From positions 1,302,001 to 1,366,000 of the forward strand of contig NC_020156.1 in the NCBI RefSeq assembly GCF_000332115.1: a DNA stretch of 64,000 bases, read 5' to 3'. Shown here piece after piece: positions 1 through 64,000 of the stretch. The position numbers and the translations under genes were made by a program. Below the pieces are notes generated by a model. It was not told the DNA's origin. It searched no databases and saw nothing but the letters and a program-made list of their open reading frames with translations. The DNA is from Nonlabens dokdonensis DSW-6. GTDB lineage: Bacteria; Bacteroidota; Bacteroidia; Flavobacteriales; Flavobacteriaceae. Numbering within the stretch: the first letter of the stretch is position 1; each line of letters begins with the position of its first letter.

Positions 1-430
1 CTGGACAATTGAGAGGCGTTTTCCATTCTATAATAAAATTAGATCCTGTTCCACCAGAAATATCTAGCTCTTCAATTATTATTTCGGTGGTTTCTAAAGG
101 CGCGAGATAGATAGTTTGATTAAAGTAATTTCTCAACGATGTACCTTCCGTATCAAAATACTCTGCTCTTAAAAGATAAATTGTGTCTGTTTCACTTTTG
201 TTTCTCATGCTAACGGTAGTGGTCAAATTGCTTTTAACATGTTCTGTCCGGTTGTAAATTTGAGAATAAACTGATAAATAAGATTTACCATACTCTAGGG
301 AATCTAGAGCTGATATATCAATAGCTCTCTTAGACCAGTTTTCAGGATTTATAGAACTTAATTCTTTCTGTTCTTCACAACTAGATAATATGATCATTAC
401 TAGTATGAATAAAAAACTCCATTTCTTCAT
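1..430 (-). CDS. DUF3124-like lipoprotein, C-terminus cut by window edge
   Basis: An open frame starts at the ATG at 428-430 and runs off the left edge without a stop (143 codons visible). It begins MKKWSFLFILVMIILSSCEE, a lipoprotein signal peptide with a lipobox ending in Cys18. Downstream, YLSVYSQIY, a TTTVSMRNKS strand, the YFDTEG turn, APLETTEIIIEE and SGGTGSNFIIEW follow the order of conserved blocks I associate with DUF3124. The protein is probably anchored in the envelope; its function is unknown. It is divergent from the DUF2975 operon, and the 169-base gap holds that operon's operators. The family call rests on recalled motif order, not a search. Confidence 0.75.
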   Translation of the reverse strand, partial: MKKWSFLFILVMIILSSCEEQKELSSINPENWSKRAIDISALDSLEYGKSYLSVYSQIYNRTEHVKSNLTTTVSMRNKSETDTIYLLRAEYFDTEGTSLRNYFNQTIYLAPLETTEIIIEELDISGGTGSNFIIEWKTPLNCP

Positions 431-547
431 TGTTTCCCATTATATTAATGTGAAAATAAAGATACTCAAACGAATTGCATTAGCATATTATAAATCGATC
501 TATAAAATTTTTATTTCATAAATAAATCTTTTGCAATATATAAAATT

Positions 548-594
548 ATCGAAAAACAATAATTTTATATATATTTGTTATCGTTAAACAATAA
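548..594 (+). promoter_or_regulatory. tandem operator-like dyads overlapping a promoter
   Basis: Two copies of TTATCG-N5-CAATAA lie at 546-562 and 578-594. Each is an imperfect inverted repeat (TTATYG/CRATAA), and they are 32 bases apart, close to three helical turns. The second ends 5 bases before the ATG at 600. Between them TATATTTG at 570-577 matches the Bacteroidota TAnnTTTG box; no good upstream TTG element is seen. The likely ligand, by inference, is the XRE regulator encoded third in the operon (1646-1855). Confidence 0.5.
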
Positions 595-599
595 TTTTT

Positions 600-1139
600 A
601 TGAAAATAAGCTGGCTTAGTACACTTAGAGCGATTATGACTCTAGTTTATTTTTTTGCATGGTTATCGGCTATTGGTGCGCCCATTTCAATAATCTTATT
701 TAGTTCTGGCGTGGAATCTGCTTTTGAAAGTTTAGGCATTAAAATTTATAATGTTCATTGGACATTTTATGGGGTTCTAGCTCTATCTATAATCGGTTAT
801 TGGTTATTTCTGGCTATGATTCATCATTTGAGAAAAGCTTCTTACCGAATCACTCCTTATAGATTTATGGACACACGAATTGAAAGACATTTTTATTATG
901 CTGGTCTTTTTTGTGTGGTAGGCTCACTAGTTACGAAGGTTCCTGCTGTTATCTACAAGTATACTACTATGGCGATTGTAAAATCAAATAAGATCTTGCT
1001 CAACGATGTTTCTATAGACTTCGGTTTCTCATTTGATTCTTTTATGGTAATCCTTGCGTTTGGAATCTTCTTAATCATCATCTCAAAAATTATCAAACAG
1101 TCGATTTTAATCCAAGAAGAAAATGACTTAACCATTTAA
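600..1139 (+). CDS. DUF2975 family membrane protein (first copy)
   Basis: This 179-residue protein has about four hydrophobic segments (near residues 10-35, 55-76, 98-118 and 145-165) and ends in EENDLTI, the charged tail typical of DUF2975 proteins. It should be an inner-membrane protein of unknown role. In many bacteria DUF2975 genes sit beside a small Cro/CI-type regulator, as here. The next DUF2975-like gene begins 2 bases after the stop, so the three genes are probably one transcript. Operator-like dyads lie directly upstream. The start is supported by the promoter box at 570-577. The family assignment is fairly firm; the function is not known. Confidence 0.75.
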   Translation: MKISWLSTLRAIMTLVYFFAWLSAIGAPISIILFSSGVESAFESLGIKIYNVHWTFYGVLALSIIGYWLFLAMIHHLRKASYRITPYRFMDTRIERHFYYAGLFCVVGSLVTKVPAVIYKYTTMAIVKSNKILLNDVSIDFGFSFDSFMVILAFGIFLIIISKIIKQSILIQEENDLTI

Positions 1140-1141
1140 GT

Positions 1142-1642
1142 ATGAAAAATAAAAGATACTTTGATCCTCTTACAATAAGTTTTACTTTACTTATTATAAT
1201 CGGTTCTACTATTACGATTTTATCTAGAGTTTCTAAACAAATACTTATTAGATATGACTTGATTAACACACAAAACACAACTACTAACTATTCACTGTTA
1301 GACTTATTTATTGGTAAAACAAATCCAACTACTCCTATAATTGAAATCGCTCCTAAAGCTATTTTCAATATCCTAATAATATATTCTGTCATTTGCTTTT
1401 ATAGGTTTATGGTTAAATCAAATAAAGGATTGCTGTTTTCTAATTATTCGTTTCGATTATGGAATCAAATCAAAATAATTTACATTTTGATGAGTATTTC
1501 TGCCGTAATTCTTAGTCTTATAGGTTTGGAATTCCTTCCTTATGTTATTATATATGGTTTTGTAGGTGCGATCGCTCATTCGTTTAGCAAAATTTTCAAA
1601 GAATCGAGTATTATAAAGTCTGAAAATGATCTAACTATATAG
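1142..1642 (+). CDS. DUF2975 family membrane protein (second copy)
   Basis: This 166-residue protein has about four predicted membrane segments and ends in KSENDLTI, almost the same tail as the gene before it (EENDLTI). The two look like diverged tandem paralogues; the first and third hydrophobic segments differ, so they are not a recent duplication. It is separated from its neighbours by 2 bases upstream and 3 bases downstream, which argues for translational coupling with the regulator at 1646. The role is unknown; a membrane sensor or regulated membrane partner of the XRE protein is inference only. Confidence 0.7.
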   Translation: MKNKRYFDPLTISFTLLIIIGSTITILSRVSKQILIRYDLINTQNTTTNYSLLDLFIGKTNPTTPIIEIAPKAIFNILIIYSVICFYRFMVKSNKGLLFSNYSFRLWNQIKIIYILMSISAVILSLIGLEFLPYVIIYGFVGAIAHSFSKIFKESSIIKSENDLTI

Positions 1643-1645
1643 CTC

Positions 1646-1855
1646 ATGCCTATCTACATCAATCTAGACAATATGCTCGAGCAAAAAGGTATGAGAAGCA
1701 ATGAGCTTGCTGAAATTATAGGAATCACCACTGCAAATCTATCTATTCTTAAAACAGGAAAAGCAAAAGCAGTGCGCTTCTCCACTCTTGAAGCCATTTG
1801 TGAAGCTTTGGAATGTCAACCTGGAGATATACTAGAGTATCGAAGAGAAAACTGA
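1646..1855 (+). CDS. small XRE/Cro-type transcriptional regulator (YozG-like)
   Basis: This 69-residue protein is almost entirely a helix-turn-helix domain. NELAEIIGITTANLSILKTG forms the HTH (about residues 19-38), and LEAICEALECQPGDILEY is the closing helix typical of small Cro/CI regulators of the YozG type. There is no effector or dimerisation extension. It is the last gene of the DUF2975 operon and the obvious candidate to bind the dyads at 546-594, giving autoregulation. That binding is inferred from gene order and operator symmetry. The palindrome copy at 1885-1900 lies 30 bases downstream. Confidence 0.85.
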   Translation: MPIYINLDNMLEQKGMRSNELAEIIGITTANLSILKTGKAKAVRFSTLEAICEALECQPGDILEYRREN

Positions 1856-1884
1856 ACCATTATCATAAAGGTGGGAACTTATTT

Positions 1885-1900
1885 CGCTTTCGCGAAAGCG
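1885..1900. repeat. CGCTTTCGCGAAAGCG palindrome, copy 1 (intergenic)
   Basis: Perfect 16-base palindrome, 30 bases after the XRE gene. No T-run follows, so it is not a standard terminator. Confidence 0.95.
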
Positions 1901-1961
1901 GAAACTTCATACATTTTAAACAGGTAAAACATCCAGACTTCAGTAATTAGAAAAAAGCATT

Positions 1962-1978
1962 TTAGACAAAAAGTCTAA
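1962..1978. promoter_or_regulatory. inverted repeat upstream of the ankyrin gene
   Basis: TTAGAC-AAAAA-GTCTAA is a perfect 6+6 dyad with a 5-base spacer, about 110 bases before the ankyrin gene. The half-site and spacer geometry resemble the 6-5-6 dyads at 546-594, but the half-site sequence differs. A regulator binding site is possible; a small hairpin is the alternative. Confidence 0.35.
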
Positions 1979-2089
1979 CTGGGTTCTAAAACGATTACGA
2001 TAGTTGTATGAAGAGCAATAAAAATCCATCAACTAAATTCCAAAAGGTTTTAAACGATAGTGTTATATTAGCAATTCTTAAAACCTAAA

Positions 2090-2518
2090 ATGATGAAAAA
2101 AGTTCTTTTAATTCTCGCTTTAATTGTTGCTGGAACGGCGACTGCTCAAGACCTAACTAGAGAGATGACTATCGCACTGAAAAATGATAGCCCTAGAGAC
2201 CTTGAAGTTTTAATTAATGATGCTAACAAAAACGAATGTTTTCAAGCTGGAACAAGAAAATCAACCCTTTTACAATTGGCCGTTCAAATGAATAGCGGTG
2301 ATGTTATCGCGTATTTGGTTGATCGAGCAAAAGTTGATGTTGACCAAGCGTGCAACGACAACACACCACTCATGTGGGCTGCAAAAATGGGCAGAGCAAA
2401 TACAATTGAATTATTGCTTGAGGCTGGTGCAGATAAATCAACTAAAGTTGATGGTAAAACTGCTTTAGATCTAGCTATTGCAAATGGTAATCAAAGATCT
2501 ATCGAATTATTAAAATAA
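2090..2518 (+). CDS. secreted ankyrin-repeat protein
   Basis: This 142-residue protein starts with a signal peptide (MMKKVLLILALIVAGTATAQ, cleavage likely after the Ala-Thr-Ala). The mature part has about three ankyrin repeats, for example the unit around NTPLMWAAKMGRANTIELLLEAGAD followed by DGKTALDLAIANG. Ankyrin repeats mediate protein-protein contacts; no enzymatic domain is present. The protein probably acts in the periplasm. Two adjacent ATGs (2090 and 2093) are both possible starts. A strong terminator follows at 2565-2594, so it looks monocistronic. Confidence 0.85.
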   Translation: MMKKVLLILALIVAGTATAQDLTREMTIALKNDSPRDLEVLINDANKNECFQAGTRKSTLLQLAVQMNSGDVIAYLVDRAKVDVDQACNDNTPLMWAAKMGRANTIELLLEAGADKSTKVDGKTALDLAIANGNQRSIELLK

Positions 2519-2564
2519 AATGACAAGTGGCTAATTAACAGTCATTGTCATAAATTACATACAT

Positions 2565-2594
2565 AGCCTGCAAATTCATTTTTGCAGGCTTTTT
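2565..2594 (+). terminator. Rho-independent terminator after the ankyrin gene
   Basis: AGCCTGCAAA pairs perfectly with TTTGCAGGCT around a 6-base loop, followed by a T-run. Confidence 0.85.
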
Positions 2595-2726
2595 ATATGT
2601 AGATTTTATAGGAAATTGATCTTTACTAAAAGAGTATACCTTTGTCAAGTTTGATTTGTTTCATTATCATGTGAAAGGATACTGACATCAGTTAGCTTGA
2701 TTGTAGCTATCAATAAATAAACGTAT

Positions 2727-2760
2727 AAAAAAAGTCTCCATCATAAGATGAAGACTTTTT
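2727..2760 (-). terminator. terminator of the atpD-atpC transcript
   Basis: AAGTCTCCATC (2732-2742) pairs with GATGAAGACTT (2747-2757) with one G-U and a 4-base loop. The A-run at 2727-2733 gives a U-tract when read on the minus strand, just after the atpC stop. Confidence 0.8.
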
Positions 2761-2785
2761 GTAGTATTGGTTTGTAATTAAAAGC

Positions 2786-3061
2786 CTAGTCTGCTAAAAC
2801 GATCGCTTTATTATCTTTCATTTCTAAAACTCCTCCAGTAATAGCAAAATTTGTCGTTCCATCTTCTTTCTTAAATAAAGACACGACAGACTCATCTAAC
2901 TCTACATTACCAAATATTTTAACTGACCCAGTAGTAAGAAGAGATACCACAGGTGCGTGATTATCTAGCATTTGAAACTGACCGTTAATACCAGGAACAG
3001 AAACTGATTCTACTTGACCACTAAAAAGTGTCATCTCTGGAGTTACTATTTCTAAAATCAT
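2786..3061 (-). CDS. atpC: F1F0 ATP synthase epsilon subunit, short form
   Basis: The protein is 91 residues: MILEIVTPEMTLFSGQVESVSVPGINGQFQ and the LDNHAPVVSLLTTG segment are the classic N-terminal beta-sandwich of epsilon, which contacts gamma and the c-ring. The usual epsilon subunit is about 130-140 residues and ends in two helices that inhibit ATP hydrolysis. Here the frame stops after the beta domain, so the inhibitory C-terminal helices are absent. Short forms are, from memory, common in Bacteroidota. It lies 74 bases downstream of atpD and shares its terminator. The rest of the atp operon is not beside it. Confidence 0.93.
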   Translation of the reverse strand: MILEIVTPEMTLFSGQVESVSVPGINGQFQMLDNHAPVVSLLTTGSVKIFGNVELDESVVSLFKKEDGTTNFAITGGVLEMKDNKAIVLAD

Positions 3062-3135
3062 TTTTTATCTAGTTTTCAGTTGCAGTTTTCAGTCTCAGTA
3101 AAACTGATTACTGACACTGCACCTGTTTACTTATT
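3062..3135. repeat. CAGT/ACTG-rich spacer between atpD and atpC
   Basis: The 74-base spacer is built from many CAGT and ACTG words, including CAGTTTT/AAAACTG arms able to fold into a hairpin. It looks like degenerate simple-sequence DNA. A role in setting the epsilon:beta ratio is speculative. Confidence 0.4.
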
Positions 3136-4659
<1,524 letters not shown>

Positions 4660-4817
4660 TTAAAACTTAAAAAGATACAACTTTTAACGGCTGTTTTTCG
4701 TCGTGCAAAGATACTGCTTTCCTCTTTATAAAAACATGGAGTTTTTTATTTTTTTTAATTCTTAAATGCGATCCCTTTCAAATCAATTGTAACGAGAGGT
4801 ATGTAGGTTATTGTTCT

Positions 4818-4833
4818 CGCTTTCGCGAAAGCG
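4818..4833. repeat. CGCTTTCGCGAAAGCG palindrome, copy 2 (intergenic)
   Basis: Perfect 16-base palindrome between the glmS terminator and the atpD start. Confidence 0.95.
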
Positions 4834-4838
4834 TAAAT

Positions 4839-4870
4839 CAAAAAAGTCACTTCGTTAAGAAATGACTTTT
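4839..4870 (-). terminator. terminator downstream of glmS
   Basis: AAAAGTCA (4842-4849) pairs with TGACTTTT (4863-4870), extended by TTC/GAA across one mismatch. The A-run gives a U-tract on the minus strand just after the glmS stop. Confidence 0.75.
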
Positions 4871-4895
4871 AATTATCTAATTATATGAATAGGTA

Positions 4896-6743
4896 TTACT
4901 CGACAGTAACACTTTTTGCCAAATTACGTGGCTGATCTACATTTTTACCTAACTTGACCGCTATATGGTAAGACAACAACTGCAATGGTATTGTAGTCAG
5001 AAGTGGAGTCATAAACTCGATAGTTTCTGGAACTTCAATCACATGATCTGCAAGGTTTCTTACATCCACATCTCCTTCAGTAACTATTCCAATAATCTTC
5101 CCACTACGTGACTTGATCTCTTGAATATTACTTACCACCTTTTCATAATGTCCCTTTTTTGTAGCAATAACCACTACAGGCATTTGCTCATCAATAAGCG
5201 CAATAGGACCGTGTTTCATCTCTGCAGCAGGATATCCTTCTGCATGGATATAGCTGATTTCTTTTAATTTTAAAGCACCTTCTAAGGCTACAGGGAAGTT
5301 AAAGCCACGTCCTAAATAAAGACAGTTTTTTGCGTCTTTATAGATTTCTGCCACTTTCTCAATATGTTCATTTGAGGTTAAAGCCTCTGCAACTTTCTCT
5401 GGTATAGTCTCTAACTCGTTCAGATAGGTATGAAAGTCACTTGTTGAGATCTTACCTTTCTTCTTAGCAAGCTGTAAAGCTATTAATGTAAGCACTGTAA
5501 TTTGTGTCGTGAAAGCCTTAGTAGACGCTACACCTATTTCAGGTCCTGCGTGAGTATATGCTCCTGCATGAGTCTCTCTAGAAATAGAGCTTCCCACTAC
5601 GTTGCATACACCAAAAACAAAAGCGCCACTTTCCTTAGCCAACTTAATAGCTGCCATCGTATCTGCTGTTTCACCACTTTGTGAAATTGCTATCAGTACA
5701 TCTTCTTTATCAATTACAGGATTGCGGTATCTGAATTCAGAAGCATATTCTACCTCAACTGGTATTCTTGCCAGCTCTTCAAAAACATACTCGGCTACAA
5801 GACCTGCATGCCACGAAGTACCACAAGCTACGATAATAATGCGTTTTGCATTTAAAAATTTATCAATATGGTCGTCTATTCCAGCCATTTTAATAAGACC
5901 TTGATCTACAAGCATACGACCTCTAAATGTATCACGTATGGCATCCGGCTGCTCATAAATCTCCTTAAGCATGAAATGATCGTAACCACCCTTTTCAATT
6001 TGCTCTAGATTCATTTGTAACTCTTGTACATACGGATCTACTAAGGAATCGTCATGAATTTTTCTCACCTTCATTTCTTTGTGAGTACGTACCACTGCCA
6101 TCTCTCCATCTTCTAGATAAATTGCATTTTTAGTAAATTCTAAAAAAGGACTTGCGTCGCTGGCAATGAAAAATTCATCTTCACCTACACCTATTGCTAG
6201 TGGAGACCCTAGTCTAGCCACTACAATTTCATTGGGCTTTCTACGATCAAAAACAGCAATTGCATAGGCACCTATTGTTTGATTTAATGCAATTTGAACT
6301 GCTTTACCTAATTTTACACCTTCCTTTCTTTGTACATCTTCGATCAAGTTTACGAGAACCTCGGTATCTGTATCTGATTGAAAGGAATAACCTCTATTTT
6401 TAAGTTCTTGCTTTAATGGCTCATAATTTTCTATGATACCATTATGTATAATTACGAGATCACCACTATTAGAAAAATGAGGATGTGAGTTCACATCATT
6501 AGGTACTCCATGAGTTGCCCACCTAGTGTGACCTATTGCAATAGTTCCTTCAGTTGAAATATCAGCTTCAATTTTGGATTCTAAGTCTGCAACTTTTCCT
6601 TTGGTTTTACTAAATCTAAGCTCCTTTCCATCATAAATGGCGATACCTGCACTATCATAACCTCGATATTCCAGTCTTTTTAGACCGTTTAAAACAATAG
6701 GGTATGCTTTACGATGCCCTATGTAACCTACGATTCCACACAT
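4896..6743 (-). CDS. glmS: glutamine-fructose-6-phosphate aminotransferase
   Basis: This 615-residue enzyme makes glucosamine-6-phosphate from fructose-6-phosphate and glutamine, the first step to UDP-GlcNAc for peptidoglycan and lipid A. Cys2 of MCGIVGYIG is the N-terminal nucleophile of the glutaminase domain, with GHTRWATHG and HNGIIENY motifs following. Two SIS sugar-isomerase domains follow (ISQSGETADT; GRGFNFPVALEGALKLKE), and the end NLAKSVTVE is the canonical C-terminus. The DUF4270 gene lies 12 bases upstream on the same strand, so readthrough from it is likely. No glmS ribozyme is expected or seen. Confidence 0.98.
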   Translation of the reverse strand: MCGIVGYIGHRKAYPIVLNGLKRLEYRGYDSAGIAIYDGKELRFSKTKGKVADLESKIEADISTEGTIAIGHTRWATHGVPNDVNSHPHFSNSGDLVIIHNGIIENYEPLKQELKNRGYSFQSDTDTEVLVNLIEDVQRKEGVKLGKAVQIALNQTIGAYAIAVFDRRKPNEIVVARLGSPLAIGVGEDEFFIASDASPFLEFTKNAIYLEDGEMAVVRTHKEMKVRKIHDDSLVDPYVQELQMNLEQIEKGGYDHFMLKEIYEQPDAIRDTFRGRMLVDQGLIKMAGIDDHIDKFLNAKRIIIVACGTSWHAGLVAEYVFEELARIPVEVEYASEFRYRNPVIDKEDVLIAISQSGETADTMAAIKLAKESGAFVFGVCNVVGSSISRETHAGAYTHAGPEIGVASTKAFTTQITVLTLIALQLAKKKGKISTSDFHTYLNELETIPEKVAEALTSNEHIEKVAEIYKDAKNCLYLGRGFNFPVALEGALKLKEISYIHAEGYPAAEMKHGPIALIDEQMPVVVIATKKGHYEKVVSNIQEIKSRSGKIIGIVTEGDVDVRNLADHVIEVPETIEFMTPLLTTIPLQLLSYHIAVKLGKNVDQPRNLAKSVTVE

Positions 6744-6755
6744 ATTGTATAATTG

Positions 6756-8405
6756 TTAATTGGTTGTTTCTGAATAAAAGACTTTTAATTTAGGCCTTTT
6801 GCTTAATATAGGGGATAAATTTCCATGAATTACAGTCCCTTCATGCGAGATGGCAGCGCTTAAAGGTATGATATTAGGCTCAATAGTGCTACCACCTTGA
6901 TTTAACACTTCATTGTTACCAATCAACGAAACATTTTGGCTTACCGCGATTCCTAAACGATTATTCTGGATGTTTCCGGCTAAAATATCATTCAAGTGCT
7001 GCGTTAATCTGATACGGTATTTTATGTCAACACTACCATCATCATTGGTAATTCGTTCTAATCTACCTAAATGAGATAGGTTTGCAAGTAAGGGATCAGT
7101 TAATGCGTTAGTAATTACATAGTCAGATAACAAAGTGTTAGTATCATAATCGTAAATAATGATTCTTTCTGGTTCATTCTCACCTTGATCATCTACAGGA
7201 AGATTAACGTAAAAATCGATATACGCTTCATTTATTATCCATTGATTTTGTATTACATTGGTCAGTATCGGAGATTCACCATCTACATCATTTGTCGCTT
7301 GTCCAAAAAGCTCTACAACAGCAACTGAACCAGCACCTCCTTTTAGAAAAGTATTTTCTGCACCATTTAAAGGGTCATTTGAGGCGGCTATATTTGCCAA
7401 AGCTTCAGGTGTAAACTCGTTATTAATAAAACCAACTCTAGCCCCATTGAAATTAAATCTTATATCTGATTGAGGGTTTGCAATAAAATCGTCTGTTTGA
7501 CCATCTTCATCAAAATCGTTTACATCAATAGAATCAGATTGAATAGTGACGATAATACTTGCCTCATTTAAGTTTAAATGAACAAGGTTACCAGCACCAG
7601 TCACTCCATTTACTTTAAAGTAAACTCCTCTAAAATAATCTCGGAATATATTATTATTCGCTAATTCAGATCTTATATCAGTAATTTCACCAGTAGCAGG
7701 ATCTGTAACAAAAAATATCTCTTTCCATCTTTCAGTTTCTACGTCGCTAAAAGATCTTCTATATCTAGGTGATAAACGTTCGATAGTATCCGTAACAGAC
7801 ATACCATTTACAATATTATCCTCGGTAACAACTTCTTCTAAAGGACTGGGAAGGAAGTCATTGTCACTATACAATAACTCACCCAAGTTATTTTCTATTT
7901 CGTTATCAAAATTAGAATAATAAACAGCTGTTTCAGAAATGTTATCAGGATCAAAACTGTTTAGGAAATAATTGCTCCTGTAAAGTTCTATTTGAATAGA
8001 TTGATTTCCATAGAGAGAATCAAGTTCATAAATAGTTTGATCAGTAGAAGATTGAGAAATAACAGTAGAAAAATAAGGTATATCTATCTTTATATCTACC
8101 AGCTCTACATTAAAACCTATATCAGGATTTTGAAACCCTAAGTTTAACTCAGAAACAAAACTATACGTAGAGTTACCATAAACTGGATCTTCATAAAACC
8201 CAAAGGGCATTGATGGAAAATTATTAGTTTGTACCGGATTAACCGGAGCGCTATAAGTCTTTACATCAAACTCAGCCTCTTTAATTATATTCTCAGGATC
8301 TTCTCCTAGAAAATTACTTCCTAGAGGAGTCAATTCATTTTCACAGGACACCACTCCTAAAATAACTGCAATTATAATCGCAGCATTACATAACATTTTT
8401 TTCAT
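6756..8405 (-). CDS. DUF4270 lipoprotein
   Basis: This 549-residue protein begins with a lipoprotein signal peptide (VILGVVSC lipobox, Cys21) and then ENELTPLGSNFLGED, the start I associate with DUF4270 proteins of Bacteroidota. The rest is beta-rich with many Asn and Asp and no catalytic motif. It should be an outer-membrane-associated lipoprotein of unknown function. It lies between the glycogen-synthase-like gene (3 bases upstream) and glmS (12 bases downstream), so the three probably form one operon. Sugar or envelope metabolism is suggested by context only. Confidence 0.8.
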   Translation of the reverse strand: MKKMLCNAAIIIAVILGVVSCENELTPLGSNFLGEDPENIIKEAEFDVKTYSAPVNPVQTNNFPSMPFGFYEDPVYGNSTYSFVSELNLGFQNPDIGFNVELVDIKIDIPYFSTVISQSSTDQTIYELDSLYGNQSIQIELYRSNYFLNSFDPDNISETAVYYSNFDNEIENNLGELLYSDNDFLPSPLEEVVTEDNIVNGMSVTDTIERLSPRYRRSFSDVETERWKEIFFVTDPATGEITDIRSELANNNIFRDYFRGVYFKVNGVTGAGNLVHLNLNEASIIVTIQSDSIDVNDFDEDGQTDDFIANPQSDIRFNFNGARVGFINNEFTPEALANIAASNDPLNGAENTFLKGGAGSVAVVELFGQATNDVDGESPILTNVIQNQWIINEAYIDFYVNLPVDDQGENEPERIIIYDYDTNTLLSDYVITNALTDPLLANLSHLGRLERITNDDGSVDIKYRIRLTQHLNDILAGNIQNNRLGIAVSQNVSLIGNNEVLNQGGSTIEPNIIPLSAAISHEGTVIHGNLSPILSKRPKLKVFYSETTN

Positions 8406-8408
8406 TTT

Positions 8409-9236
8409 TTAAGCTTCTTCTTTTTCGTTCAATACTTGATCAAGATAAAACTCTTCATATGCATCAGCAAACTCTTCTGGAGCGTAATACTTAAGAATAG
8501 GCTTATCTTCCTGCCCATCTATGTACGCATCAATTTCTGAATCCAGCTCCTCACTTCCTTTAATGATTGCGTCACTATATTTAATAGCACTCTTCATTAA
8601 GTTCACATAAGTAGGGTCTTCAAATTCAGCCAAAGCTTCTTCATCTAAAGCATCATATTGGAGTTTCTCCATCATGTCTTCATCTAACGATCCTTCAAAA
8701 GATTGATTGTAAATAGAAGTAACTATTTTACTTTCTTCAAATAATGGATCATTACCGTAATAATTTTTTAGGTAGAGCGGCAATAAACTTGCTAACCAGC
8801 CATGCACGTGAATGATGTCGGGAGCCCAATTTAATTTTTTCACTGTTTCGATAACTCCTTTGGCAAAAAAGATAGCACGTTCATCATTATCAGGAAATAG
8901 GTTTCCGTCTTCATCAGTTAAGGTTGCTTTTCTTTTAAAGTAATCTTCATTATCAATAAAGTAAACCTGCATACGCTCTTTAGGGATCGAAGCAACCTTT
9001 ATTATTAATGGCATATCAAGGTCATTAATAATTAAATTCATTCCGCTAAGACGTATTACCTCGTGCAGCTGGTGTCTTCTTTCATTGATGTTACCAAATC
9101 TAGGCATGAAAATACGAATCTGTCCACCGCGATCATTCACCATCTTAGGAGAAAAATAAGACATAGAAGACGCCTCTGTCTCAGGTAAATATGGTATAAC
9201 TTCAGATGATACGTATAAAACTCTTTTTTCCTTCAT
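8409..9236 (-). CDS. glycogen/starch synthase-like N-terminal domain, catalytically doubtful
   Basis: The 275-residue protein resembles the N-terminal Rossmann half of GT5 glycogen synthases: KRVLYVSSEVIPY at the start, RGGQIRIFMPRFG, and PDIIHVHGWLASLLPLYL near residue 140. Two things argue against glycogen synthase activity. The KxGGL nucleotide-sugar loop expected after the first strand is replaced by PETEASSMS. The whole C-terminal GT-B domain is missing (GlgA is usually about 480 residues). The tail is very acidic. Bacteroidota commonly carry this short form under the name glycogen synthase. It is divergent from panC and 3 bases before DUF4270. The true function is unknown. Confidence 0.75.
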   Translation of the reverse strand: MKEKRVLYVSSEVIPYLPETEASSMSYFSPKMVNDRGGQIRIFMPRFGNINERRHQLHEVIRLSGMNLIINDLDMPLIIKVASIPKERMQVYFIDNEDYFKRKATLTDEDGNLFPDNDERAIFFAKGVIETVKKLNWAPDIIHVHGWLASLLPLYLKNYYGNDPLFEESKIVTSIYNQSFEGSLDEDMMEKLQYDALDEEALAEFEDPTYVNLMKSAIKYSDAIIKGSEELDSEIDAYIDGQEDKPILKYYAPEEFADAYEEFYLDQVLNEKEEA

Positions 9237-9289
9237 AAATAAATATATTGTAGCCTAACTTTAAGCAAGTTGCAAAAATAAGCATTTTC

Positions 9290-9319
9290 TTGCAATTTGC
9301 TTCGTAAACCTTATGTTTG
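9290..9319 (+). promoter_or_regulatory. panC promoter
   Basis: TTG at 9290-9292, a 19-base spacer and TATGTTTG at 9312-9319 match the flavobacterial TTG-N17-23-TAnnTTTG consensus. Transcription would begin near 9325, which rules out the ATG at 9313 as the panC start. Confidence 0.65.
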
Positions 9320-9345
9320 TAGATCGTCTGATGTTAAATACTGTT

Positions 9346-10200
9346 ATGATCATAACCTCCCATAATAAACTAAAAAACTATCTAGAAACCGATCTTAAAA
9401 ATAGTATTAGCCTAGGTTTTGTGCCTACTATGGGAGCATTACACGATGGACACATCACTTTAATGCAAGAAGCTATTTCTCAATGTGACTTTTTGGTAGT
9501 TTCCATTTTTGTTAACCCTACTCAATTTGATAACAAAAGTGATTTACAAAAATATCCTCGCAATATTACTCAAGATGTAGAATTTATTAAACAGCACATC
9601 GACCCAAAAAAACTAGTCGTTTATGCTCCAGAAACGGACGACGTTTATGGAAACAATCCGATTGCAAAAAAATACGGTTATGATGGCCTAGAGCAAGTTA
9701 TGGAAGGTGCAAATCGTTTAGGTCATTTTGATGGTGTGGGAACTATTCTAGAGTTTCTATTTACCATTATCAAACCAGATAAAGCTTTTTTTGGAGAGAA
9801 AGATTTCCAGCAATTACAAATTGTAAAGAAGCTAGTAGAAAAATTAAAACTTGATATTGAAATAGTAGGCTGTCCTATAAAACGTGAGGCTCATGGTCTT
9901 GCTATGAGTTCTAGAAACGAGCGATTAACAACTGATGGAAGAAATAAAGCAGCTCTCATTTATGAAACCTTACAAAAAGCAGCTGTATACTTTAAAGATC
10001 ATAGTATTTATAAAACTCAAAAGTTTGTAGAAGAAACTTTTCTAAATTATCCTGAATTTAACTTAGAGTATTTCACCATTGCAAGTGAGGAAACCTTAAA
10101 ACCAGTAAAGCGCAAATACAAAAACCATCTTTATAGAGGTTTTATCGTAGTTCATCTAGAAGGTGTGAGGCTTATTGATAATATAGCGTTGCCGCATTAA
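9346..10200 (+). CDS. panC: pantoate-beta-alanine ligase
   Basis: PanC joins pantoate and beta-alanine with ATP to make pantothenate. [18 protein letters not shown] contains the HIGH-like nucleotide-binding motif, and [16 protein letters not shown] and [11 protein letters not shown] (KMSKS-like) are also family signatures. The frame opens at 9313, but that ATG lies inside the promoter -7 box, so I choose the ATG at 9346 (MIITSHNKL, 284 residues), with 9331 possible. panD follows 55 bases downstream and has its own TAnnTTTG box. It provides the CoA precursor together with PanD. Identity is certain; the start is inferred. Confidence 0.95.
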
Positions 10201-10243
10201 TTATCTTTTAGTAAACAAAAATCAAAATATTTATTACAAATCG

Positions 10244-10251
10244 TATCTTTG
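10244..10251 (+). promoter_or_regulatory. panD -7 promoter box close to the start codon
   Basis: TATCTTTG matches TAnnTTTG and ends 4 bases before the panD ATG at 10256, so the transcript may be leaderless. No clear TTG upstream element is seen. Confidence 0.45.
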
Positions 10252-10255
10252 CCGC

Positions 10256-10606
10256 ATGTTAATCACAGTTGTAAAATCAAAGATCCACCGTGTTAAAGTA
10301 ACTGGTGCAGACCTAAACTACATAGGCAGCATTACCATAGATGAAGATCTTATGGATGGTGCAAACATCGTAGAAGGCGAGAAAGTACAAATCGTTAACA
10401 ATAATAACGGTAATCGTCTAGAAACGTATGCTATTCCAGGACCACGCGGCAGCGGTGAGATTACACTTAATGGCGCAGCTGCCAGAAAAGTTTCTAAGGG
10501 TGATGTTTTAATCCTTATTTGTTATGCACAAATGACGCTTCAAGAAGCTAAAGAATTTAAACCTACACTTCTTTTTCCTAACGAAGAGGACAATACATTG
10601 TCATAA
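10256..10606 (+). CDS. panD: aspartate 1-decarboxylase
   Basis: This 116-residue pyruvoyl enzyme decarboxylates aspartate to beta-alanine for PanC. The protein begins [20 protein letters not shown] and has the self-cleavage site GSITID (Gly-Ser bond, Ser25 becoming the pyruvoyl group). The conserved NNNNGNR and [16 protein letters not shown] segments follow, and the length is normal. The start is fixed by homology at 10256, although a -7-like box lies just upstream. The LPG_synthase_TM-like gene begins 3 bases after the stop. Confidence 0.98.
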
Positions 10607-10609
10607 ACG

Positions 10610-11593
10610 TTGAAAAAAACATTTTTCAAGATACTGAAAATTACCCTACCATTACTTTTGGGTGTTTTTATCATTTATTACTCTTACAATCAGTTTACTG
10701 AAGATCAAATAGAAGAAATTAGATCTTACATTTTAACTGCAGATTACAAGTGGGTTTTCTTAAGTGTTTTCTTAGCTTTTTTAAGCCACCTCTCGAGAGC
10801 ATGGCGATGGAATTATATGCTACAGGCAATGAGCTATAAACCGTCGTTTTTAACTAACATCATAGCTATAGGCGCTGGCTATGCTATGAATATTTTTATA
10901 CCTCGCAGTGGTGAAGTTGCTCGTGCTGCTATCATCAATAGATCAGATCAAGTCCCTATGGATAAGGCTCTAGGAACAATAATCGCAGAGCGTGTTCTTG
11001 ATGTAATTATGCTTTTACTCATCACAGCAACAGCTGTTTTAAGCGCTGGAAATGCTATTATTGATTTTTTCAAGAATAATTTAGATTCCGCTTTCGCGAA
11101 AGCGGATACCTCAAAACTTCTTCTCTATTTAGGAATAGTTATACTACTGGTAGTTCTACTAATTTTCATTGCAAAAAAGGTACAACTCTTAGGTAAGATC
11201 AAAGGGTTTTTACATGGTATGAAGGAAGGCTTTATGACCATCTGGACCATGAAGAAAAAATGGCTGTACTTACTTCACACTCTTTTTATTTGGGGTATGT
11301 ATGTAACGATGTTTTATGTCACTATTTATGCCATTCCTGGAATTGCCAGCATGCCAGTAAGTGCGATTTTGTGTGCATTTGTTGCCGGTAGTTTTGCGGT
11401 AGCTTTTACAAACGGTGGTTTCGGCGCATATCCCTATTTCATAGCACAAGTGCTGCTCATATTTGGTATAGAAGAAACTTTGGGCTCTTCTTTTGGGTGG
11501 TTGTTATGGCTGTCTCAAACTTCATTAGTACTAGTTTATGGTCTAGTGTCATTAGTATTATTAGCACTGAGAGGTAGTCTTTCAAGGAATTAA
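10610..11593 (+). CDS. lysylphosphatidylglycerol synthase TM-domain (flippase-like) protein
   Basis: This 327-residue polytopic membrane protein belongs to the UPF0104/LPG_synthase_TM group: a cytosolic N-terminus, HLSRAWRWNYML, IPRSGEVARAAII and later FTNGGFGAYPYFIA. Only the transmembrane flippase-like part is present, without the catalytic aminoacyl-transfer domain of MprF, so a lipid-linked transport role is more likely than lysyl transfer. Translation probably starts at TTG 10610, 3 bases after panD; no ATG is nearby upstream. A palindrome copy (11089-11104) encodes SAFAKAD in a loop between membrane segments. Confidence 0.85.
   Translation: MKKTFFKILKITLPLLLGVFIIYYSYNQFTEDQIEEIRSYILTADYKWVFLSVFLAFLSHLSRAWRWNYMLQAMSYKPSFLTNIIAIGAGYAMNIFIPRSGEVARAAIINRSDQVPMDKALGTIIAERVLDVIMLLLITATAVLSAGNAIIDFFKNNLDSAFAKADTSKLLLYLGIVILLVVLLIFIAKKVQLLGKIKGFLHGMKEGFMTIWTMKKKWLYLLHTLFIWGMYVTMFYVTIYAIPGIASMPVSAILCAFVAGSFAVAFTNGGFGAYPYFIAQVLLIFGIEETLGSSFGWLLWLSQTSLVLVYGLVSLVLLALRGSLSRN
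11089..11104. repeat. CGCTTTCGCGAAAGCG palindrome, copy 3 (coding, AFAKA)
   Basis: Perfect copy inside the flippase-like gene, read as SAFAKAD in a non-membrane loop. Confidence 0.95.
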
Positions 11594-11620
11594 TTGTAAA
11601 TTCCCGTTCCAAAAATTTGT

Positions 11621-12799
11621 GTGATGAAAAAAATCATAATCCTTGGACTGTTTTTACTTCTGGTTCAAATAGTCAATTCTCAAGCTTTATATCGCTCGTT
11701 TCCTAGCGATGTGCTGGGAGAGGAACGCAATGTAAAAATTTTAAAGCCTCGTAATTATTCTGAAAATCCAGAGAAAACCTATCCGCTTGTTATAGTTCTT
11801 GATGGTGATTATCTTTTTGAACCAGTCGCCGGTACGGTAGATTATTTATCCTATTGGGATCAGATGCCAGAGTCTTTTGTTCTAGGAATCAATCAGCGAG
11901 AGAGTCGTTATGACGAATCTGAAATCAATAGAGAATCTGGTTTTCCAGAGCAACAAACTTTAAGATTTATGGATTTTGTTATGGAATTAAAACAAACCAT
12001 GGAAGATGAATATCGTGTGGCGCCTTTTACGGTAATCGTTGCAAAAGATATTACAGCAAACGTTGCTAGTTATTATTTAATGCGTAAAAAAATACCGGTA
12101 AATGCGCTGCTTCAAATAGATCCTGATTATTCAACTTTAATACAACAAAATCTCATCAACAAGTTGAGCCAGCTGGAAGAGTACAATTATTTTTATGTCG
12201 CCACACCAGAAAGTAACAACACGTTAAGCGAGCTTATTACTCAAGAAACAGACTCTCTATTTGCTACTAAAAAGAATCTGAATTTAAAGCACGATAAAAT
12301 AGAAGACACTAACAAGTATAATGTGTCAGCACACGCTATCCCTAGAGGTTTGCAATTTATCTTTCAAGAATACTCACTTATTGAAGGAGAAAAACTACTG
12401 GAGGTAGATCTTGCCGAAGAAATGAAATATGAAGGCAAAGAGAATAAAAAAGACATGGTGCGCGTGATAGATCGTATTCTAGAAAAGTACAAAATGATTA
12501 AAGAAGTTTATGGTGTAGACATGAAATTGCGCCTGGTAGATCTAGTGACTATTGCTGAGTATGTGGAATCTAAAAAAGACTGGGATCAACTCATTGATAT
12601 AGGCGTTCTTGCCCATAAGGAATATCCAGATTTACTGTACGGTCGTTATGTAGAAGGTCTAGGTTATGAAGGAATAGGTAGATATTCTAGAGCCATCAAA
12701 GCCTTTAATGCTGCATACGGACTTCAACCTGCAGTGGGAATTACAAAAGACGATGTCCTTGATAAAGTAGAATTACTACAGATAAAAGAAAAAGATTAA
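11621..12799 (+). CDS. esterase-fold lipoprotein-like exported protein lacking a clear nucleophile
   Basis: The 392-residue protein has a signal peptide (KKIIILGLFLLLVQIVNSQ) and an N-terminal region resembling putative esterases of the esterase D type (YPLVIVLDGDYLF, SFVLGINQRESRYDES). The nucleophile elbow, normally GxSxGG, reads VAKDITANVASYYL here, so no serine nucleophile is visible. The last 120 residues are helical and TPR-like (LAHKEYPDLLYGRYVEGLGYEGIGRY). It lies 27 bases after the flippase-like gene and 1 base before radA. It is probably periplasmic and may be a non-catalytic binding protein; that is inference. Confidence 0.65.
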   Translation: MMKKIIILGLFLLLVQIVNSQALYRSFPSDVLGEERNVKILKPRNYSENPEKTYPLVIVLDGDYLFEPVAGTVDYLSYWDQMPESFVLGINQRESRYDESEINRESGFPEQQTLRFMDFVMELKQTMEDEYRVAPFTVIVAKDITANVASYYLMRKKIPVNALLQIDPDYSTLIQQNLINKLSQLEEYNYFYVATPESNNTLSELITQETDSLFATKKNLNLKHDKIEDTNKYNVSAHAIPRGLQFIFQEYSLIEGEKLLEVDLAEEMKYEGKENKKDMVRVIDRILEKYKMIKEVYGVDMKLRLVDLVTIAEYVESKKDWDQLIDIGVLAHKEYPDLLYGRYVEGLGYEGIGRYSRAIKAFNAAYGLQPAVGITKDDVLDKVELLQIKEKD

Positions 12800-12800
12800 A

Positions 12801-14171
12801 ATGGCCAAAATAAAAACGACTTGGTTTTGTCAGAATTGTGGAGCGCAACATTCTAAATGGCAAGGTCAGTGTTCTTCATGTAAAGAATGGAACACACTAG
12901 TAGAAGAAGTCGTACAAAAGGAAGTTAAAAAATCATGGGAAAGTGCTGTTAGTGATGTTCCGCTTTCGCGAAAGCGTGCACCACAACCACAATTAATTTC
13001 TAAAATAAACACCACCGAAAGTCCACGGTTAGATACCACAAATGCAGAATTTAACCGAGTATTAGGTGGCGGCTTAGTTCCTGGATCTATCTCTCTTTTA
13101 GGAGGTGAACCTGGTATAGGAAAATCAACATTGTTGCTACAAGTCTGTCTCAATTTACCCTATAAAACACTTTACGTATCTGGAGAAGAAAGCGCACAAC
13201 AAATCAAAATGCGAGCAGATCGTATTAAAAAAGACGCGGTCAATTGCTACATTCTTACCGAGACAAAAACTCAAAACATTTTCAGGCAAATTACAGAAGT
13301 AGAGCCAGATGTATTGATCATTGATTCTATACAAACCCTACAAACTGATCATATAGAAAGCTCGCCAGGAAGCGTTTCTCAAATAAGAGAATGCACTAGT
13401 GAATTGATCAAATTTGCCAAAGAAGCTAATACACCTGTTCTCCTTATAGGTCACATTACCAAAGATGGTAACATTGCTGGACCCAAGATTCTAGAACATA
13501 TGGTAGACACGGTTTTACAATTTGAAGGAGATCGCAACCATACCTATCGGATTCTAAGAGCGTTGAAAAACCGTTTCGGTAGTACGCATGAAATAGGAAT
13601 TTATGAAATGCTAGGTCATGGATTAAGGGAAGTGATGAACCCTAGCGAGATATTAATTTCTCAACGTGGTGCCAACTTAAGTGGTACGGCTATAGCTGCG
13701 ACTATGGAAGGTATGCGACCGTTGATGATAGAAGTTCAAGCACTTGTGAGCACGGCTGTTTATGGAACGCCTCAACGCAGTGCAACTGGTTACAATCTTA
13801 AGAGGCTTAATATGATTCTAGCAGTTCTTGAAAAAAGGGCTGGATTTAAACTAGGTCAAAAAGATGTCTTTCTCAATATTACTGGTGGAATCACCGTCGA
13901 TGATCCAGCAATAGATCTTGCCGTAGTTGCTGCTATTTTATCTTCTAACTTTGATATAGAATTATCTTCTCAGCATTGTTTTAGTGCAGAGGTAGGTCTA
14001 GGAGGCGAGATACGACCTGTAAGTCGCATGGAACAACGAGTGAATGAAGTAGCAAAATTAGGTTTTGACAAAGTATTCATCGCTCCAGGAAAACAAAACT
14101 TCAAAAATCTAGGAACAGAAGTGCAAGCCTTTTCCAAAATTGAAGATTTAGTAAGATATTTGTTTTCTTAA
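12801..14171 (+). CDS. radA: DNA repair protein RadA/Sms
   Basis: RadA is a RecA-like ATPase that drives branch migration in recombinational repair. In order: a C4 zinc finger (CQNCGAQHSKWQGQCSSCKEW, residues 10-30), a Walker A at about residue 97 (GGEPGIGKSTLLLQ), the RadA KNRFGSTHEIGIYEM motif, and the Lon-like C-terminal domain (FLNITGGITVDDPAIDLAV). The length of 456 is normal. A palindrome copy (12961-12976) encodes PLSRKRAP in the linker between finger and ATPase. A hexanucleotide repeat tract follows the stop. Confidence 0.98.
   Translation: MAKIKTTWFCQNCGAQHSKWQGQCSSCKEWNTLVEEVVQKEVKKSWESAVSDVPLSRKRAPQPQLISKINTTESPRLDTTNAEFNRVLGGGLVPGSISLLGGEPGIGKSTLLLQVCLNLPYKTLYVSGEESAQQIKMRADRIKKDAVNCYILTETKTQNIFRQITEVEPDVLIIDSIQTLQTDHIESSPGSVSQIRECTSELIKFAKEANTPVLLIGHITKDGNIAGPKILEHMVDTVLQFEGDRNHTYRILRALKNRFGSTHEIGIYEMLGHGLREVMNPSEILISQRGANLSGTAIAATMEGMRPLMIEVQALVSTAVYGTPQRSATGYNLKRLNMILAVLEKRAGFKLGQKDVFLNITGGITVDDPAIDLAVVAAILSSNFDIELSSQHCFSAEVGLGGEIRPVSRMEQRVNEVAKLGFDKVFIAPGKQNFKNLGTEVQAFSKIEDLVRYLFS
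12961..12976. repeat. CGCTTTCGCGAAAGCG palindrome, copy 4 (coding, LSRKR)
   Basis: Perfect copy in radA, read in the LSRKR frame, in the linker after the zinc finger. Confidence 0.95.
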
Positions 14172-14181
14172 AAGGTGAAAC

Positions 14182-14232
14182 GAACTAGAACTAGAACTCG
14201 AACTCGAACTCGAAGTTGAAGTTGAAGTTGAA
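14182..14232. repeat. hexanucleotide tandem repeat downstream of radA
   Basis: Eight and a half 6-base units occur in blocks: GAACTA x2, GAACTC x3, GAAGTT x3, then GAA. The GAACTC and GAAGTT blocks can partly pair with each other around AACT-CGA-AGTT. It lies in the 189-base gap between radA and the thioredoxin lipoprotein. Confidence 0.9.
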
Positions 14233-14321
14233 TAAAACAAGCCTTGGGATAACCTGTGAGGTCTTGCCCTAAGGATAAGTTCGAAAATTAAAAAAATATA
14301 ATTTTAGAAAGATCAAAACAG

Positions 14322-14342
14322 ATTCCGCATCAAGTGCGGAAT
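14322..14342. repeat. REP-like hairpin with TCAAG loop
   Basis: ATTCCGCA and TGCGGAAT pair perfectly around TCAAG, 18 bases before the thioredoxin lipoprotein ATG. A related element with the same loop lies at 56182-56205. Confidence 0.6.
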
Positions 14343-14360
14343 ATCAAAAAATAAAAAATA

Positions 14361-14903
14361 ATGAGAACGATAATTTTACTTTTAGTGGCTGTTTTAATCA
14401 CCAGTTGTGGAGAAAAAACAGCTGAAAAACCTGAAGCAAAGCAACAAATCAAATTTGCTGAAGCCGATATTTCTAGTAATGAAATCGTACATCTTACTGA
14501 TTTTGAAGACAACTATTATAATCTCGATCAGATTCTTGAAGAAAATAAAGGCAAACTCGTTTACCTTGATATATGGGCAAGCTGGTGTGGACCTTGTAAA
14601 GCTATGATGCCTTATTCTGAGAAGCTTCAAGAAAAATATAAAGGAAAGGATATCACATTCCTATTCATTTCTATAGATCAAGATACAGGTAAGTGGGAGC
14701 GATCTGCAAAACAATTTAATTTAATTGAGAACAGTTTCCTTGCTCGCAACTATCCCAAAGCAAAATTATTTCAAGACAATAACGTAAGCTCCATTCCTAG
14801 ATATATGTTATTTGACAAAACTGGTCGTCTTATTGATGATAATGCAAGAAGACCAAGTGAGAAAGATCTAGAAACTACTATTGATGCATTTCTTGCGATA
14901 TAG
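14361..14903 (+). CDS. thioredoxin-like (TlpA/ResA type) lipoprotein
   Basis: The 180-residue protein has a short lipoprotein signal (LLLVAVLITSCGEK, Cys16) and a thioredoxin fold with the redox motif WASWCGPCKAMMP at about residue 75 and the cis-proline SSIPRYMLFD near the end. It should be a thiol-disulfide oxidoreductase tethered in the periplasm or on the outer membrane, for instance in cytochrome or envelope disulfide reduction. The tail DNARRPSEKDLE resembles DAPRPSHLDKLE of the larger exported thioredoxin at 34080-35513, so the two may share ancestry. A hairpin lies directly upstream and a strong terminator follows. Confidence 0.88.
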   Translation: MRTIILLLVAVLITSCGEKTAEKPEAKQQIKFAEADISSNEIVHLTDFEDNYYNLDQILEENKGKLVYLDIWASWCGPCKAMMPYSEKLQEKYKGKDITFLFISIDQDTGKWERSAKQFNLIENSFLARNYPKAKLFQDNNVSSIPRYMLFDKTGRLIDDNARRPSEKDLETTIDAFLAI

Positions 14904-14922
14904 AATGTATTTCTTACACATT

Positions 14923-14958
14923 AAAAACCCCTTGCAACATATTTTGCAAGGGGTTTTT
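14923..14958. terminator. bidirectional terminator
   Basis: AAAAACCCCTTGCAA pairs perfectly with TTGCAAGGGGTTTTT around a 6-base loop. It serves the thioredoxin gene (+) and the converging gene at 14977 (-). Confidence 0.9.
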
Positions 14959-14976
14959 AGATGATATAATTTACCG

Positions 14977-15756
14977 CTATTTCTTGCTCTTAAAAATCCA
15001 ACCTTTACGTGGAAAAATGTTTATGGAAAAACTTAAATAATCTCCAGTCCAATTGTGTTGGGTCACCGTATCTGGAGATACATCAAGATTAGTTGCTAGT
15101 ACGGCTTGATCAATAATATCTACAAAATGGTAATGATAGGTCATATCTATGCGCCACATCGTATTTTTAGATTTGAGATAAAAACCCAAACCTATATTTG
15201 CTCCACCAGTTATTGGACTGTCTACCTCACTTTCAAATGATATCCTTCTAGTAATATTATTAATACCTGTACTACCACCCAAATCATCGCCTTCTGTAAC
15301 GGCATAGTACATGACTTCTAAACCTACATGACCAGAAACAAAAAACCAATCGTTTACTTCTTTGATATAGGAGAGATCTACAGGTAAATGATAGCTCCAG
15401 TAAGGAGATTCTGAGCTTAAAATTGTAAGATCTGTACTACGTCCCACATCTTCTGCCAAAAAGGTTTCCGAATCTTTTCTCACCATATTGCGCACAAATA
15501 ATCCTACGCTCCAGTTCCAATTTTTACGTTGACTAAAATTGTATTCTAATCCTAAAGCTGGCACCCATGTATCTTTAGCCTCAAAAAAAACACTAGAATT
15601 CCCTTCATTACTCCAATAAAGATTTTGATATTTTATTGAAAAAGAAAGCTTAGAATTATTCTCAAATAATTTTACCGCATCCTCGTTTTGAGCAATCGTA
15701 TAGAAAGGGATCATGACAAGCATGATCCCTAGTAATCTTATAGTATTATGGTTCAT
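14977..15756 (-). CDS. probable outer-membrane beta-barrel protein, unknown function
   Basis: This 259-residue protein has a signal peptide (LLGIMLVMIPFYTIAQ) and then alternating aromatic/polar beta-strands such as LSFSIKYQNLYW, WNWSVGLFVRNM and MWRIDMTYHYHF, ending in a strand plus a basic tail. This fits a small outer-membrane barrel or an exported beta protein. I do not recognise a family. Its start overlaps the end of the lipoprotein gene at 15746 by 11 bases, so the two are very likely translationally coupled and may form a complex. Confidence 0.6.
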   Translation of the reverse strand: MNHNTIRLLGIMLVMIPFYTIAQNEDAVKLFENNSKLSFSIKYQNLYWSNEGNSSVFFEAKDTWVPALGLEYNFSQRKNWNWSVGLFVRNMVRKDSETFLAEDVGRSTDLTILSSESPYWSYHLPVDLSYIKEVNDWFFVSGHVGLEVMYYAVTEGDDLGGSTGINNITRRISFESEVDSPITGGANIGLGFYLKSKNTMWRIDMTYHYHFVDIIDQAVLATNLDVSPDTVTQHNWTGDYLSFSINIFPRKGWIFKSKK

Positions 15757-16888
15757 AAGTCCAATTTACAATCCAACTGTGTTGTTTATGCTCACTTTCT
15801 AATTGCCCTAGTTCTGTTCCAATGATTGATGATAAAGGAACTCCATTTGCATTAGCCCCCAAAGATCTTGAAATTCTATGGCTAACCTCTCTTCGTCTTC
15901 TTTTTTTATGGGATGAAGATTTATCTAAAGGTTCTAAACTTCCACAACCTATGTAGATATCGTGAATCTTACCAACAATTCTTGCATATGATTTGATTCT
16001 TCTCTTTTTCCATTTTCTCTTTTTCTTATAATTTTTAGTAACCGCCTTAAAAACATAATGAAATGGTCCAGGATTACCTTTCATTTTTTGTTTGTTTTTC
16101 ATTTTATAACTACCCTGAAAAAATCTCTTTACCTTATTTAAATTATAAAAACAATCTGCTTCGTCTGTTATTTCTGGATAAAACACCAAATCACCAGCCT
16201 CTTCTTCCTTCCCGCCATAAATATCAGCTAACTCTTCTCCAGAAGCACCATTATTTGCTGCTGTTAAAATATCTGTTGCATTAGCATTGTTCATATTAAC
16301 CCCTATAAGGCCATCTTCCACATATTTGTAAATCATATTACAAATTATTACTTCTTGTTGTGGATTAAATACAGTCCTTTCAATTCCATCAATCAATGGA
16401 ACATCGTCTGGATCATTAGCCCAGTCAAAACCAGGTTGATCAGACGTGTCTAAAAAAGCCTCTTCGGCAATTAACACATCTTTTCTCAAACTGTAAAATT
16501 CATGGCTTTGTTCAAACTCGTCTAGTGGAAGATCTGCATTAAATCCAGATGACTCTTCAAGGTCATTTAAGTCATCCTCGCTTAGATTACTATTAGGTAT
16601 TACGAATGAATCCTCGTGATTTTCTACTTGTTGTTCAAGATCATCTAAAGTCTGATAAAATGAGTCCATGGATGGAAAATGGAGCATATTATTTGTACTA
16701 ACCTGAGCCACTCCATTATCAAAGTAAAGTCCATAGGGTTCGAAATCACATTTAATATCACCACCACCTTCTTCAGATTTTGTGGTTAATGTTTCATTTG
16801 TCAACTCATCTTCACAACTAATTAGAGAGAGAGAGAGAGTTAGTATTCCTATTGAAAAATATTTCAATAGATGTTTTTGTTTATTCAT
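15746..16888 (-). CDS. lipoprotein of unknown function with a dinucleotide slippage tract in its signal peptide
   Basis: The 380-residue protein has a lipoprotein signal (KYFSIGILTLSLSLISCED, Cys25). The mature part is strongly acidic for its first half (many Asp/Glu, such as LSEDDLNDLEESS), then turns sharply basic near residues 265-330 (KNYKKKRKWKKRRIKSY and SSHKKRRRREVSH). I recognise no family. The signal peptide's LTLSLSL is encoded by eight CT units (plus strand AG x8, 16824-16839), a possible phase-variation switch. It is coupled to the beta-barrel gene by an 11-base overlap. Its function is unknown; surface exposure is inference. Confidence 0.65.
   Translation of the reverse strand: MNKQKHLLKYFSIGILTLSLSLISCEDELTNETLTTKSEEGGGDIKCDFEPYGLYFDNGVAQVSTNNMLHFPSMDSFYQTLDDLEQQVENHEDSFVIPNSNLSEDDLNDLEESSGFNADLPLDEFEQSHEFYSLRKDVLIAEEAFLDTSDQPGFDWANDPDDVPLIDGIERTVFNPQQEVIICNMIYKYVEDGLIGVNMNNANATDILTAANNGASGEELADIYGGKEEEAGDLVFYPEITDEADCFYNLNKVKRFFQGSYKMKNKQKMKGNPGPFHYVFKAVTKNYKKKRKWKKRRIKSYARIVGKIHDIYIGCGSLEPLDKSSSHKKRRRREVSHRISRSLGANANGVPLSSIIGTELGQLESEHKQHSWIVNWTYEP
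16824..16839. repeat. (AG)8 dinucleotide tract inside a signal peptide
   Basis: Eight uninterrupted AG units lie within the lipoprotein CDS. Gain or loss of one unit would shift the reading frame about 20 codons after the start. Confidence 0.9.
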
Positions 16889-17164
16889 CTTGTTAAATTT
16901 AGTAAATTAATATTTGATGATCGATCATGTTAAAGGTAATGTAAAGCAATGTTTAATTTAATGGGTATAAATACCCAAATTGTCAAACAAAGTAGTTTAA
17001 ATTATAAAAATAAGATGGTTTTTTTTAAACAATCAAAATGTAAAAGTCTTGTTTATAATTAATTATAGAGTATTTTAAGCGCTATAAGAATTTTCTTGTA
17101 AATGAAACTTTAACATTTAGGTACTGCTTGCAGGTGTTATTTCATCGGTAAAAAGGCAAGTTCT
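16889..17164. other. AT-rich intergenic region
   Basis: This 276-base gap separates two minus-strand genes. It holds a 12-base palindrome ATGATCGATCAT (16917-16928) and AT-rich sequence likely to contain the lipoprotein promoter. I see no gene or RNA in it. Confidence 0.5.
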
Positions 17165-20100
17165 TTAGAAAAAAGCCTTTAACTGCACATTGCCGGTATG
17201 GACTGTTCTTGCGGTTTCACTGCTGCGGCCGCTGTAACTAAGATTGAGATCTAGAAATTTGGTAATGTTTTTTTGATACAAAAAATTCCAAGTAAAGTTA
17301 GTTCCTGGCTGCAATCCTTCTAGCATTTGAAAACCAACTGGAGAAAAGGCTTGGCCTTCAAAATCGTTTTTTACATACTTGATCTCTCCATTTATCGCAT
17401 ATTTTTGTGATTTATTAAAAGCCCAAAGGATTCCAATGTTTTGCTGGCTTAAAGTAGCAATTTCATTAAGCTGATTCTCCTTGTTTTGATATTCGTAAAA
17501 CAATTCTAGTCTATTGCTATTATCAAAAAGATAAGAGATTTGAGGCCTTAAAAGAAGGTCTTCTATTTCAAAATTACGATTGGTAAAATTTTCACTTGTA
17601 CTTGCATTGAGACCAGTCTGGGCGTTCATAGTAACCAGCCAGGTATCTCTTATTTTATGTAAAAATCGCAACTGATGACTTTTTATTTCGTTAGAAATAC
17701 TTCCTATACTTTGTAGATTTTCATTTGCAGTACTGAGATAGGTATAATTAGTTGTGAAAAATTGCTTGCCTCGGTTAAAGAATAAACTGTTTCTAAAACT
17801 TGAGTTTAATCCTAATTGATTATCACTACTTGCAAATGGATTGATACTAAAGTTCTCTCCTTCTCGCTCTACCATCCTGTCGATTAAATAACTCGTCTGG
17901 TTATAAAACTTAGAAAGTACTTTTTTATAACCAGTTTCTTTAGACCAAGAAATGGGGTTGAGTGTCAGCGTTTGAGAAAACTTATTTTGGTGGGTAGGCA
18001 GGAAAACTTGATTAGGCAATAAGATCCTCACAAAACTCGCTTGATCCTGAAATTGTGCCACTTCAAATTCGTTGAGATCCTGAATCCCATCATCATTATA
18101 ATCAATCCATGTAAATGTTCCCTGACCTGGATTAACCGCCACATAAGTAAAATCCTGTCTAGGAATACGAGCACTATTAGTTTCATAAGTGGTATTCCAT
18201 AAAATTTTACCTCCGTAAATTTTACGCTTGTATTGAATCCTAGAGTTAAAAGAAACTTCATCTTCAAAGCCTTCTAACTCGCTTTTTAGCTTTCTATAGT
18301 TAGCATAAACACGCAAATTACTCACCTTATTTTTAATGGGTTGTGACCTGATGTAGTAATTATTTGAAGAATTTACACGCACAAGATCTCCATCTCGCAA
18401 GCTATCATTCACTCGATGTCTATAACCCAACTCCACAAAAGTCGTGGTTGTATCACCTCGACCAGCATATACTTCATAACTAGCAAACTTTTGGGACAAT
18501 CCTGTAAATTCGTCGGTAGCGGTGATTTTTTGCTGGTTGTTCTCACTTTCTATTCTCGCGCCAGTGTAATATTTATTTATTTTTCTAAGCACATCGGCAT
18601 TTAACCTACTGAAATCTGATTCTTGATCTAAGGATTTCGTGGTTAGTACGCTTCCGCGAAAGCGAGCCTGCCATAAACTATCTTGATAAATTCCTGCCAA
18701 TACATGTCTATTACCTCTGTAGAAATCGGTGAACTCTAAATGTTCAAAATTGTACGAAGTAGTAAGTGTGGAGTCTTTTACATAATTAAGTCCTAAAGTG
18801 GTGAATAACTGGCTGCCTTGAGTGGTGTCAATATTCCAATCTCGATTAAATTCTATGTTATACACACGTTCTACATTCCTGAAGTCTTCTTGAATGTAAT
18901 CCATATTTACGGTCGCATTTAAGGATTGAAGTGTATCTTTTTTAAGCAACTCTTGTTGTACGGCAAGTTTTACAGCGACGCCTTTGTTGTCATCGTCATC
19001 GATACTAGAAAACTTATTTAAATCCTTATTACTGGCAGCAAGCTCTGTATTAATAGTAGTTGTAGTAGTAGGTTGATAACTGGCTTTGAGTCCTGCTATC
19101 GTAAGAATTTCTGGGGTAAACAATTGTATTACTGGATCATAACTTCCTTTCGGGACGCCATTTATAGGAGCCACGTACTCGTAAATATTAGAAATAGCCT
19201 GATCGTTTACTAATCGGTAATTTCCTTGATTAGCGCCTAGAAACGAAAACCTAACATTAAAAAGCTGCGCGGTTCTATCTTGTGAAAACACAAAAACTTC
19301 TTCGCCATTAATAATTTCCCTTTCGTATAATATTTGGTTTTCTGAAAACTCGCTAGGGACAGCGCTAGGAGCAATCGCTTGATCAAGATCATCTCCTGCA
19401 TCTACTAGAATTGCTACCTGATCTTCATTTAAATTTTGTTGTAGCGGCTGGTTTTTGGCATCGGTCTCTGTATAAATATAAGAATCAACTTTTATTTTTT
19501 TAGATTCAAAACCGCCAGTCCCATAACCGATGAATCTGGTAAAATTACGCTCGCTGTATTGATATTCAATAGAAATACGCATCTCACTAGTTATAGGAAA
19601 AGTAGGCGTAAAACGAACCTCACCAGCATTATAATCAATAACATAATCTTGATTCTCACCACGTCTTAAAGGAACACCATTTACATAAACGCGCTCACTT
19701 CCAGAAACTATCAGAATGAACAACTCACCATTCTGCCCGGTTAATTTATACGGTCCTTGATTGCCTTCTATACCTGTAAACCTACTTATATTAAAGGTTC
19801 CTCTTACTAGAGCGCCTGCTGCACCGGCATATCCTGAAGAGTCACCACCATCAAATCGTACTGCACCTGATATTCCTTGAACACGTTTTGTAAAATTATT
19901 GAACTGATAATCATTTTGTGTTAAATCTACATCTCCAGCTCGTATGTTCCAGTCATCGCTAAAAAGCTCAATGAATATTTGATCAAATTCATCTAGTCTT
20001 TGCGAGTAACCATTTTGAGTTTGTGGGACGTTTGCATCTTGAATAGAAGCACGTAAAGAAACACGATCACTAAGTTTACCAGTGATTCTCAGGTCCAGTT

Positions 20101-20572
20101 CTGAGTCTACCACGCTATTTTGATTGTTTCCTACTCGAGCGCCTCGAGTAATACTACCAGAAGTTTGTAAACCATCAAATGGAACAAATGTATTTACGGT
20201 GGTAGGCTTTTGTAAAATGACTAGTTGCTCTTGGCGGCTATTATTATCTAAAATAATATCAGGATCATAAAGCCTATAGGTTTTGGTAAGAAAATCTGGA
20301 AGTGGCAAGTAAGTAACATCTATCGAGTCGGTAACAATGTTAGTATTACTGTTGAGTATCAAGAGTGCTTTAGAATAATCGATACGATACTGCGTGCTAT
20401 CAATAGGCATCCCTATTTTATCCTGAATCTTAAAGTAAAACGGATTGATACTAACCGAATCCACCATTATAGAATCTCTAACTGCGACTCGTTTTTTTTT
20501 CAAGTTGCTGTATTCTTGCGCTTCAGCTATATAGCAGCACGACACTAGAATAAAAAACAACTTCCATTTCAT
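17165..20572 (-). CDS. large outer-membrane beta-barrel protein, unknown function
   Basis: This 1135-residue protein has a signal peptide (LFFILVSCCYIAEAQ). The N-terminal region is soluble and beta-rich. A conserved-looking unit (SGSERVYVNGVPLRRGENQD followed by YVIDYNAGEVRFTP) resembles modules I know from SprA-like large flavobacterial outer-membrane proteins. From about residue 330 the pattern is repeated amphipathic strands (YQYSERNFTRFIGYG, then many Tyr/Asn-rich strands), ending in QLKAFF with a terminal Phe as in many barrels. It is not SprA itself (too short, different start). An imperfect palindrome copy encodes ARFRGSV. It stands alone behind the accC terminator. Confidence 0.65.
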   Translation of the reverse strand: MKWKLFFILVSCCYIAEAQEYSNLKKKRVAVRDSIMVDSVSINPFYFKIQDKIGMPIDSTQYRIDYSKALLILNSNTNIVTDSIDVTYLPLPDFLTKTYRLYDPDIILDNNSRQEQLVILQKPTTVNTFVPFDGLQTSGSITRGARVGNNQNSVVDSELDLRITGKLSDRVSLRASIQDANVPQTQNGYSQRLDEFDQIFIELFSDDWNIRAGDVDLTQNDYQFNNFTKRVQGISGAVRFDGGDSSGYAGAAGALVRGTFNISRFTGIEGNQGPYKLTGQNGELFILIVSGSERVYVNGVPLRRGENQDYVIDYNAGEVRFTPTFPITSEMRISIEYQYSERNFTRFIGYGTGGFESKKIKVDSYIYTETDAKNQPLQQNLNEDQVAILVDAGDDLDQAIAPSAVPSEFSENQILYEREIINGEEVFVFSQDRTAQLFNVRFSFLGANQGNYRLVNDQAISNIYEYVAPINGVPKGSYDPVIQLFTPEILTIAGLKASYQPTTTTTINTELAASNKDLNKFSSIDDDDNKGVAVKLAVQQELLKKDTLQSLNATVNMDYIQEDFRNVERVYNIEFNRDWNIDTTQGSQLFTTLGLNYVKDSTLTTSYNFEHLEFTDFYRGNRHVLAGIYQDSLWQARFRGSVLTTKSLDQESDFSRLNADVLRKINKYYTGARIESENNQQKITATDEFTGLSQKFASYEVYAGRGDTTTTFVELGYRHRVNDSLRDGDLVRVNSSNNYYIRSQPIKNKVSNLRVYANYRKLKSELEGFEDEVSFNSRIQYKRKIYGGKILWNTTYETNSARIPRQDFTYVAVNPGQGTFTWIDYNDDGIQDLNEFEVAQFQDQASFVRILLPNQVFLPTHQNKFSQTLTLNPISWSKETGYKKVLSKFYNQTSYLIDRMVEREGENFSINPFASSDNQLGLNSSFRNSLFFNRGKQFFTTNYTYLSTANENLQSIGSISNEIKSHQLRFLHKIRDTWLVTMNAQTGLNASTSENFTNRNFEIEDLLLRPQISYLFDNSNRLELFYEYQNKENQLNEIATLSQQNIGILWAFNKSQKYAINGEIKYVKNDFEGQAFSPVGFQMLEGLQPGTNFTWNFLYQKNITKFLDLNLSYSGRSSETARTVHTGNVQLKAFF
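18649..18664. repeat. palindrome copy 5, one substitution (coding, RFRGS)
   Basis: CGCTTCCGCGAAAGCG on the plus strand. The coding strand reads RFRGS, with Gly in place of the Glu that a perfect copy would give. Confidence 0.85.
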
Positions 20573-20650
20573 ATTTATCTTAAACAGATGGTTTCCAAAA
20601 ATATTTTAAATAAACAGCTATCAATGATTAAATAACGATTTATTCCACAA

Positions 20651-20683
20651 AAAAACCTATCTAGTTAGACCAGATAGGTTTTT
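20651..20683 (-). terminator. terminator of the fabH-accB-accC transcript
   Basis: AAAAACCTATCT pairs perfectly with AGATAGGTTTTT around a 9-base loop just after the accC stop. Confidence 0.88.
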
Positions 20684-20706
20684 ATAGTTTACCAGATGAA
20701 TTAAAC

Positions 20707-22056
20707 TTAGTCCTTTATGGGCTTCATTTTGAACGTGTCCATAAAAGCAGTCGTATAATTACCTTCTACATAAGCTGGCTCTTCCATAAGTTGTCTATGG
20801 AAAGGAATTGTCGTTTTAATACCTTCAATGACAAATTCATCTAAAGCTCTTTTCATTTTATCGATTGCCTCCTGACGTGTTCTCGCTGTAGTAATCAACT
20901 TTGCGATCATAGAGTCATAATTAGGCGGGATAGAGTATCCTGCATAAACATGAGTGTCTAAACGCACTCCATGACCACCTGGTGCATGAAGTGTCGTGAT
21001 CTTCCCTGGAGAAGGACGGAAATCGTGGTAAGGATCTTCTGCATTAATTCTGCATTCAATGGAATGCAACGCTGGTTCATAATTCTTACCAGATATTTTT
21101 ACTCCAGCAGCAACAAGAATCTGTTCTCTTATTAAGTCAAAATCAATCACCTGCTCCGTAATAGGGTGCTCTACTTGAATACGAGTATTCATTTCCATAA
21201 AATAGAAATTGCGGTGTTTATCTACTAGAAACTCTACCGTTCCTGCACCTTCGTAGGCAATGTATTCTGCAGCTTTAACGGCTGCCTCTCCCATTTCTTT
21301 ACGTAATTTCTTTGTCATAAAAGGAGAAGGTACCTCTTCAGTAAGTTTCTGGTGACGTCGTTGTACAGAACAGTCGCGTTCACTTAAATGACAAGCTTTA
21401 CCGTAACTATCTCCTACAATCTGAATCTCTATGTGGCGTGGCTCTTCAATAAGCTTCTCCATGTACATGTCGTCGTTTCCGAAGGCTGCTTTAGACTCGT
21501 TACGGGCACTTTCCCATGCTCCTTGAAGATCTTCTTCTTTCCAGACAGCTCTCATTCCTTTTCCTCCACCACCGGCAGTAGCTTTAAGCATTACAGGATA
21601 ACCGGTAGCAAGTGCCGTTTTCTTACAATCTTCAAAATCTTCAAGAATACCTTCTGATCCTGGTACACAAGGAACGCCAGCGGCTTTCATAGTAGCTTTG
21701 GCAGTTGCTTTATCTCCCATTTTTGAGATCATCTCTGCACTCGCGCCTATAAATTTTATTTGATGTTCTTCACAAATGCGTGAAAAATCTGCATTTTCAG
21801 ATAGGAATCCATAACCAGGATGGATCGCATCTGCATTAGTAATCTCTGCAGCGCTGATGATATTGGACATCTTTAAGTAAGATAAATTACTAGGTGGTGG
21901 CCCTATACAAACTGCTTCATCGGCAAATTTTACGTGAAGACTGTCTGCATCGGCAGTAGAATATACCGCTACAGTTTTGATTCCCATCTCCTTACAAGTT
22001 CGTATTACCCTTAAGGCTATTTCGCCACGATTTGCTATCAATATTTTTTTAAACAT
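20707..22056 (-). CDS. accC: acetyl-CoA carboxylase, biotin carboxylase subunit
   Basis: AccC carboxylates the biotin of AccB using bicarbonate and ATP, the first half-reaction of malonyl-CoA synthesis. The protein (449 residues, normal) begins [20 protein letters not shown]. It carries the ATP-grasp glycine loop AGGGGKGMR near residue 163, [20 protein letters not shown] and the catalytic [14 protein letters not shown] region. It follows accB with a 135-base gap that holds palindrome copy 6; whether accB-accC are one message is likely but not proven. A terminator follows. Confidence 0.99.
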
Positions 22057-22121
22057 GATGTTTCTTTTAAGTTACGTCGCAATGCGATACAATTTTTGTA
22101 TTTCAATTGTTTATAAAGTTC

Positions 22122-22137
22122 CGCTTTCGCGAAAGCG
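22122..22137. repeat. CGCTTTCGCGAAAGCG palindrome, copy 6 (intergenic)
   Basis: Perfect copy in the accB-accC spacer. Confidence 0.95.
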
Positions 22138-22191
22138 AGATCAACACAAACTATATTGCAACATTTAAGACACAAAAAATCCTTCTATTAT

Positions 22192-22680
22192 TTAAGAAGG
22201 ATCTACTAAAAATAATGGCTGATCAAATTCTACTGGTGAAGAATCGTCTATAAGCACTTTTACAATGGTACCAGAAACCTCGCTCTCAATCTCGTTGAAA
22301 AGTTTCATTGCTTCAATGATACATAATGTGTCTCCTTCTTTAATACTATCACCTACCTCAACAAATGCTGGCTTCTCTGGAGATGCCTTTCTATAAAAAG
22401 TACCGATTATAGGTGACTTTACTGTAACATACTTATCGTTACTTGCTGCTGGAGCTGCTGGAGCCTCAGAAGGTGCTGGAGCTACCGGTGCCGGAGCAGG
22501 CGCTTGTGGAGCAGGTGCCATTTGCTGTTGCATAGGTGCTGGTTGAGAAACGTAAGTAATGTCACCAGATTCACTTCCTGTTCTAATGGTGATTTTTATA
22601 TCATCCATTTCTAATTTTACCTCACTTGCTCCAGATTTTGCAACAAATTTGATTAAATTTTGTATTTCTTTAATGTCCAT
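22192..22680 (-). CDS. accB: biotin carboxyl carrier protein of acetyl-CoA carboxylase
   Basis: This 162-residue carrier holds biotin on the lysine of EAMKLFNEIES and shuttles CO2 between AccC and the carboxyltransferase. An N-terminal segment (MDIKEIQNLIKFVAKSGASE) is followed by an Ala/Pro-rich flexible linker (about residues 50-80) and the biotinyl domain (VKSPIIGTFYRKASPEKPAF onward). It lies 22 bases after fabH and 135 bases before accC, the usual fatty-acid initiation cluster. Confidence 0.98.
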   Translation of the reverse strand: MDIKEIQNLIKFVAKSGASEVKLEMDDIKITIRTGSESGDITYVSQPAPMQQQMAPAPQAPAPAPVAPAPSEAPAAPAASNDKYVTVKSPIIGTFYRKASPEKPAFVEVGDSIKEGDTLCIIEAMKLFNEIESEVSGTIVKVLIDDSSPVEFDQPLFLVDPS

Positions 22681-22702
22681 AAATTAAGGGTGGTTATTAA
22701 GT

Positions 22703-23698
22703 TTAACTATCGTATGCCCAAGATAACAAAATCGATCCCCATGTAAAGCCACCTCCAAAAGCAGCAAATACAAGTTGATCTCCTTTTTTCAATTGAGTCT
22801 CATATTCTTTTAATAATAATGGTAAAGTTGCACTAGTGGTATTTCCATACTTCTGGATATTCATCATCACTTTCTCTTCCGGAAGATTAACTCTTCTTGC
22901 AGTCGCGTCTATAATACGCTTGTTTGCTTGATGAGGGACTAACCAACTAATATCTTCATTTGTAAGATTGTTACGTTTTACAATTTGTTCCGAAACATCA
23001 GCCATATTAGACACAGCATATTTAAAGACGTTCTTACCGTCTTGAAAAACATAATGTTGTTTCTTATCTACTGTTTCATGTGATGCTGGCAATAACGAGC
23101 CTCCAGCTTCTATTTTCAGAAAATTACGTCCAATACCGTCGGTACGTAGAATTTCGTCTTCAAATCCGTAGCCTTCATGGTTAGGTTCAAAAAGTACTGC
23201 TCCACCTCCATCTCCAAAGATGATGCATGTAGTGCGGTCTTCATAATCAATTATAGAAGACATTTTATCTGCTCCTATTAATAAAACTTTTTTATAACGA
23301 CCAGATTCAATATAACTACTGGCTGTACTCATCCCGTAAAGAAAACCAGAGCAAGCGGCCATTAAGTCATAAGAAAAGGCATTTGTTGCGCCTATTTGAG
23401 AAGCAACATAGGCTGCAGTAGAAGCAACTGGCATATCTGGAGTTACTGTAGCGACAAGAACCAAGTCAATGGTTTTAGGGTCTAAACTGGCACTAGAAAT
23501 TAGATCTTCAGCAGCTTTAATAGCTAGATAAGAAGCTCCTTTGTCCTTATCTTTAAGTATGCGTCGCTCCTTAATCCCGGTGCGAGAAAAGATCCATTCA
23601 TCGTTTGTATCGACCATGGTTTCTAAAATAGCATTTGTAAGCTTATACTCTGGAGTATAGGCACCAACTGCCGTTATCGCCGCTTTGATATTACTCAT
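22703..23698 (-). CDS. fabH: beta-ketoacyl-ACP synthase III
   Basis: FabH condenses acetyl-CoA (or branched acyl-CoA) with malonyl-ACP to start fatty-acid synthesis. The 331-residue protein has the catalytic triad in context: Cys in DLMAACSGFLYG (about residue 115), His in WLVPHQANKRI and Asn in KYGNTTSATLP. The C-terminal GGGFTWGSILLSW is also a family signature. The start MSNIKAAITAVGAYTPEYKLTN is normal. It is separated from rpmF by a terminator-like hairpin (23761-23799), so it may have its own promoter, unlike genomes where rpmF-plsX-fabH is one run. plsX is absent here. Confidence 0.98.
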   Translation of the reverse strand: MSNIKAAITAVGAYTPEYKLTNAILETMVDTNDEWIFSRTGIKERRILKDKDKGASYLAIKAAEDLISSASLDPKTIDLVLVATVTPDMPVASTAAYVASQIGATNAFSYDLMAACSGFLYGMSTASSYIESGRYKKVLLIGADKMSSIIDYEDRTTCIIFGDGGGAVLFEPNHEGYGFEDEILRTDGIGRNFLKIEAGGSLLPASHETVDKKQHYVFQDGKNVFKYAVSNMADVSEQIVKRNNLTNEDISWLVPHQANKRIIDATARRVNLPEEKVMMNIQKYGNTTSATLPLLLKEYETQLKKGDQLVFAAFGGGFTWGSILLSWAYDS

Positions 23699-23760
23699 AC
23701 TGGTGATTCTATTGAATTATTTAGAGCGGTGAAAGCTACTAAAAAAGCTCTAGAAACAAC

Positions 23761-23799
23761 AAAAAATGACACATTTTTAATAAAAACGTGTCATTTTTT
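23761..23799 (-). terminator. terminator between rpmF and fabH
   Basis: AAAAAATGACAC (23761-23772) pairs with GTGTCATTTTTT (23788-23799); inner A/T bases may extend the stem. It falls just after rpmF in minus-strand reading. Confidence 0.82.
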
Positions 23800-23849
23800 G
23801 TGATTTCATATTGAAAACCAAAGTTTTCTAAGAAAAATACAACTATTAA

Positions 23850-24047
23850 TTAAGCTTCTGCTACTTCAGTTTTATCGATAAGTACATTACCTCTGTAGTA
23901 TAATTTACCTTCGTGCCAGTGAGCTCTGTGATAAAGGTGAGCTTCACCAGTTGTTGAATCTGTAGCAATTTGAGGAACTGAAGCTTTGTAGTGAGTTCTT
24001 CTTTTGTCTCTTCTCGTTTTCGAGATTTTTCTCTTAGGATGCGCCAT
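23850..24047 (-). CDS. rpmF: 50S ribosomal protein L32
   Basis: This 65-residue basic protein begins [20 protein letters not shown], the canonical L32 start, followed by the [12 protein letters not shown] segment. The usual four cysteines of zinc-binding L32 are absent, so this is a zinc-independent (C-minus) form. It lies 2 bases after DUF177 and is followed by a terminator, matching the conserved yceD-rpmF pair. Confidence 0.97.
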
Positions 24048-24049
24048 GG

Positions 24050-24589
24050 CTATAAGTTATTATCCGTTTTTAATTTCTTTAATGCTTCCCATCTGGGATC
24101 TATTTCTTTATTTTTATTCTCTTCTGGATCTGAAACACTTAATTCTTCTAGTTTTTCTAAGACGTCTGACTCTAATGAGCCGTCCTCAACACCTGGATGA
24201 ACTCTCTTTTGAGGAATGGAGAGCACGATCATTTCATACACATATTGAGCTATGTTAAACTCATAATCGCCGTGTGATAAAATTAATAACTCTTCATTAT
24301 CATCATTAAAAGCTTCTCCAAATTTAATCACCAAATCCATCGAAGCATTAATCTCAAGATCAAAAGGCTCATTAGTAACATCACAATTGACATTTACAGA
24401 ACCTTGAGCTTCTAATAAAAGATCCATGATGGTATTTCTTTTATCTAATTGCGCTTCAACAGTAATTGATGAACTGTTAAATTCTTCAAATCCAAAATTT
24501 TCAAAAAACGTATTATCGACCTCGTACTTAAACTGGTGTTTACCTTGCTTTAATCCGGCAAAGGATATCATAAAAGCTTTGAGTTCCAT
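24050..24589 (-). CDS. yceD: DUF177 (YceD) family protein
   Basis: The 179-residue protein has the DUF177 core, including [14 protein letters not shown] in the middle and an acidic C-terminal stretch ending in [11 protein letters not shown], a typical DUF177 tail. The family is linked to 23S rRNA accumulation, and its gene almost always precedes rpmF, as here with only 2 bases between. A TATCTTTG box (24614-24621, minus strand) lies 24 bases upstream of the start. The CxxC found in many homologues is reduced to one cysteine here. Confidence 0.9.
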
Positions 24590-24613
24590 AATCCTACTCT
24601 TTCAAAGAGCGTG

Positions 24614-24621
24614 CAAAGATA
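24614..24621 (-). promoter_or_regulatory. -7 promoter box of the yceD-rpmF operon
   Basis: On the minus strand this reads TATCTTTG, a match to TAnnTTTG, 24 bases before the yceD ATG. No clear upstream TTG is seen. Confidence 0.5.
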
Positions 24622-24651
24622 ATAAAAGTTATTAAAAATCTAGTGTTAATA

Positions 24652-25701
24652 TCATCTTCGTTTGCGAGAAAGTTTTTTAAGCGGATTTTCATTTAAGATA
24701 TCATACTCTTTTCGCTTTCTATAAATATGAATTGCTGTATGGATTGCCGCAATAAATGACTCTGGATGTGCCTCTCCTTTTCCTGCAATATCAAAGCCTG
24801 TACCGTGATCTGGACTTGTTCTTACATGACTCAATCCTGCAGTATAATTTACTCCATGTCCAAAGGCTATAGTTTTAAAAGGCACCAGCCCTTGATCGTG
24901 ATAACTTGCTAGTATGGCGTCGAACTCTTGATATTTTTTATTTCCAAAAAAAGAATCTGCTGCGTAGGGACCAAAAATGATGTTACCGTCTTCCCTCAAT
25001 TCTTCTAGCGCTGGTATCAACGTATCTTGATCGTCAGTGCCTATTACTCCATTATCGCCTACATGAGGATTTATCCCCAAAACAGCAATCCTAGGTTTAC
25101 TTATCCCAAAATCCTTTTTAAGCGACTCTTTTATTGTCCCTATTTTAGTTTTAATGACTTTTGCATTAATTCTGGCAGGAACATCTTTTACAGGAACATG
25201 GTCGGTAAGCAAACCTACTCTAAGTTCATTTGACACCATGAACATTAGACTTTCACCTTCAAGTTCTTGATTTAAGTAATCGGTATGACCTGGAAAACTG
25301 AAATCTTCAGAATGAATAGATTCTTTATTTATAGGAGCTGTAACTAGCACATCTATTTCATTATTCTTTAACGCCTCTGTTGCTGATGCTAAACTTTTAA
25401 CTGCAAGAGCTCCAGCCTCAGAGTTTACCTCGCCCCATTGTACATTAAAAGGCTCCTTTATAAGTCGCAGCACATTAAATTTTCCATGCACTATTTGATC
25501 TAAGGATGTGATACCATGAATTTTTGTCTTAAGCCCAAAGGATTTTGCATAATAAGAGAGTAGTTTTGTGCTAGCAAAAACAACTGGAGTAAACAGTTCT
25601 AGCATTCTAGGATCTTCAAATGCCTTTAAAATTATCTCACCACCTATTCCATTTGGGTCTCCTATAGTCATTCCTACCTTGATATTCTCTTCCTTATTCA
25701 T
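24652..25701 (-). CDS. pdxA: 4-hydroxythreonine-4-phosphate dehydrogenase
   Basis: PdxA oxidises 4-phosphohydroxy-threonine in the DXP-dependent route to pyridoxal phosphate. The 349-residue protein starts VGMTIGDPNGIGGEI, the family signature, and has the metal-binding histidine motifs FPGHTDYL, SYHDQGLVPFK and TSPDHGTGFDIAGKG. It is divergent from ribE (59-base gap) and lies upstream of yceD by 62 bases; cotranscription with yceD-rpmF is possible but that operon has its own promoter box. Confidence 0.97.
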   Translation of the reverse strand: MNKEENIKVGMTIGDPNGIGGEIILKAFEDPRMLELFTPVVFASTKLLSYYAKSFGLKTKIHGITSLDQIVHGKFNVLRLIKEPFNVQWGEVNSEAGALAVKSLASATEALKNNEIDVLVTAPINKESIHSEDFSFPGHTDYLNQELEGESLMFMVSNELRVGLLTDHVPVKDVPARINAKVIKTKIGTIKESLKKDFGISKPRIAVLGINPHVGDNGVIGTDDQDTLIPALEELREDGNIIFGPYAADSFFGNKKYQEFDAILASYHDQGLVPFKTIAFGHGVNYTAGLSHVRTSPDHGTGFDIAGKGEAHPESFIAAIHTAIHIYRKRKEYDILNENPLKKLSRKRR

Positions 25702-25760
25702 ATTTTGCGCTCTTTAAGCCGTATTTTTGAAAGCATAAAAGTAAAGTTTTTTAATCAGTT

Positions 25761-26345
25761 ATGTTTACAGGAATCATAGAGAGTGCAGCAGAAGTTAAAG
25801 AAATTAGAAAAGAAAACACAAATGTCCATCTTACATTAAGCTCTAATTTAACGTCTGAGTTAAAAATTGACCAAAGTGTGGCACACAACGGCGTTTGTCT
25901 TACTGTCGTTTCTATAAATAGTGATCAATACACGGTTACCGCAATAGAAGAAACACTTTTGAAAACGAACATTAAACATCTTGAGGTAGGTGATATCGTT
26001 AATATGGAACGTGCTATGAAAATGGGTGCGCGACTAGATGGTCATATAGTTCAAGGTCATGTAGATCAAACAGCAACCTGCACTCAAGTGCTAAATAAAG
26101 ACGGTTCTTGGATTTTCAGTTTTGAATACGATCCTACACTTCATAATGTAACTATTGAAAAAGGCAGTATTTGTATTAATGGAGTGAGTCTTACCGTTGT
26201 AGATTCAAAACCTAATAGTTTCTCTGTAGCTATTATTCCTTATACTTACGAGCACACTGGATTTAAGACTCTTTCTAAAGGTGATATAGTAAATCTAGAA
26301 TTTGATGTAATCGGGAAATACGTGAAAAGATTAATGAATCTTTAA
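25761..26345 (+). CDS. ribE: riboflavin synthase, alpha chain
   Basis: The enzyme dismutates two 6,7-dimethyl-8-ribityllumazines to riboflavin. It begins with the MFTGIIES signature, and has two homologous lumazine-binding barrels: the first with HNGVCLTVVSI and the second with INGVSLTVVDS. The length (194) is normal. It converges with a small membrane-protein gene, overlapping its stop by 4 bases. No FMN riboswitch-like leader is possible, since only 59 bases separate it from pdxA. Confidence 0.97.
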   Translation: MFTGIIESAAEVKEIRKENTNVHLTLSSNLTSELKIDQSVAHNGVCLTVVSINSDQYTVTAIEETLLKTNIKHLEVGDIVNMERAMKMGARLDGHIVQGHVDQTATCTQVLNKDGSWIFSFEYDPTLHNVTIEKGSICINGVSLTVVDSKPNSFSVAIIPYTYEHTGFKTLSKGDIVNLEFDVIGKYVKRLMNL

Positions 26346-26539
26346 GCAGTTTTTTTAGTCCTAGGTAAATGATATGCTATAATCAGTAGTATAGCTACAA
26401 CGATTAAAACCCAAGCATTACTATCAATAGGAACAACATCACCTGGAGGCGTGGGACCCATTTTTGTTCTCGTGTCTGGCGGCGGCGGCACTTGCTGAAC
26501 CATCGTTAACAAGAAAAGGTGAAACTTAACTAATATCAT
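26342..26539 (-). CDS. small membrane protein with a proline-rich segment
   Basis: The 65-residue ORF has a short hydrophobic N-terminus (MILVKFHLFLLTMVQQ), a proline-rich stretch (VPPPPDTRTKMGPTPPGD), then VPIDSNAWVLIVVAILLIIAY, one membrane span, and a basic tail (HLPRTKKTA). The pattern of signal-like segment, Pro-Gly stretch, PID and a single span is seen in many very small flavobacterial proteins of unknown role. It overlaps the ribE end by 4 bases, convergent. I judge it real by this pattern and the lack of other genes on the strand; an unannotated shadow is the alternative. Confidence 0.6.
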   Translation of the reverse strand: MILVKFHLFLLTMVQQVPPPPDTRTKMGPTPPGDVVPIDSNAWVLIVVAILLIIAYHLPRTKKTA

Positions 26540-26844
26540 TTGAAAAAAATATTCGGATGCGAATGTAGAAATTAAATTGATTTACGGCAAAAAAGATTTA
26601 CTATCTATACATTAAATTTTAGTTATGCGCAGTTCGTCGATTATTTGATTGATTCACAGGGAATATAAAAAATAATCCTGACTGCTAAAGAAACTTATGC
26701 TAATGCAACGATAATTTGAAACATAAAATTGTAAAGCTCGTCTTGATGAAATACGTATTTAAAGCAAGTATAGTTTTAATTTTCAAAAAAAACGACTGGC
26801 TTTTGAGTGAAAACCAGCCGTTAAACTTAAATCATTAAATACGC
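26540..26844. other. intergenic region with subtilase terminator
   Basis: This 305-base gap is AT-rich. Besides the terminator at 26785-26822 I see nothing supported; it should contain the promoter of the small membrane protein. Confidence 0.5.
26785..26822 (-). terminator. terminator of the S8 peptidase gene
   Basis: AACGACTGGCTTTT pairs with AAAACCAGCCGTT with one mismatch and one bulge. The preceding A-run gives a U-tract on the minus strand. Confidence 0.72.
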
Positions 26845-28470
26845 TTACATTTTGGAAGCAAGAATTAATGCATTGTATAGATTCACCATTTTACCTGAAA
26901 CTGTAGTTTCTCCAAATGGTTTCATATCCTCTGCATTTCCTCCTAAAACAACTCTGGCGCTCGTTGTTAATCCACTATCCATTATAACTTGCTTTACCTG
27001 AGCTGCGGTAAGCTTAGGGTATTGTGATCTTATTACTGCTGCTACACCAGCGGTTGCAGGGGCAGCCATAGAAGTACCACCAGCATTGCGGTATTCGTTA
27101 TTTGGTGCCGTAGAGTAAATTGCCACTCCAGGAGCAAATACATCTACACTACTTTTACCGTAATTTGAAAAATTAGCTAATAAACCAGAACCGTATTCAT
27201 AGTTCAATGCTCCTACTGTGATAAAGTTATCAGAAATTTCAGCACCAGCTAATTCTTGATCTTGTGGATATACTTGTGTGAAATCAGTATCTATACCTTC
27301 ATTACCGGCTGCATTTACAAATAATACATCTTTACTTTCAGCATATTTGATTGCTTCCCAAACCCATTCTGGATTTGTAGAATGATATTTACCGAAACTA
27401 CCATTAATAACAGTTGCGCCATTGTCAGCAGCGTAACGTATAGCTTTTGCGATATCTTTATCATACTCATCTGCTTGAGAAACAGCTCTTAATACCATGA
27501 TCTCTACGTTATTTGCTACACCATTAACACCTAAGCCATTATCACGCTCTGCTGCTATGATTCCAGCAACGTGTGTTCCATGAAATGCATCTGCTTTCTC
27601 AGGATCTGGACCGGAGTATTCATTGTTCCCGTAAACTGGAGTATCCCATGTGTAAGGATCATCATTTAAAATATCCTTACGGTAATTTGTTTTGATTTTA
27701 TCACCATTTAGTAAAGCTGTTAAACCATCTACCTCATCTTGTAAAAGTCCAATAAGCGCTTTAAAACTTTCATATTGCGGGAATACTCTACCTGCAATAC
27801 CTTTTGCTTGTACTAACTCTTGGTCATCTCCAGCGTCAACAGCATTAACATCTTCTAAGGTATAGTCTTCTTTTCCAGTGGCAGCTTCTAATTTTGCGTC
27901 AAATCCTTTTACCGCAGCTATTTGTTGCTCATAAAAAGCTTTTTGTTGAGCAGCTTCTTCTACTTTTTTATCATATTCTTTTTGTGCTTTTGCAACCATA
28001 TCTGCAGGCAACATAGCTTTATCTCTTACAATACGTTCATATTCCAGGTTTTCATCTACGATATCACCTAAGAAATTCCAGCCATGAATATCATCTATAT
28101 AACCGTTATTATCATCATCCTTACCATTGTTAGGGATTTCATCTTCATTAGTCCAGATCACATCATCTAGATCTTCATGTTCTACATCTATTCCTGAGTC
28201 AATTACAGCAACGATAACAGTTTTACCTTTTTTACCTTTTAATATTTCTGTGTATGCCTTATTGATACTCATTCCTGGAATAGTATCCGTTACTAGATCG
28301 TAGTCTTTCCAGTTTTTTGCTTGCTCTTCAGTAAGCTCTTGGGTTTTTAAAGGAGTGCTATCAATGTTTCCTATGGGAGGAGAAACTATCGCTCCACCAC
28401 TACCACAACTTACTAGAAAGCCTGTCGCAGCTATAGTAAACAAGGCAGATTTTAAAATTGAATATTTCAT
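26845..28470 (-). CDS. S8 family subtilisin-like serine protease, lipoprotein
   Basis: The 541-residue protein has a lipoprotein signal (TGFLVSCGSGG, Cys22). The catalytic residues are Asp in VIVAVIDSGIDVEHEDLDD, His in AFHGTHVAGIIAAERDNG and Ser in GGTSMAAPATAGVAAVI. Between Asp and His is a helical, charged insertion of about 140 residues (AKAQKEYDKKVEEAAQQK region), common in Bacteroidota S8 peptidases. The mature protease should be anchored in the envelope and degrade proteins outside the cell. Terminator downstream, MBL hydrolase 18 bases upstream. Confidence 0.95.
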   Translation of the reverse strand: MKYSILKSALFTIAATGFLVSCGSGGAIVSPPIGNIDSTPLKTQELTEEQAKNWKDYDLVTDTIPGMSINKAYTEILKGKKGKTVIVAVIDSGIDVEHEDLDDVIWTNEDEIPNNGKDDDNNGYIDDIHGWNFLGDIVDENLEYERIVRDKAMLPADMVAKAQKEYDKKVEEAAQQKAFYEQQIAAVKGFDAKLEAATGKEDYTLEDVNAVDAGDDQELVQAKGIAGRVFPQYESFKALIGLLQDEVDGLTALLNGDKIKTNYRKDILNDDPYTWDTPVYGNNEYSGPDPEKADAFHGTHVAGIIAAERDNGLGVNGVANNVEIMVLRAVSQADEYDKDIAKAIRYAADNGATVINGSFGKYHSTNPEWVWEAIKYAESKDVLFVNAAGNEGIDTDFTQVYPQDQELAGAEISDNFITVGALNYEYGSGLLANFSNYGKSSVDVFAPGVAIYSTAPNNEYRNAGGTSMAAPATAGVAAVIRSQYPKLTAAQVKQVIMDSGLTTSARVVLGGNAEDMKPFGETTVSGKMVNLYNALILASKM

Positions 28471-28488
28471 TTGTTGTTATTTAGTTAT

Positions 28489-29343
28489 TTATAATAAATC
28501 TTTAAAAGTAAATGTTTTATCTAGTCGCACACCTTTTTCTGTATGCTTTACAGTGATAATCTCATTATAAGGATCATGCTCGAGTATCAAGTAGTAGCCT
28601 TTAGTTGCGGCTTCATTTAAGAATTTTTCTTTCTCTCCTAATGTAAGTAGTGGTCTCGTATCATAGCCCATAACATAAGGAAGTGGAATATGTCCTGCTG
28701 TAGGAAGCAAATCTGCCATGTAGACAAAGGTTTTACCGTCTATATGTATATGAGGAATCATCATTTTTTCTGTATGACCATCTACAAATAGAATGTCAAA
28801 GTCCATTTCGTTTTGCTTCTCATAAGAACTGTTTTGAGAAATAAACTTCAATTGACCACTTTCTTCAATAGGATTGATATTTTCCTTAAGAAAACTTGCT
28901 TTCTCACGAGCGTTAGGCTCGGTAGCCCATTTCCAGTGACTTGAGTTGGTATGGATTTCCGCTTTCGCGAAAGCGGGCTCATAAAAATCTCCTTTACTAC
29001 TTTTTTGAATCACTCCACCGCAATGGTCAAAGTGCAAATGCGTTAAAAAGACGTCTGTGATATCATCACGAGAAAAACCTTTTTCTTTCAAAGAGCTATC
29101 AAGATCGTATTTATGATCCATGTAGTAGTATCCAAAAAATTTCTCTGACTGTTTCTTTCCCATCCCAGTATCCAGTAGCGTCAATCGATCTCTGTTTTCA
29201 ATGAGCAGGCATCTAGCTGCCATATCTATCATGTTGTTAGAATCGGCAGGATTAGTGCGTGTCCAAAGAGATTTAGGCACAACTCCAAACATGGCACCAC
29301 CATCTAGTTTAAAATTTCCAGCTTCTATAGAATGTATTTTCAT
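28489..29343 (-). CDS. metallo-beta-lactamase-fold hydrolase
   Basis: The 284-residue protein has the MBL zinc motif LTHLHFDHCGG (HxHxDH), the preceding TLLDTGMGKK strand and later HTEKMMIPHI and LEHDPYNEI metal-ligand regions. The overall plan matches the AHL lactonase-like subgroup, but quorum-quenching activity cannot be claimed. There is no signal peptide, so it is cytosolic. A palindrome copy (28960-28975) encodes EPAFAKAEIHT in a surface loop. Likely cotranscribed with the S8 protease gene 18 bases downstream. Confidence 0.88.
   Translation of the reverse strand: MKIHSIEAGNFKLDGGAMFGVVPKSLWTRTNPADSNNMIDMAARCLLIENRDRLTLLDTGMGKKQSEKFFGYYYMDHKYDLDSSLKEKGFSRDDITDVFLTHLHFDHCGGVIQKSSKGDFYEPAFAKAEIHTNSSHWKWATEPNAREKASFLKENINPIEESGQLKFISQNSSYEKQNEMDFDILFVDGHTEKMMIPHIHIDGKTFVYMADLLPTAGHIPLPYVMGYDTRPLLTLGEKEKFLNEAATKGYYLILEHDPYNEIITVKHTEKGVRLDKTFTFKDLL
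28960..28975. repeat. CGCTTTCGCGAAAGCG palindrome, copy 7 (coding, AFAKA)
   Basis: Perfect copy in the MBL hydrolase gene, read as AFAKA. Confidence 0.95.
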
Positions 29344-29671
29344 AAAATGAATGTGGCTTATAGGTAGTGCAATTTATAAAAATGTTACTTCAAATTTCAT
29401 GAAATTGAGTTAAAGCATTTTTTGACGTCCGAGATTTCTTCTAAAATTTATTCTCAAATCTTTCTTACCTTCTCAATGCCTTCAACGTACAAATTTGTAT
29501 TTTGACTGGAAGTAAAAGCTACTACTAAGGCCTTAGCAAAGTAAAGTGTTAGTAAGAGCTAGCTTTAGATTTTGAATTTAGCGTTAATTCTTGCTTAAAT
29601 ACGCTTTCGCGAAAGCGTAAACTACTTCATCATTAAAGAAAAGGTCGTAATTTTCAAAAAAATTACAAACT
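29344..29671. other. divergent promoter region
   Basis: The 328-base gap between divergent genes holds a 14-base palindrome AATTTCATGAAATT (29393-29406), palindrome copy 8 (29602-29617), and a hairpin GTAATTTT-CAAA-AAAATTAC (29647-29666) ending 5 bases before the antiporter start. That hairpin may affect translation. I find no convincing ORF or RNA gene here. Confidence 0.5.
29602..29617. repeat. CGCTTTCGCGAAAGCG palindrome, copy 8 (intergenic)
   Basis: Perfect copy 54 bases before the antiporter start. Confidence 0.95.
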
Positions 29672-31528
29672 ATGCTAGAATTAGCAGGAATTATCATTTT
29701 AGGAATACTAGCGCAATGGATGGCGTGGAGGTTTAAAATACCAGCCATTCTACCTTTAATTATTATCGGTTTATTAGTAGGTCCTATTTCTACATTATAT
29801 ACAGAAGATGCCTCTAAAATTATCGAGCCTATGTGGAATGGCTCGGCAGGTCTTTTTCCAGGTGACAGCTTGTTTTATTTTGTTTCGTTAGCGATAAGTA
29901 TCATACTTTTTGAAGGTGGACTTACCTTAAAACGGGAAGAAATACTGAATACGGGACCAGTTATAGGCAAGCTCATATCTGTAGCGGTATTAATTACTTT
30001 TATAGGTGGTGGCCTTGCTGCACATTATATTTTTGGATTAAGCTGGAAAATCTCATTACTGTTTTCTGCGTTGATAATTGTTACGGGACCTACGGTAATT
30101 ACGCCTATTCTTAGAAACATTCCGCTTAAGAAAGACGTAAGTTCTATTTTAAAATGGGAAGGAATTCTCATCGATCCCATAGGAGCTTTATTTGCAGTAC
30201 TAGTATTTGAATTTATAAGCGCTGGAGCTGGTGGTGAGTTTACTCTAGTAGCTCTTGAAGAGTTTGGTAAGATTGTATTATTTGGTTTTACGTTTGGGTT
30301 TTCCTTTGCGCATGCTCTCGCTTTTTCTGTAAAGAAGAAACTAATCCCTCATTATTTACTAAATGTTTTTACGCTAGCAGCCGTTCTCGGTGTCTTTGTG
30401 TTGAGTGATAGTTTTGCCCATGAATCTGGTCTTCTTGCTGTTGTTGTAATGGGAATGGTATTGGGTAACATCAACTTACCTAATATCAAGGAGCTTTTAT
30501 ATTTTAAAGAATCATTAAGTGTTCTTCTTATCTCGATATTGTTTATTCTTCTAGCTGCAAATATCAATATGGAAGACCTCTACTTAATCTACAGGTGGGA
30601 AACAGCAGTCATTTTTGCAATTATTGCTTTTATAATAAGACCTCTGGGAGTTTTTGCAAGCTCTACAAATAGCGGTTTAAAAATCAATGAAAAGCTTTTT
30701 ATCTCTTGGGTGGGACCTCGTGGTATTGTAGCGGCTGGTATTGCTTCACTTTTTGGGTCTAAGTTAGTTTCTCAAGGAGTTGAAGGCGCAGAGTACATTA
30801 CACCTCTGGTATTTATGATCGTTCTAGGAACTGTATTGCTCAACGCTACTACAGCGAGAATGTTTGCAAAAATCGTAGGTGTATTTCTTGAGAAGTCTAA
30901 TGGTATAATGATTATAGGAGCTTCTAAATTCTCTAGACTTATTGCCGCTTATCTTAAAAAGCATGATCGTAGCGTAGTATTGATAGACTCAAACGCTAAC
31001 AATATACGTACTGCCAAAGAACTAGGTCTGGAAGCTTTTACGGCAGACATTTATTCTGATGGCTTTTCAGATAACATAGAATTTAATAACATAGGTTACT
31101 TACTGGCGTTAACTGGCAACTCTCAAATAAATGAGTATGCTATTGAAAGCTTTGGAGATCGTTTTGGAGAAAATGGCTCTTTCAGACTGGTTCATTCCAG
31201 CGAGATCAATAATCCTAATAAAAATCCGACTAAAGGTTTATTTTCTGCTACTGACGATTATGTAAATATGATGGAAGTAGCTCGCTATCACGGTAAAATT
31301 CATGAAATCGAAATTAAATCACAAGATCACTTTGAAGGACTTATAGAAATAACAAAAACAGATGATGATATCATACCGCTATTTATAAGAAAAGGTGAAA
31401 AAATTGATATTGTTCCTTCTATGTCTCTTAAAATGGAGATTGAAGAAGGCAGTATTTTGGCCTACTTAGGTAAAGAAATTGTGGAGCAAGAAACTGGCGA
31501 AGTAACAATGGAGAAAGAAAGTTTGTAA
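29672..31528 (+). CDS. cation:proton antiporter (CPA family) with TrkA-type nucleotide-binding domain
   Basis: The 618-residue protein has about 12-13 membrane segments up to residue ~405, including the CPA signature TGPTVITPILRNIPLKKDV with the ion-binding ILIDPIGAL, and WVGPRGIVAAGIASLFG. It then has a soluble TrkA-N Rossmann domain (GIMIIGASKFSRLIAAYLKK, VVLIDSNANNI) and a TrkA-C-like tail (MSLKMEIEEGSILAYLG). It probably exports Na+ or K+ for protons across the inner membrane, gated by a nucleotide; ion specificity cannot be read. It is monocistronic, with a terminator at 31601-31633. Confidence 0.9.
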   Translation: MLELAGIIILGILAQWMAWRFKIPAILPLIIIGLLVGPISTLYTEDASKIIEPMWNGSAGLFPGDSLFYFVSLAISIILFEGGLTLKREEILNTGPVIGKLISVAVLITFIGGGLAAHYIFGLSWKISLLFSALIIVTGPTVITPILRNIPLKKDVSSILKWEGILIDPIGALFAVLVFEFISAGAGGEFTLVALEEFGKIVLFGFTFGFSFAHALAFSVKKKLIPHYLLNVFTLAAVLGVFVLSDSFAHESGLLAVVVMGMVLGNINLPNIKELLYFKESLSVLLISILFILLAANINMEDLYLIYRWETAVIFAIIAFIIRPLGVFASSTNSGLKINEKLFISWVGPRGIVAAGIASLFGSKLVSQGVEGAEYITPLVFMIVLGTVLLNATTARMFAKIVGVFLEKSNGIMIIGASKFSRLIAAYLKKHDRSVVLIDSNANNIRTAKELGLEAFTADIYSDGFSDNIEFNNIGYLLALTGNSQINEYAIESFGDRFGENGSFRLVHSSEINNPNKNPTKGLFSATDDYVNMMEVARYHGKIHEIEIKSQDHFEGLIEITKTDDDIIPLFIRKGEKIDIVPSMSLKMEIEEGSILAYLGKEIVEQETGEVTMEKESL

Positions 31529-31600
31529 TTAAAAACAATAACTTTTAGAAAATCGATTATTGCTTAAAGCAAGTATTGAGACAGGGGAAAGTCTGAAAAC

Positions 31601-31633
31601 AAAAAAGCCGAGGATGGAGCTCCTCAGCTTTTT
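31601..31633. terminator. terminator between the antiporter and tRNA-Ala
   Basis: AAAAAGC and GAGGA pair with TCCTC and AGCTTTTT around a 6-base loop. It has A- and T-runs on both sides and can serve both the antiporter (+) and the tRNA (-). Confidence 0.78.
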
Positions 31634-31698
31634 CTAGTAGTCCTGTAACAAAGTTTAGGACTCTTTTCTATAATCCACAAAGCATTTGTGAATGATCG

Positions 31699-31772
31699 TG
31701 GAGAATACCGGATTCGAACCGGTCACCTCTTGCCTGCCAGGCAAGCGCTCTAGCCAAATGAGCTAATCCCCC
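31699..31772 (-). tRNA. tRNA-Ala (GGC anticodon)
   Basis: On the minus strand the 5' acceptor GGGGGAT pairs with ATTCTCC (two G-U). The D-arm is AGCTCATTTGGCTAGAGC, the anticodon arm CTTGC-CTGGCAG-GCAAG has anticodon GGC, and the T-arm is ACCGG-TTCGAAT-CCGGT. The 3' CCA is not encoded. Confidence 0.93.
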
Positions 31773-31821
31773 AAAATTATAAGTTGCCAAATATACATGG
31801 AAGTTCTTAATTGTAAGCCAT

Positions 31822-31829
31822 TATATTTG
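31822..31829 (+). promoter_or_regulatory. -7 promoter box of the MATE gene
   Basis: TATATTTG matches TAnnTTTG and ends 8 bases before the ATG at 31838. The leader would be very short. Confidence 0.4.
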
Positions 31830-31837
31830 CACTCTTT

Positions 31838-33181
31838 ATGGCTGTAAAAATCACCACTTCTCAAATTCTTAAACTCGCTATTCCTGCTATCATTGCTGGG
31901 ATAGCAGAGCCTTTAATTAGCATAACAGATCTTGCCATAATCGGTAAAATGGATGGTGATTCTACTAACGCGCTTGCTGCGGTAGGTCTTGTAGGTACTT
32001 TTTTGAGTGCCATTATTTGGACGCTTGCACAAACTAAAACTTCCATATCTTCCATAGTTTCTAATACGCTAGGAGAAAATAACCTTGACAAAATCAATCA
32101 ATTAATACCTCAGGTTGTGTGGTTAAACATTGCATTAGGAATTTTGATTTACTTAGTTACTGCTCCTATTGCAACTTTCATTTTTACACTATACAAGGCC
32201 GATGGTGAAGTGCTTTCTATCGCTTCTAGCTATTATCAAGTACGTGCCTTAGGGTTCCCGATGACCTTGTGCGCTTTTGCTATTTTTGGAATTTTTAGAG
32301 GTTTACAGAATACCTCTTGGGCTATGATTGCAAGTCTGTCTGGCGCTGTAGTGAATATTTTACTCACACTTACTCTAGTTTATGGAATTGATGGAGTTAT
32401 TCCTTCATTAGGTGTTATGGGAGCAGCTTATGGTAGTCTTGTTGCGCAGTTTGTTATGTTACTTATAGCAATTTATTTTCTGTATAAGAATACTGTTTTT
32501 AGTATGCAATTGACCTTTTGGAAACCACACACAAAACTTAAAAAACACATTCTACTAACGGCAAACTTCTTTTTGCGTACAGTAGCGATTAATGTCGCCA
32601 TTTATTTGTCTTATCGTTATGCAAATAGTTATGGTGTTGCGCAAGCTGCCGCTCATGCTGTATTGATGAATGTTTGGTTGTTTTTCTCTTTTCTTGTCGA
32701 CGGATTTGCAAATGCAGGCAACGCTATAGGGGGAAAGCTTTTTGGCTCTAAAGATGCTTCATCATTGAGATATTTGGCAAATAAAACATCCCTATATGGT
32801 GTGGTGATGGCAACAATTCTGGCCGTAATTTGCTTTGTTTTATATCCGTTTTTAGGGACTCGATTTACAGACGATCCTGAGGTGCTGGATATTCTTGCGA
32901 GTACGTTCTGGATTGTGTTACTCATGCAGCCTATAAATGCTGTAGCCTTTGTATATGATGGTATATTTAAAGGTTGGGGCGAGGCGCCTTATTTGCGCAA
33001 TTTGTTGTGGTTATTAACGGCCTTTGTTTACTGGCCTGTTTTATATCTACTTGACTTTTTTGAGTGGCAGCTTCAAGCAGTTTGGTGGGCATTCTTTGCT
33101 TGGATGATAGGTCGCTCGGTAGTTTTGTTCTTTAAGTTTAAGAGTAAAGTCAGTTTCATGGAAAAAGATATTGCTGTATAA
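31838..33181 (+). CDS. MATE family efflux transporter (DinF-like)
   Basis: The 447-residue protein has about 12 membrane segments in two similar halves. The start (ILKLAIPAIIAGIAEPLISITDLAIIGK) and the middle (IFGIFRGLQNTSWAMIASLSGAVVNILL) are typical of the DinF branch of multidrug and toxic compound extrusion exporters. These are Na+- or H+-driven and export drugs or metabolites from the cytoplasm. Substrate unknown. It stands alone on the plus strand between tRNA-Ala and the small-ORF/queD pair, with a palindrome copy 18 bases after its stop. Confidence 0.9.
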   Translation: MAVKITTSQILKLAIPAIIAGIAEPLISITDLAIIGKMDGDSTNALAAVGLVGTFLSAIIWTLAQTKTSISSIVSNTLGENNLDKINQLIPQVVWLNIALGILIYLVTAPIATFIFTLYKADGEVLSIASSYYQVRALGFPMTLCAFAIFGIFRGLQNTSWAMIASLSGAVVNILLTLTLVYGIDGVIPSLGVMGAAYGSLVAQFVMLLIAIYFLYKNTVFSMQLTFWKPHTKLKKHILLTANFFLRTVAINVAIYLSYRYANSYGVAQAAAHAVLMNVWLFFSFLVDGFANAGNAIGGKLFGSKDASSLRYLANKTSLYGVVMATILAVICFVLYPFLGTRFTDDPEVLDILASTFWIVLLMQPINAVAFVYDGIFKGWGEAPYLRNLLWLLTAFVYWPVLYLLDFFEWQLQAVWWAFFAWMIGRSVVLFFKFKSKVSFMEKDIAV

Positions 33182-33199
33182 AGTGGCTTTTTATAATTC

Positions 33200-33214
33200 C
33201 GCTTTCGCGAAAGC
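33200..33214. repeat. CGCTTTCGCGAAAGC palindrome, copy 9 (intergenic)
   Basis: The 14-base core is perfect; the outer right G is replaced by A. It follows the MATE gene. Confidence 0.92.
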
Positions 33215-33255
33215 AATAAGAAACAGGAACCTACCACAAACATCTTCTTAAATAC

Positions 33256-33263
33256 TATCTTTG
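33256..33263 (+). promoter_or_regulatory. -7 promoter box of the small-ORF/queD transcript
   Basis: TATCTTTG matches TAnnTTTG, 17 bases before the 44-residue ORF start. Confidence 0.45.
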
Positions 33264-33280
33264 CATCTTAATTACAGATT

Positions 33281-33415
33281 ATGCACGCTTTACTTCTAGA
33301 AGACAGCACTTTTCTTGATATCATAGGCTTTTTAGGTGGTTCGGGACTTTTTTTAGTGTTAGGAATACTCCTTATCATTGTGGTGATTTACAATAAATAT
33401 AAACGTAGAAGATGA
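33281..33415 (+). CDS. 44-residue single-span membrane protein
   Basis: The ORF starts at ATG 33281 and stops at TGA 33413-33415. It translates to a 44-residue protein with an N-terminal polar part (MHALLLEDSTFLDIIGF), a membrane span (GGSGLFLVLGILLIIVVIYN) and a basic end (KYKRRR). The stop overlaps the queD ATG (ATGA), a classic translational-coupling arrangement, and a TATCTTTG promoter box lies just upstream. I do not recognise the family. Being membrane-bound, it does not obviously relate to QueD chemistry; it may be a general small membrane protein. Confidence 0.7.
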   Translation: MHALLLEDSTFLDIIGFLGGSGLFLVLGILLIIVVIYNKYKRRR

Positions 33416-33861
33416 GAAAAGTACGTATCACAAAAGAATTTACTTTTGAAACTGGTCATGCGCTTTACGGTTATGATGGTAAATGTCGCAATGTTCATGG
33501 TCATAGTTACAAACTTGCTGTTACTGTTATAGGAACGCCTATCGATGATTTAGGACATGTAAAACATGGTATGGTGATCGATTTTGGTGACTTAAAGAAA
33601 ATAATCAAAGAAGAAATTGTCGAGCCGTTTGATCATGCGACGGTATTTAATAAAAATACACCTCACGTAGAACTTGCAAAAGAACTCTCAGATCGAGGTC
33701 ACGACGTAATTCTTGTTGATTACCAGCCTACAAGCGAGATGATGATTATCGATTTTGCCGATAAAATCAAAAAGCGCTTGCCTGATAATATTCAGCTTCA
33801 CCATTTAAGACTGCGTGAAACAGAAACCAGCTATGCAGAGTGGCATGCTGCTGATCAGTAG
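33412..33861 (+). CDS. queD: 6-carboxytetrahydropterin synthase / 6-pyruvoyl-tetrahydropterin synthase family
   Basis: This 149-residue enzyme converts dihydroneopterin triphosphate to 6-carboxy-tetrahydropterin in queuosine (preQ0) synthesis. Zn ligands are His16 of ETGHAL and the two histidines of NVHGHSYK; the catalytic Cys27 lies in GKCRN. Conserved MVIDFGDLKKI, FDHATVF and the C-terminal LRETETSYAEW also fit. It starts inside the stop of the 44-residue ORF. Other queuosine genes are not adjacent. Confidence 0.93.
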   Translation: MRKVRITKEFTFETGHALYGYDGKCRNVHGHSYKLAVTVIGTPIDDLGHVKHGMVIDFGDLKKIIKEEIVEPFDHATVFNKNTPHVELAKELSDRGHDVILVDYQPTSEMMIIDFADKIKKRLPDNIQLHHLRLRETETSYAEWHAADQ

Positions 33862-34079
33862 ATTTTATTCTCTTAAAAAATAAAAAAAGTTTTTATTACA
33901 AGTTTGATAATTCCAACTATAAGTTGATAAGTAGCAACGATGGTATTAGGCTTTTTTTCTTGTAGATATTTGGTTTCCATACCTGAAAGTAATTTGCATT
34001 AGATAACAAATATGGGTTAAACGGTTGAGATAATCGGTTAATAAGGGTTAATTATTCGATGAAATGCAGTATTTTATTC

Positions 34080-35513
34080 TTAGAGCATATTTTCTAATTT
34101 ATCTAGATGACTTGGTCTCGGAGCATCATTGGTGACTATATTACCATTTTCATCTATAATTAAATATTGTGGGATGGAAACATAGCCTTTTTCAGTAGAA
34201 TAATTCTGTTCAAAATGCTTGAAGAAATCTAAGTTGGCTAAAAGATGCAGCCCATTTAAATTATAATATTTGATGTCCTGTTTCCACTTATCCTCTCTTT
34301 CAATTTCATCTAGAGAGATATAAAGTTTCTTATAGCCTTTGGCTTTTAATAAATCATTGAGTTCATCGTTATGCTTAAATTCTCGCTTACAAGGTGCACA
34401 CCAGGTCGCCCAAACGTCTACATAATACTTATCACCTTTAAGTTGTTCCATTAATTCATCCATGGTATTGATGTAAGCACCATCTATAAATGCGACATCT
34501 TCTGGCATTTTACCTTCTATTTTTTGAAAGTAATCTTCTATAATCTTAATTTCTGGTTGAAGGTATGGCGTATAAACACTATTGGGATATTTGTTTTTGA
34601 AATCCTCGAAAATGGTTAATAGGCTTTTTTCAAAATTCTTTTGCTTGGCCGTATTGATGATGAAGTTTGCGGAGGCTTTTTCGGCAATCGATGGGTTCTT
34701 GTAATTATTTATTAAGTCAAATTCAACCTTATTCCAATGATCATTCTTATAGAGCTTTTGAATGGAATCACGAGTAATTGTTTCATGAACTTGTAAGTCA
34801 TAAACTGATTTTTGTTGTAAATTGATCCTTACATATTCTAACCAATTGCTTGATTTGTAAGTGCTATTTAATGGATATGACTTTAAGGTACTATTGAAAA
34901 GCTCTATCAATTCCTTTTTAATAGGCATTTTTTCATATTGTTTGCCCAATACTACTTCCTGTGTTCTAAGGGCGTAAAAGGAGTTTATTTCATCAGCCAT
35001 CAGATCTGCAAATTCTTTTGCAACTTGATTATTATCAATGAGTTCTTGTAAGCTTTTAAATTCTGCTTCTTTGAAAGATTTAATTTTGTTCTTAATTTGA
35101 GTAGCTGTCGTGTCCAGTTTGTACTTATTGGTCTCTTTTATTGTATAAAAAGGTCTTTTGAAATCGTTTAATAACTCTAAGCCTTTATGATTTTCACCTT
35201 TAAAGACATAGGTAGAGTCCACATAATCTATTTCGATTTTACTTTCTGGAAGTAAAATAGCTTTTAACCATTTGTCCCCAATTTTGATAGTTGCGAATTC
35301 TGGACTAGAAATGTTTTTCTTGAAAAGAAACTCATTCTCTTCGTTGGGATAAATCGTGTCATTTTTCATGTCCCAGAGATAGACGTCATCAAGAGCATTT
35401 CTAACTTCTACAAATTCGGTTTCGCTTTTATTGATCCCGATTTCAGCATACTTTTCTTTCTTTGTACAAGAAGCGAATAGTATCAAGCTAAATAAATAAG
35501 TGAGATGTTTCAT
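34080..35513 (-). CDS. TlpA/DUF4369-like exported thioredoxin lipoprotein
   Basis: The 477-residue protein has a lipoprotein signal (LFSLILFASCTKKEK, Cys16), a long helical/beta N-terminal domain of about 330 residues, and a C-terminal thioredoxin domain with VDVWATWCAPCKREFKHN and the cis-proline YVSIPQYLIID. The plan (N-terminal exported domain plus C-terminal TlpA) is common in Bacteroidota polysaccharide or envelope redox systems. It should be a periplasmic thiol-disulfide reductase. Its last segment DAPRPSHLDKLE resembles DNARRPSEKDLE of the thioredoxin lipoprotein at 14361. An element related to the 36150 repeat lies upstream of its start. Confidence 0.86.
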   Translation of the reverse strand: MKHLTYLFSLILFASCTKKEKYAEIGINKSETEFVEVRNALDDVYLWDMKNDTIYPNEENEFLFKKNISSPEFATIKIGDKWLKAILLPESKIEIDYVDSTYVFKGENHKGLELLNDFKRPFYTIKETNKYKLDTTATQIKNKIKSFKEAEFKSLQELIDNNQVAKEFADLMADEINSFYALRTQEVVLGKQYEKMPIKKELIELFNSTLKSYPLNSTYKSSNWLEYVRINLQQKSVYDLQVHETITRDSIQKLYKNDHWNKVEFDLINNYKNPSIAEKASANFIINTAKQKNFEKSLLTIFEDFKNKYPNSVYTPYLQPEIKIIEDYFQKIEGKMPEDVAFIDGAYINTMDELMEQLKGDKYYVDVWATWCAPCKREFKHNDELNDLLKAKGYKKLYISLDEIEREDKWKQDIKYYNLNGLHLLANLDFFKHFEQNYSTEKGYVSIPQYLIIDENGNIVTNDAPRPSHLDKLENML

Positions 35514-35600
35514 AGTATATTAAAATTGGGTTCTGAAAATAACTTTATGCTTAGGATTGAGCGATTCTTTCAAGTTAATAAACGTTATTTATATTTAAAA

Positions 35601-35683
35601 AAAGACGGACTGAAGTCTGAATTCCGCCTCTAAGAAATTATTTTGTCACTTGACGGCGTTCATTTATTTAGCCGAATACATTC
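35601..35683. repeat. direct repeat copy A (about 83 bp)
   Basis: Matches copy B at 36150-36225 nearly base for base, apart from a 7-base insertion (TGAATTC) that breaks the hairpin and a few substitutions. The shared part ends in CATTTATTTAGCCGAATA. The two flank the CarboxypepD_reg-like gene. Confidence 0.88.
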
Positions 35684-35698
35684 AAATTTTATATTGAA

Positions 35699-36127
35699 TC
35701 AATCGCATTTTGTTTTCTCAGAGAACAATCTCTCTTCCACAGCCTTCTCAAATAACTTTTGAACTCCTTTTGTTCTATCTAGATAACGTTGTAAATGCTC
35801 CTCTCGTGTTTCAAATTCTACAGTTATGTCATCCAATAGTATGATATTAAAAACACAATTTTCATCATTTAAACTAATAGTTTCGGCTTCCATTCCGACG
35901 TATGAGACTTTAATTTTTTTGACGCTATTATCAAGCTCAATCGTATAATAACCATTTTTATCAGATTTATACAGTTGTTCAGAATCAATGGTTGAAATTT
36001 TTACGCCCGACAAAGGTGTTAAATGCTCATCTAGAATTCTGCCCTCAATTGTTCTAGTCTGACTATTTATACTCATATAACAGAAAATTAATGAAAACAA
36101 AATCGAAATAGATATAAATTTTAACAT
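35699..36127 (-). CDS. stand-alone carboxypeptidase-regulatory-like domain protein
   Basis: The 142-residue protein has a signal peptide (ISISILFSLIFCYMSINSQ) and then a beta-sandwich of the CarboxypepD_reg-like type: TIEGRILDEHLTPLSGVKIST, the YYTIELD and KIKVSYVGMEAETI strands, as at the N-terminus of SusC-type receptors. No TonB plug or barrel follows. The C-terminal 35 residues are helical and charged (EEHLQRYLDRTKGVQKLFEK). It probably acts in the envelope as a binding module. It is bracketed by the direct repeats, which makes insertion or duplication of the gene possible. Confidence 0.8.
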   Translation of the reverse strand: MLKFISISILFSLIFCYMSINSQTRTIEGRILDEHLTPLSGVKISTIDSEQLYKSDKNGYYTIELDNSVKKIKVSYVGMEAETISLNDENCVFNIILLDDITVEFETREEHLQRYLDRTKGVQKLFEKAVEERLFSEKTKCD

Positions 36128-36149
36128 ATCTCATATTAACTTACTGATG

Positions 36150-36225
36150 AAAGGCGGACTGAAGTCCGCCTCTAAGAAATTGTTTTGTCACCTGACGGCG
36201 CTCATTTATTTAGCCGAATAAATTC
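36150..36225. repeat. direct repeat copy B (about 76 bp)
   Basis: Intact copy. AGGCGGAC (36152-36159) pairs perfectly with GTCCGCCT (36164-36171) around TGAA, so it can form a stable hairpin. It lies between the CarboxypepD_reg-like gene and the CocE-type hydrolase. Confidence 0.88.
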
Positions 36226-36293
36226 AGCTGAAACTTGTAGGTTGATGATAGAATTTTGAAATTACAAAAGCCAAAAGGCTAATCGCTATAGCC

Positions 36294-38201
36294 CTACTGC
36301 TTCAGTTTAGGCAATTGCATTTCAATACCGTTGTTTTCTCCTACGGTTACAGTGCTGCTTCCTAATATAGTTACTTGTCCAGCAGTGAAATCACTTTCCT
36401 TGGCTTCAAAAATATTGTCTACGTACTTCTGTGGATTGCGATCTATGTAAGGAAACCACGTACTGTGAATTTGTATCATGATTCTATGACCTTTCTTGAA
36501 CGTGTGCAACACATCTTGTAATGGGAAGTTGACTTGAGTTCTTTTCCCTTCTTTAAAAGGTTCTGGTTTTGAAAAATCATTTCTAAAACGACCTCTAAAA
36601 GTTTCGGCTCTTACCAGTTGTTGGTATCCAGCGAGAGTCACATGTTCTGGAGTATGCTCACCGTTTTTCATGTCACCTGGATAAACATCTATGACTTTTA
36701 CGATAAAATCAGCATCTGTAATGTCTTTTAAGATTACTTCAAGATTTGCCTGAATTTCCCCTGCTAGTCTCATATCGCTATCAAGAATTTCTGTCTGGAA
36801 AGTAAGCACATCTGGCCTGCGAGAAGCATGGCGCTGGTCGTCTGTCATGTAAGCGCGTGGTGTAAATGTAACCGGTGTTACTTCACTCCTAAAAGGTACT
36901 GGCTTCATAGGATCACTAATATAGCTGTGTTGTACATTCTTATCTCCAGCTTTGTTGATCAACAACTCACCATTTTTACCAAAACCAAAAACGATTTCTT
37001 CTTCTTGCGGTGGCCATTGTGTGAATTCATTCCATTCCTTTTTACCAGTATCAAACATATAAGCTTCTGGTAATTCTGGATTTTTCTTTCCTTTTAAGTG
37101 GTGCTCAAAAAATGGAGTCTCGATATTTTTCTGGTAAAATGTAGACAGGCTATCACCAAAGTGAATGTGATTCACCATTTGCTTACCGCGTTCCCTAGCC
37201 CAGTTTCCATGACTCCATGGTCCCATCACTATCGTATTGTTTTTATTTTTTGGATTATTGCGTTCTACATTTTTGTAGATATTTAATGGTCCATAAAGAT
37301 CCTCTGCATCAAACCAGCCACCTACAGTCATCACGGCATGATCTACATTTTGAAGATGATTAATTATCGCGCGTTTTTGCCAGAACTCATCATAATTAGG
37401 ATGTGTAGCCACATCTTTCCAGAAAAAGTTATCAGGAAATATATTTTCGGTCACATTTTTAAGTGATCCTATTCCCATATTGAATTCGTAGCTGTCTTTC
37501 ATGTTTCCTGCAGCTCGCATTTTATCCCATTTATCATTGTACCAGCTTTCTGTGGTAGGTTCTGTTTGATGTCCAAAAACTGGATATGCCATCAAATAAC
37601 TTTGTAAAGTTGCTCCCATGTGATGGAAATCATCGAAGAAAAAGTCGCCGATAGGTGCTTGAGGTGAAGAAGCTACTAGTGCAGGATGAGCTTCAGGAAG
37701 TGCAGCTGCCGTGTAAAATCCTGGATAAGAAATTCCCCATTGCCCTACTTTTTTATTGTTATTAGGCAGGTTATTGATTAACCACTCGATAGTGTCGTAC
37801 GTATCACTGCTTTCGTCAATGTCTTTTTTATTGTTTACATCATTTCCTGCAATATGTGGGCGCATGTTATCAAAATCGCCTTCACTCATCCATCTACCGC
37901 GTACATCTTGGTACACAAAAATGTAGCCTTCTTCCATCATGAATTTATTAGGACCTAAAGATCTTTTGTATTCATCTTCTCCGTAAGGACGCACGCTGTA
38001 ACATGTGCGTTGCAGCATTATAGGATAATCTCTAGAGGTATCCTTAGGTGCATAGACTACGGTATATAACTTGATACCATCACGCATCTCTATTTTGTGA
38101 ACGGTCTTTGTGTAATTTTCTTTTACGTAGTTAGTTGTGGATTGCGCTTTCGCGAAAGCGGAACCAATAACAAATAAGACAAGGAGTATGTAATTTTTCA
38201 T
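36294..38201 (-). CDS. CocE/NonD family hydrolase (X-Pro dipeptidyl-peptidase/acylase type)
   Basis: The 635-residue protein has an S15-type alpha/beta hydrolase domain with nucleophile Ser158 in WGISYPGFYTAAALPE, an Asp in GGWFDAEDLYGP and a His in GPWSHGNWAR, then a jelly-roll C-terminal domain (from about residue 400). The family includes X-Pro dipeptidyl peptidase, cocaine esterase and glutaryl-7-ACA acylase; substrate cannot be told. The signal peptide is MKNYILLVLFVIGSAFAKAQ, and its AFAKA comes from palindrome copy 10, which here supplies the AxA cleavage site. Exported. Confidence 0.92.
   Translation of the reverse strand: MKNYILLVLFVIGSAFAKAQSTTNYVKENYTKTVHKIEMRDGIKLYTVVYAPKDTSRDYPIMLQRTCYSVRPYGEDEYKRSLGPNKFMMEEGYIFVYQDVRGRWMSEGDFDNMRPHIAGNDVNNKKDIDESSDTYDTIEWLINNLPNNNKKVGQWGISYPGFYTAAALPEAHPALVASSPQAPIGDFFFDDFHHMGATLQSYLMAYPVFGHQTEPTTESWYNDKWDKMRAAGNMKDSYEFNMGIGSLKNVTENIFPDNFFWKDVATHPNYDEFWQKRAIINHLQNVDHAVMTVGGWFDAEDLYGPLNIYKNVERNNPKNKNNTIVMGPWSHGNWARERGKQMVNHIHFGDSLSTFYQKNIETPFFEHHLKGKKNPELPEAYMFDTGKKEWNEFTQWPPQEEEIVFGFGKNGELLINKAGDKNVQHSYISDPMKPVPFRSEVTPVTFTPRAYMTDDQRHASRRPDVLTFQTEILDSDMRLAGEIQANLEVILKDITDADFIVKVIDVYPGDMKNGEHTPEHVTLAGYQQLVRAETFRGRFRNDFSKPEPFKEGKRTQVNFPLQDVLHTFKKGHRIMIQIHSTWFPYIDRNPQKYVDNIFEAKESDFTAGQVTILGSSTVTVGENNGIEMQLPKLKQ
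38145..38160. repeat. CGCTTTCGCGAAAGCG palindrome, copy 10 (coding, signal peptide AFAKA)
   Basis: Perfect copy within the signal-peptide cleavage region of the CocE-type hydrolase. Confidence 0.95.
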
Positions 38202-38240
38202 GAGAATGGATTATGAATGCTAAATATACTTTTTAAGCAT

Positions 38241-38269
38241 AAAAAAAGGCCTTCTGTTAAGAAAGCCTT
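38241..38269 (-). terminator. terminator of the M13 peptidase gene
   Basis: AAGGC-TTCT pairs with AGAA-GCCTT across one mismatch; the A-run gives a U-tract on the minus strand. Confidence 0.72.
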
Positions 38270-38289
38270 AATATAATTTACTTCATATT

Positions 38290-40341
38290 TTACCAGATCA
38301 ATACGCGATCTTCTGGTTGTATATACATGCCGTCTCCTTCTTTAATGCCAAATGCATCATAAAAAGCCTCGATGTTTTGTAATGGCACATAACCTCTGTA
38401 CATTCCTGGTGAATGTGTGTCGCCTTTAATACGTTGTTTCAATGCTTCATCACGCATCTTTGTGCGCCATACTGTTGCCCAGCTTAAAAAGAAACGTTGT
38501 TGTTGTGTAAAGTCGTTGATCTTTCCTACTTCACCTTTATCTTCTAACCACATATTTAAAGCGTCATAAGCAGCGTTAACACCACCTAAATCACCTATAT
38601 TTTCACCTAATGTATAAGAACCATTAATATTAACTCCAGGTAGTACTTCTATAGCATCGTATTGAGCGGCAAGATCTTTTCCTAAGGTTTCAAATTGCTC
38701 TTTGTCACTATCGGTCCACCAGTTAGTCATATTACCATTTGCTGCAAACTTAGCTCCTTGATCGTCAAAACCATGAGAGATTTCATGCCCTATAACAGCG
38801 CCCATTCCACCAAAGTTGATTGCAGGATCTGCTTCATAATTATAAAAAGGTGGCTGTAAGATAGCAGCTGGAAAAACGATCTCGTTGTAATAAGGATTGT
38901 AATAAGCGTTTACCGTTTGAGGAGACATGAACCACTCTGTTTTGTCCACTTTTTCTCCTAGTTTGCTCATGTTATCATTATAGTTGTACTCTTGTACCGC
39001 TAGCATATTGTCAAACAAGGTTCCTCCATCTTTAGGACTTTTTATCTCCATATCAGAGTAATCTTTCCATTCATCAGGGTAACCAATTTTTATAGTCATT
39101 CCGTTTAATTTCTCAATGGCTTTGGTTTTAGTTTCTGGACTCATCCATTCTAGACCATTGATACGCACTTCATAGGCTTTTTTAACGTATTCGATCATTT
39201 CTTTAGCCTTAGCTTTTGCCTCTGGCGGAAATTTTTCATCTACGTATAATTGACCTAAAGCTTCTCCTAATGTTCCATTTACCACTGCAAGAGCTCTTTC
39301 GTTCTGTGGCTTCTGCTCTTTTGCACCGCGCATGGTTTTACTGTAGAAATCAAAATTAGCATCTTCTAAATCTGTAGACAGCATACTTGCAGAGCTGTCT
39401 AACATGCTCCATTTCATATACTTTTTCATCACCTCTAAATTAGAAGGCTTCCACATTGTGTTTAAAGCTTTTATATAATCTGGCTGACTTACAATCAAAT
39501 TATCAAAGTCTTTCATACCTGCATCATCAAAGTACGATTTCCAGTCAATTGCAGGCGCAATTTTTTGAAGATCGTCAACACTCATAGGATTATAAGTTTT
39601 ACGAGGATCTCTTCTCGTTACCTTATCCAGTCTAGGTTGTGCCATTGCTTTTTCAAATGCCACAATTTCACTAGCTGTTTGTGCTGCATTTTCCATGCCT
39701 ATCATTCCCAACATTCTAGTGATATGGTCTTCATATTTGGCTAGTTTTTCTTTACTGTCCTCGTCTTCACCTACGTAATACTCTCTAGCCATTCCTAAAG
39801 AACCATTTCCTAATTGAGCTACGTTCATTTCAGTATTCATGGCGTCCGGACCTACATAAACTCCAAAAAAAGCATTCAAACCTTTAGTTCTTAATGATGC
39901 ACTTACCTCTAGTAATTCATCTAGCGTTTTAATGTTTTCAATTTTTTCTAAATAAGGTACTAATGGTTGATATCCAGCTTTGTTTCTAGACTCATTATCC
40001 ATCATGCTTTGATAGACATAAACGGCTTTTGCTTGATCAGAATCAGGATCTAGATTTTCATCATTCATAGCTTTATCAAGAATAGTTAGAACATCTGCAT
40101 CTGTATCTTTTCTTAATTTATTAAAGCCACCCCAAACGGTCTGGTCTGCAGGTATTTCTGTAGAGTCTATCCAGACTCCATTTACATAACGATAGAAATC
40201 GTCTTTAGGAGATACTGATGTATCCATATAACCTAGATCTAATCCAGGTTGGTTTGCTGTATCAGCTGCTTGATTATCTTTACAAGATCCTAAAGCGATG
40301 AGAATAGCACCGACTATAAGTAATGAAGATTTGAATTTCAT
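38290..40341 (-). CDS. pepO: M13 family zinc metallopeptidase (PepO/neprilysin-like)
   Basis: The 683-residue protein has a lipoprotein signal (ILIALGSCKDNQ, Cys20), a large helical N-terminal M13 domain and the C-terminal zinc protease domain with VIGHEISHGFDDQGAKF (HExxH), ENIGDLGGVNAAYDAL (third zinc ligand Glu) and a terminal DRVLIW. It should be an outer-membrane-anchored oligopeptidase. It belongs to a run of exported hydrolases (CocE, M13, S9) on the same strand, each with its own terminator. Confidence 0.95.
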   Translation of the reverse strand: MKFKSSLLIVGAILIALGSCKDNQAADTANQPGLDLGYMDTSVSPKDDFYRYVNGVWIDSTEIPADQTVWGGFNKLRKDTDADVLTILDKAMNDENLDPDSDQAKAVYVYQSMMDNESRNKAGYQPLVPYLEKIENIKTLDELLEVSASLRTKGLNAFFGVYVGPDAMNTEMNVAQLGNGSLGMAREYYVGEDEDSKEKLAKYEDHITRMLGMIGMENAAQTASEIVAFEKAMAQPRLDKVTRRDPRKTYNPMSVDDLQKIAPAIDWKSYFDDAGMKDFDNLIVSQPDYIKALNTMWKPSNLEVMKKYMKWSMLDSSASMLSTDLEDANFDFYSKTMRGAKEQKPQNERALAVVNGTLGEALGQLYVDEKFPPEAKAKAKEMIEYVKKAYEVRINGLEWMSPETKTKAIEKLNGMTIKIGYPDEWKDYSDMEIKSPKDGGTLFDNMLAVQEYNYNDNMSKLGEKVDKTEWFMSPQTVNAYYNPYYNEIVFPAAILQPPFYNYEADPAINFGGMGAVIGHEISHGFDDQGAKFAANGNMTNWWTDSDKEQFETLGKDLAAQYDAIEVLPGVNINGSYTLGENIGDLGGVNAAYDALNMWLEDKGEVGKINDFTQQQRFFLSWATVWRTKMRDEALKQRIKGDTHSPGMYRGYVPLQNIEAFYDAFGIKEGDGMYIQPEDRVLIW

Positions 40342-40446
40342 AATGAATATTTAGTTTTGATTGTGACTACTAAAATAAAGATTAACATTTTTTTATATGT
40401 TAAGTAAACTATAACTAATTTGTAGCTTACAAGACTTTATAAACGC

Positions 40447-40476
40447 AAAAAGGTTTCTCCTTAGAAAAACCTTTTT
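40447..40476 (-). terminator. terminator of the T9SS BNR protein gene
   Basis: AAAAAGGTTT (40447-40456) pairs with AAACCTTTTT (40467-40476); TTTCT/AGAAA gives an alternative inner pairing. Confidence 0.75.
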
Positions 40477-40501
40477 AAAAAATAAACTGATGGGCTGTCG
40501 T

Positions 40502-43500
40502 TTATTTTATCAATAATTTTTTAGTCAATGTACCTTCGGTAGAATTGATTTGAATGAAATATATTCCTTGTGATACGCCTGTTAAATCGACTTGATGTAG
40601 GGTTCCTGAGTTTTGGGTTTTTGAAGAAATGATTTTACCACTTACGTCATAAACGTTGTAATCAAAGCTAATTGAATTGTTCCATTGTATATTAAATATT
40701 CCAGTTGAAGGATTAGGATAAATAGAAACAGAATCTTCTAATGAGATAGAGTCGTTGCTTAAAATACCAGTTACGATAAAGTTATCTATTACAGCACCTT
40801 CATCAGTTACAGATTGATCAGTTCTAAGAACAAATCTAAAAAGTACTTCTGATGGGTTATTCAAAAAGTTTAATGGTAAGCTGTAATTAGTAAGCGTATT
40901 TCCTACTCCTGTTCCGGTCCATTGCGCTCCCACACAATTAAAACAATTAGAATTATTAGGGAATCTATTTGAGTTGTACCAATTAGGATCAGTGGCACTA
41001 CCTAGAATACTCCAGTTAGAGCCTCCGTCGGTAGAATATTGCATATAAAGTAAATCCCAATTGGTTTCAATATCAAATGCCATATCAAATGATACTACTG
41101 GATTATTGATAAAGCTCAAATCATAACAGCCTGTATAGAGATAGCTTGTTGTATCATTTCCATAAACGCCGTTTAGGTTGGTGGCATATACTTTGGAGCT
41201 TCCTGCCAAATTACTTCCTAAAATTGTACCGCTTGCATTGCCTCGTTCCCATTCTGAAGAGGAACTACCTTCAATAGAAGTTAAAAAGGCTCGGTTCTCA
41301 AATTGGTAGGTATCATTTACAACTCCAGTAGAATTGATTAAAAATTCTTTTACAGCCCGATTGTTTGCTGTAAAATAATCATTTGTAGTAGTGACATTTA
41401 CATTTATAGTATGTGATCCTAAGCTCAAATTTAGTCCAGTTATTGTTATTATGTCAGTACTTTGAGGAGTAATAGAAACATTAAATTGTTGCGATACTAA
41501 AGTTCCACGATCAACTGTATAAGTAAGGTCTATGTTGTTGATAATATTACTTCCTGCATTCTCCACTATCACATCTATACTATTAGAGTTACAAGCTATT
41601 TCTCCTGCGTTATCTTGAATAGCTACCAATCTGATATCAGAATTAGGAGCAGCTCTTTGTAAAGCAGTTTGCCATATTCCTCTACCGTAAGTTCCTGCTG
41701 TTAGAATATTATCATTTGTATTGATCTCTAAATCTCTAATGTTGACATTAGGTAAGTTATTCCCAAATTGCTCCCATAATCCACTGCTCTCATCATAGCG
41801 ATACACTCCAACGGTAGTTCCTACAAATAATGGTTCATCAACACTAAGTCCTTGATGAGCCAAAGTGTTTTTTCCTAAGTTGGGTAGATTGCTGGTGATG
41901 TTGGAGAATGAAGCCCCTTGATTGGTGCTTTTATAAACTTGACCACTAGAAAACCTAGTAGCTACATAAATGGTAGAACCATCATTAGAATTCACTTCTA
42001 TTGCTGAAATATTCTCAGGAAAGCTAAGGACAGAAACAAAACTAGCTCCAGCATTTGTACTTTTATACAGCACATCATTGACAGCAACATAAATTATATT
42101 ATCATCATTAGGATCAATTTCTAAAAGATCGATATTACCTCCAAAAGAAGGTGATACCGCACTAAAAGAAGTACCTACTACCTTATAAAGACTGGTGTAT
42201 CCAGCATAGATGGTTCCTTGACTATCTGTTTTCATGGGTGTAATCCAGTTTCCATTTTCCGGACCACTGATGCTAAAAGCTCTACTATTACCTCCATTAT
42301 TTGTAAAATATAAACCACCACCTCGTTGAGTAAAACCGTATCTTATATTAGAATTGTTAGGGTCTATACCAGCTTCCATCCCGTCAGCTCCATAATAATT
42401 TTTCCAAGAATTTGCACTTCTAGTAAATCCGCCGTTATCTTGTAAACCACCAGCTACTTCAGTACTAGATTGTTTTCCTACTGCAATTCTATAAAACTGT
42501 CCTATTTGCGCTGTAGCTGTCAAATCTGTAAAACTACCAGCTTGGTTCGTACTTCTATAAACACCTCCGTCTGATAGAACAAAAAGCTCGTTACCAAATT
42601 GTCTTATTTGGTGTATGTCTGCATGAGTGTAAGAAGCTTGAGAACTATTGCTCCAGCTATTAATTTTTGAAAAAGAAGAGCCTCCAGAAGTAGATTTCCA
42701 GATATTGAGACATCCAGTATAAATTGTTTCTGGATTAGTAGGTGATACTTCTAGAGCAAGATCATACCAGCCTTGTGTATTTTCTAAAATATCGACTCCG
42801 TTATCTCTTTTTATAAAACTAAGACCGCTATTCGATGATCTGTAAACACCAACTAAATTTGCACTGTTATCAATGATAAGTAAGTAAACGTAATTATCGT
42901 TTGCTGGAGTAACACCTATTACAGACCTACCTTGATTAAATGGTAAACCAGAATTGATTTCTGTCCAAGTATTTCCTTGATCCACAGATCTGTAAAAACT
43001 AGAGATCGTAGACATATAGATAATATTTGAATCTCCTGGCTTGAATTTTATGTCTTTTACATTGGCATTAAATGTTCTTGTTACACTTGTTCCCGCGTTG
43101 GTAGATTTATAAAACCCCTGATTAGAAGAGATAAATAAGTTATTACTATTATTTGGGTCGATGTATATTTCGCTAATATTTGCTCCACCTCTAGTAAAAG
43201 TAAGTCCAGTGGTATTAAAAGTAGCACCGCCATCAGTTGATTTAAGCATTCCTATACTATCACTATCTCCAGCATCATCATCTCCAGTTCCTATGTAAAC
43301 AATATTTGAGTTGTTAGGATCTATCGCAATGGCACTAGTTCCTATTTGTGAAAGAAAGTCAGTTAAAGGAGTCCAATTTGCTCCAGCGTCTATAGATTTC
43401 CATGCTCCACCGCTAGGCGTTCCCATGTAGTAAATATTGGGGTTATTAGGATCAACGGCAAGAGTATTAACACGTCCTTGACCAGGTGACCATGAACCTG

Positions 43501-43858
43501 TTTCTGTATAAGTAAATGGACCTACCGGAAGCCAGTTAGAATTATCAATTAAGCCATTTTTTGTAGAATTACTTTCAAGTAAGCGCTGTATTTCAAAAGG
43601 AGATTGTAGTGTACCGTCTTCTTTTACATAGGCTTCTGCACGACTGACCCATCTCATAAAAGGTTTGTAACCGCTACCTTTAACATCTTTATCGTGTGCT
43701 TCCCAGTAGTTTTCTCCGGCTTCTTTAATTTCTTGGTAAGTAGGTTCTACTCCGTTTTTTTGAGTCAAAAGATCTTGCATCCACGGTGCATCTGTTCCTA
43801 GTTGGGCAAAAGTGAATAAGCCGCAAAACAGCAAAATAATTGTAGTAAATAATTTCAT
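40502..43858 (-). CDS. T9SS-secreted BNR/sortilin-like repeat protein
   Basis: I set the start at 43858 (MKLFTTIILLFCGLFTFAQLGTD, a clear signal peptide, 1118 residues). The open frame continues upstream to 43969 without signal-peptide character. The body is a series of BNR/VPS10-type beta-propeller repeats, with recurring units like VYKSTNQGASF, WKSIDAGANWTPL and IYIDPNNSNNLF, then a beta domain (SIDVIVENAGSN, CARDB-like) and a C-terminal type A sorting domain (SIYPNPSTGIFNIQWN ... GIYFIQINSTEGTLTKKLLIK). This domain targets the protein to the type IX secretion system. Surface or secreted; substrate unknown. Confidence 0.92.
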   Translation of the reverse strand: MKLFTTIILLFCGLFTFAQLGTDAPWMQDLLTQKNGVEPTYQEIKEAGENYWEAHDKDVKGSGYKPFMRWVSRAEAYVKEDGTLQSPFEIQRLLESNSTKNGLIDNSNWLPVGPFTYTETGSWSPGQGRVNTLAVDPNNPNIYYMGTPSGGAWKSIDAGANWTPLTDFLSQIGTSAIAIDPNNSNIVYIGTGDDDAGDSDSIGMLKSTDGGATFNTTGLTFTRGGANISEIYIDPNNSNNLFISSNQGFYKSTNAGTSVTRTFNANVKDIKFKPGDSNIIYMSTISSFYRSVDQGNTWTEINSGLPFNQGRSVIGVTPANDNYVYLLIIDNSANLVGVYRSSNSGLSFIKRDNGVDILENTQGWYDLALEVSPTNPETIYTGCLNIWKSTSGGSSFSKINSWSNSSQASYTHADIHQIRQFGNELFVLSDGGVYRSTNQAGSFTDLTATAQIGQFYRIAVGKQSSTEVAGGLQDNGGFTRSANSWKNYYGADGMEAGIDPNNSNIRYGFTQRGGGLYFTNNGGNSRAFSISGPENGNWITPMKTDSQGTIYAGYTSLYKVVGTSFSAVSPSFGGNIDLLEIDPNDDNIIYVAVNDVLYKSTNAGASFVSVLSFPENISAIEVNSNDGSTIYVATRFSSGQVYKSTNQGASFSNITSNLPNLGKNTLAHQGLSVDEPLFVGTTVGVYRYDESSGLWEQFGNNLPNVNIRDLEINTNDNILTAGTYGRGIWQTALQRAAPNSDIRLVAIQDNAGEIACNSNSIDVIVENAGSNIINNIDLTYTVDRGTLVSQQFNVSITPQSTDIITITGLNLSLGSHTINVNVTTTNDYFTANNRAVKEFLINSTGVVNDTYQFENRAFLTSIEGSSSSEWERGNASGTILGSNLAGSSKVYATNLNGVYGNDTTSYLYTGCYDLSFINNPVVSFDMAFDIETNWDLLYMQYSTDGGSNWSILGSATDPNWYNSNRFPNNSNCFNCVGAQWTGTGVGNTLTNYSLPLNFLNNPSEVLFRFVLRTDQSVTDEGAVIDNFIVTGILSNDSISLEDSVSIYPNPSTGIFNIQWNNSISFDYNVYDVSGKIISSKTQNSGTLHQVDLTGVSQGIYFIQINSTEGTLTKKLLIK

Positions 43859-44004
43859 TAATCGGTATTTGAGGTGCAAAAGATAATGACTGTTTATCAC
43901 AGAACAATAACTGAACTGAAAAAGAATAATTGATTTCTTTCTCAAATTAAACGTCAGCAAACTGCACATGAATTAAAGGTTAAGTCTCGGTTTACTTACG
44001 TAAC

Positions 44005-46914
44005 TTACTTTCTTTTAGTTGTTAAAGGATCTAATTCATAACCAGTTTGCTTCCCTTTTCTATCTCTAGATAAGCCATTTGTCATCCATACTGGAGCTGG
44101 TGCGCCTTTAAGATAATGATCGAAGAACTGCATCATTCTTATAGATAAATCCCTTCTATTTTTAGTTTCTCTTAGGTTGTGAGCCTCGTCATTATAAACA
44201 AGCAACCAAGACGGTTTTCCTAATCTACGCATTCCCATGAACATTTCTATACCTTGATAATAGGGTACGGCACCATCTGCATCATTATGCATCATGAGCA
44301 GCGGTGTTTCTATTTTAGGAATATGAAACAAAGGCGAGTTCTCTATATACAAATCCAGTCCTTCCCATAGGTTTTTACCTATTCTAGTTTGCGTTTTTTC
44401 ATATTGAAAAGCACGGCTTAAACCGCTTCCCCAGCGTATACCACCATAAGCGCTAGTCATATTTGAAACTGGTGCGCCCGCCATAGCCGCAGCATATTTA
44501 TTGGTACGTGTTACTAAATAAGCGGTTTGATAACCACCCCAACTTTGACCTTGTAAAGCCATTTTAGTGGAATCTACATATCCTAATTTTTCCACAGCTT
44601 CGGTTCCAGAAACGATGCAATTGTAAGCACTTTCTCCAGGATGTCCGTCTTTATACACGACATCTGGTACAAAAACCACATAATCATTACTAGCTAGGTA
44701 GGCAAAATTCACCGTACTCGCACTAGGCAAAGGAGATCGGTAACTATGAAGTCTATCGGCATATTTTTCATAGAAATAAACAATCATTGGGTACTTTTTG
44801 TTAGGATCAAAATTAGCGGGCTTGTAAATAAGCCCTTCTAATGGAACCTCATCGTAAGCTTTCCATTCAAACAATTCTACCGTTCCCCATTTGAAATCTT
44901 CCTCCTGCGGATTGATATCCGTAAGTGGTTTTTTAAGTTTTGGAGTCACGTATTCTATATCTGGGTAATCTTGAAAATTTCCTGATGTGATCAATAAAGC
45001 GTCTGCGTTTTCCGCTTTCGCGAAAGCGGTAACATTACGATCGCTCACCTCATATAACGGCCCTATTCCATTTGCACCAAGTAACATTAAAGAGTTTGCT
45101 TTTGTACGATGATCAAAGGCTGAGAGCAATAACTTATTATTAAAATAGGTAGCAAGGTCACGGTTTTCTCTATCGAGTGTTTCTGTGCGATAGGTGATCT
45201 TGTTTTTACGACCTGATTGAGTCATATTAACAGGTGTAGCTTCTCCGGTAGGATCCAGCTTCCAGATATCATATTTATCATATACGAGAGCAAATCCATC
45301 TTTATCAAAGCCTCCAAATCCATGTGCATTTGCTAGCGATGGATGATCGTCATCTTCGTCTGCAAAGCTTACATCTAAGAATTTAGTGAGGTTCTTACCT
45401 ATTTGAGTTTCTAAATTCATCATATGCCAATCTTGGGTATCAAAATTGAAATAAATCACGTGCGTATTTTCTGGATTTCTTATAGGCGAACTTCCAGAAT
45501 TGTTGATGATAAATTTTTTACTACGCGTCTTTAGGTTTTCTACCAGATAGTCAGATCTCCAAGGATAATCCCATGACCTTGCTATGTCATATTTATCGTT
45601 GTTTGCATAAATAACATAATTGCCTTCCATATCATCGTCCCAATCGGTATCTCTCATATCATAATCATTGAAAAACTGAATAGATTCTTTTTCAGTATCC
45701 CAGATAATAGTTGAGGATTGTCTTTCTAAACTAGAAATACGAGTCTTTTGTTCTGGTTGTGTCATGCGATCTTTATAATTCCAGACGTCCACTTGAGCAA
45801 TCTCGTCATCCATTAAAGTTGTGTCTATGGTGTATTCAATTTTGGGTTGTGTGTAAAACATCAAGCGTTTTCCATTTTCAGAAAATCGTGCTTTTCTTTT
45901 ATCAGTAAGTGTCCAGCCATTTTTGATGTTTCCTTCTCCGTAGGCCAGTTGTCTTGTAAAAGCATCTTTATCTTTTTGATAATACAGTTCGTATTTTAAA
46001 GAATCAATTTCTGTACTGTCCATGGCGACTTTGTAAGCAAGCTGTTTACCGTACTTATCTATAGAAAGATCTTTGTACCGCCATGCGGTTTCTAATAAAG
46101 TTGTTGAGGTCCTACTGGTAGCATCATAGTAGTAAACGCCATGATCCTTTTTCTTTTTTCCCTGCTCTCGAGAATAAATAAAACCATTTCCTTCACGTGG
46201 CATTTGATAATCTTTAAAACTATCAATGCTGTCTTTTGCTTTGGTTGCAGGTAGGTATACAATCAAATAATCATCTTCAGTATAATCTACTTTTTCAACT
46301 TCTTCTTTTGAGTTTTCTTTTTCTTCTTTGGCCTTTTTTTCTGCTTCCTCCTTTTCTCTTTTTAATCGGCGTCTTTTTTCTCTTTTAGTTTCTTTTAAAG
46401 GTTCTTCTGCTTTTATTTCAGTAGTATCTTTTTTCTTTTCAGGTTTGAGGTCTTTGTACTTTTCTAGAATAAGAAATTCGTTGCGTTTATCACTAGCGGT
46501 ATATTTTTTTACTCGTTGTATAGAATCTATAATAGTTCCACTGGCCACTTCATAAACCATAAAGGTGTTTTTGGATTGCTTGGCTTTATCTACTTCGTCT
46601 TTTTTCTCTTTGCGTAGTTCTTCATATTCTGGTTTTTGAAGAAAATAGATATATTTCTCATCGGCACTTATTTGTGGATCGATACCGTTTAAGAACGTGT
46701 GTTTTGTATCACCAGATATATTGTGAATTTCTAAATAGCCGTTACCAGCACCAGTAGATGTGACTACACTTATGGCAACTAGATTACCACTTGGGGAGAT
46801 TTCCCTGCTTGCAGCGCGCTTCCATAAGTCGTAGTCATTATGAGTAAGCGCTCTTTTTTGCCCAAAAGTTGTAAAACAAATACTTAAAACGAAGAAGTAG
46901 AGAAGGTTTTTCAT
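44005..46914 (-). CDS. S9 family prolyl oligopeptidase-like peptidase
   Basis: The 969-residue exported protein (signal LYFFVLSICFTTFGQ) has an N-terminal propeller-like domain and a C-terminal alpha/beta hydrolase with catalytic Ser at about residue 791 (ALQGQSWGGYQTAYL), Asp in MHNDADGAVPYYQ and His in NDEAHNLRE. This makes it a periplasmic or surface dipeptidyl/oligopeptidase. An insertion near residues 165-210 is extremely charged (runs of Glu, Lys, Arg, e.g. KREKRRRLKREKEEAEKK), probably coiled coil. A palindrome copy encodes VTAFAKAENAD in the propeller. Confidence 0.93.
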   Translation of the reverse strand: MKNLLYFFVLSICFTTFGQKRALTHNDYDLWKRAASREISPSGNLVAISVVTSTGAGNGYLEIHNISGDTKHTFLNGIDPQISADEKYIYFLQKPEYEELRKEKKDEVDKAKQSKNTFMVYEVASGTIIDSIQRVKKYTASDKRNEFLILEKYKDLKPEKKKDTTEIKAEEPLKETKREKRRRLKREKEEAEKKAKEEKENSKEEVEKVDYTEDDYLIVYLPATKAKDSIDSFKDYQMPREGNGFIYSREQGKKKKDHGVYYYDATSRTSTTLLETAWRYKDLSIDKYGKQLAYKVAMDSTEIDSLKYELYYQKDKDAFTRQLAYGEGNIKNGWTLTDKRKARFSENGKRLMFYTQPKIEYTIDTTLMDDEIAQVDVWNYKDRMTQPEQKTRISSLERQSSTIIWDTEKESIQFFNDYDMRDTDWDDDMEGNYVIYANNDKYDIARSWDYPWRSDYLVENLKTRSKKFIINNSGSSPIRNPENTHVIYFNFDTQDWHMMNLETQIGKNLTKFLDVSFADEDDDHPSLANAHGFGGFDKDGFALVYDKYDIWKLDPTGEATPVNMTQSGRKNKITYRTETLDRENRDLATYFNNKLLLSAFDHRTKANSLMLLGANGIGPLYEVSDRNVTAFAKAENADALLITSGNFQDYPDIEYVTPKLKKPLTDINPQEEDFKWGTVELFEWKAYDEVPLEGLIYKPANFDPNKKYPMIVYFYEKYADRLHSYRSPLPSASTVNFAYLASNDYVVFVPDVVYKDGHPGESAYNCIVSGTEAVEKLGYVDSTKMALQGQSWGGYQTAYLVTRTNKYAAAMAGAPVSNMTSAYGGIRWGSGLSRAFQYEKTQTRIGKNLWEGLDLYIENSPLFHIPKIETPLLMMHNDADGAVPYYQGIEMFMGMRRLGKPSWLLVYNDEAHNLRETKNRRDLSIRMMQFFDHYLKGAPAPVWMTNGLSRDRKGKQTGYELDPLTTKRK
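45013..45028. repeat. CGCTTTCGCGAAAGCG palindrome, copy 11 (coding, AFAKA)
   Basis: Perfect copy in the S9 peptidase gene, read as AFAKA. Confidence 0.95.
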
Positions 46915-46951
46915 AATCTGTGGTTGGTATTATTTAAAGATTGTATTTTTA

Positions 46952-47443
46952 TTATTGTGCTTTTAATTCTTTGATATAATTCTCATCCCAAGTTTTTTTC
47001 ATTGCTGTAAGCGAGCTCACGTTATCATTAGGAACTGCTATAGATAGAACATAGTGCGCGACTTTCCATTTGCCGTCTTGCATCCTCATAACGCCACTAC
47101 CACGACAAATTCCCATTTGCGTATCTAATAATTCATCAAAATAAACCCAACCGTTTGCCGAGTAAATATTACGCTCTAATGAAGTAAAAGACCAAGCTTT
47201 TCCTTTATCAAAATAAGGTTTTGAGAAAGTTTTAAACTCTTCTAGTTGCCAGTTTTCAGTGGCATCAGTGCCTATAAAAACGGCGTCGTCAGTCATAAGA
47301 TTGAAGTACTTATCAAAGTTTGCTTGAGCTGCAGCCTCGTGCCAGGCGTCTATAGACTGCTCTACGGCAGCAGTATTTAAAGGTTGTTTTGAGGCACAAC
47401 TTGCCAATAGGATAGCGCTAAATAAGAGAAGAAAATTTTTCAT
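46952..47443 (-). CDS. SnoaL/DUF4440-like (NTF2-fold) lipoprotein
   Basis: The 163-residue protein has a lipoprotein signal (LLLFSAILLASCASKQ, Cys16) followed by an NTF2-fold domain: AVEQSIDAWHEAAAQANFDKYF, MTDDAVFIGTDATENW, WSFTSLERNIYS and GVMRMQDGKWKVAHYVLS. This is the SnoaL/DUF4440 pattern of ligand-binding or ketosteroid-isomerase-like domains. Exported; no defined reaction. It is divergent from tag and lies 37 bases upstream of the S9 peptidase on the same strand, so the two may be cotranscribed. Confidence 0.85.
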   Translation of the reverse strand: MKNFLLLFSAILLASCASKQPLNTAAVEQSIDAWHEAAAQANFDKYFNLMTDDAVFIGTDATENWQLEEFKTFSKPYFDKGKAWSFTSLERNIYSANGWVYFDELLDTQMGICRGSGVMRMQDGKWKVAHYVLSIAVPNDNVSSLTAMKKTWDENYIKELKAQ

Positions 47444-47477
47444 AGGTAGTAAAGATAAAGATTACTAATTTTAAATC

Positions 47478-48041
47478 ATGAAAAAACATAAATGTGGCTG
47501 GTGCCTGGGCGATGATCTTTATGAAGCTTACCACGATCAAGAATGGGGAAAACCTGTTTATGACGATCAAACCTTATTTGAATTCTTGATTCTTGAAACC
47601 ATGCAAGCTGGTTTAAGCTGGATCACTATTTTACGAAAACGCCAAAACTATTTTGATGCACTTGACCAGTTTGATGTTCAAAAAATAGCAAACTACGACC
47701 AGGCAAAACAGGAGGAATTACTTCAAAACGCTGGAATCATACGCAATAAATTAAAGGTAAAATCCATTGTGACAAATGCGCAACTATTTATAGAGATTCA
47801 AAAAGAATACGGTAGTTTTTCTAGGTTTATATGGAATTATGTAGATGGACAGCCTATAAAAAATGAAGTGAAGAATTATAAAGAAGCACCTGCAAACACA
47901 ACATTATCAGATCAAATTTCTAAAGATTTAAAGAAACGAGGCTTTAAATTTGTAGGTTCAACGATCATGTATGCTTTTATGCAAGCCACCGGAATGGTAA
48001 ATGATCATGAGGTAAATTGTTTTAGATACGATGAGGTATAA
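47478..48041 (+). CDS. tag: DNA-3-methyladenine glycosylase I
   Basis: Tag excises 3-methyladenine from alkylated DNA in base-excision repair. The 187-residue protein starts KKHKCGWCLGDDLYEAYHDQEWG with the Zn ligands Cys6 and His19, and ends ATGMVNDHEVNCFRYDEV with the second His and Cys ligands. TMQAGLSWITILRKRQNYFDAL (HhH region) is also conserved. It overlaps the start of the next ORF by 11 bases, which suggests coupling with an unrelated exported pair. Confidence 0.97.
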   Translation: MKKHKCGWCLGDDLYEAYHDQEWGKPVYDDQTLFEFLILETMQAGLSWITILRKRQNYFDALDQFDVQKIANYDQAKQEELLQNAGIIRNKLKVKSIVTNAQLFIEIQKEYGSFSRFIWNYVDGQPIKNEVKNYKEAPANTTLSDQISKDLKKRGFKFVGSTIMYAFMQATGMVNDHEVNCFRYDEV

Positions 48042-48615
48042 AGTTTTATGGATTTTTATTGTTCTCGCTTTCGCGAAAGCGGAATACACAATAGCACAAT
48101 CAACTCAAAAAATAGAGCGCGAGGAAAAAATATCGAAAGCGCTATTTCCAAAAAATGCCATAACGTTTGTGGAAACCATAGGAAATTCAAGAAAAAAAGT
48201 GAATTTCTATCGAGAAACTGATGGCGACAAGATCAGTTATGAGGCCAAATTAAAATATCAAAATCGTAAGTACAGTATTGAATTTGACGCAAATGGAACA
48301 TTAGAAGATGTAGAAATAGATGTGCGTAAAAGAAAAATCAATAAAGCATCTTTTGCTCAAATAGAGCAATATCTAGACACTATCGCTAGAAAATACCGCA
48401 TCGAGAAAGTCCAAGAGCAATACGTTGGAAAAAATAAAACGGCTCCCCAAATTGCAGATAAAATTGCACAAAAAAGTGTAGACAATTATGAAATCATCGT
48501 CGCCTTTAAAAACAATAGGAAGATTTACCGCCGGGAATATCTCTTTGATAAAAACGGAAACTTTATAAGTAAACGTGACATTAAAAGACAGGAATATGAT
48601 TTCATTTTATTCTAG
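48031..48615 (+). CDS. exported protein with PepSY-like repeats, unknown function
   Basis: The 194-residue protein has a signal peptide (RYKVLWIFIVLAFAKAEYTIAQ) whose AFAKA is encoded by palindrome copy 12. The mature part is a lysine-rich alpha/beta protein; YEAKLKYQNRKYSIEFDANGTLEDVEID resembles the strand-turn-strand pattern of PepSY-like domains and appears again in diverged form (NYEIIVAFKNNRKIYRREYLFDKNG). The family call is tentative. It starts 11 bases before the tag stop and overlaps the DUF2490-like gene by 20 bases, so the last two are probably a working pair. Confidence 0.7.
   Translation: MRYKVLWIFIVLAFAKAEYTIAQSTQKIEREEKISKALFPKNAITFVETIGNSRKKVNFYRETDGDKISYEAKLKYQNRKYSIEFDANGTLEDVEIDVRKRKINKASFAQIEQYLDTIARKYRIEKVQEQYVGKNKTAPQIADKIAQKSVDNYEIIVAFKNNRKIYRREYLFDKNGNFISKRDIKRQEYDFILF
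48066..48081. repeat. CGCTTTCGCGAAAGCG palindrome, copy 12 (coding, signal peptide AFAKA)
   Basis: Perfect copy in the signal-peptide cleavage region of the PepSY-like protein. Confidence 0.95.
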
Positions 48616-49258
48616 AGTTTTTCTGTTTTTATTAGTGCCACTTTTGTCTTTTTCGCAAATCGTAGAAGATGTAATTGTACAACCATCACTTAATATTTCA
48701 TGGCAAACGGGAAATCGATGGAGTTTCAATAGCGTTATGGAGCAGCGCAACATCACTGATGATGGTTTTGGTGCACTACATATTCAAGCAGCTCAATTTG
48801 TGGGTTATGAAGTAGGTTTTTATTCTCAAATAGGGTTTGTGGTAATGTACAGAGAGCTTTTTGATGATTCCAGACCTGAAGAAGTACGTTTTACAGAGCA
48901 GTACGTTTATAAGAGAAAATACAATGCGCTTAAAGTTGCACATAGAGTGCGATGGGACCAGCGATTGCGAGGTGATAGAACCACACACCGGTGGCGCTAC
49001 AGGCTTTCTAGCTCTTTACCTTTAAATGGTTTTGCTACAGATGTTTCAGAATATTATTTAACAGCAAGTCTAGAAACAGTCTTCATAGCAGAAAAAGCCG
49101 AGCGTCCAGGATATGACCAGCGTTTTTCTTTAGGCCTAGGACGTCAATTATCTAAAAACTTGAAACTACAACTCGTTACCGAATACCGTTTTGAAGACTT
49201 CACAGCAAATACAGAAAGATTACTGTTTTTAAATTTAGGGATGTATTATTCTATTTAA
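48596..49258 (+). CDS. DUF2490-like outer-membrane protein
   Basis: I set the start at 48596 (MISFYSRVFLFLLVPLLSFSQ, a good signal peptide); the frame opens at 48575 but the extra seven residues are polar. The mature 200 residues show alternating barrel strands: WSFNSVMEQRNITD, FVGYEVGFYSQIGFVVMYRE, VAHRVRWDQRLRG and RWRYRLSSSLPL, ending LLFLNLGMYYSI. This is the pattern of DUF2490, small barrels of unknown role. It overlaps the preceding PepSY-like gene by 20 bases. Confidence 0.78.
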   Translation: MISFYSRVFLFLLVPLLSFSQIVEDVIVQPSLNISWQTGNRWSFNSVMEQRNITDDGFGALHIQAAQFVGYEVGFYSQIGFVVMYRELFDDSRPEEVRFTEQYVYKRKYNALKVAHRVRWDQRLRGDRTTHRWRYRLSSSLPLNGFATDVSEYYLTASLETVFIAEKAERPGYDQRFSLGLGRQLSKNLKLQLVTEYRFEDFTANTERLLFLNLGMYYSI

Positions 49259-49432
49259 AATTAATATGATCTGACTTTAGTCTAATCATCCTTGAAAATC
49301 TTTCTCTTCGGTTAAATAGCATCTTGATTCTATACAACAATCCACGCATTTAATTGTTATATTTACGTTTCAAGTAATGACTTCAATTGAGCGAGTTAAT
49401 CGTTTCAATTTCAATATATAGAGAATACAAGG

Positions 49433-50809
49433 ATGAGCTGTAACAGTTGTGGAACAGGTGGTAGTACGCCTGGAGGATGTAAAAATAATGGTACTTGTGG
49501 TACCAGTGGATGTAATAAGTTAACCGTATTCGACTGGTTAGCAAATATGGAGTTGCCAGACGGGCAGAAAAAATTTCCCTATGTAGAAGTGCGTTTTAAG
49601 AACAGTCGTAAAGAATTCTTTTTTAATAAAGAAGATTTGCAGCTTAAAATAGGTGACATAGTCGCGACACAAACTGAAACTGGTCACGATGTAGGTATAG
49701 TGACTATAACAGGAGAGTTGGTGCGCGTGCAAATGAAACGCAAGCGTGTCAAAATAAGTGAAGAAATCCCTCAAGTATATCGCATTGCAAATGCAAAAGA
49801 CGTAGAAAAATGGGTCGCCGCACGCGAGAAAGAAGAACCTATGAAAGTGCGTGCTCGCGAGATTGCCATACGCTTGCAACTTAAAATGAAAATCTCTGAC
49901 ATAGAATTTCAAGGAGATGGATCAAAAGCTACCTTTTATTATACCGCAGATGAGCGTGTTGATTTTAGAGAACTCATAAGAGAATATGCAAGTGAGTTTA
50001 AAACAAGAATCGAGATGCGTCAAATAGGCTTGCGTCAGGAGGCAGCACGTCTAGGAGGAATAGGATCTTGCGGTCGTGAACTGTGTTGCAGTACCTGGTT
50101 AACCGATTTTAGATCTGTTACAACAGGAGCGGCGCGATATCAAAATTTATCCCTTAATCCGCAGAAGCTTGCTGGACAGTGTGGAAAGCTTAAATGCTGT
50201 CTCAACTACGAGTTAGATTCTTACATGGATGCACTCAGCACGTTTCCAAAGCAAAACCAAAAACTCTATACCGACAAAGGGACAGCAGTATGTCAAAAAG
50301 TAGACATTTTTAAAGGTCTTATGTGGTATTGCTATGAAGGCGACTGGATGAGCTGGCATACACTTACTACTGAGCAAGTTCATGAAATTGTTGCAAAAAA
50401 TAAAGCCAAAGAAAAAGTGGCCAGCATTGAAGAATATGCTAGCGAGTTGATTATAGAAGAAAAAGTGGATTTTGAAAATGTAGTAGGACAAGACAGTTTA
50501 ACACGTTTTGACCAGCCGAAGTCCCGTAAAAAGCGTAGCAATAAAAAGCGTAGGCCTAGTGCCAAAAAGGGAAATTCAACTACAGCAACTGCCACTCAAA
50601 ACGCACCTGCCAAAAAAGAAACTCCACCTAAAGGGAAAACAAGACCCAATAAAAGGAGAAATACTAAAAATAAAACTGGAGCGCAGCCTGCAAGTAAGTC
50701 TAATGATAAAAGCAAGCCAGCAAATAATCCAGCGACAAAATCAAACAAGCCTAGGCCCAAACGCAATAAAAATAACAACAGGAATAAACCGCCTAAAAAA
50801 GAAGAGTAG
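49433..50809 (+). CDS. PSP1 domain protein (RicT/YaaT-like)
   Basis: The 458-residue protein has a cysteine-rich N-terminus (Cys3, 6, 16, 22 and 27), the PSP1 domain (YVEVRFKNSRKEFFF, GDIVATQTETGHDVG, GGIGSCGRELCCSTWL, GKLKCCLNYEL), and a C-terminal tail of about 120 residues rich in Lys, Arg, Asn and Pro. In Bacillus the related RicT joins a complex affecting RNase Y; that partner set is not visible here. The extra Cys-rich start and basic tail suggest metal and RNA binding, by inference. gldH overlaps its stop by one base, the arrangement common in flavobacteria. Confidence 0.88.
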   Translation: MSCNSCGTGGSTPGGCKNNGTCGTSGCNKLTVFDWLANMELPDGQKKFPYVEVRFKNSRKEFFFNKEDLQLKIGDIVATQTETGHDVGIVTITGELVRVQMKRKRVKISEEIPQVYRIANAKDVEKWVAAREKEEPMKVRAREIAIRLQLKMKISDIEFQGDGSKATFYYTADERVDFRELIREYASEFKTRIEMRQIGLRQEAARLGGIGSCGRELCCSTWLTDFRSVTTGAARYQNLSLNPQKLAGQCGKLKCCLNYELDSYMDALSTFPKQNQKLYTDKGTAVCQKVDIFKGLMWYCYEGDWMSWHTLTTEQVHEIVAKNKAKEKVASIEEYASELIIEEKVDFENVVGQDSLTRFDQPKSRKKRSNKKRRPSAKKGNSTTATATQNAPAKKETPPKGKTRPNKRRNTKNKTGAQPASKSNDKSKPANNPATKSNKPRPKRNKNNNRNKPPKKEE

Positions 50810-51303
50810 TGAGAAAAGTATTGTTTTTCATAACCGCTGTGATTTTTATCTCTTGTGACGATCAGCTGGTCAGTGCAGAGTATAAAGACATGCCTACTTC
50901 AGGCTGGGCGATAGAAGATGTCGCTACTTTTCAAATTGAACCACAGGACACAATTAATAAATATGATATTTTTATTAATTTGCGTAATACCCATGAATAT
51001 GAGTACAATAACCTTTGGTTGATCTCTCAGATAAAATTTCCACAAGGAAAAGTCGTTACAGATACATTACAGTATCAAATGGCAGCACCAGACGGGAAGT
51101 TTTTAGGAAAAGGTTCTAACGATGTGTTTGAAAATAAACTATGGTTGCGAGAAGGTATTCGCTTTCGCGAAAGCGGAAACTACCAGCTAGCACTAAAACA
51201 CGCCATGAGAAAAAACGGAGAAGTAAACGGAGATGCACAATTAAAAGGTATTCTCAACGTAGGATATAGTATAGAAAAACAATTACACGATGGCAGCAAC
51301 TAA
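50809..51303 (+). CDS. gldH: gliding motility lipoprotein GldH
   Basis: GldH is a lipoprotein of the gliding/T9SS system in the outer membrane. The 164-residue protein starts at GTG 50809 (overlapping the PSP1 stop by one base) and has the lipobox VIFISCDDQ (Cys16), then the GldH core with DIFINLRNTHEYEYNNLWL, DTLQYQMAAPDGKFLG and a C-terminal KHAMR segment. A palindrome copy encodes IRFRESGNY at a family-conserved position. It overlaps PBP1A by 14 bases. Its presence supports gliding or T9SS function, though no other gld genes lie nearby. Confidence 0.9.
   Translation: MRKVLFFITAVIFISCDDQLVSAEYKDMPTSGWAIEDVATFQIEPQDTINKYDIFINLRNTHEYEYNNLWLISQIKFPQGKVVTDTLQYQMAAPDGKFLGKGSNDVFENKLWLREGIRFRESGNYQLALKHAMRKNGEVNGDAQLKGILNVGYSIEKQLHDGSN
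51160..51175. repeat. CGCTTTCGCGAAAGCG palindrome, copy 13 (coding, RFRES)
   Basis: Perfect copy in gldH, read as RFRES. Confidence 0.95.
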
Positions 51304-53653
51304 AGCACAAATCGCAAAAGAAAAAGAAGGGAAAAAGAAAAATATTTCTTTATTCTGGAAGATGTATGCCATAGGTGTAGGACTTCTCGTTTTACTTTTT
51401 CTACTGGCAGGATGGGGAATTTTTGGCGATTTACCAGACCACACAGCTTTAGAGAATCCGCAAACGGAGCTGGCAACTGAGATTGTAACTGCTGATGGGA
51501 AAACATTAGGAACCTTTTTTACTGACAATAGAAAACCCATAAAATACGATGATTTACCGCAGCATCTTATTGATGCATTAGTTTCTACCGAAGACGAGCG
51601 CTTTTGGGATCACAGTGGTATTGATGGCTATGGTACGGCTAGAGCAGTTGCTTATTTAGGACAAAAAGGAGGAGCTAGTACGATCACACAGCAACTAGCT
51701 AAACTCTATTTTACTGATACAGCAAGTAAAAATATAGTGGAGCGTATCATTCAAAAGTCTAGAGAGTGGATTATTACTTCCAGACTAGAGCAGCAGTATA
51801 CTAAGAAAGAAATAATTACACAGTATTTAAATGAGTTTGATTTTTTATATCAAGCCATAGGTATTCGTAGTGCTGCAAATATTTATTTTAATAAAGAACC
51901 TAGAGAGTTAAGTGTTTCAGAAAGCGCAGTTTTAGTTTCTATGCTCAAGAATCCATGGCTGTACAATCCAAGAAGAGAGAGTAGAAAAGAACAAGTTTTG
52001 ACACGCCGTAATCAAGTTTTCGTTCAAATGGTTCGTAATAATAAAATGACTGAAGCTACTAAAGATAGCCTGAAACAATTACCGGTTAAGATCAACTACA
52101 ACTCAGCAGATCATAATGAAGGTATGGGAACTTACTTCAGAGAAAATTTGCGTTCTTGGTTAAAGGATTGGGCAAAAGATCACATCAATCCAGATACAGA
52201 AAAGCCTTATAACCTTTACAATGATGGACTCAAAATCAATGTTACCATAGACTCTAGAATGCAAAAAATGGCTGAAGAAGCTGTTTATGCTCATATGGAA
52301 CGACTTCAAGCAGAGTTTGATCATCAACAAAAGCGCAATAAAACAGCTCCATTTACAGATCTTTCAGATTCTCAAATTGAAACCTCGATGAAAAACGCTA
52401 TGAAAAGATCAGAGCGATGGAGAGAAATGAAGAAAAAAGGAATCGCTGAAGAAGCTATCATTAAGAGTTTCAATGTAAAAACAGACATGACCATCTTTGA
52501 CTGGAAAGCGGAGTTCAGAGAACGCGATACTATCATGACGCCTATGGATTCCATACGTTATTACAAACAGTTTTTACATACCGGATTGATGTCTTTAGAG
52601 CCACAAACAGGTCATGTAAAAGCATGGGTAGGTGGTATTAATCACAAACATTTTAAATTTGATCACGTAGAGTTAGGAAAGCGTCAGGCAGGATCTACTT
52701 TTAAGCCTTTCTTATATTCTACAGCCATAGATTTATTGCACTATAGTCCGTGTAAAGAATATCCTGATGGTGAATACACTATTCCTGCTGGGAAGCATGG
52801 CAACGCTAAAGACTGGACACCTAAGGATTCCGGTGGTGATTATGGTAATATTATGAGCTTGCAAGAGGCTCTTGCCAAATCAAAAAACACAATCTCTGCA
52901 AGGTTGATGGATGAAGTAGGACCTCAACCAGTTATTGATCGTGCAGAACAATTAGGAATCGATGTTTCAAACATTGACGCAGTACCATCATTAGCATTAG
53001 GAACTGCAGATGTAAGTCTTTACGAAATGGTTGCTGCCTATGGTGTTTTTGCAAATGGTGGTATTTATAATAAACCAGTTTTAGTTACAAGTATTGAAGA
53101 TAAAAACGGAACGATTCTTTATCAGTACATGCCAGAAAGCAAAGACGTTATGAATCCAGAAACGGCTTATGTAACAGTTAACCTTATGGAAGGTGTAACC
53201 AGAATAGGTAGTGGGGCAAAACTAAGAGGTAATAGCTCTTGGGCAGCAAATAGTACTTTTTATAAAGAGGTGATTACCGATTATCCTTATGATTTTAAAA
53301 ATGATATTGCTGGTAAAACAGGAACTACACAAAACAATAGTGATGGCTGGTTTATGGGATTGGTTCCTAACTTAGTAACTGGTGTTTGGGTAGGAGCAGA
53401 CGATCGATCAGTTCATTTTAAAACTACAAAATACGGTCAAGGAGCTACTATGGCACTACCTATTTGGGGAAGTTATATGAAACGCGTCTATGCAGATGAA
53501 ACGCTAGAGGTTTCTAAAGAACCTTTTGAAAAACCTGAAAACCTGACTATCGAGACAGATTGTGAGGAATACAAAAAAAGTAAAGGTAGTGATGGCTTAA
53601 ATAACAGCGATCAGCCAGGTGATGATGTTTCCAAGGAATTAGACATGTTATAA
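51290..53653 (+). CDS. mrcA: penicillin-binding protein 1A, bifunctional
   Basis: This 787-residue bifunctional enzyme polymerises and crosslinks peptidoglycan. A short cytosolic basic part is followed by one membrane span (about residues 24-44). The GT51 domain has STEDERFWDHSGID and ASTITQQLAK; the transpeptidase domain has the SxxK at GSTFKPF (near 468), SKN at about 530 and KTGT at GKTGTTQ (near 675). It overlaps gldH by 14 bases and the exonuclease by 1. The PSP1-gldH-PBP1A order is seen in other flavobacteria as I recall. Confidence 0.96.
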   Translation: MAATKAQIAKEKEGKKKNISLFWKMYAIGVGLLVLLFLLAGWGIFGDLPDHTALENPQTELATEIVTADGKTLGTFFTDNRKPIKYDDLPQHLIDALVSTEDERFWDHSGIDGYGTARAVAYLGQKGGASTITQQLAKLYFTDTASKNIVERIIQKSREWIITSRLEQQYTKKEIITQYLNEFDFLYQAIGIRSAANIYFNKEPRELSVSESAVLVSMLKNPWLYNPRRESRKEQVLTRRNQVFVQMVRNNKMTEATKDSLKQLPVKINYNSADHNEGMGTYFRENLRSWLKDWAKDHINPDTEKPYNLYNDGLKINVTIDSRMQKMAEEAVYAHMERLQAEFDHQQKRNKTAPFTDLSDSQIETSMKNAMKRSERWREMKKKGIAEEAIIKSFNVKTDMTIFDWKAEFRERDTIMTPMDSIRYYKQFLHTGLMSLEPQTGHVKAWVGGINHKHFKFDHVELGKRQAGSTFKPFLYSTAIDLLHYSPCKEYPDGEYTIPAGKHGNAKDWTPKDSGGDYGNIMSLQEALAKSKNTISARLMDEVGPQPVIDRAEQLGIDVSNIDAVPSLALGTADVSLYEMVAAYGVFANGGIYNKPVLVTSIEDKNGTILYQYMPESKDVMNPETAYVTVNLMEGVTRIGSGAKLRGNSSWAANSTFYKEVITDYPYDFKNDIAGKTGTTQNNSDGWFMGLVPNLVTGVWVGADDRSVHFKTTKYGQGATMALPIWGSYMKRVYADETLEVSKEPFEKPENLTIETDCEEYKKSKGSDGLNNSDQPGDDVSKELDML

Positions 53654-54363
53654 TGATTTCAAAACTCTCTTTAGATAATATTTTGTTTCTAGATATAGAA
53701 ACTGTACCTCAGTACGAGAGTTTTAACCAATTAGAAGAAATAGATCAGCAACTTTATGCTGATAAAACGAAGTATCAACGTAATGAAGAATATACACCAG
53801 CAGAGTTCTACGACCGAGCTGGCATCTGGGCAGAATTTGGTAAAATCGTTTGCATATCAGTTGGCTTCTTTGTTAATCGAGATGGACAACAATTTAGAAC
53901 TCGTAGTTTTACAGGAGAAGAAAAGCACCTTTTAGAGGAGTTTTCAAGCTTATTAAAAGAGCATTTTTCTCATAGAAATCATTTGCTTTGTGCTCATAAC
54001 GGTAAAGAATTTGACTTTCCATACATCGCAAGAAGAATGATTATTTTAGGAGTTGAGATTCCTGCAAAACTTAATTTATTTGGTAAAAAGCCTTGGGAAG
54101 TTCCTCATTTAGATACGTTAGAGTTGTGGAAATTTGGTGATTATAAACATTATACCAGCTTAAAATTATTAACACGCATATTAGATATCCCATCTCCTAA
54201 AGATGATATTGACGGCTCACAAGTAAGAGACGTGTTTTATGTCGATCAAGATATCCAGCGCATTGCAAACTATTGTGAGAAAGATGTGGTAGCGGTAGCA
54301 CAAATAGTTCTTAAACTACGTAAAGAACCTATCCTTAATGATGACCAGATCATCTCAAAATAA
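53653..54363 (+). CDS. predicted 3'-5' exonuclease, DnaQ/PolB-like DEDD type
   Basis: The 236-residue protein has the DEDD exonuclease motifs: ILFLDIETVP (motif I Asp and Glu), LLCAHNGKEFDFPYIARRM (motif II Asp), and NYCEKDVVAVAQIV (motif III Asp). It resembles the small family of predicted PolB-like 3'-5' exonucleases found in Bacteroidota. It should act on DNA or RNA in the cytoplasm. Its ATG overlaps the PBP1A stop by one base and it overlaps the following ABC gene by 26 bases, so it is probably coupled to both. Confidence 0.9.
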   Translation: MISKLSLDNILFLDIETVPQYESFNQLEEIDQQLYADKTKYQRNEEYTPAEFYDRAGIWAEFGKIVCISVGFFVNRDGQQFRTRSFTGEEKHLLEEFSSLLKEHFSHRNHLLCAHNGKEFDFPYIARRMIILGVEIPAKLNLFGKKPWEVPHLDTLELWKFGDYKHYTSLKLLTRILDIPSPKDDIDGSQVRDVFYVDQDIQRIANYCEKDVVAVAQIVLKLRKEPILNDDQIISK

Positions 54364-56038
54364 TATCATTGCCTCCATAAAAGGTCTCAACGTCTCTTTT
54401 TCAAATGGGAAACAAAAGACTCAAGTATTGCATGATATCAACTTTGATATTTTTCAAAATGAAATACTAGCCGTAGTTGGAGAATCTGGTAGTGGTAAGT
54501 CGGTTACTAGTAAGGCTTTGATGGGTTTGTTACCTGTTAAAGCAGCTAACATCAACGCCCAGGAACTCACTTTACTAGGAAGAGACTTATTAAAAGTGAG
54601 AGGTTCGGACTGGTCTCGCTTTCGCGGAAGCGAGATAAGCATGATCTTTCAAGAACCTATGAGCTCTCTCAACCCTACTATCACCTGCGGGAAACAAGTA
54701 ATTGAGGTATTGCAACAACATCAATCAATAAGTAATGTAGCGGCTAGAAAAGAAGTATTGCGACTGTTTGAAAAAGTAAAACTTCCTATTCCTGAAACAA
54801 CATTTGATAAATTTCCTCACGAGATAAGTGGTGGACAAATGCAACGTGTTATGATAGCGATGGCAATCGCTTGTAAACCTAAATTACTCATTGCAGATGA
54901 GCCTACGACTGCTCTTGATGTCACAGTGCAAAAGGAAATTATTAACCTGCTTAAAGAATTACAAGAAGAATATGGAATGAGTATTCTTTTTATTTCACAT
55001 GATTTATCCTTGGTAAAGTCTATTGCAGATCGCATTCTAGTCATGTATCAAGGTAGAATTGTGGAGCAAGGAGAAAGTGAAGTAGTTTTTGAATCGCCTA
55101 AAGAACTGTATACGAGAGCGCTGATAGCTTCCAGACCTAGTACAACTGTAAGAGTCAAAAAGCTGCCTACTATCTCAGATTTTATAGAAGGTACGGTAGA
55201 AGATGAAGTTATCACGCCTACCACTCGTAAAGAACTGCATACCGTGATTTATAATCAAGAGCCTTTATTAGAAGTAAAAGAAGTTGTCAAGGATTTTAAG
55301 CTTAAGAAAGGGATTTTTGAAAAGCAACAATTCTTTAGAGCAGTAGATCGAGTTAGTTTTGACTTATTTGCTGGCGAGAGCTTAGGATTAGTAGGAGAAA
55401 GTGGATGCGGTAAAAGTACATTAGGCAACCTCATCTTACGACTTATTGATACTACCAGCGGAAACATTATTTACCGTAACCGTGATATTACTCATCTAAA
55501 AGGTAAAGAATTACGCGAGCTGCGAAAAGAGATTCAAATTATCTTTCAAGATCCATTTGCTTCTTTGAATCCGAGATTAACGGTAGGACAAGCTATTATC
55601 GAGCCTATGAAATGGCATGGAATAGGAAAAAATAACGCCCATAGAAAAGAGAAAGTCCTTCATCTTCTTAAACGAGTAGGACTTACAGAGGAACATTATA
55701 ATAGATATCCTCATGAATTTAGTGGTGGTCAAAGACAGCGTATAGGAATCGCAAGAACGGTCGCTTTAGAGCCTAAATTAATTGTATGTGATGAAAGTGT
55801 GAGTGCACTTGATATATCAGTTCAAGCACAGGTTTTGAATTTGCTCAATGAATTTAAAGCAGATTTTGGATTCTCTTATTTATTTATCTCTCACGACCTG
55901 GCTGTTGTAAAATACTTTTGCGATCAAGTCATCGTCATGAACAAAGGGAAAATAGAAGAAAAAAATGAAGCCGATGCTTTGTATGCAAATCCGCAAAGTG
56001 ACTATACCAAGAAATTGATTGCCGCTATTCCTGAGTGA
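54338..56038 (+). CDS. fused double ABC ATPase, dipeptide/oligopeptide-importer type
   Basis: The 566-residue protein is a fusion of two Opp/Dpp-type ATPases. Domain 1: Walker A GESGSGKSVTS, signature ISGGQMQRVMIA, Walker B LLIADEPTTALD. Domain 2: GESGCGKST, FSGGQRQRIGIAR, LIVCDESVSALD. The 1-1.5 kb around shows no permease or substrate-binding gene, so it is an orphan ATPase pair; its membrane partner must be elsewhere. The start ATGATG (54338/54341) lies inside the exonuclease gene. An imperfect palindrome copy (54617-54632) encodes RFRGS just before EISMIFQEP. Confidence 0.93.
   Translation: MMTRSSQNNIIASIKGLNVSFSNGKQKTQVLHDINFDIFQNEILAVVGESGSGKSVTSKALMGLLPVKAANINAQELTLLGRDLLKVRGSDWSRFRGSEISMIFQEPMSSLNPTITCGKQVIEVLQQHQSISNVAARKEVLRLFEKVKLPIPETTFDKFPHEISGGQMQRVMIAMAIACKPKLLIADEPTTALDVTVQKEIINLLKELQEEYGMSILFISHDLSLVKSIADRILVMYQGRIVEQGESEVVFESPKELYTRALIASRPSTTVRVKKLPTISDFIEGTVEDEVITPTTRKELHTVIYNQEPLLEVKEVVKDFKLKKGIFEKQQFFRAVDRVSFDLFAGESLGLVGESGCGKSTLGNLILRLIDTTSGNIIYRNRDITHLKGKELRELRKEIQIIFQDPFASLNPRLTVGQAIIEPMKWHGIGKNNAHRKEKVLHLLKRVGLTEEHYNRYPHEFSGGQRQRIGIARTVALEPKLIVCDESVSALDISVQAQVLNLLNEFKADFGFSYLFISHDLAVVKYFCDQVIVMNKGKIEEKNEADALYANPQSDYTKKLIAAIPE
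54617..54632. repeat. palindrome copy 14, one substitution (coding, RFRGS)
   Basis: CGCTTTCGCGGAAGCG. The substitution changes the Glu codon to Gly, which matches the conserved RG of Opp-type ATPases. Confidence 0.85.
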
Positions 56039-56135
56039 TTTGATCTTTAATCTAATAATGCTAGACTTATCAATAACAATTGAGACCTGCGCTTTAGATT
56101 CATAACTATTTGCTATTTAAAAGTATATAAAAAAC

Positions 56136-56168
56136 AAAACCTCATAATCAATTGATTATGAGGTTTTT
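56136..56168 (+). terminator. terminator after the double ABC gene
   Basis: A perfect 32-base palindrome centred on CAATTG with arms beginning AAAACCTCATAATC, plus a further T. It can work from both strands, including for the tRNA cluster on the minus strand. Confidence 0.85.
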
Positions 56169-56169
56169 G

Positions 56170-56181
56170 TACTCGAGACGG
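56170..56181. repeat. partial duplicate of the tRNA-Leu 3' end
   Basis: TACTCGAGACGG repeats the tRNA-Leu 3'-end bases at 56281-56292 in the same orientation, 111 bases away. This could be an integration scar or chance duplication. Confidence 0.5.
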
Positions 56182-56205
56182 TTACCGCGTCAAGCGCGGC
56201 AGTAA
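56182..56205. repeat. REP-like hairpin with TCAAG loop, second element
   Basis: CCGCG and CGCGG pair around TCAAG, with weaker outer TTA/TAA pairing. It shares the loop with 14322-14342. Confidence 0.5.
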
Positions 56206-56243
56206 ACACTGCGTCCCTTTTGTGGGATGTAAAATTTTGGACA

Positions 56244-56275
56244 TAAAAAAAGGTCTATCAATTAAGACAGACCTT
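56244..56275 (-). terminator. terminator of the tRNA-Gly/tRNA-Leu transcript
   Basis: AAGGTCT (56250-56256) pairs with AGACCTT (56269-56275); an A-run beyond the stem gives the minus-strand U-tract just after tRNA-Leu. Confidence 0.7.
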
Positions 56276-56280
56276 CTTGG

Positions 56281-56366
56281 TACTCGAGACGGGACTTGAA
56301 CCCGTACGGGCATTACTACCCATTGGATTTTAAGTCCAACGTGTCTACCAATTCCACCACTCGAGC
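56281..56366 (-). tRNA. tRNA-Leu (TAA anticodon)
   Basis: On the minus strand the acceptor GCTCGAG pairs with CTCGAGT (one G-U). The anticodon arm TTGGA-CTTAAAA-TCCAA has anticodon TAA, the long variable arm is typical of leucine tRNA, and the T-arm is ACGGG-TTCAAGT-CCCGT. Length 86. CCA not encoded. Confidence 0.93.
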
Positions 56367-56425
56367 GATTGTGCCAGCGGCACATCATTGGTATTTATAA
56401 AATCTGAAAAAAGAACAGTTTTTAG

Positions 56426-56497
56426 AGCGAAAGACGAGATTTGAACTCGCGACCTCCACCTTGGCAAGGTGATGCTCTACCCCTGAGCTACTTTCGC
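56426..56497 (-). tRNA. tRNA-Gly (GCC anticodon)
   Basis: On the minus strand the acceptor GCGAAAG pairs with CTTTCGC. The anticodon loop is TTGCCAA with anticodon GCC, and the T-loop is TTCAAAT. Length 72. It lies 59 bases upstream of tRNA-Leu on the same strand and is probably cotranscribed. Confidence 0.93.
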
Positions 56498-56582
56498 AAT
56501 TGCTTTAAAAGTCAAAAGCATTTCAAAGCGGTTGCAAATTTAACAACTTTCCTTATAATGCAAAGGAAAAAGCAGAAAATTA

Positions 56583-59198
56583 TCAGCTGTTAGTGCCTTT
56601 TTTTATCAGCATGCGTTTTATTTCATTGAGTTTCATCAACGCTTCTACTGGAGTAAGCGTATTTATATCTACTTGAAGGATTTCTTCTTTGATATTTTCT
56701 AGTAATGGATCGTCTAAATTGAAAAAGCTAAGTTGCATTTCTTCTTCTTGAAGGTCCTTCATAGCTTCTTTAGAATCTTCTTGCTTATGTGTTTTTTCTA
56801 GGCGTTTTAAAATTTTATTTGCTTTTGAAATTACTTGTTGCGGCATTCCTGCCATTTTTGCTACATGGATTCCAAAACTGTGATGACTACCTCCAGAAAC
56901 TAATTTACGCATAAAAAGCACCTTATCTTTCAGTTCTTTTACTTCTACATTAAAGTTTTTAATGCGATCAAATTGTGAAGTCATCTCATTCAACTCGTGA
57001 TAATGAGTTGCAAAAAGGGTCTTAGGACTGGATGGATGTTCATGAAGATATTCTGTAATGGCCCATGCTATAGAAATACCATCGTAAGTGCTAGTTCCTC
57101 GACCTATTTCATCTAATAACACAAGACTCTTCTCGCTGATATTATTCAGAATACTGGCACTTTCATTCATTTCTGTCATGAAGGTAGATTCTCCTTGAGA
57201 AATGTTATCACTAGCACCTACACGAGTAAAAATTTTATCTACTATTCCCATTTTTACTTCTTCGGCAGGAACAAAGCTTCCTATTTGAGCGAGCAGAACA
57301 ATCAAAGCAGTTTGTCGTAGAATAGCGCTTTTACCGCTCATGTTAGGACCGGTAATCATGATGATTTGTTGTGAGTCTCGATCTAGTTGTACATCATTAG
57401 GAATGTAAGGTTGATCTGCAGGTAGCATTTTCTCAATTACTGGATGTCTTCCACCTTTAATTTCTAACGCGTCATTATCTAGAATTTCTGGCCTTACATA
57501 ATTTGAAGTAATCGCATGCAAAGCAAAAGAAATCAAACAATCTAATTGTCCTATCAATTGCGAATTATTCTGAATTGTTTTTATAGAAGGAAGAATTTCT
57601 CTCACCACATTTTCAAATAATTCTTGTTGCAATGCATTAATGCGTTCTTCGGCACCTAGTATTTTACCTTCATATTCTTTTAACTCTTCCGTGATGTAAC
57701 GCTCTGCATTTACCAGAGTTTGTTTTCTAGTCCACTCTGCAGGGACTTTATCTTTATGTGTGTTTCTTACTTCAATGTAATATCCGAATACATTATTACT
57801 CGATATTTTTAAACTTGTTATTCCAGTTTCTTCACTATGTCTAGCGAGCATATTATCGAGGTAATCTTTACCTGAAGTGGCAAGACCTCTTAACTCATCT
57901 AACTCTGTATTATAACCTTGTGCAATAGTGTCACCTTTTAAAATATTCACAGGAGCATTTTCATCTATGGCTTTTTTGAAGAGTTCAATAAGATGAAGAC
58001 AAGGATTGAGACTTTCTCCTATGATGTTAAGCGCTTTATTATCAGACGCTAGCGCTTTTTCCTTGATAGGAATAATGGCTTCTAGACTATTTTTAAGTTG
58101 AACCACTTCTCTAGGACATATTTTACCAACGGCAACTTTAGAAATTAAACGTTCTAAATCGCTCATGCGTTTTAAATACGATTTGATTTCTTCTTGTTGT
58201 TCTTGCGAGGCAGTAAAAAACTCTACTACGTCATGACGTTTTTTAATTTGAGCAGGATCTTTTAATGGAAATGCCATCCATCTTTTAAGCATGCGTCCAC
58301 CCATCGCTGTGGTGGTTTTATCAATTACGTCAATTAAAGTTACCGCACCTTGACTTAATGGTGTGTATAATTCCAGATTGCGAACGGTAAAACGATCCAT
58401 CCAAACAAAATTATCATCTTCAATACGTGATATATTTGAAATATGATCAATCTTATCGTGTTGTGTCTCTTCTAGGTAATGTAGAATTGCACCTGCTGAA
58501 ATCAGTGCTTGATCTAATTTTTCTACTCCAAAACCTTTCAAAGAATTGACTTTAAAATGGCTCAATAATGAGTTTTTAGCAAAGTCTATTTGAAATACCC
58601 AATCTTCTAAATGAAAGAAAGGCAAATCATAAGGAAACTCTTGAGCTAAAGTTTTCTTATCGCTCCTAGTGACTAATAACTCGCTAGGACTGAAGTTTTG
58701 CAACAATTTATCTGCTTCTTCTTTGGAACCTTGAGAAACTAAAAATTCTCCTGTAGAAATATCCAAAAAAGCGACACCATAAACATTTCTATTAACTGAA
58801 AGCGCTGCAAGAAAATTATTAGTTTTAGAACTTAAAACTTCATCATTGAGCGCAACTCCTGGTGTGATTAGTTCGGTAACACCTCGTTTTACAATGGTTT
58901 TAGTTTGCTTGGGATCTTCTAATTGATCGCATATTGCGACACGCTCTCCTGCACGGACCAGTTTAGGCAAATACGTGTTTAAAGAATGGTGTGGAAAACC
59001 TGCCAACTCGATTTGATCACCACCATTATTACGAGCCGTAAGAACGATATTCAGTATGCGTGCTGTTTTTACCGCATCTTCACCAAAGGTCTCATAAAAA
59101 TCTCCAACACGGAAAAGCAGCAACGCATCAGGATATTTCATCTTGATTTTATTGTACTGCTGCATTAAAGGAGTGACCTTCTTTGATTTTGATGCCAA
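56583..59198 (-). CDS. mutS: DNA mismatch repair protein MutS
   Basis: The 871-residue protein is full length. It has the mismatch-reading Phe-X-Glu in FRVGDFYETFGEDA (about residue 38), the connector, lever and clamp domains, then the ATPase with Walker A TGPNMSGKSAILRQ, the ABC-like STFMTEMNESASIL signature, Walker B LVLLDEIGRGTSTYDG and FATHYHEL. It recognises mismatches and starts repair with MutL, not present here. The C-terminal region after residue 800 carries the tetramerisation helices. It is followed by the tRNA cluster. Confidence 0.98.
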   Translation of the reverse strand: MASKSKKVTPLMQQYNKIKMKYPDALLLFRVGDFYETFGEDAVKTARILNIVLTARNNGGDQIELAGFPHHSLNTYLPKLVRAGERVAICDQLEDPKQTKTIVKRGVTELITPGVALNDEVLSSKTNNFLAALSVNRNVYGVAFLDISTGEFLVSQGSKEEADKLLQNFSPSELLVTRSDKKTLAQEFPYDLPFFHLEDWVFQIDFAKNSLLSHFKVNSLKGFGVEKLDQALISAGAILHYLEETQHDKIDHISNISRIEDDNFVWMDRFTVRNLELYTPLSQGAVTLIDVIDKTTTAMGGRMLKRWMAFPLKDPAQIKKRHDVVEFFTASQEQQEEIKSYLKRMSDLERLISKVAVGKICPREVVQLKNSLEAIIPIKEKALASDNKALNIIGESLNPCLHLIELFKKAIDENAPVNILKGDTIAQGYNTELDELRGLATSGKDYLDNMLARHSEETGITSLKISSNNVFGYYIEVRNTHKDKVPAEWTRKQTLVNAERYITEELKEYEGKILGAEERINALQQELFENVVREILPSIKTIQNNSQLIGQLDCLISFALHAITSNYVRPEILDNDALEIKGGRHPVIEKMLPADQPYIPNDVQLDRDSQQIIMITGPNMSGKSAILRQTALIVLLAQIGSFVPAEEVKMGIVDKIFTRVGASDNISQGESTFMTEMNESASILNNISEKSLVLLDEIGRGTSTYDGISIAWAITEYLHEHPSSPKTLFATHYHELNEMTSQFDRIKNFNVEVKELKDKVLFMRKLVSGGSHHSFGIHVAKMAGMPQQVISKANKILKRLEKTHKQEDSKEAMKDLQEEEMQLSFFNLDDPLLENIKEEILQVDINTLTPVEALMKLNEIKRMLIKKGTNS

Positions 59199-59280
59199 AA
59201 CGATACTTTTTTAGGAGTATCAAAAGTACGATTTAGCCTTATTCAAAAGGCTTATTCTATCTCATGTTTTTCAACAAGTT

Positions 59281-60069
59281 CTAATCAAATAGCCCTATGA
59301 CATCAACAGGTAACTGTGCGTGCCATTCTTTGCCATAGTTCCTATTGAGAAAAAGAGCTACATGGTAATTGTGTTGTTTTGCTTTCGCGAAAGCGAGATC
59401 ATTTAAATCACCAGTCATGAATTGAAAGTCTATATCATATCTAGTCGAAAATGCCTTTACCTGTTTTGGATTTATAAATTCAGTAGCGTAGCAATAGAAA
59501 AACGACTTTTTTGGTTCTTCTTTAGCTGGCTTGTTTTGAATATTTTCAAAAGACGCTGAGGCTAAAAATGCAAATTGATCCTTTTTAGATATGATAGTAT
59601 TGTATTCTAATTTACAGTATTCATTATCACAAAATTGAGCTTTGTAAAGGTCATTGTGCTTGTTACTTTTTGTTGATAAATCTAACTTATAAATGGAACC
59701 TATTTTGGGTGTAACATCTATCATTATTTTGGGAGATGCGTGGCTTTTTACAAGCTGATGCATATAAATAACTTGATGGATGGCTGCATTTTCTGGTGAG
59801 TTCTTTTTTTCAATAATTATAATGGGAAAAGGAACACCTACCACATATTCATTTTTACCTTTTACAGCAATGTAGTTGTTTTTTTGATCAATAATCGCAT
59901 GAATTTCTTTAAGTACATGACCATCTCTAGGAAGGTAGGACAAGTTGTAAACATCAAATTCCTCAATAGAAAAATGCAATTCAAAAGAAAAGGCACCTGA
60001 AGAAGATGCCTGACCTTGAACCGTCCAAGAGTAAAAAAATAGTGCTGATAAAAGAAAAAGATATTTCAC
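59281..60069 (-). CDS. exported protein of unknown function
   Basis: The 262-residue protein has a signal peptide (KYLFLLSALFFYSWTVQGQ) and a beta-rich mature part with FSFELHFSIEEFDVYNLSYL and ISKKDQFAFLASASF segments. No family recognised. Palindrome copy 15 encodes NDLAFAKAKQHNYH near the C-terminus, a helix-like stretch where the insertion seems tolerated. It lies 82 bases upstream of mutS on the same strand, which is likely coincidental. Confidence in coding is good because of the signal peptide and codon use like its neighbours. Confidence 0.6.
   Translation of the reverse strand: MKYLFLLSALFFYSWTVQGQASSSGAFSFELHFSIEEFDVYNLSYLPRDGHVLKEIHAIIDQKNNYIAVKGKNEYVVGVPFPIIIIEKKNSPENAAIHQVIYMHQLVKSHASPKIMIDVTPKIGSIYKLDLSTKSNKHNDLYKAQFCDNEYCKLEYNTIISKKDQFAFLASASFENIQNKPAKEEPKKSFFYCYATEFINPKQVKAFSTRYDIDFQFMTGDLNDLAFAKAKQHNYHVALFLNRNYGKEWHAQLPVDVIGLFD
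59381..59395. repeat. GCTTTCGCGAAAGCG palindrome, copy 15 (coding, AFAKA)
   Basis: The 14-base core is perfect; the left outer C is T. Read as LAFAKAK in the 262-residue exported protein. Confidence 0.92.
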
Positions 60070-60151
60070 TTATATATTTTAAATATGGTTCCTGATTTAG
60101 TTTATAAAACAAATCGCTCAGTGTCCTTAAAAAGTAACACTATTTCACTGT

Positions 60152-61327
60152 TTAATCCCACGTATATTCTTTTGAGCTAGACTGTTTTTTAATCGCTTGA
60201 AACATGGCAGACTCTAAACCGTTAGACTCACTTAGTGATTGTGTTTTAATATAGTTATCTCTCTTTTTATTAAGTTCTTGAATCTTGTTCTGTATTAAGG
60301 TTCGTTCTTGTTTTTTTGCTTTCGCGAAAGCGGTAATCTCCTTCATACTTTTATTACGCAAACTATCTGGTAACGTAGCTAGATTCTCTGATTTGAAAAA
60401 GCCTTCTCTCATTTCCTCATCTTCCATAGCATCTACAAGATCCCAAGTGGAGTTGCGGTAGTTTGAAGAAGATTTTGCTACGCTGCGTTTCACATTTGCC
60501 TGAATAGAAGCTTCCTGAACCATTTCATCCATTTCTACTTGAGCCATTTTTTTATCTTCACCTTGACGGCCGTAATACACATAGGTATTATTTAGTTTTT
60601 TATTCCATTCTAGAATTTCGTCGTCATAAGGAGTTGCTACATAGGTCGATTTTTGATTGTGATCTAGATTCATATATTCACCTTTTCCTAGAACGGCTCC
60701 TTCTTTCCAGCGTAATTGCGTTCCTGTATTCCAGTCGCCACAAAAAATGGTGTTTACGGTGACGTCTTTTTCAATTGCTTGTGCGATACTGGAAGAAAAC
60801 GGCACAGAGCCTTGATTAAAACCTTCGTTACCTGCTATAAAAATCATTTTTAAGTCGTTTTTTCCATCCTTCCATTCTAATTTTTTCAACGACTTATCGA
60901 TAACAGTACCGCAGTATTCCTCGCCGCCATTAGTTCTCAAACTAAACAGCTCTTTACTGATCAAGTCTAGGTCTGTAGAAAAGGAAAGCACCTCGCGTAC
61001 AAAACCGTCGTTAGCACTTAAACGGCTGTTCCCATATTCGTAAATAGCAATTTCTAATAATGCTTGTTGATCGTTGCATTGTGCACTCGACATTTTATTG
61101 ACGATATCCCATAACTGAGTTTTAGCCTGATCGATGAGTCCGTCCATACTATTGCTGGTATCTAGCAATAAAGCTATTTGTATAGTTGCAGGTTTTGTGT
61201 TCGCTATAATTACCGGCGCCTCAATGAATTCATCAATTATTGCGACTTGGTTTTGCGGAGTATTTCCTTTGCAAGAAAGAAATGCTGCGATGCTCAATGA
61301 TAGAGCTAGAGTTTTTAAATTTTTCAT
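60152..61327 (-). CDS. von Willebrand factor A domain lipoprotein
   Basis: The 391-residue protein has a lipoprotein signal (LSLSIAAFLSCKGNTP, Cys19) and a VWA domain with the MIDAS motif LLLDTSNSMDGL (DxSxS) at about residue 55, the later GGEEYCGTVID threonine/serine region and MIFIAGNEGF. VWA domains bind protein ligands through a metal. The C-terminal 120 residues are a helical charged coiled coil (AFAKAKKQERTLIQNKIQELNKK), in which AFAKA comes from palindrome copy 16. It is exported and of unknown partner. Confidence 0.87.
   Translation of the reverse strand: MKNLKTLALSLSIAAFLSCKGNTPQNQVAIIDEFIEAPVIIANTKPATIQIALLLDTSNSMDGLIDQAKTQLWDIVNKMSSAQCNDQQALLEIAIYEYGNSRLSANDGFVREVLSFSTDLDLISKELFSLRTNGGEEYCGTVIDKSLKKLEWKDGKNDLKMIFIAGNEGFNQGSVPFSSSIAQAIEKDVTVNTIFCGDWNTGTQLRWKEGAVLGKGEYMNLDHNQKSTYVATPYDDEILEWNKKLNNTYVYYGRQGEDKKMAQVEMDEMVQEASIQANVKRSVAKSSSNYRNSTWDLVDAMEDEEMREGFFKSENLATLPDSLRNKSMKEITAFAKAKKQERTLIQNKIQELNKKRDNYIKTQSLSESNGLESAMFQAIKKQSSSKEYTWD
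60318..60332. repeat. GCTTTCGCGAAAGCG palindrome, copy 16 (coding, AFAKA)
   Basis: The 14-base core is perfect; the left outer base is T. Read as TAFAKAKK in the VWA lipoprotein. Confidence 0.92.
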
Positions 61328-61354
61328 GATGTTTTATTTAATACAACCGTAAAA

Positions 61355-61422
61355 CCCTTTTGGTTGCTCGATCAGCTTTGCTGACCTCGTCGCCAACCTG
61401 TTTTCCCTTTAAAAAAGGGAAA
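61355..61422. repeat. hairpin-rich REP-like spacer
   Basis: The 127-base gap between the VWA and SIMPL-like genes contains CAG-CTTTG-CTG and TTTCCCTTT-AAA-AAAGGGAAA (61402-61422) pairings. It may terminate the SIMPL-like transcript, but no long T-run follows. Confidence 0.45.
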
Positions 61423-61454
61423 GGCTTTTACTTTGTATAATTCTTGATTTATTT

Positions 61455-62486
61455 TTAATTATTAGGTATTTGTTTGATATCTATAGGGCCATTTGGACTT
61501 ACTACATACACTTTAGGATCAGGAGTTTTTACTGGAGCAGGTTTTGGTTCTGGTTTTTTCTCAATTGGTTTTAAGTTGTATTGTAAGCTTAGATCCATTC
61601 CTAACTGAATAACAGGCTTTGTGATTGCTGCGTTTACTACGATGTCATAACCGTTGTACGGGATAGGGTCATAATAATATGATGTGGGCTTTCTAACAGA
61701 GGTTACATTTTTCTGATTTTTAAGAGATTCCATGCTTATGTTTTCTGCAGCGAGGTAGCTTTTGTAAAAATCTTTAGGTGTGTGGTAATATTTTTTGTCG
61801 GCCATCATGACATTGTAGTCTTCCATTTTAAAACCTAGTTTCTCGTAGTAGGCTTTCTTTTTAGATACTTCTTCAAGAAGTTTATTTTGAAGATTTTCAT
61901 AAATAGCTTCTAGGTTTTTTACATAATAATCCACTTTTACCAGGTTGTAAACCTCGGCTTTACCACAAGCGGTAAGGATTTTTTGAAAATCACTGTCTTT
62001 CTTGTAACTGATCAAGAGGTTTTGCTGCAATTCAAAACCTACAGGAACTTCGGTATATGTTTTAGAGAATAGCTTTTTAGTAACTTCTATTTCATATTGC
62101 GGGACAAAGGATATCATGTCTAAAGAGAACTGTCCTTGAAAACCGTTGCTTTTCAGGTCTTTCTTTACGATCTCGATTTTATCGTTCATCAGTTTTGTAG
62201 TTTCCTCAGCAGTTTTACCTACTTGAACGATATTAAAAACAGCCGTATAATCTGTTGCGTCTACATTGTACAAAGACCTCAGCTTTATTTGTAGCACATT
62301 GCTAGGTTGTAGATTAACGTATTGTTGCGCATATTGATTTCCATAAGCAGCGCCGTTTCCCATGCTGGTCGCAATATTTGCTCTAGAAATATCCATATCG
62401 GCAACCTTACTATTAAAGTTACCCATGTGTTGTGCGCTCATTACTAGAGCTGTGCACATTAAAATTGACGTGATGATCTTTTTCAT
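61455..62486 (-). CDS. SIMPL/DUF541-like exported protein
   Basis: I place the start at 62486 (MKKIITSILMCTALVMSAQ, signal peptide, 343 residues). The frame opens at 62618 but its first 44 residues overlap palindrome copy 17 and are unlike an exported protein start. The core (YTAVFNIVQVGKTAEETTKL, IEIVKKDLKSNGF and FVPQYEIEVTKKLFSKTYTE) resembles SIMPL/DUF541 domains: a beta-alpha fold following a signal peptide. The C-terminal end is a proline/lysine-rich tail (KKPEPKPAPVKTPDPK). Function unknown. Confidence 0.7.
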   Translation of the reverse strand: MKKIITSILMCTALVMSAQHMGNFNSKVADMDISRANIATSMGNGAAYGNQYAQQYVNLQPSNVLQIKLRSLYNVDATDYTAVFNIVQVGKTAEETTKLMNDKIEIVKKDLKSNGFQGQFSLDMISFVPQYEIEVTKKLFSKTYTEVPVGFELQQNLLISYKKDSDFQKILTACGKAEVYNLVKVDYYVKNLEAIYENLQNKLLEEVSKKKAYYEKLGFKMEDYNVMMADKKYYHTPKDFYKSYLAAENISMESLKNQKNVTSVRKPTSYYYDPIPYNGYDIVVNAAITKPVIQLGMDLSLQYNLKPIEKKPEPKPAPVKTPDPKVYVVSPNGPIDIKQIPNN

Positions 62487-62589
62487 TTTTCTTGATTTTG
62501 ATCCAAATCTATCTGGAATAAAAACGTATTGATAATAGAAATGAGTGAAACACAGTTTTGAATGAGTGAAAGAAGTGTGCTGGTGAGTC

Positions 62590-62605
62590 CGCTTTCGCGA
62601 AAGCG
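62590..62605. repeat. CGCTTTCGCGAAAGCG palindrome, copy 17 (intergenic)
   Basis: Perfect copy in the divergent gap between 62486 and 62686. Confidence 0.95.
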
Positions 62606-62685
62606 GAAAAAACACCATCTTAAATGCCTAAAACAAGCTATTTACAAACAGTCATATATTTTTTAATGACTAAGTTTACACCGAA

Positions 62686-64000
62686 ATGAAACATCTATTC
62701 TTATTTATTTTCCTACTGTTTTGTGTGCAAATCAATTTTGCTCAAAACACTTCCAATCAAAAGTCTCGTACTTCTAGTACTAGTATGGTGCTAGAAGGTC
62801 AAGTACTTACTGAAAATGGCTCACCTATTTCTGGTATTAACGTTGAAGGCGCAATGGGTAGATATACCACTACTGATGTATTAGGGAGATTTAGTTTGCC
62901 TGCAAATATGGGTGAAGAAGTCATCATAAGAGGACTTGATTTTGAGACGGTTTATTATCGTATTAATAGTGACGATGACATTATAATACGTGTTCAAAAT
63001 CAAGAAAAAGATGCCAAAGAGTTGAGCGCCCTAAGCTATCAAGTGGCGATGGACAGTGCTCAAGAATACCTAAGAATAGACGCAAAAAAAACTGCCGATT
63101 TCCTTATCGCAGCTCTTTCAAATAATCCCAAATCATTAACTAAAACTCAAGAGAGCGCAGCTTATGAAAAGTTAGGTGATTTGTACTTTTTTAATAAACA
63201 ATACGATCTTGCTGTTTCCAATTACCATCAAGCTGCTCAGCTTGTTTCTAATACAGAGCTTGTTGTAAAAAAGGCAGATGCTTTGCGATTAAATGGTAAT
63301 TATCAAGAAGCGATCACCGCATATTTAAACGTAGATTCTTCTTCCATAGGAAGGTCAAAATCATCAGGTAATAATAATTCTGTTGACTTGAAAATAAGGC
63401 GATGGACCGGTTTAGGAGATGCTTATGCAAAAACCAATCAGGGCGATCTAGCATTAGAAACTTATAAGAACGTCTTACTACTTGCTCAAAAAGAGAAACG
63501 TACTCAACAGGTAACATCTATCAATTCTAAAATTGCTAAACTCTTAAATGATCTCGGTAGAGAAGATGATGCTGAGGTTTATTTTGACCAGGCAATAATT
63601 GAATCAAAGAAGGAAAGTCCTATTGTTAACGCACAAATACAATCTCAAACAGCAGATTTTTATAACAGCAACTCTAGATTTGATGAAGAAATCGCCTTAC
63701 GTAAGAATAATATCAAGTTGTTGGACAGCATAAATTCTAAAGATAAACGCCTTCAAAATAGTACGAGTAAGCCATCAAGTACTTCAGGTTTCTTAAATAA
63801 TACTGATATAGATCTGTCAGAGTCAGAAATTGCAGTAAGCGACCTAGATGAAGAAGTCGTTTCAGAAGATACTGTCGTTGCAGCGCCAACTATGGCAGTA
63901 GATGACAATATGCTAATAGAAGGCCTTTCTAAACAAAAAGAACAACTCAAAATTGCCGAAGCTTTTAAAGCTCAAAACAAAATTAGTGATGCCATAACTT
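62686..64000 (+). CDS. TPR-repeat exported protein, C-terminus beyond window
   Basis: The frame starts at ATG 62686 and stays open to the right edge (438 codons). It has a signal peptide (KHLFLFIFLLFCVQINFAQ), a carboxypeptidase-regulatory-like N-terminal beta domain (MVLEGQVLTENGSPISGINVE, TTDVLGRFSLPANMGEEVII), then tetratricopeptide repeats (YEKLGDLYFFNKQYDLAVSN, YQEAITAYLNVD, GLGDAYAKTNQGDLALETYK). A Ser/Asp/Glu-rich linker near residue 370 follows. Some flavobacterial proteins of this plan end in a histidine kinase, but the part that would show it is outside the window. Confidence 0.8.
   Translation, partial: MKHLFLFIFLLFCVQINFAQNTSNQKSRTSSTSMVLEGQVLTENGSPISGINVEGAMGRYTTTDVLGRFSLPANMGEEVIIRGLDFETVYYRINSDDDIIIRVQNQEKDAKELSALSYQVAMDSAQEYLRIDAKKTADFLIAALSNNPKSLTKTQESAAYEKLGDLYFFNKQYDLAVSNYHQAAQLVSNTELVVKKADALRLNGNYQEAITAYLNVDSSSIGRSKSSGNNNSVDLKIRRWTGLGDAYAKTNQGDLALETYKNVLLLAQKEKRTQQVTSINSKIAKLLNDLGREDDAEVYFDQAIIESKKESPIVNAQIQSQTADFYNSNSRFDEEIALRKNNIKLLDSINSKDKRLQNSTSKPSSTSGFLNNTDIDLSESEIAVSDLDEEVVSEDTVVAAPTMAVDDNMLIEGLSKQKEQLKIAEAFKAQNKISDAIT

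Follow-up and report, generated by a model that had tools for sequence, protein, structure and literature searches.

On the chromosome of Nonlabens dokdonensis DSW-6 (3,914,632 bp, 3.91 Mb), we found 857 exact copies, about one per 4.6 kb, of a perfect 14-base palindrome, GCTTTCGCGAAAGC, whose usual extended form is CGCTTTCGCGAAAGCG. Every genome examined of three genera carries about 300-900 copies, and the other Flavobacteriaceae genomes searched carry at most 19. We infer that a sequence-specific machine shared within this lineage reads the palindrome, which putatively serves in self-recognition, with DNA uptake as the likeliest process (probability about 0.4). If true, the motif would constitute an uptake sequence of palindromic form, and we know of no earlier system of this kind in Bacteroidota.

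Copies in the window and on the chromosome

The window, that is, the whole stretch of 64,000 nt that was analysed, contained 15 exact copies of GCTTTCGCGAAAGC and two copies with a single substitution (Table 1). A search with the 16-mer that permitted up to three mismatches returned 17 places, each with at most one mismatch, and dinucleotide-preserving shuffles of the window gave a mean of 0.09 and a maximum of 1 match to the 16-mer. The substituted 14-mers at 18650 (GCTTCCGCGAAAGC) and 54618 (GCTTTCGCGGAAGC) were the identical variant on opposite strands. The reversed control was found 0 times on the chromosome, against 857 for the motif, and the window is therefore typical. Chance origin was thus ruled out in both the window and the chromosome.

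The original prediction of 17 copies, 15 with the 14-base core and two with one substitution, far above the random expectation, agreed with these counts and with all coordinates, and the genome-wide count that it proposed showed that it had understated the phenomenon. Two of its positions, 59381 and 60318, are starts of the 14-mer, where the first base of the 16-mer is T. Its division into six intergenic and 11 genic copies was replaced by five and 12 when the longest ORFs were used, a discrepancy that may stem from the copy located 28 nt into ORF 61455-62618. No description of the 14-mer palindrome was found in the open-licence papers searched.

Table 1 Copies of the palindrome in the window, with their form, context and conservation (G numbers are genome handles; strand in brackets).
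Site	Position	Form	Context	Conservation and remarks
1	1885..1900	exact 16-mer	intergenic, between ORFs 1142-1642 and 2090-2518	
2	4818..4833	exact	intergenic, after glmS (4896-6743, -)	also in G006 and G003, despite diverged flanks there; a separate terminator-like hairpin (4842-4870) adjoins
3	11089..11104	exact	inside ORF 10610-11593 (LPG_synthase_TM)	G004, G006, G003, G016; one substitution in G009
4	12961..12976	exact	variable linker of radA (12801-14171)	identical place in 18/20 Nonlabens RadA genes compared; independent copy in the same linker of G234, in a different reading frame
5	18649..18664	one substitution (CTTCCGCGAAAG)	inside ORF 17165-20572 (-)	variant form itself in G009, G004, G006
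6	22122..22137	exact	intergenic, ORF 22192-22680 (-) / accC (20707-22056, -)	
7	28960..28975	exact	inside ORF 28489-29343 (-)	G009, G004; one substitution in G006
8	29602..29617	exact	intergenic, divergent ORFs	G009, G004, G006, G016
9	33200..33215	exact 14-mer, 16-mer ending in A	intergenic, after ORF 31838-33181	
10	38145..38160	exact	close to start of ORF 36294-38201 (-)	
11	45013..45028	exact	inside ORF 44005-46914 (-)	
12	48066..48081	exact	close to start of ORF 48031-48615 (+)	G006
13	51160..51175	exact	inside gldH (50809-51303)	G009, G006
14	54617..54632	one substitution, site 5 variant on other strand	inside ORF 54338-56038	variant in G009, G006
15	59380..59395	exact 14-mer, first base of 16-mer T	inside ORF 59281-60069 (-)	
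16	60317..60332	exact 14-mer, first base of 16-mer T	inside ORF 60152-61327 (-)	G009
17	62590..62605	exact	5' end of ORF 61455-62618 (-)	G009, G006

Selection, spacing and arms of the motif

Selection acts on the DNA word itself, irrespective of the host gene or reading frame. The core was conserved in 22 of 27 alignable comparisons from the own genome to relatives and in 22 of 22 in the reverse direction, whereas just 2.8-7.5% of other aligned 14-mers were conserved. All three reading frames were used by the sampled sites inside ORFs (36/12/10). Where the peptide AFAK[AS] occurred in open frames, the motif encoded it in 44/44 cases in the own genome, 25/26 in G003, 5/8 in G250 and 8/9 in G234; the peptide was absent from 520 kb of sequence from motif-poor genera. 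Degenerate sites made up 12/166 in the own genome and G003 versus 14/96 in the low-copy relatives G009 and G004; this excess, which lapsed maintenance in the latter would predict, was not significant (p 0.084).

A mobile or REP-like element that had dispersed would also leave numerous near-identical palindromes, and islands do transport some copies. However, REP units of REP/RAYT systems are extragenic insertions, whereas the motif lies in ORFs at 12/17 window sites and 58/98 sampled own sites (88 expected); outside the core and the nearest bases the copies have only base composition in common, and the five lost copies all differ by one or two substitutions and none by an indel. On these three grounds, an origin wholly from one mobile element family, which the original prediction had named as its refutation, did not apply, and we consider this explanation hardly credible.

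The spacing of the sites was more even than random, with short-range exclusion, in all four genomes analysed (CV 0.42, 0.69, 0.74 and 0.68; about 1 for random spacing). Across 20 stretches, 0-7 copies were present per 20 kb; the density showed no visible trend over the length of the chromosome, and neither an ori/ter pattern nor macrodomain bias was seen. A 4-fold enrichment was observed outside ORFs (40/98 sampled own sites vs 9.7 expected). In addition, the arms are asymmetric: C is avoided in the 5' arm (about 20-30 bases) and G in the 3' arm, and the strand entering the core 5' to 3' is C-poor from both sides. Arm-to-arm pairing was no commoner than composition predicts and the single-strand folds of three sites were unexceptional (z -0.42, -0.82 and -1.59), so an extended hairpin was rejected. 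The motif had been predicted not to act as a terminator for want of a T-run, which holds as a rule, since none of the five sites in positions 1-20000 was among the terminator-like structures listed there. Exceptions came from the 40 intergenic sites of the own sample, where 5/80 strand tails had five or more T among eight bases (4 forward, 1 reverse). Intrinsic termination as a general role was thus rejected.

In a close rival of the uptake reading, a lineage-specific nucleoid protein would bind the palindrome as a dimer every ~4-5 kb, anchoring loops or constraining supercoils. The dyad symmetry of the core, the near-regular spacing without a trend, the intergenic enrichment, the footprint-like base bias of the arms and the conserved site positions all argue for such an architectural site. 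Palindromes bound by chromosome proteins, namely the parS, Noc, SlmA and MatP sites, are known, but the motif is far more numerous than these, without visible macrodomain bias. Neither a ParB nor a Noc site was supported: a single ParB_N gene and no Noc-like paralogue was found in each of six motif-rich genomes (the own genome, three other Nonlabens, G250 and G234). At 15 parB loci (about 3 kb each), parS words were found in neither motif-rich nor motif-poor genera, a result that carries no weight either way. The architectural explanation also leaves the C-free and G-free arms unaccounted for, and nearly all other Flavobacteriaceae genera manage without the motif. Moreover, close relatives differ 1.8-fold in copies (487 in G004, 857 in G000; about 1.7-fold per Mb), which is easier to reconcile with drive than with a constant structural requirement. 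We regard an architectural role as somewhat less likely than uptake.

Distribution among genomes, viruses and islands

The motif was abundant in 22/22 other Nonlabens genomes (288-787 exact copies each), in 18/18 Dokdonia genomes (369-905) and in one further genus, g209 (G234, 408 copies). The remaining 391 Flavobacteriaceae genomes searched contained 0-19 copies each, and sampled Bacteroidota outside the family 0-1. In its massive over-representation within the host lineage and its rarity or absence in relatives, the motif resembles the DUS of Neisseriaceae and the USS of Pasteurellaceae. In the RadA tree, Nonlabens, Dokdonia and g209 did not group as a single clade. Base -2 differed in a dialect-like manner, being C/T in the own genome and A in 71% of 28 copies from one Dokdonia genome. 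Comparable palindromes were not detected in 11 other Flavobacteriaceae genera (40 kb each), and two positive controls worked.

No copies were present in two Nonlabens phages (71 kb) or in a 91 kb stretch of the own chromosome, the sampled part of which contains an NRPS gene. Virus-wide absence was contradicted, as at least four of the 80 viral loci listed carry 2-3 copies each and, among the loci listed, at least three further viral contigs carry copies in separate loci, with typical arms and in AT-rich DNA. A metal-resistance island carries the motif, which has spread on such mobile islands. The uptake reading, the asymmetric arms, the even spacing, the non-clade genera and the metal-resistance islands all go beyond the original prediction.

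Candidate readers and a putative uptake role

Known Chi sites are directional and 5-8 nt long; the motif is a palindrome and therefore not directional. It may still serve recombination or repair as a Chi-like signal at which an end-resection nuclease halts from both directions, with the 3' strand that enters the core from either side along its T/G-rich, C-poor arm becoming the invading end. The C-poor strand on both sides, the two phages without the motif and the density, near that of E. coli Chi (1008 copies in about 4.64 Mb, PMC1939737), are consistent with this. Chi acts with a partner enzyme, RecBCD or AddAB; no RecC family match was found in 15/15 genomes tested, and some viral contigs bear the site. 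We consider this role improbable.

Like HIP1 of cyanobacteria (GCGATCGC), the motif is a highly iterated palindrome found both within genes and between them, but it is longer, restricted to a few genera and flanked by C-free and G-free arms; the HIP1 octamer is not contained in GCTTTCGCGAAAGC. We know of no methylase target as long as an exact 14-base core, which argues against a methylation motif maintained by an orphan methyltransferase. HIP1 has been linked to orphan methylases (PMC4390886), and the palindrome contains CGCG and TCGCGA. C5-methylase (PF00145) had no match in G009, G015, G020 and G234, however, and N6/N4-methylase (PF01555) none in G009, G017, G004 and G250; G009, with 563 copies, lacks both. 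Neither family was common to all motif-rich genomes tested, so a conserved methylase of these two families was rejected as the reader and methylation appears very improbable. The original prediction, a HIP1-like, architectural or modification motif, thus stands for the genome-wide iterated palindrome and for architecture as a live rival, but not for modification. An autoregulated reader beside close-set site pairs was likewise rejected. Of the two pairs examined, one adjoins, by ORF reading, genes for a cupin and an nhaC-like product, and the other lies in hisB.

Uptake is the preferred reading, to which the lineage counts, DNA-level selection, even spacing, the base -2 dialect, the copy-number difference between close relatives and the absence from two phages and the NRPS stretch point. 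ComEC, present in 15/15 genomes tested, and the independent radA-linker site of G234 are also counted for it; the ComEC tree neither recovered nor rejected a grouping of the motif genera (p-AU 0.217). During natural transformation, the palindrome would mark kin DNA, so that tagged fragments would be preferentially taken up and recombined. Drive and selection for kin DNA would then fill the core chromosome with roughly one site per uptake-sized fragment (about 4-7 kb), because a fragment that already had one would gain nothing from another. The symmetric core would be readable from either strand or end, and the C-poor arms may ease bending or strand opening.

Like DUS and USS, the motif occurs both inside genes and between them, in hundreds of nearly exact copies with an intergenic excess, is lineage-specific with a small dialect-like change, and is missing from the two phages and one NRPS-bearing stretch. 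Its biased arms are reminiscent of the A/T tracts in the USS of Haemophilus. Against the uptake reading, no receptor was found, the excess of degenerate sites in the low-copy relatives was not significant, ComEC is also present in motif-poor genera, no comparable motif was found in the 11 other genera, copies are present on some viral contigs, and the density is lower than that of Neisseriaceae DUS, with thousands per genome (Frye et al., PMC3630211). The 14-base palindrome is a further difference, as the known uptake sequences (DUESs) are not palindromes in the account given in PMC1939737, whose author also held that compaction sites would be spaced more evenly than uptake sequences are. A Flavobacteriaceae uptake paper (PMC7965970), in its account of short k-mers (table to 10), does not name the 14-mer. 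An 18-nt palindrome of Caldithrix abyssi is likewise over-represented, with 14 conserved positions and intergenic preference, but has only 38 exact copies and a strand-specific centre; 13/38 overlap predicted CDSs, misannotated in the authors' view (PMC5317091). Tentatively, the motif may represent a new class of sign, a direction-free 14-bp palindrome with asymmetric arms, probably read at uptake and common to marine flavobacterial genera that are not a clade.

The palindrome offers a handle on a putative DNA-reading machine, and the spacing results are relevant to a long-standing Haemophilus question, namely why such words are evenly spaced. If architectural, it would reveal a genome with identical anchors at fairly regular places. 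If an uptake tag, it would delimit a group of marine bacteria that exchange genes and would explain how the tag reaches other genera on metal-resistance islands.

Abundance and even spacing of the palindrome

All 17 palindrome copies originally predicted in the window, 15 with the exact 14-base core and two with one substitution, were confirmed at their places, where shuffled sequence would give 0.09–0.20 copies. The genome as a whole, one contig of 3,914,632 bp, contained 857 exact copies of the 14-mer, far from chance, and none of the reversed control word. Copies were located both in and between genes as predicted, but the longest ORFs placed 12 of 17 inside and 5 of 17 between, and not 11 and 6.

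Among the first 100 positions listed in the own genome, the gaps (n = 98) averaged 4,585 bp with a CV of 0.42 when one 91 kb gap was dropped (1.63 with it), and none of 20,000 random sets fell below 0.695. CVs among the first positions listed in the Nonlabens genome G003 (contig C4, 0.69), the Dokdonia genome G439 (0.74) and G234, the sole genome of genus g209 (0.68), were all below random (P ≤ 0.00075), and gaps shorter than 1 kb were under-represented in them. The number of copies per 20 kb stretch of the own genome varied from 0 to 7 without visible trend.

We infer that the motif is read by something, that is, by a sequence-specific machine shared by these lineages, and the main choice is between a DNA-uptake tag and a chromosome-architecture site. 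A putative uptake tag is our leading reading, held tentatively at a probability of about 40%. Even spacing and dyad symmetry favour a putative architecture site, which we regard as possible and as a close rival. Bakkali (PMC1939737) takes the non-palindromy and imperfect evenness of known uptake words as arguments against an intracellular function, compaction for example; judged by these criteria, the present word leans in the opposite direction, toward an intracellular role. The same paper also cites Karlin's finding that uptake words are significantly evenly spaced. The comparison literature further comprised PMC7965970, PMC3630211, PMC5317091 and PMC4390886. The 14-mer string was absent from the open-licence literature searched; judging by titles and the starts of abstracts, none of the 10 open-licence papers containing the inner 10-mer, nor of those on Nonlabens, Dokdonia, Flavobacteriaceae or Bacteroidetes (partly the best 12 of 54), concerned the motif, and term searches of three Dokdonia genome papers returned nothing on it.

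Distribution and retention of the motif

The 14-mer was present in 288–787 copies in each of 22 of 22 other Nonlabens genomes drawn, in 369–905 copies in 18 of 18 Dokdonia genomes, and in 408 copies in G234. Across 397 Flavobacteriaceae genomes, hundreds of copies were found only in four Nonlabens, G234 and G250 (Dokdonia); the remaining 391 had 0–19, and the 74 of these with at least one frequently had them clustered among the positions listed. Genomes of Bacteroidota outside the family never had more than one copy (296 Bacteroidota genomes searched), and 23 genomes of the same order outside the family had none. The 80 matches listed in a scan of named records comprised 20 from Nonlabens, 31 from Dokdonia, 4 from 'Flavobacteria bacterium BBFL7' and 25 from other-named records, with one copy in each of 24 and two in the Aquimarina record L071. 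The confinement of near-exact copies to few lineages and the 1.8-fold shifts in copy number among close relatives favour the uptake tag, as does the presence of ComEC in all genomes tested. In a RadA tree (29 rows, its alignment retaining the linker that holds the motif site), the motif genera did not form one clade; two changes were required, and one change sufficed in 0% of 200 bootstrap trees. A ComEC tree (15 rows) did not unite the motif genera, and a topology uniting them was not rejected (p-AU 0.217).

With a simple ORF caller, 58 of 98 sites were inside ORFs against 88 expected, an intergenic enrichment of about 4-fold; that ORFs are tolerated as locations also fits an uptake tag. All three reading frames were used (AFAKA 36, RFRES 12, LSRK 10). 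AFAK[AS] was counted over six frames in open frames 90 codons long or longer, not all of which are genes; the motif encoded it in 44/44 cases in the own genome, 25/26 in G003, 5/8 in G250 and 8/9 in G234, and 520 kb from motif-poor genera yielded no instance. Where DNA could be aligned with five relatives, 22 of 27 comparisons from the own genome to a relative and 22 of 22 in reverse retained the core; these comparisons share sites and so are not independent, and they cover alignable sites only; other 14-mers in the same alignments were retained at 2.8–7.5%, and each of the five lost cores differed by 1–2 substitutions. A site in a variable-length linker of radA was found in 18 of 20 Nonlabens compared. 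In G234 this radA linker held a separate site, read in a different frame, and no linker site was found in G250 or the six motif-poor genera compared. Independent gain of a site in the same gene is a further point for the uptake tag.

Form of the site and its arms

In a 464 kb sample, made up of the window and 20 stretches of 20 kb spread evenly over the own genome, with 7,488 bases masked, the motif occurred in 98 exact, 8 one-mismatch and 3 two-mismatch copies. The commonest single-base change in eight genomes was T5>C (10 of 38), which is the variant at window sites 5 and 14, numbered in coordinate order, and is itself conserved in relatives. C occupied position -1 in about 90% of copies in the own genome, in G003 and in G250; the figure for G234 was 60% (n = 15 copies). 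At position -2 the own genome had either C or T, and G250 had A in 71% of its copies (n = 28), a dialect-like shift that favours the uptake tag.

The 5' arm avoids C and the 3' arm, by symmetry, G. Over 196 arms of the own genome, C content was 3.1% at -10 to -4 versus 16.1% at -40 to -31, and G showed no drop (21.1% and 17.4%). The same avoidance was seen in the Nonlabens genomes G009, G004 and G003 and in G250; in G234 the effect was weaker (11.9% versus 26.0%). C was lost gradually toward the core over about 30 bases. Pairing between arms showed no excess beyond base composition. Such footprint-like arms favour an architecture site, and the bias may reflect a strand-specific (C-to-T) mutation footprint and not recognition or selection. 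A putative Chi-like role appears unlikely; RecBCD was not supported, with no RecC family match in any of 15 genomes. The modification motif of the original prediction was not supported for the two methylase families tested (C5, PF00145; N6/N4, PF01555), nor was binding by a ParB paralogue, each of six motif-rich genomes having a single ParB_N gene.

A different 14-mer, CCTTTAGCGGAAGC (with its complement), occurred 17 times in 192 kb of G003 (L293–L298, L371–L374), where it surfaced only through lying three mismatches from the motif. Words like TTTCAGAAAA were over-represented in G145, matched to Altibacter lentus (11 in 40 kb; L379–L380).

Viral sequences, motif-free stretches and metal-resistance DNA

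Coordinates and gene content of the stretches discussed
Stretch	Sequence	Coordinates	Content
Window	own genome	1302001-1366000	
Motif-free gap, 91 kb	G000:C1 (own chromosome; sample L263 inside)	131678-222907	sampled part: three giant genes; one scanned is an NRPS (condensation + AMP-binding domains)
L071	Aquimarina record	115-4401	two copies 933 bp apart within an outer-membrane efflux gene, adjoining a multicopper-oxidase-like gene (assigned by reading ORFs)
L398	G259	19-19314	Pfam matches to efflux, RND and P-type ATPase genes; a pair of copies with the same 933-bp spacing

No exact copy was present in the 71 kb of the Nonlabens phages P12024S and P12024L, against about 15 predicted from the density on the chromosome; these two phages and the NRPS stretch without the motif favour the uptake tag. 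In viral contigs, at least 80 loci carried at least 85 copies, 14 of those listed being the full 16-mer. Among the matches listed, four loci held 2–3 copies (L162, L176, L193, L216) and three contigs had copies in separate loci (L163/L180/L185, L147/L194, L184/L188). These multi-copy contigs, of 36–42% G+C with motif-like arms, may come from phages or prophages whose hosts bear the motif, or may represent host DNA misfiled under viruses; many of the remaining matches listed sit in G+C-rich contigs and resemble chance occurrences. Viral copies bear equally on all readings and therefore leave the odds unaffected; the T-runs that follow a few intergenic sites (5 of 80 strand tails) do not shift them either.

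ParB_N open frames of 616–626 aa were observed on G033:C18, G188:C2 and G365:C35, perhaps integrative elements, in genomes with 6–9 copies; in G033, this gene and all six copies were on the single contig C18.

Some copies in other genera are on mobile metal-resistance DNA. The 933-bp pair was also seen among the positions listed for G145, G122, G131 and G204. The pair in the efflux gene indicates that a motif-bearing genus was probably the source of this island of several Flavobacteriaceae genera, or a stage in its transfer, and the recurrence of the pair suggests that motif-bearing DNA seems to move out into genera without an abundant motif of their own.
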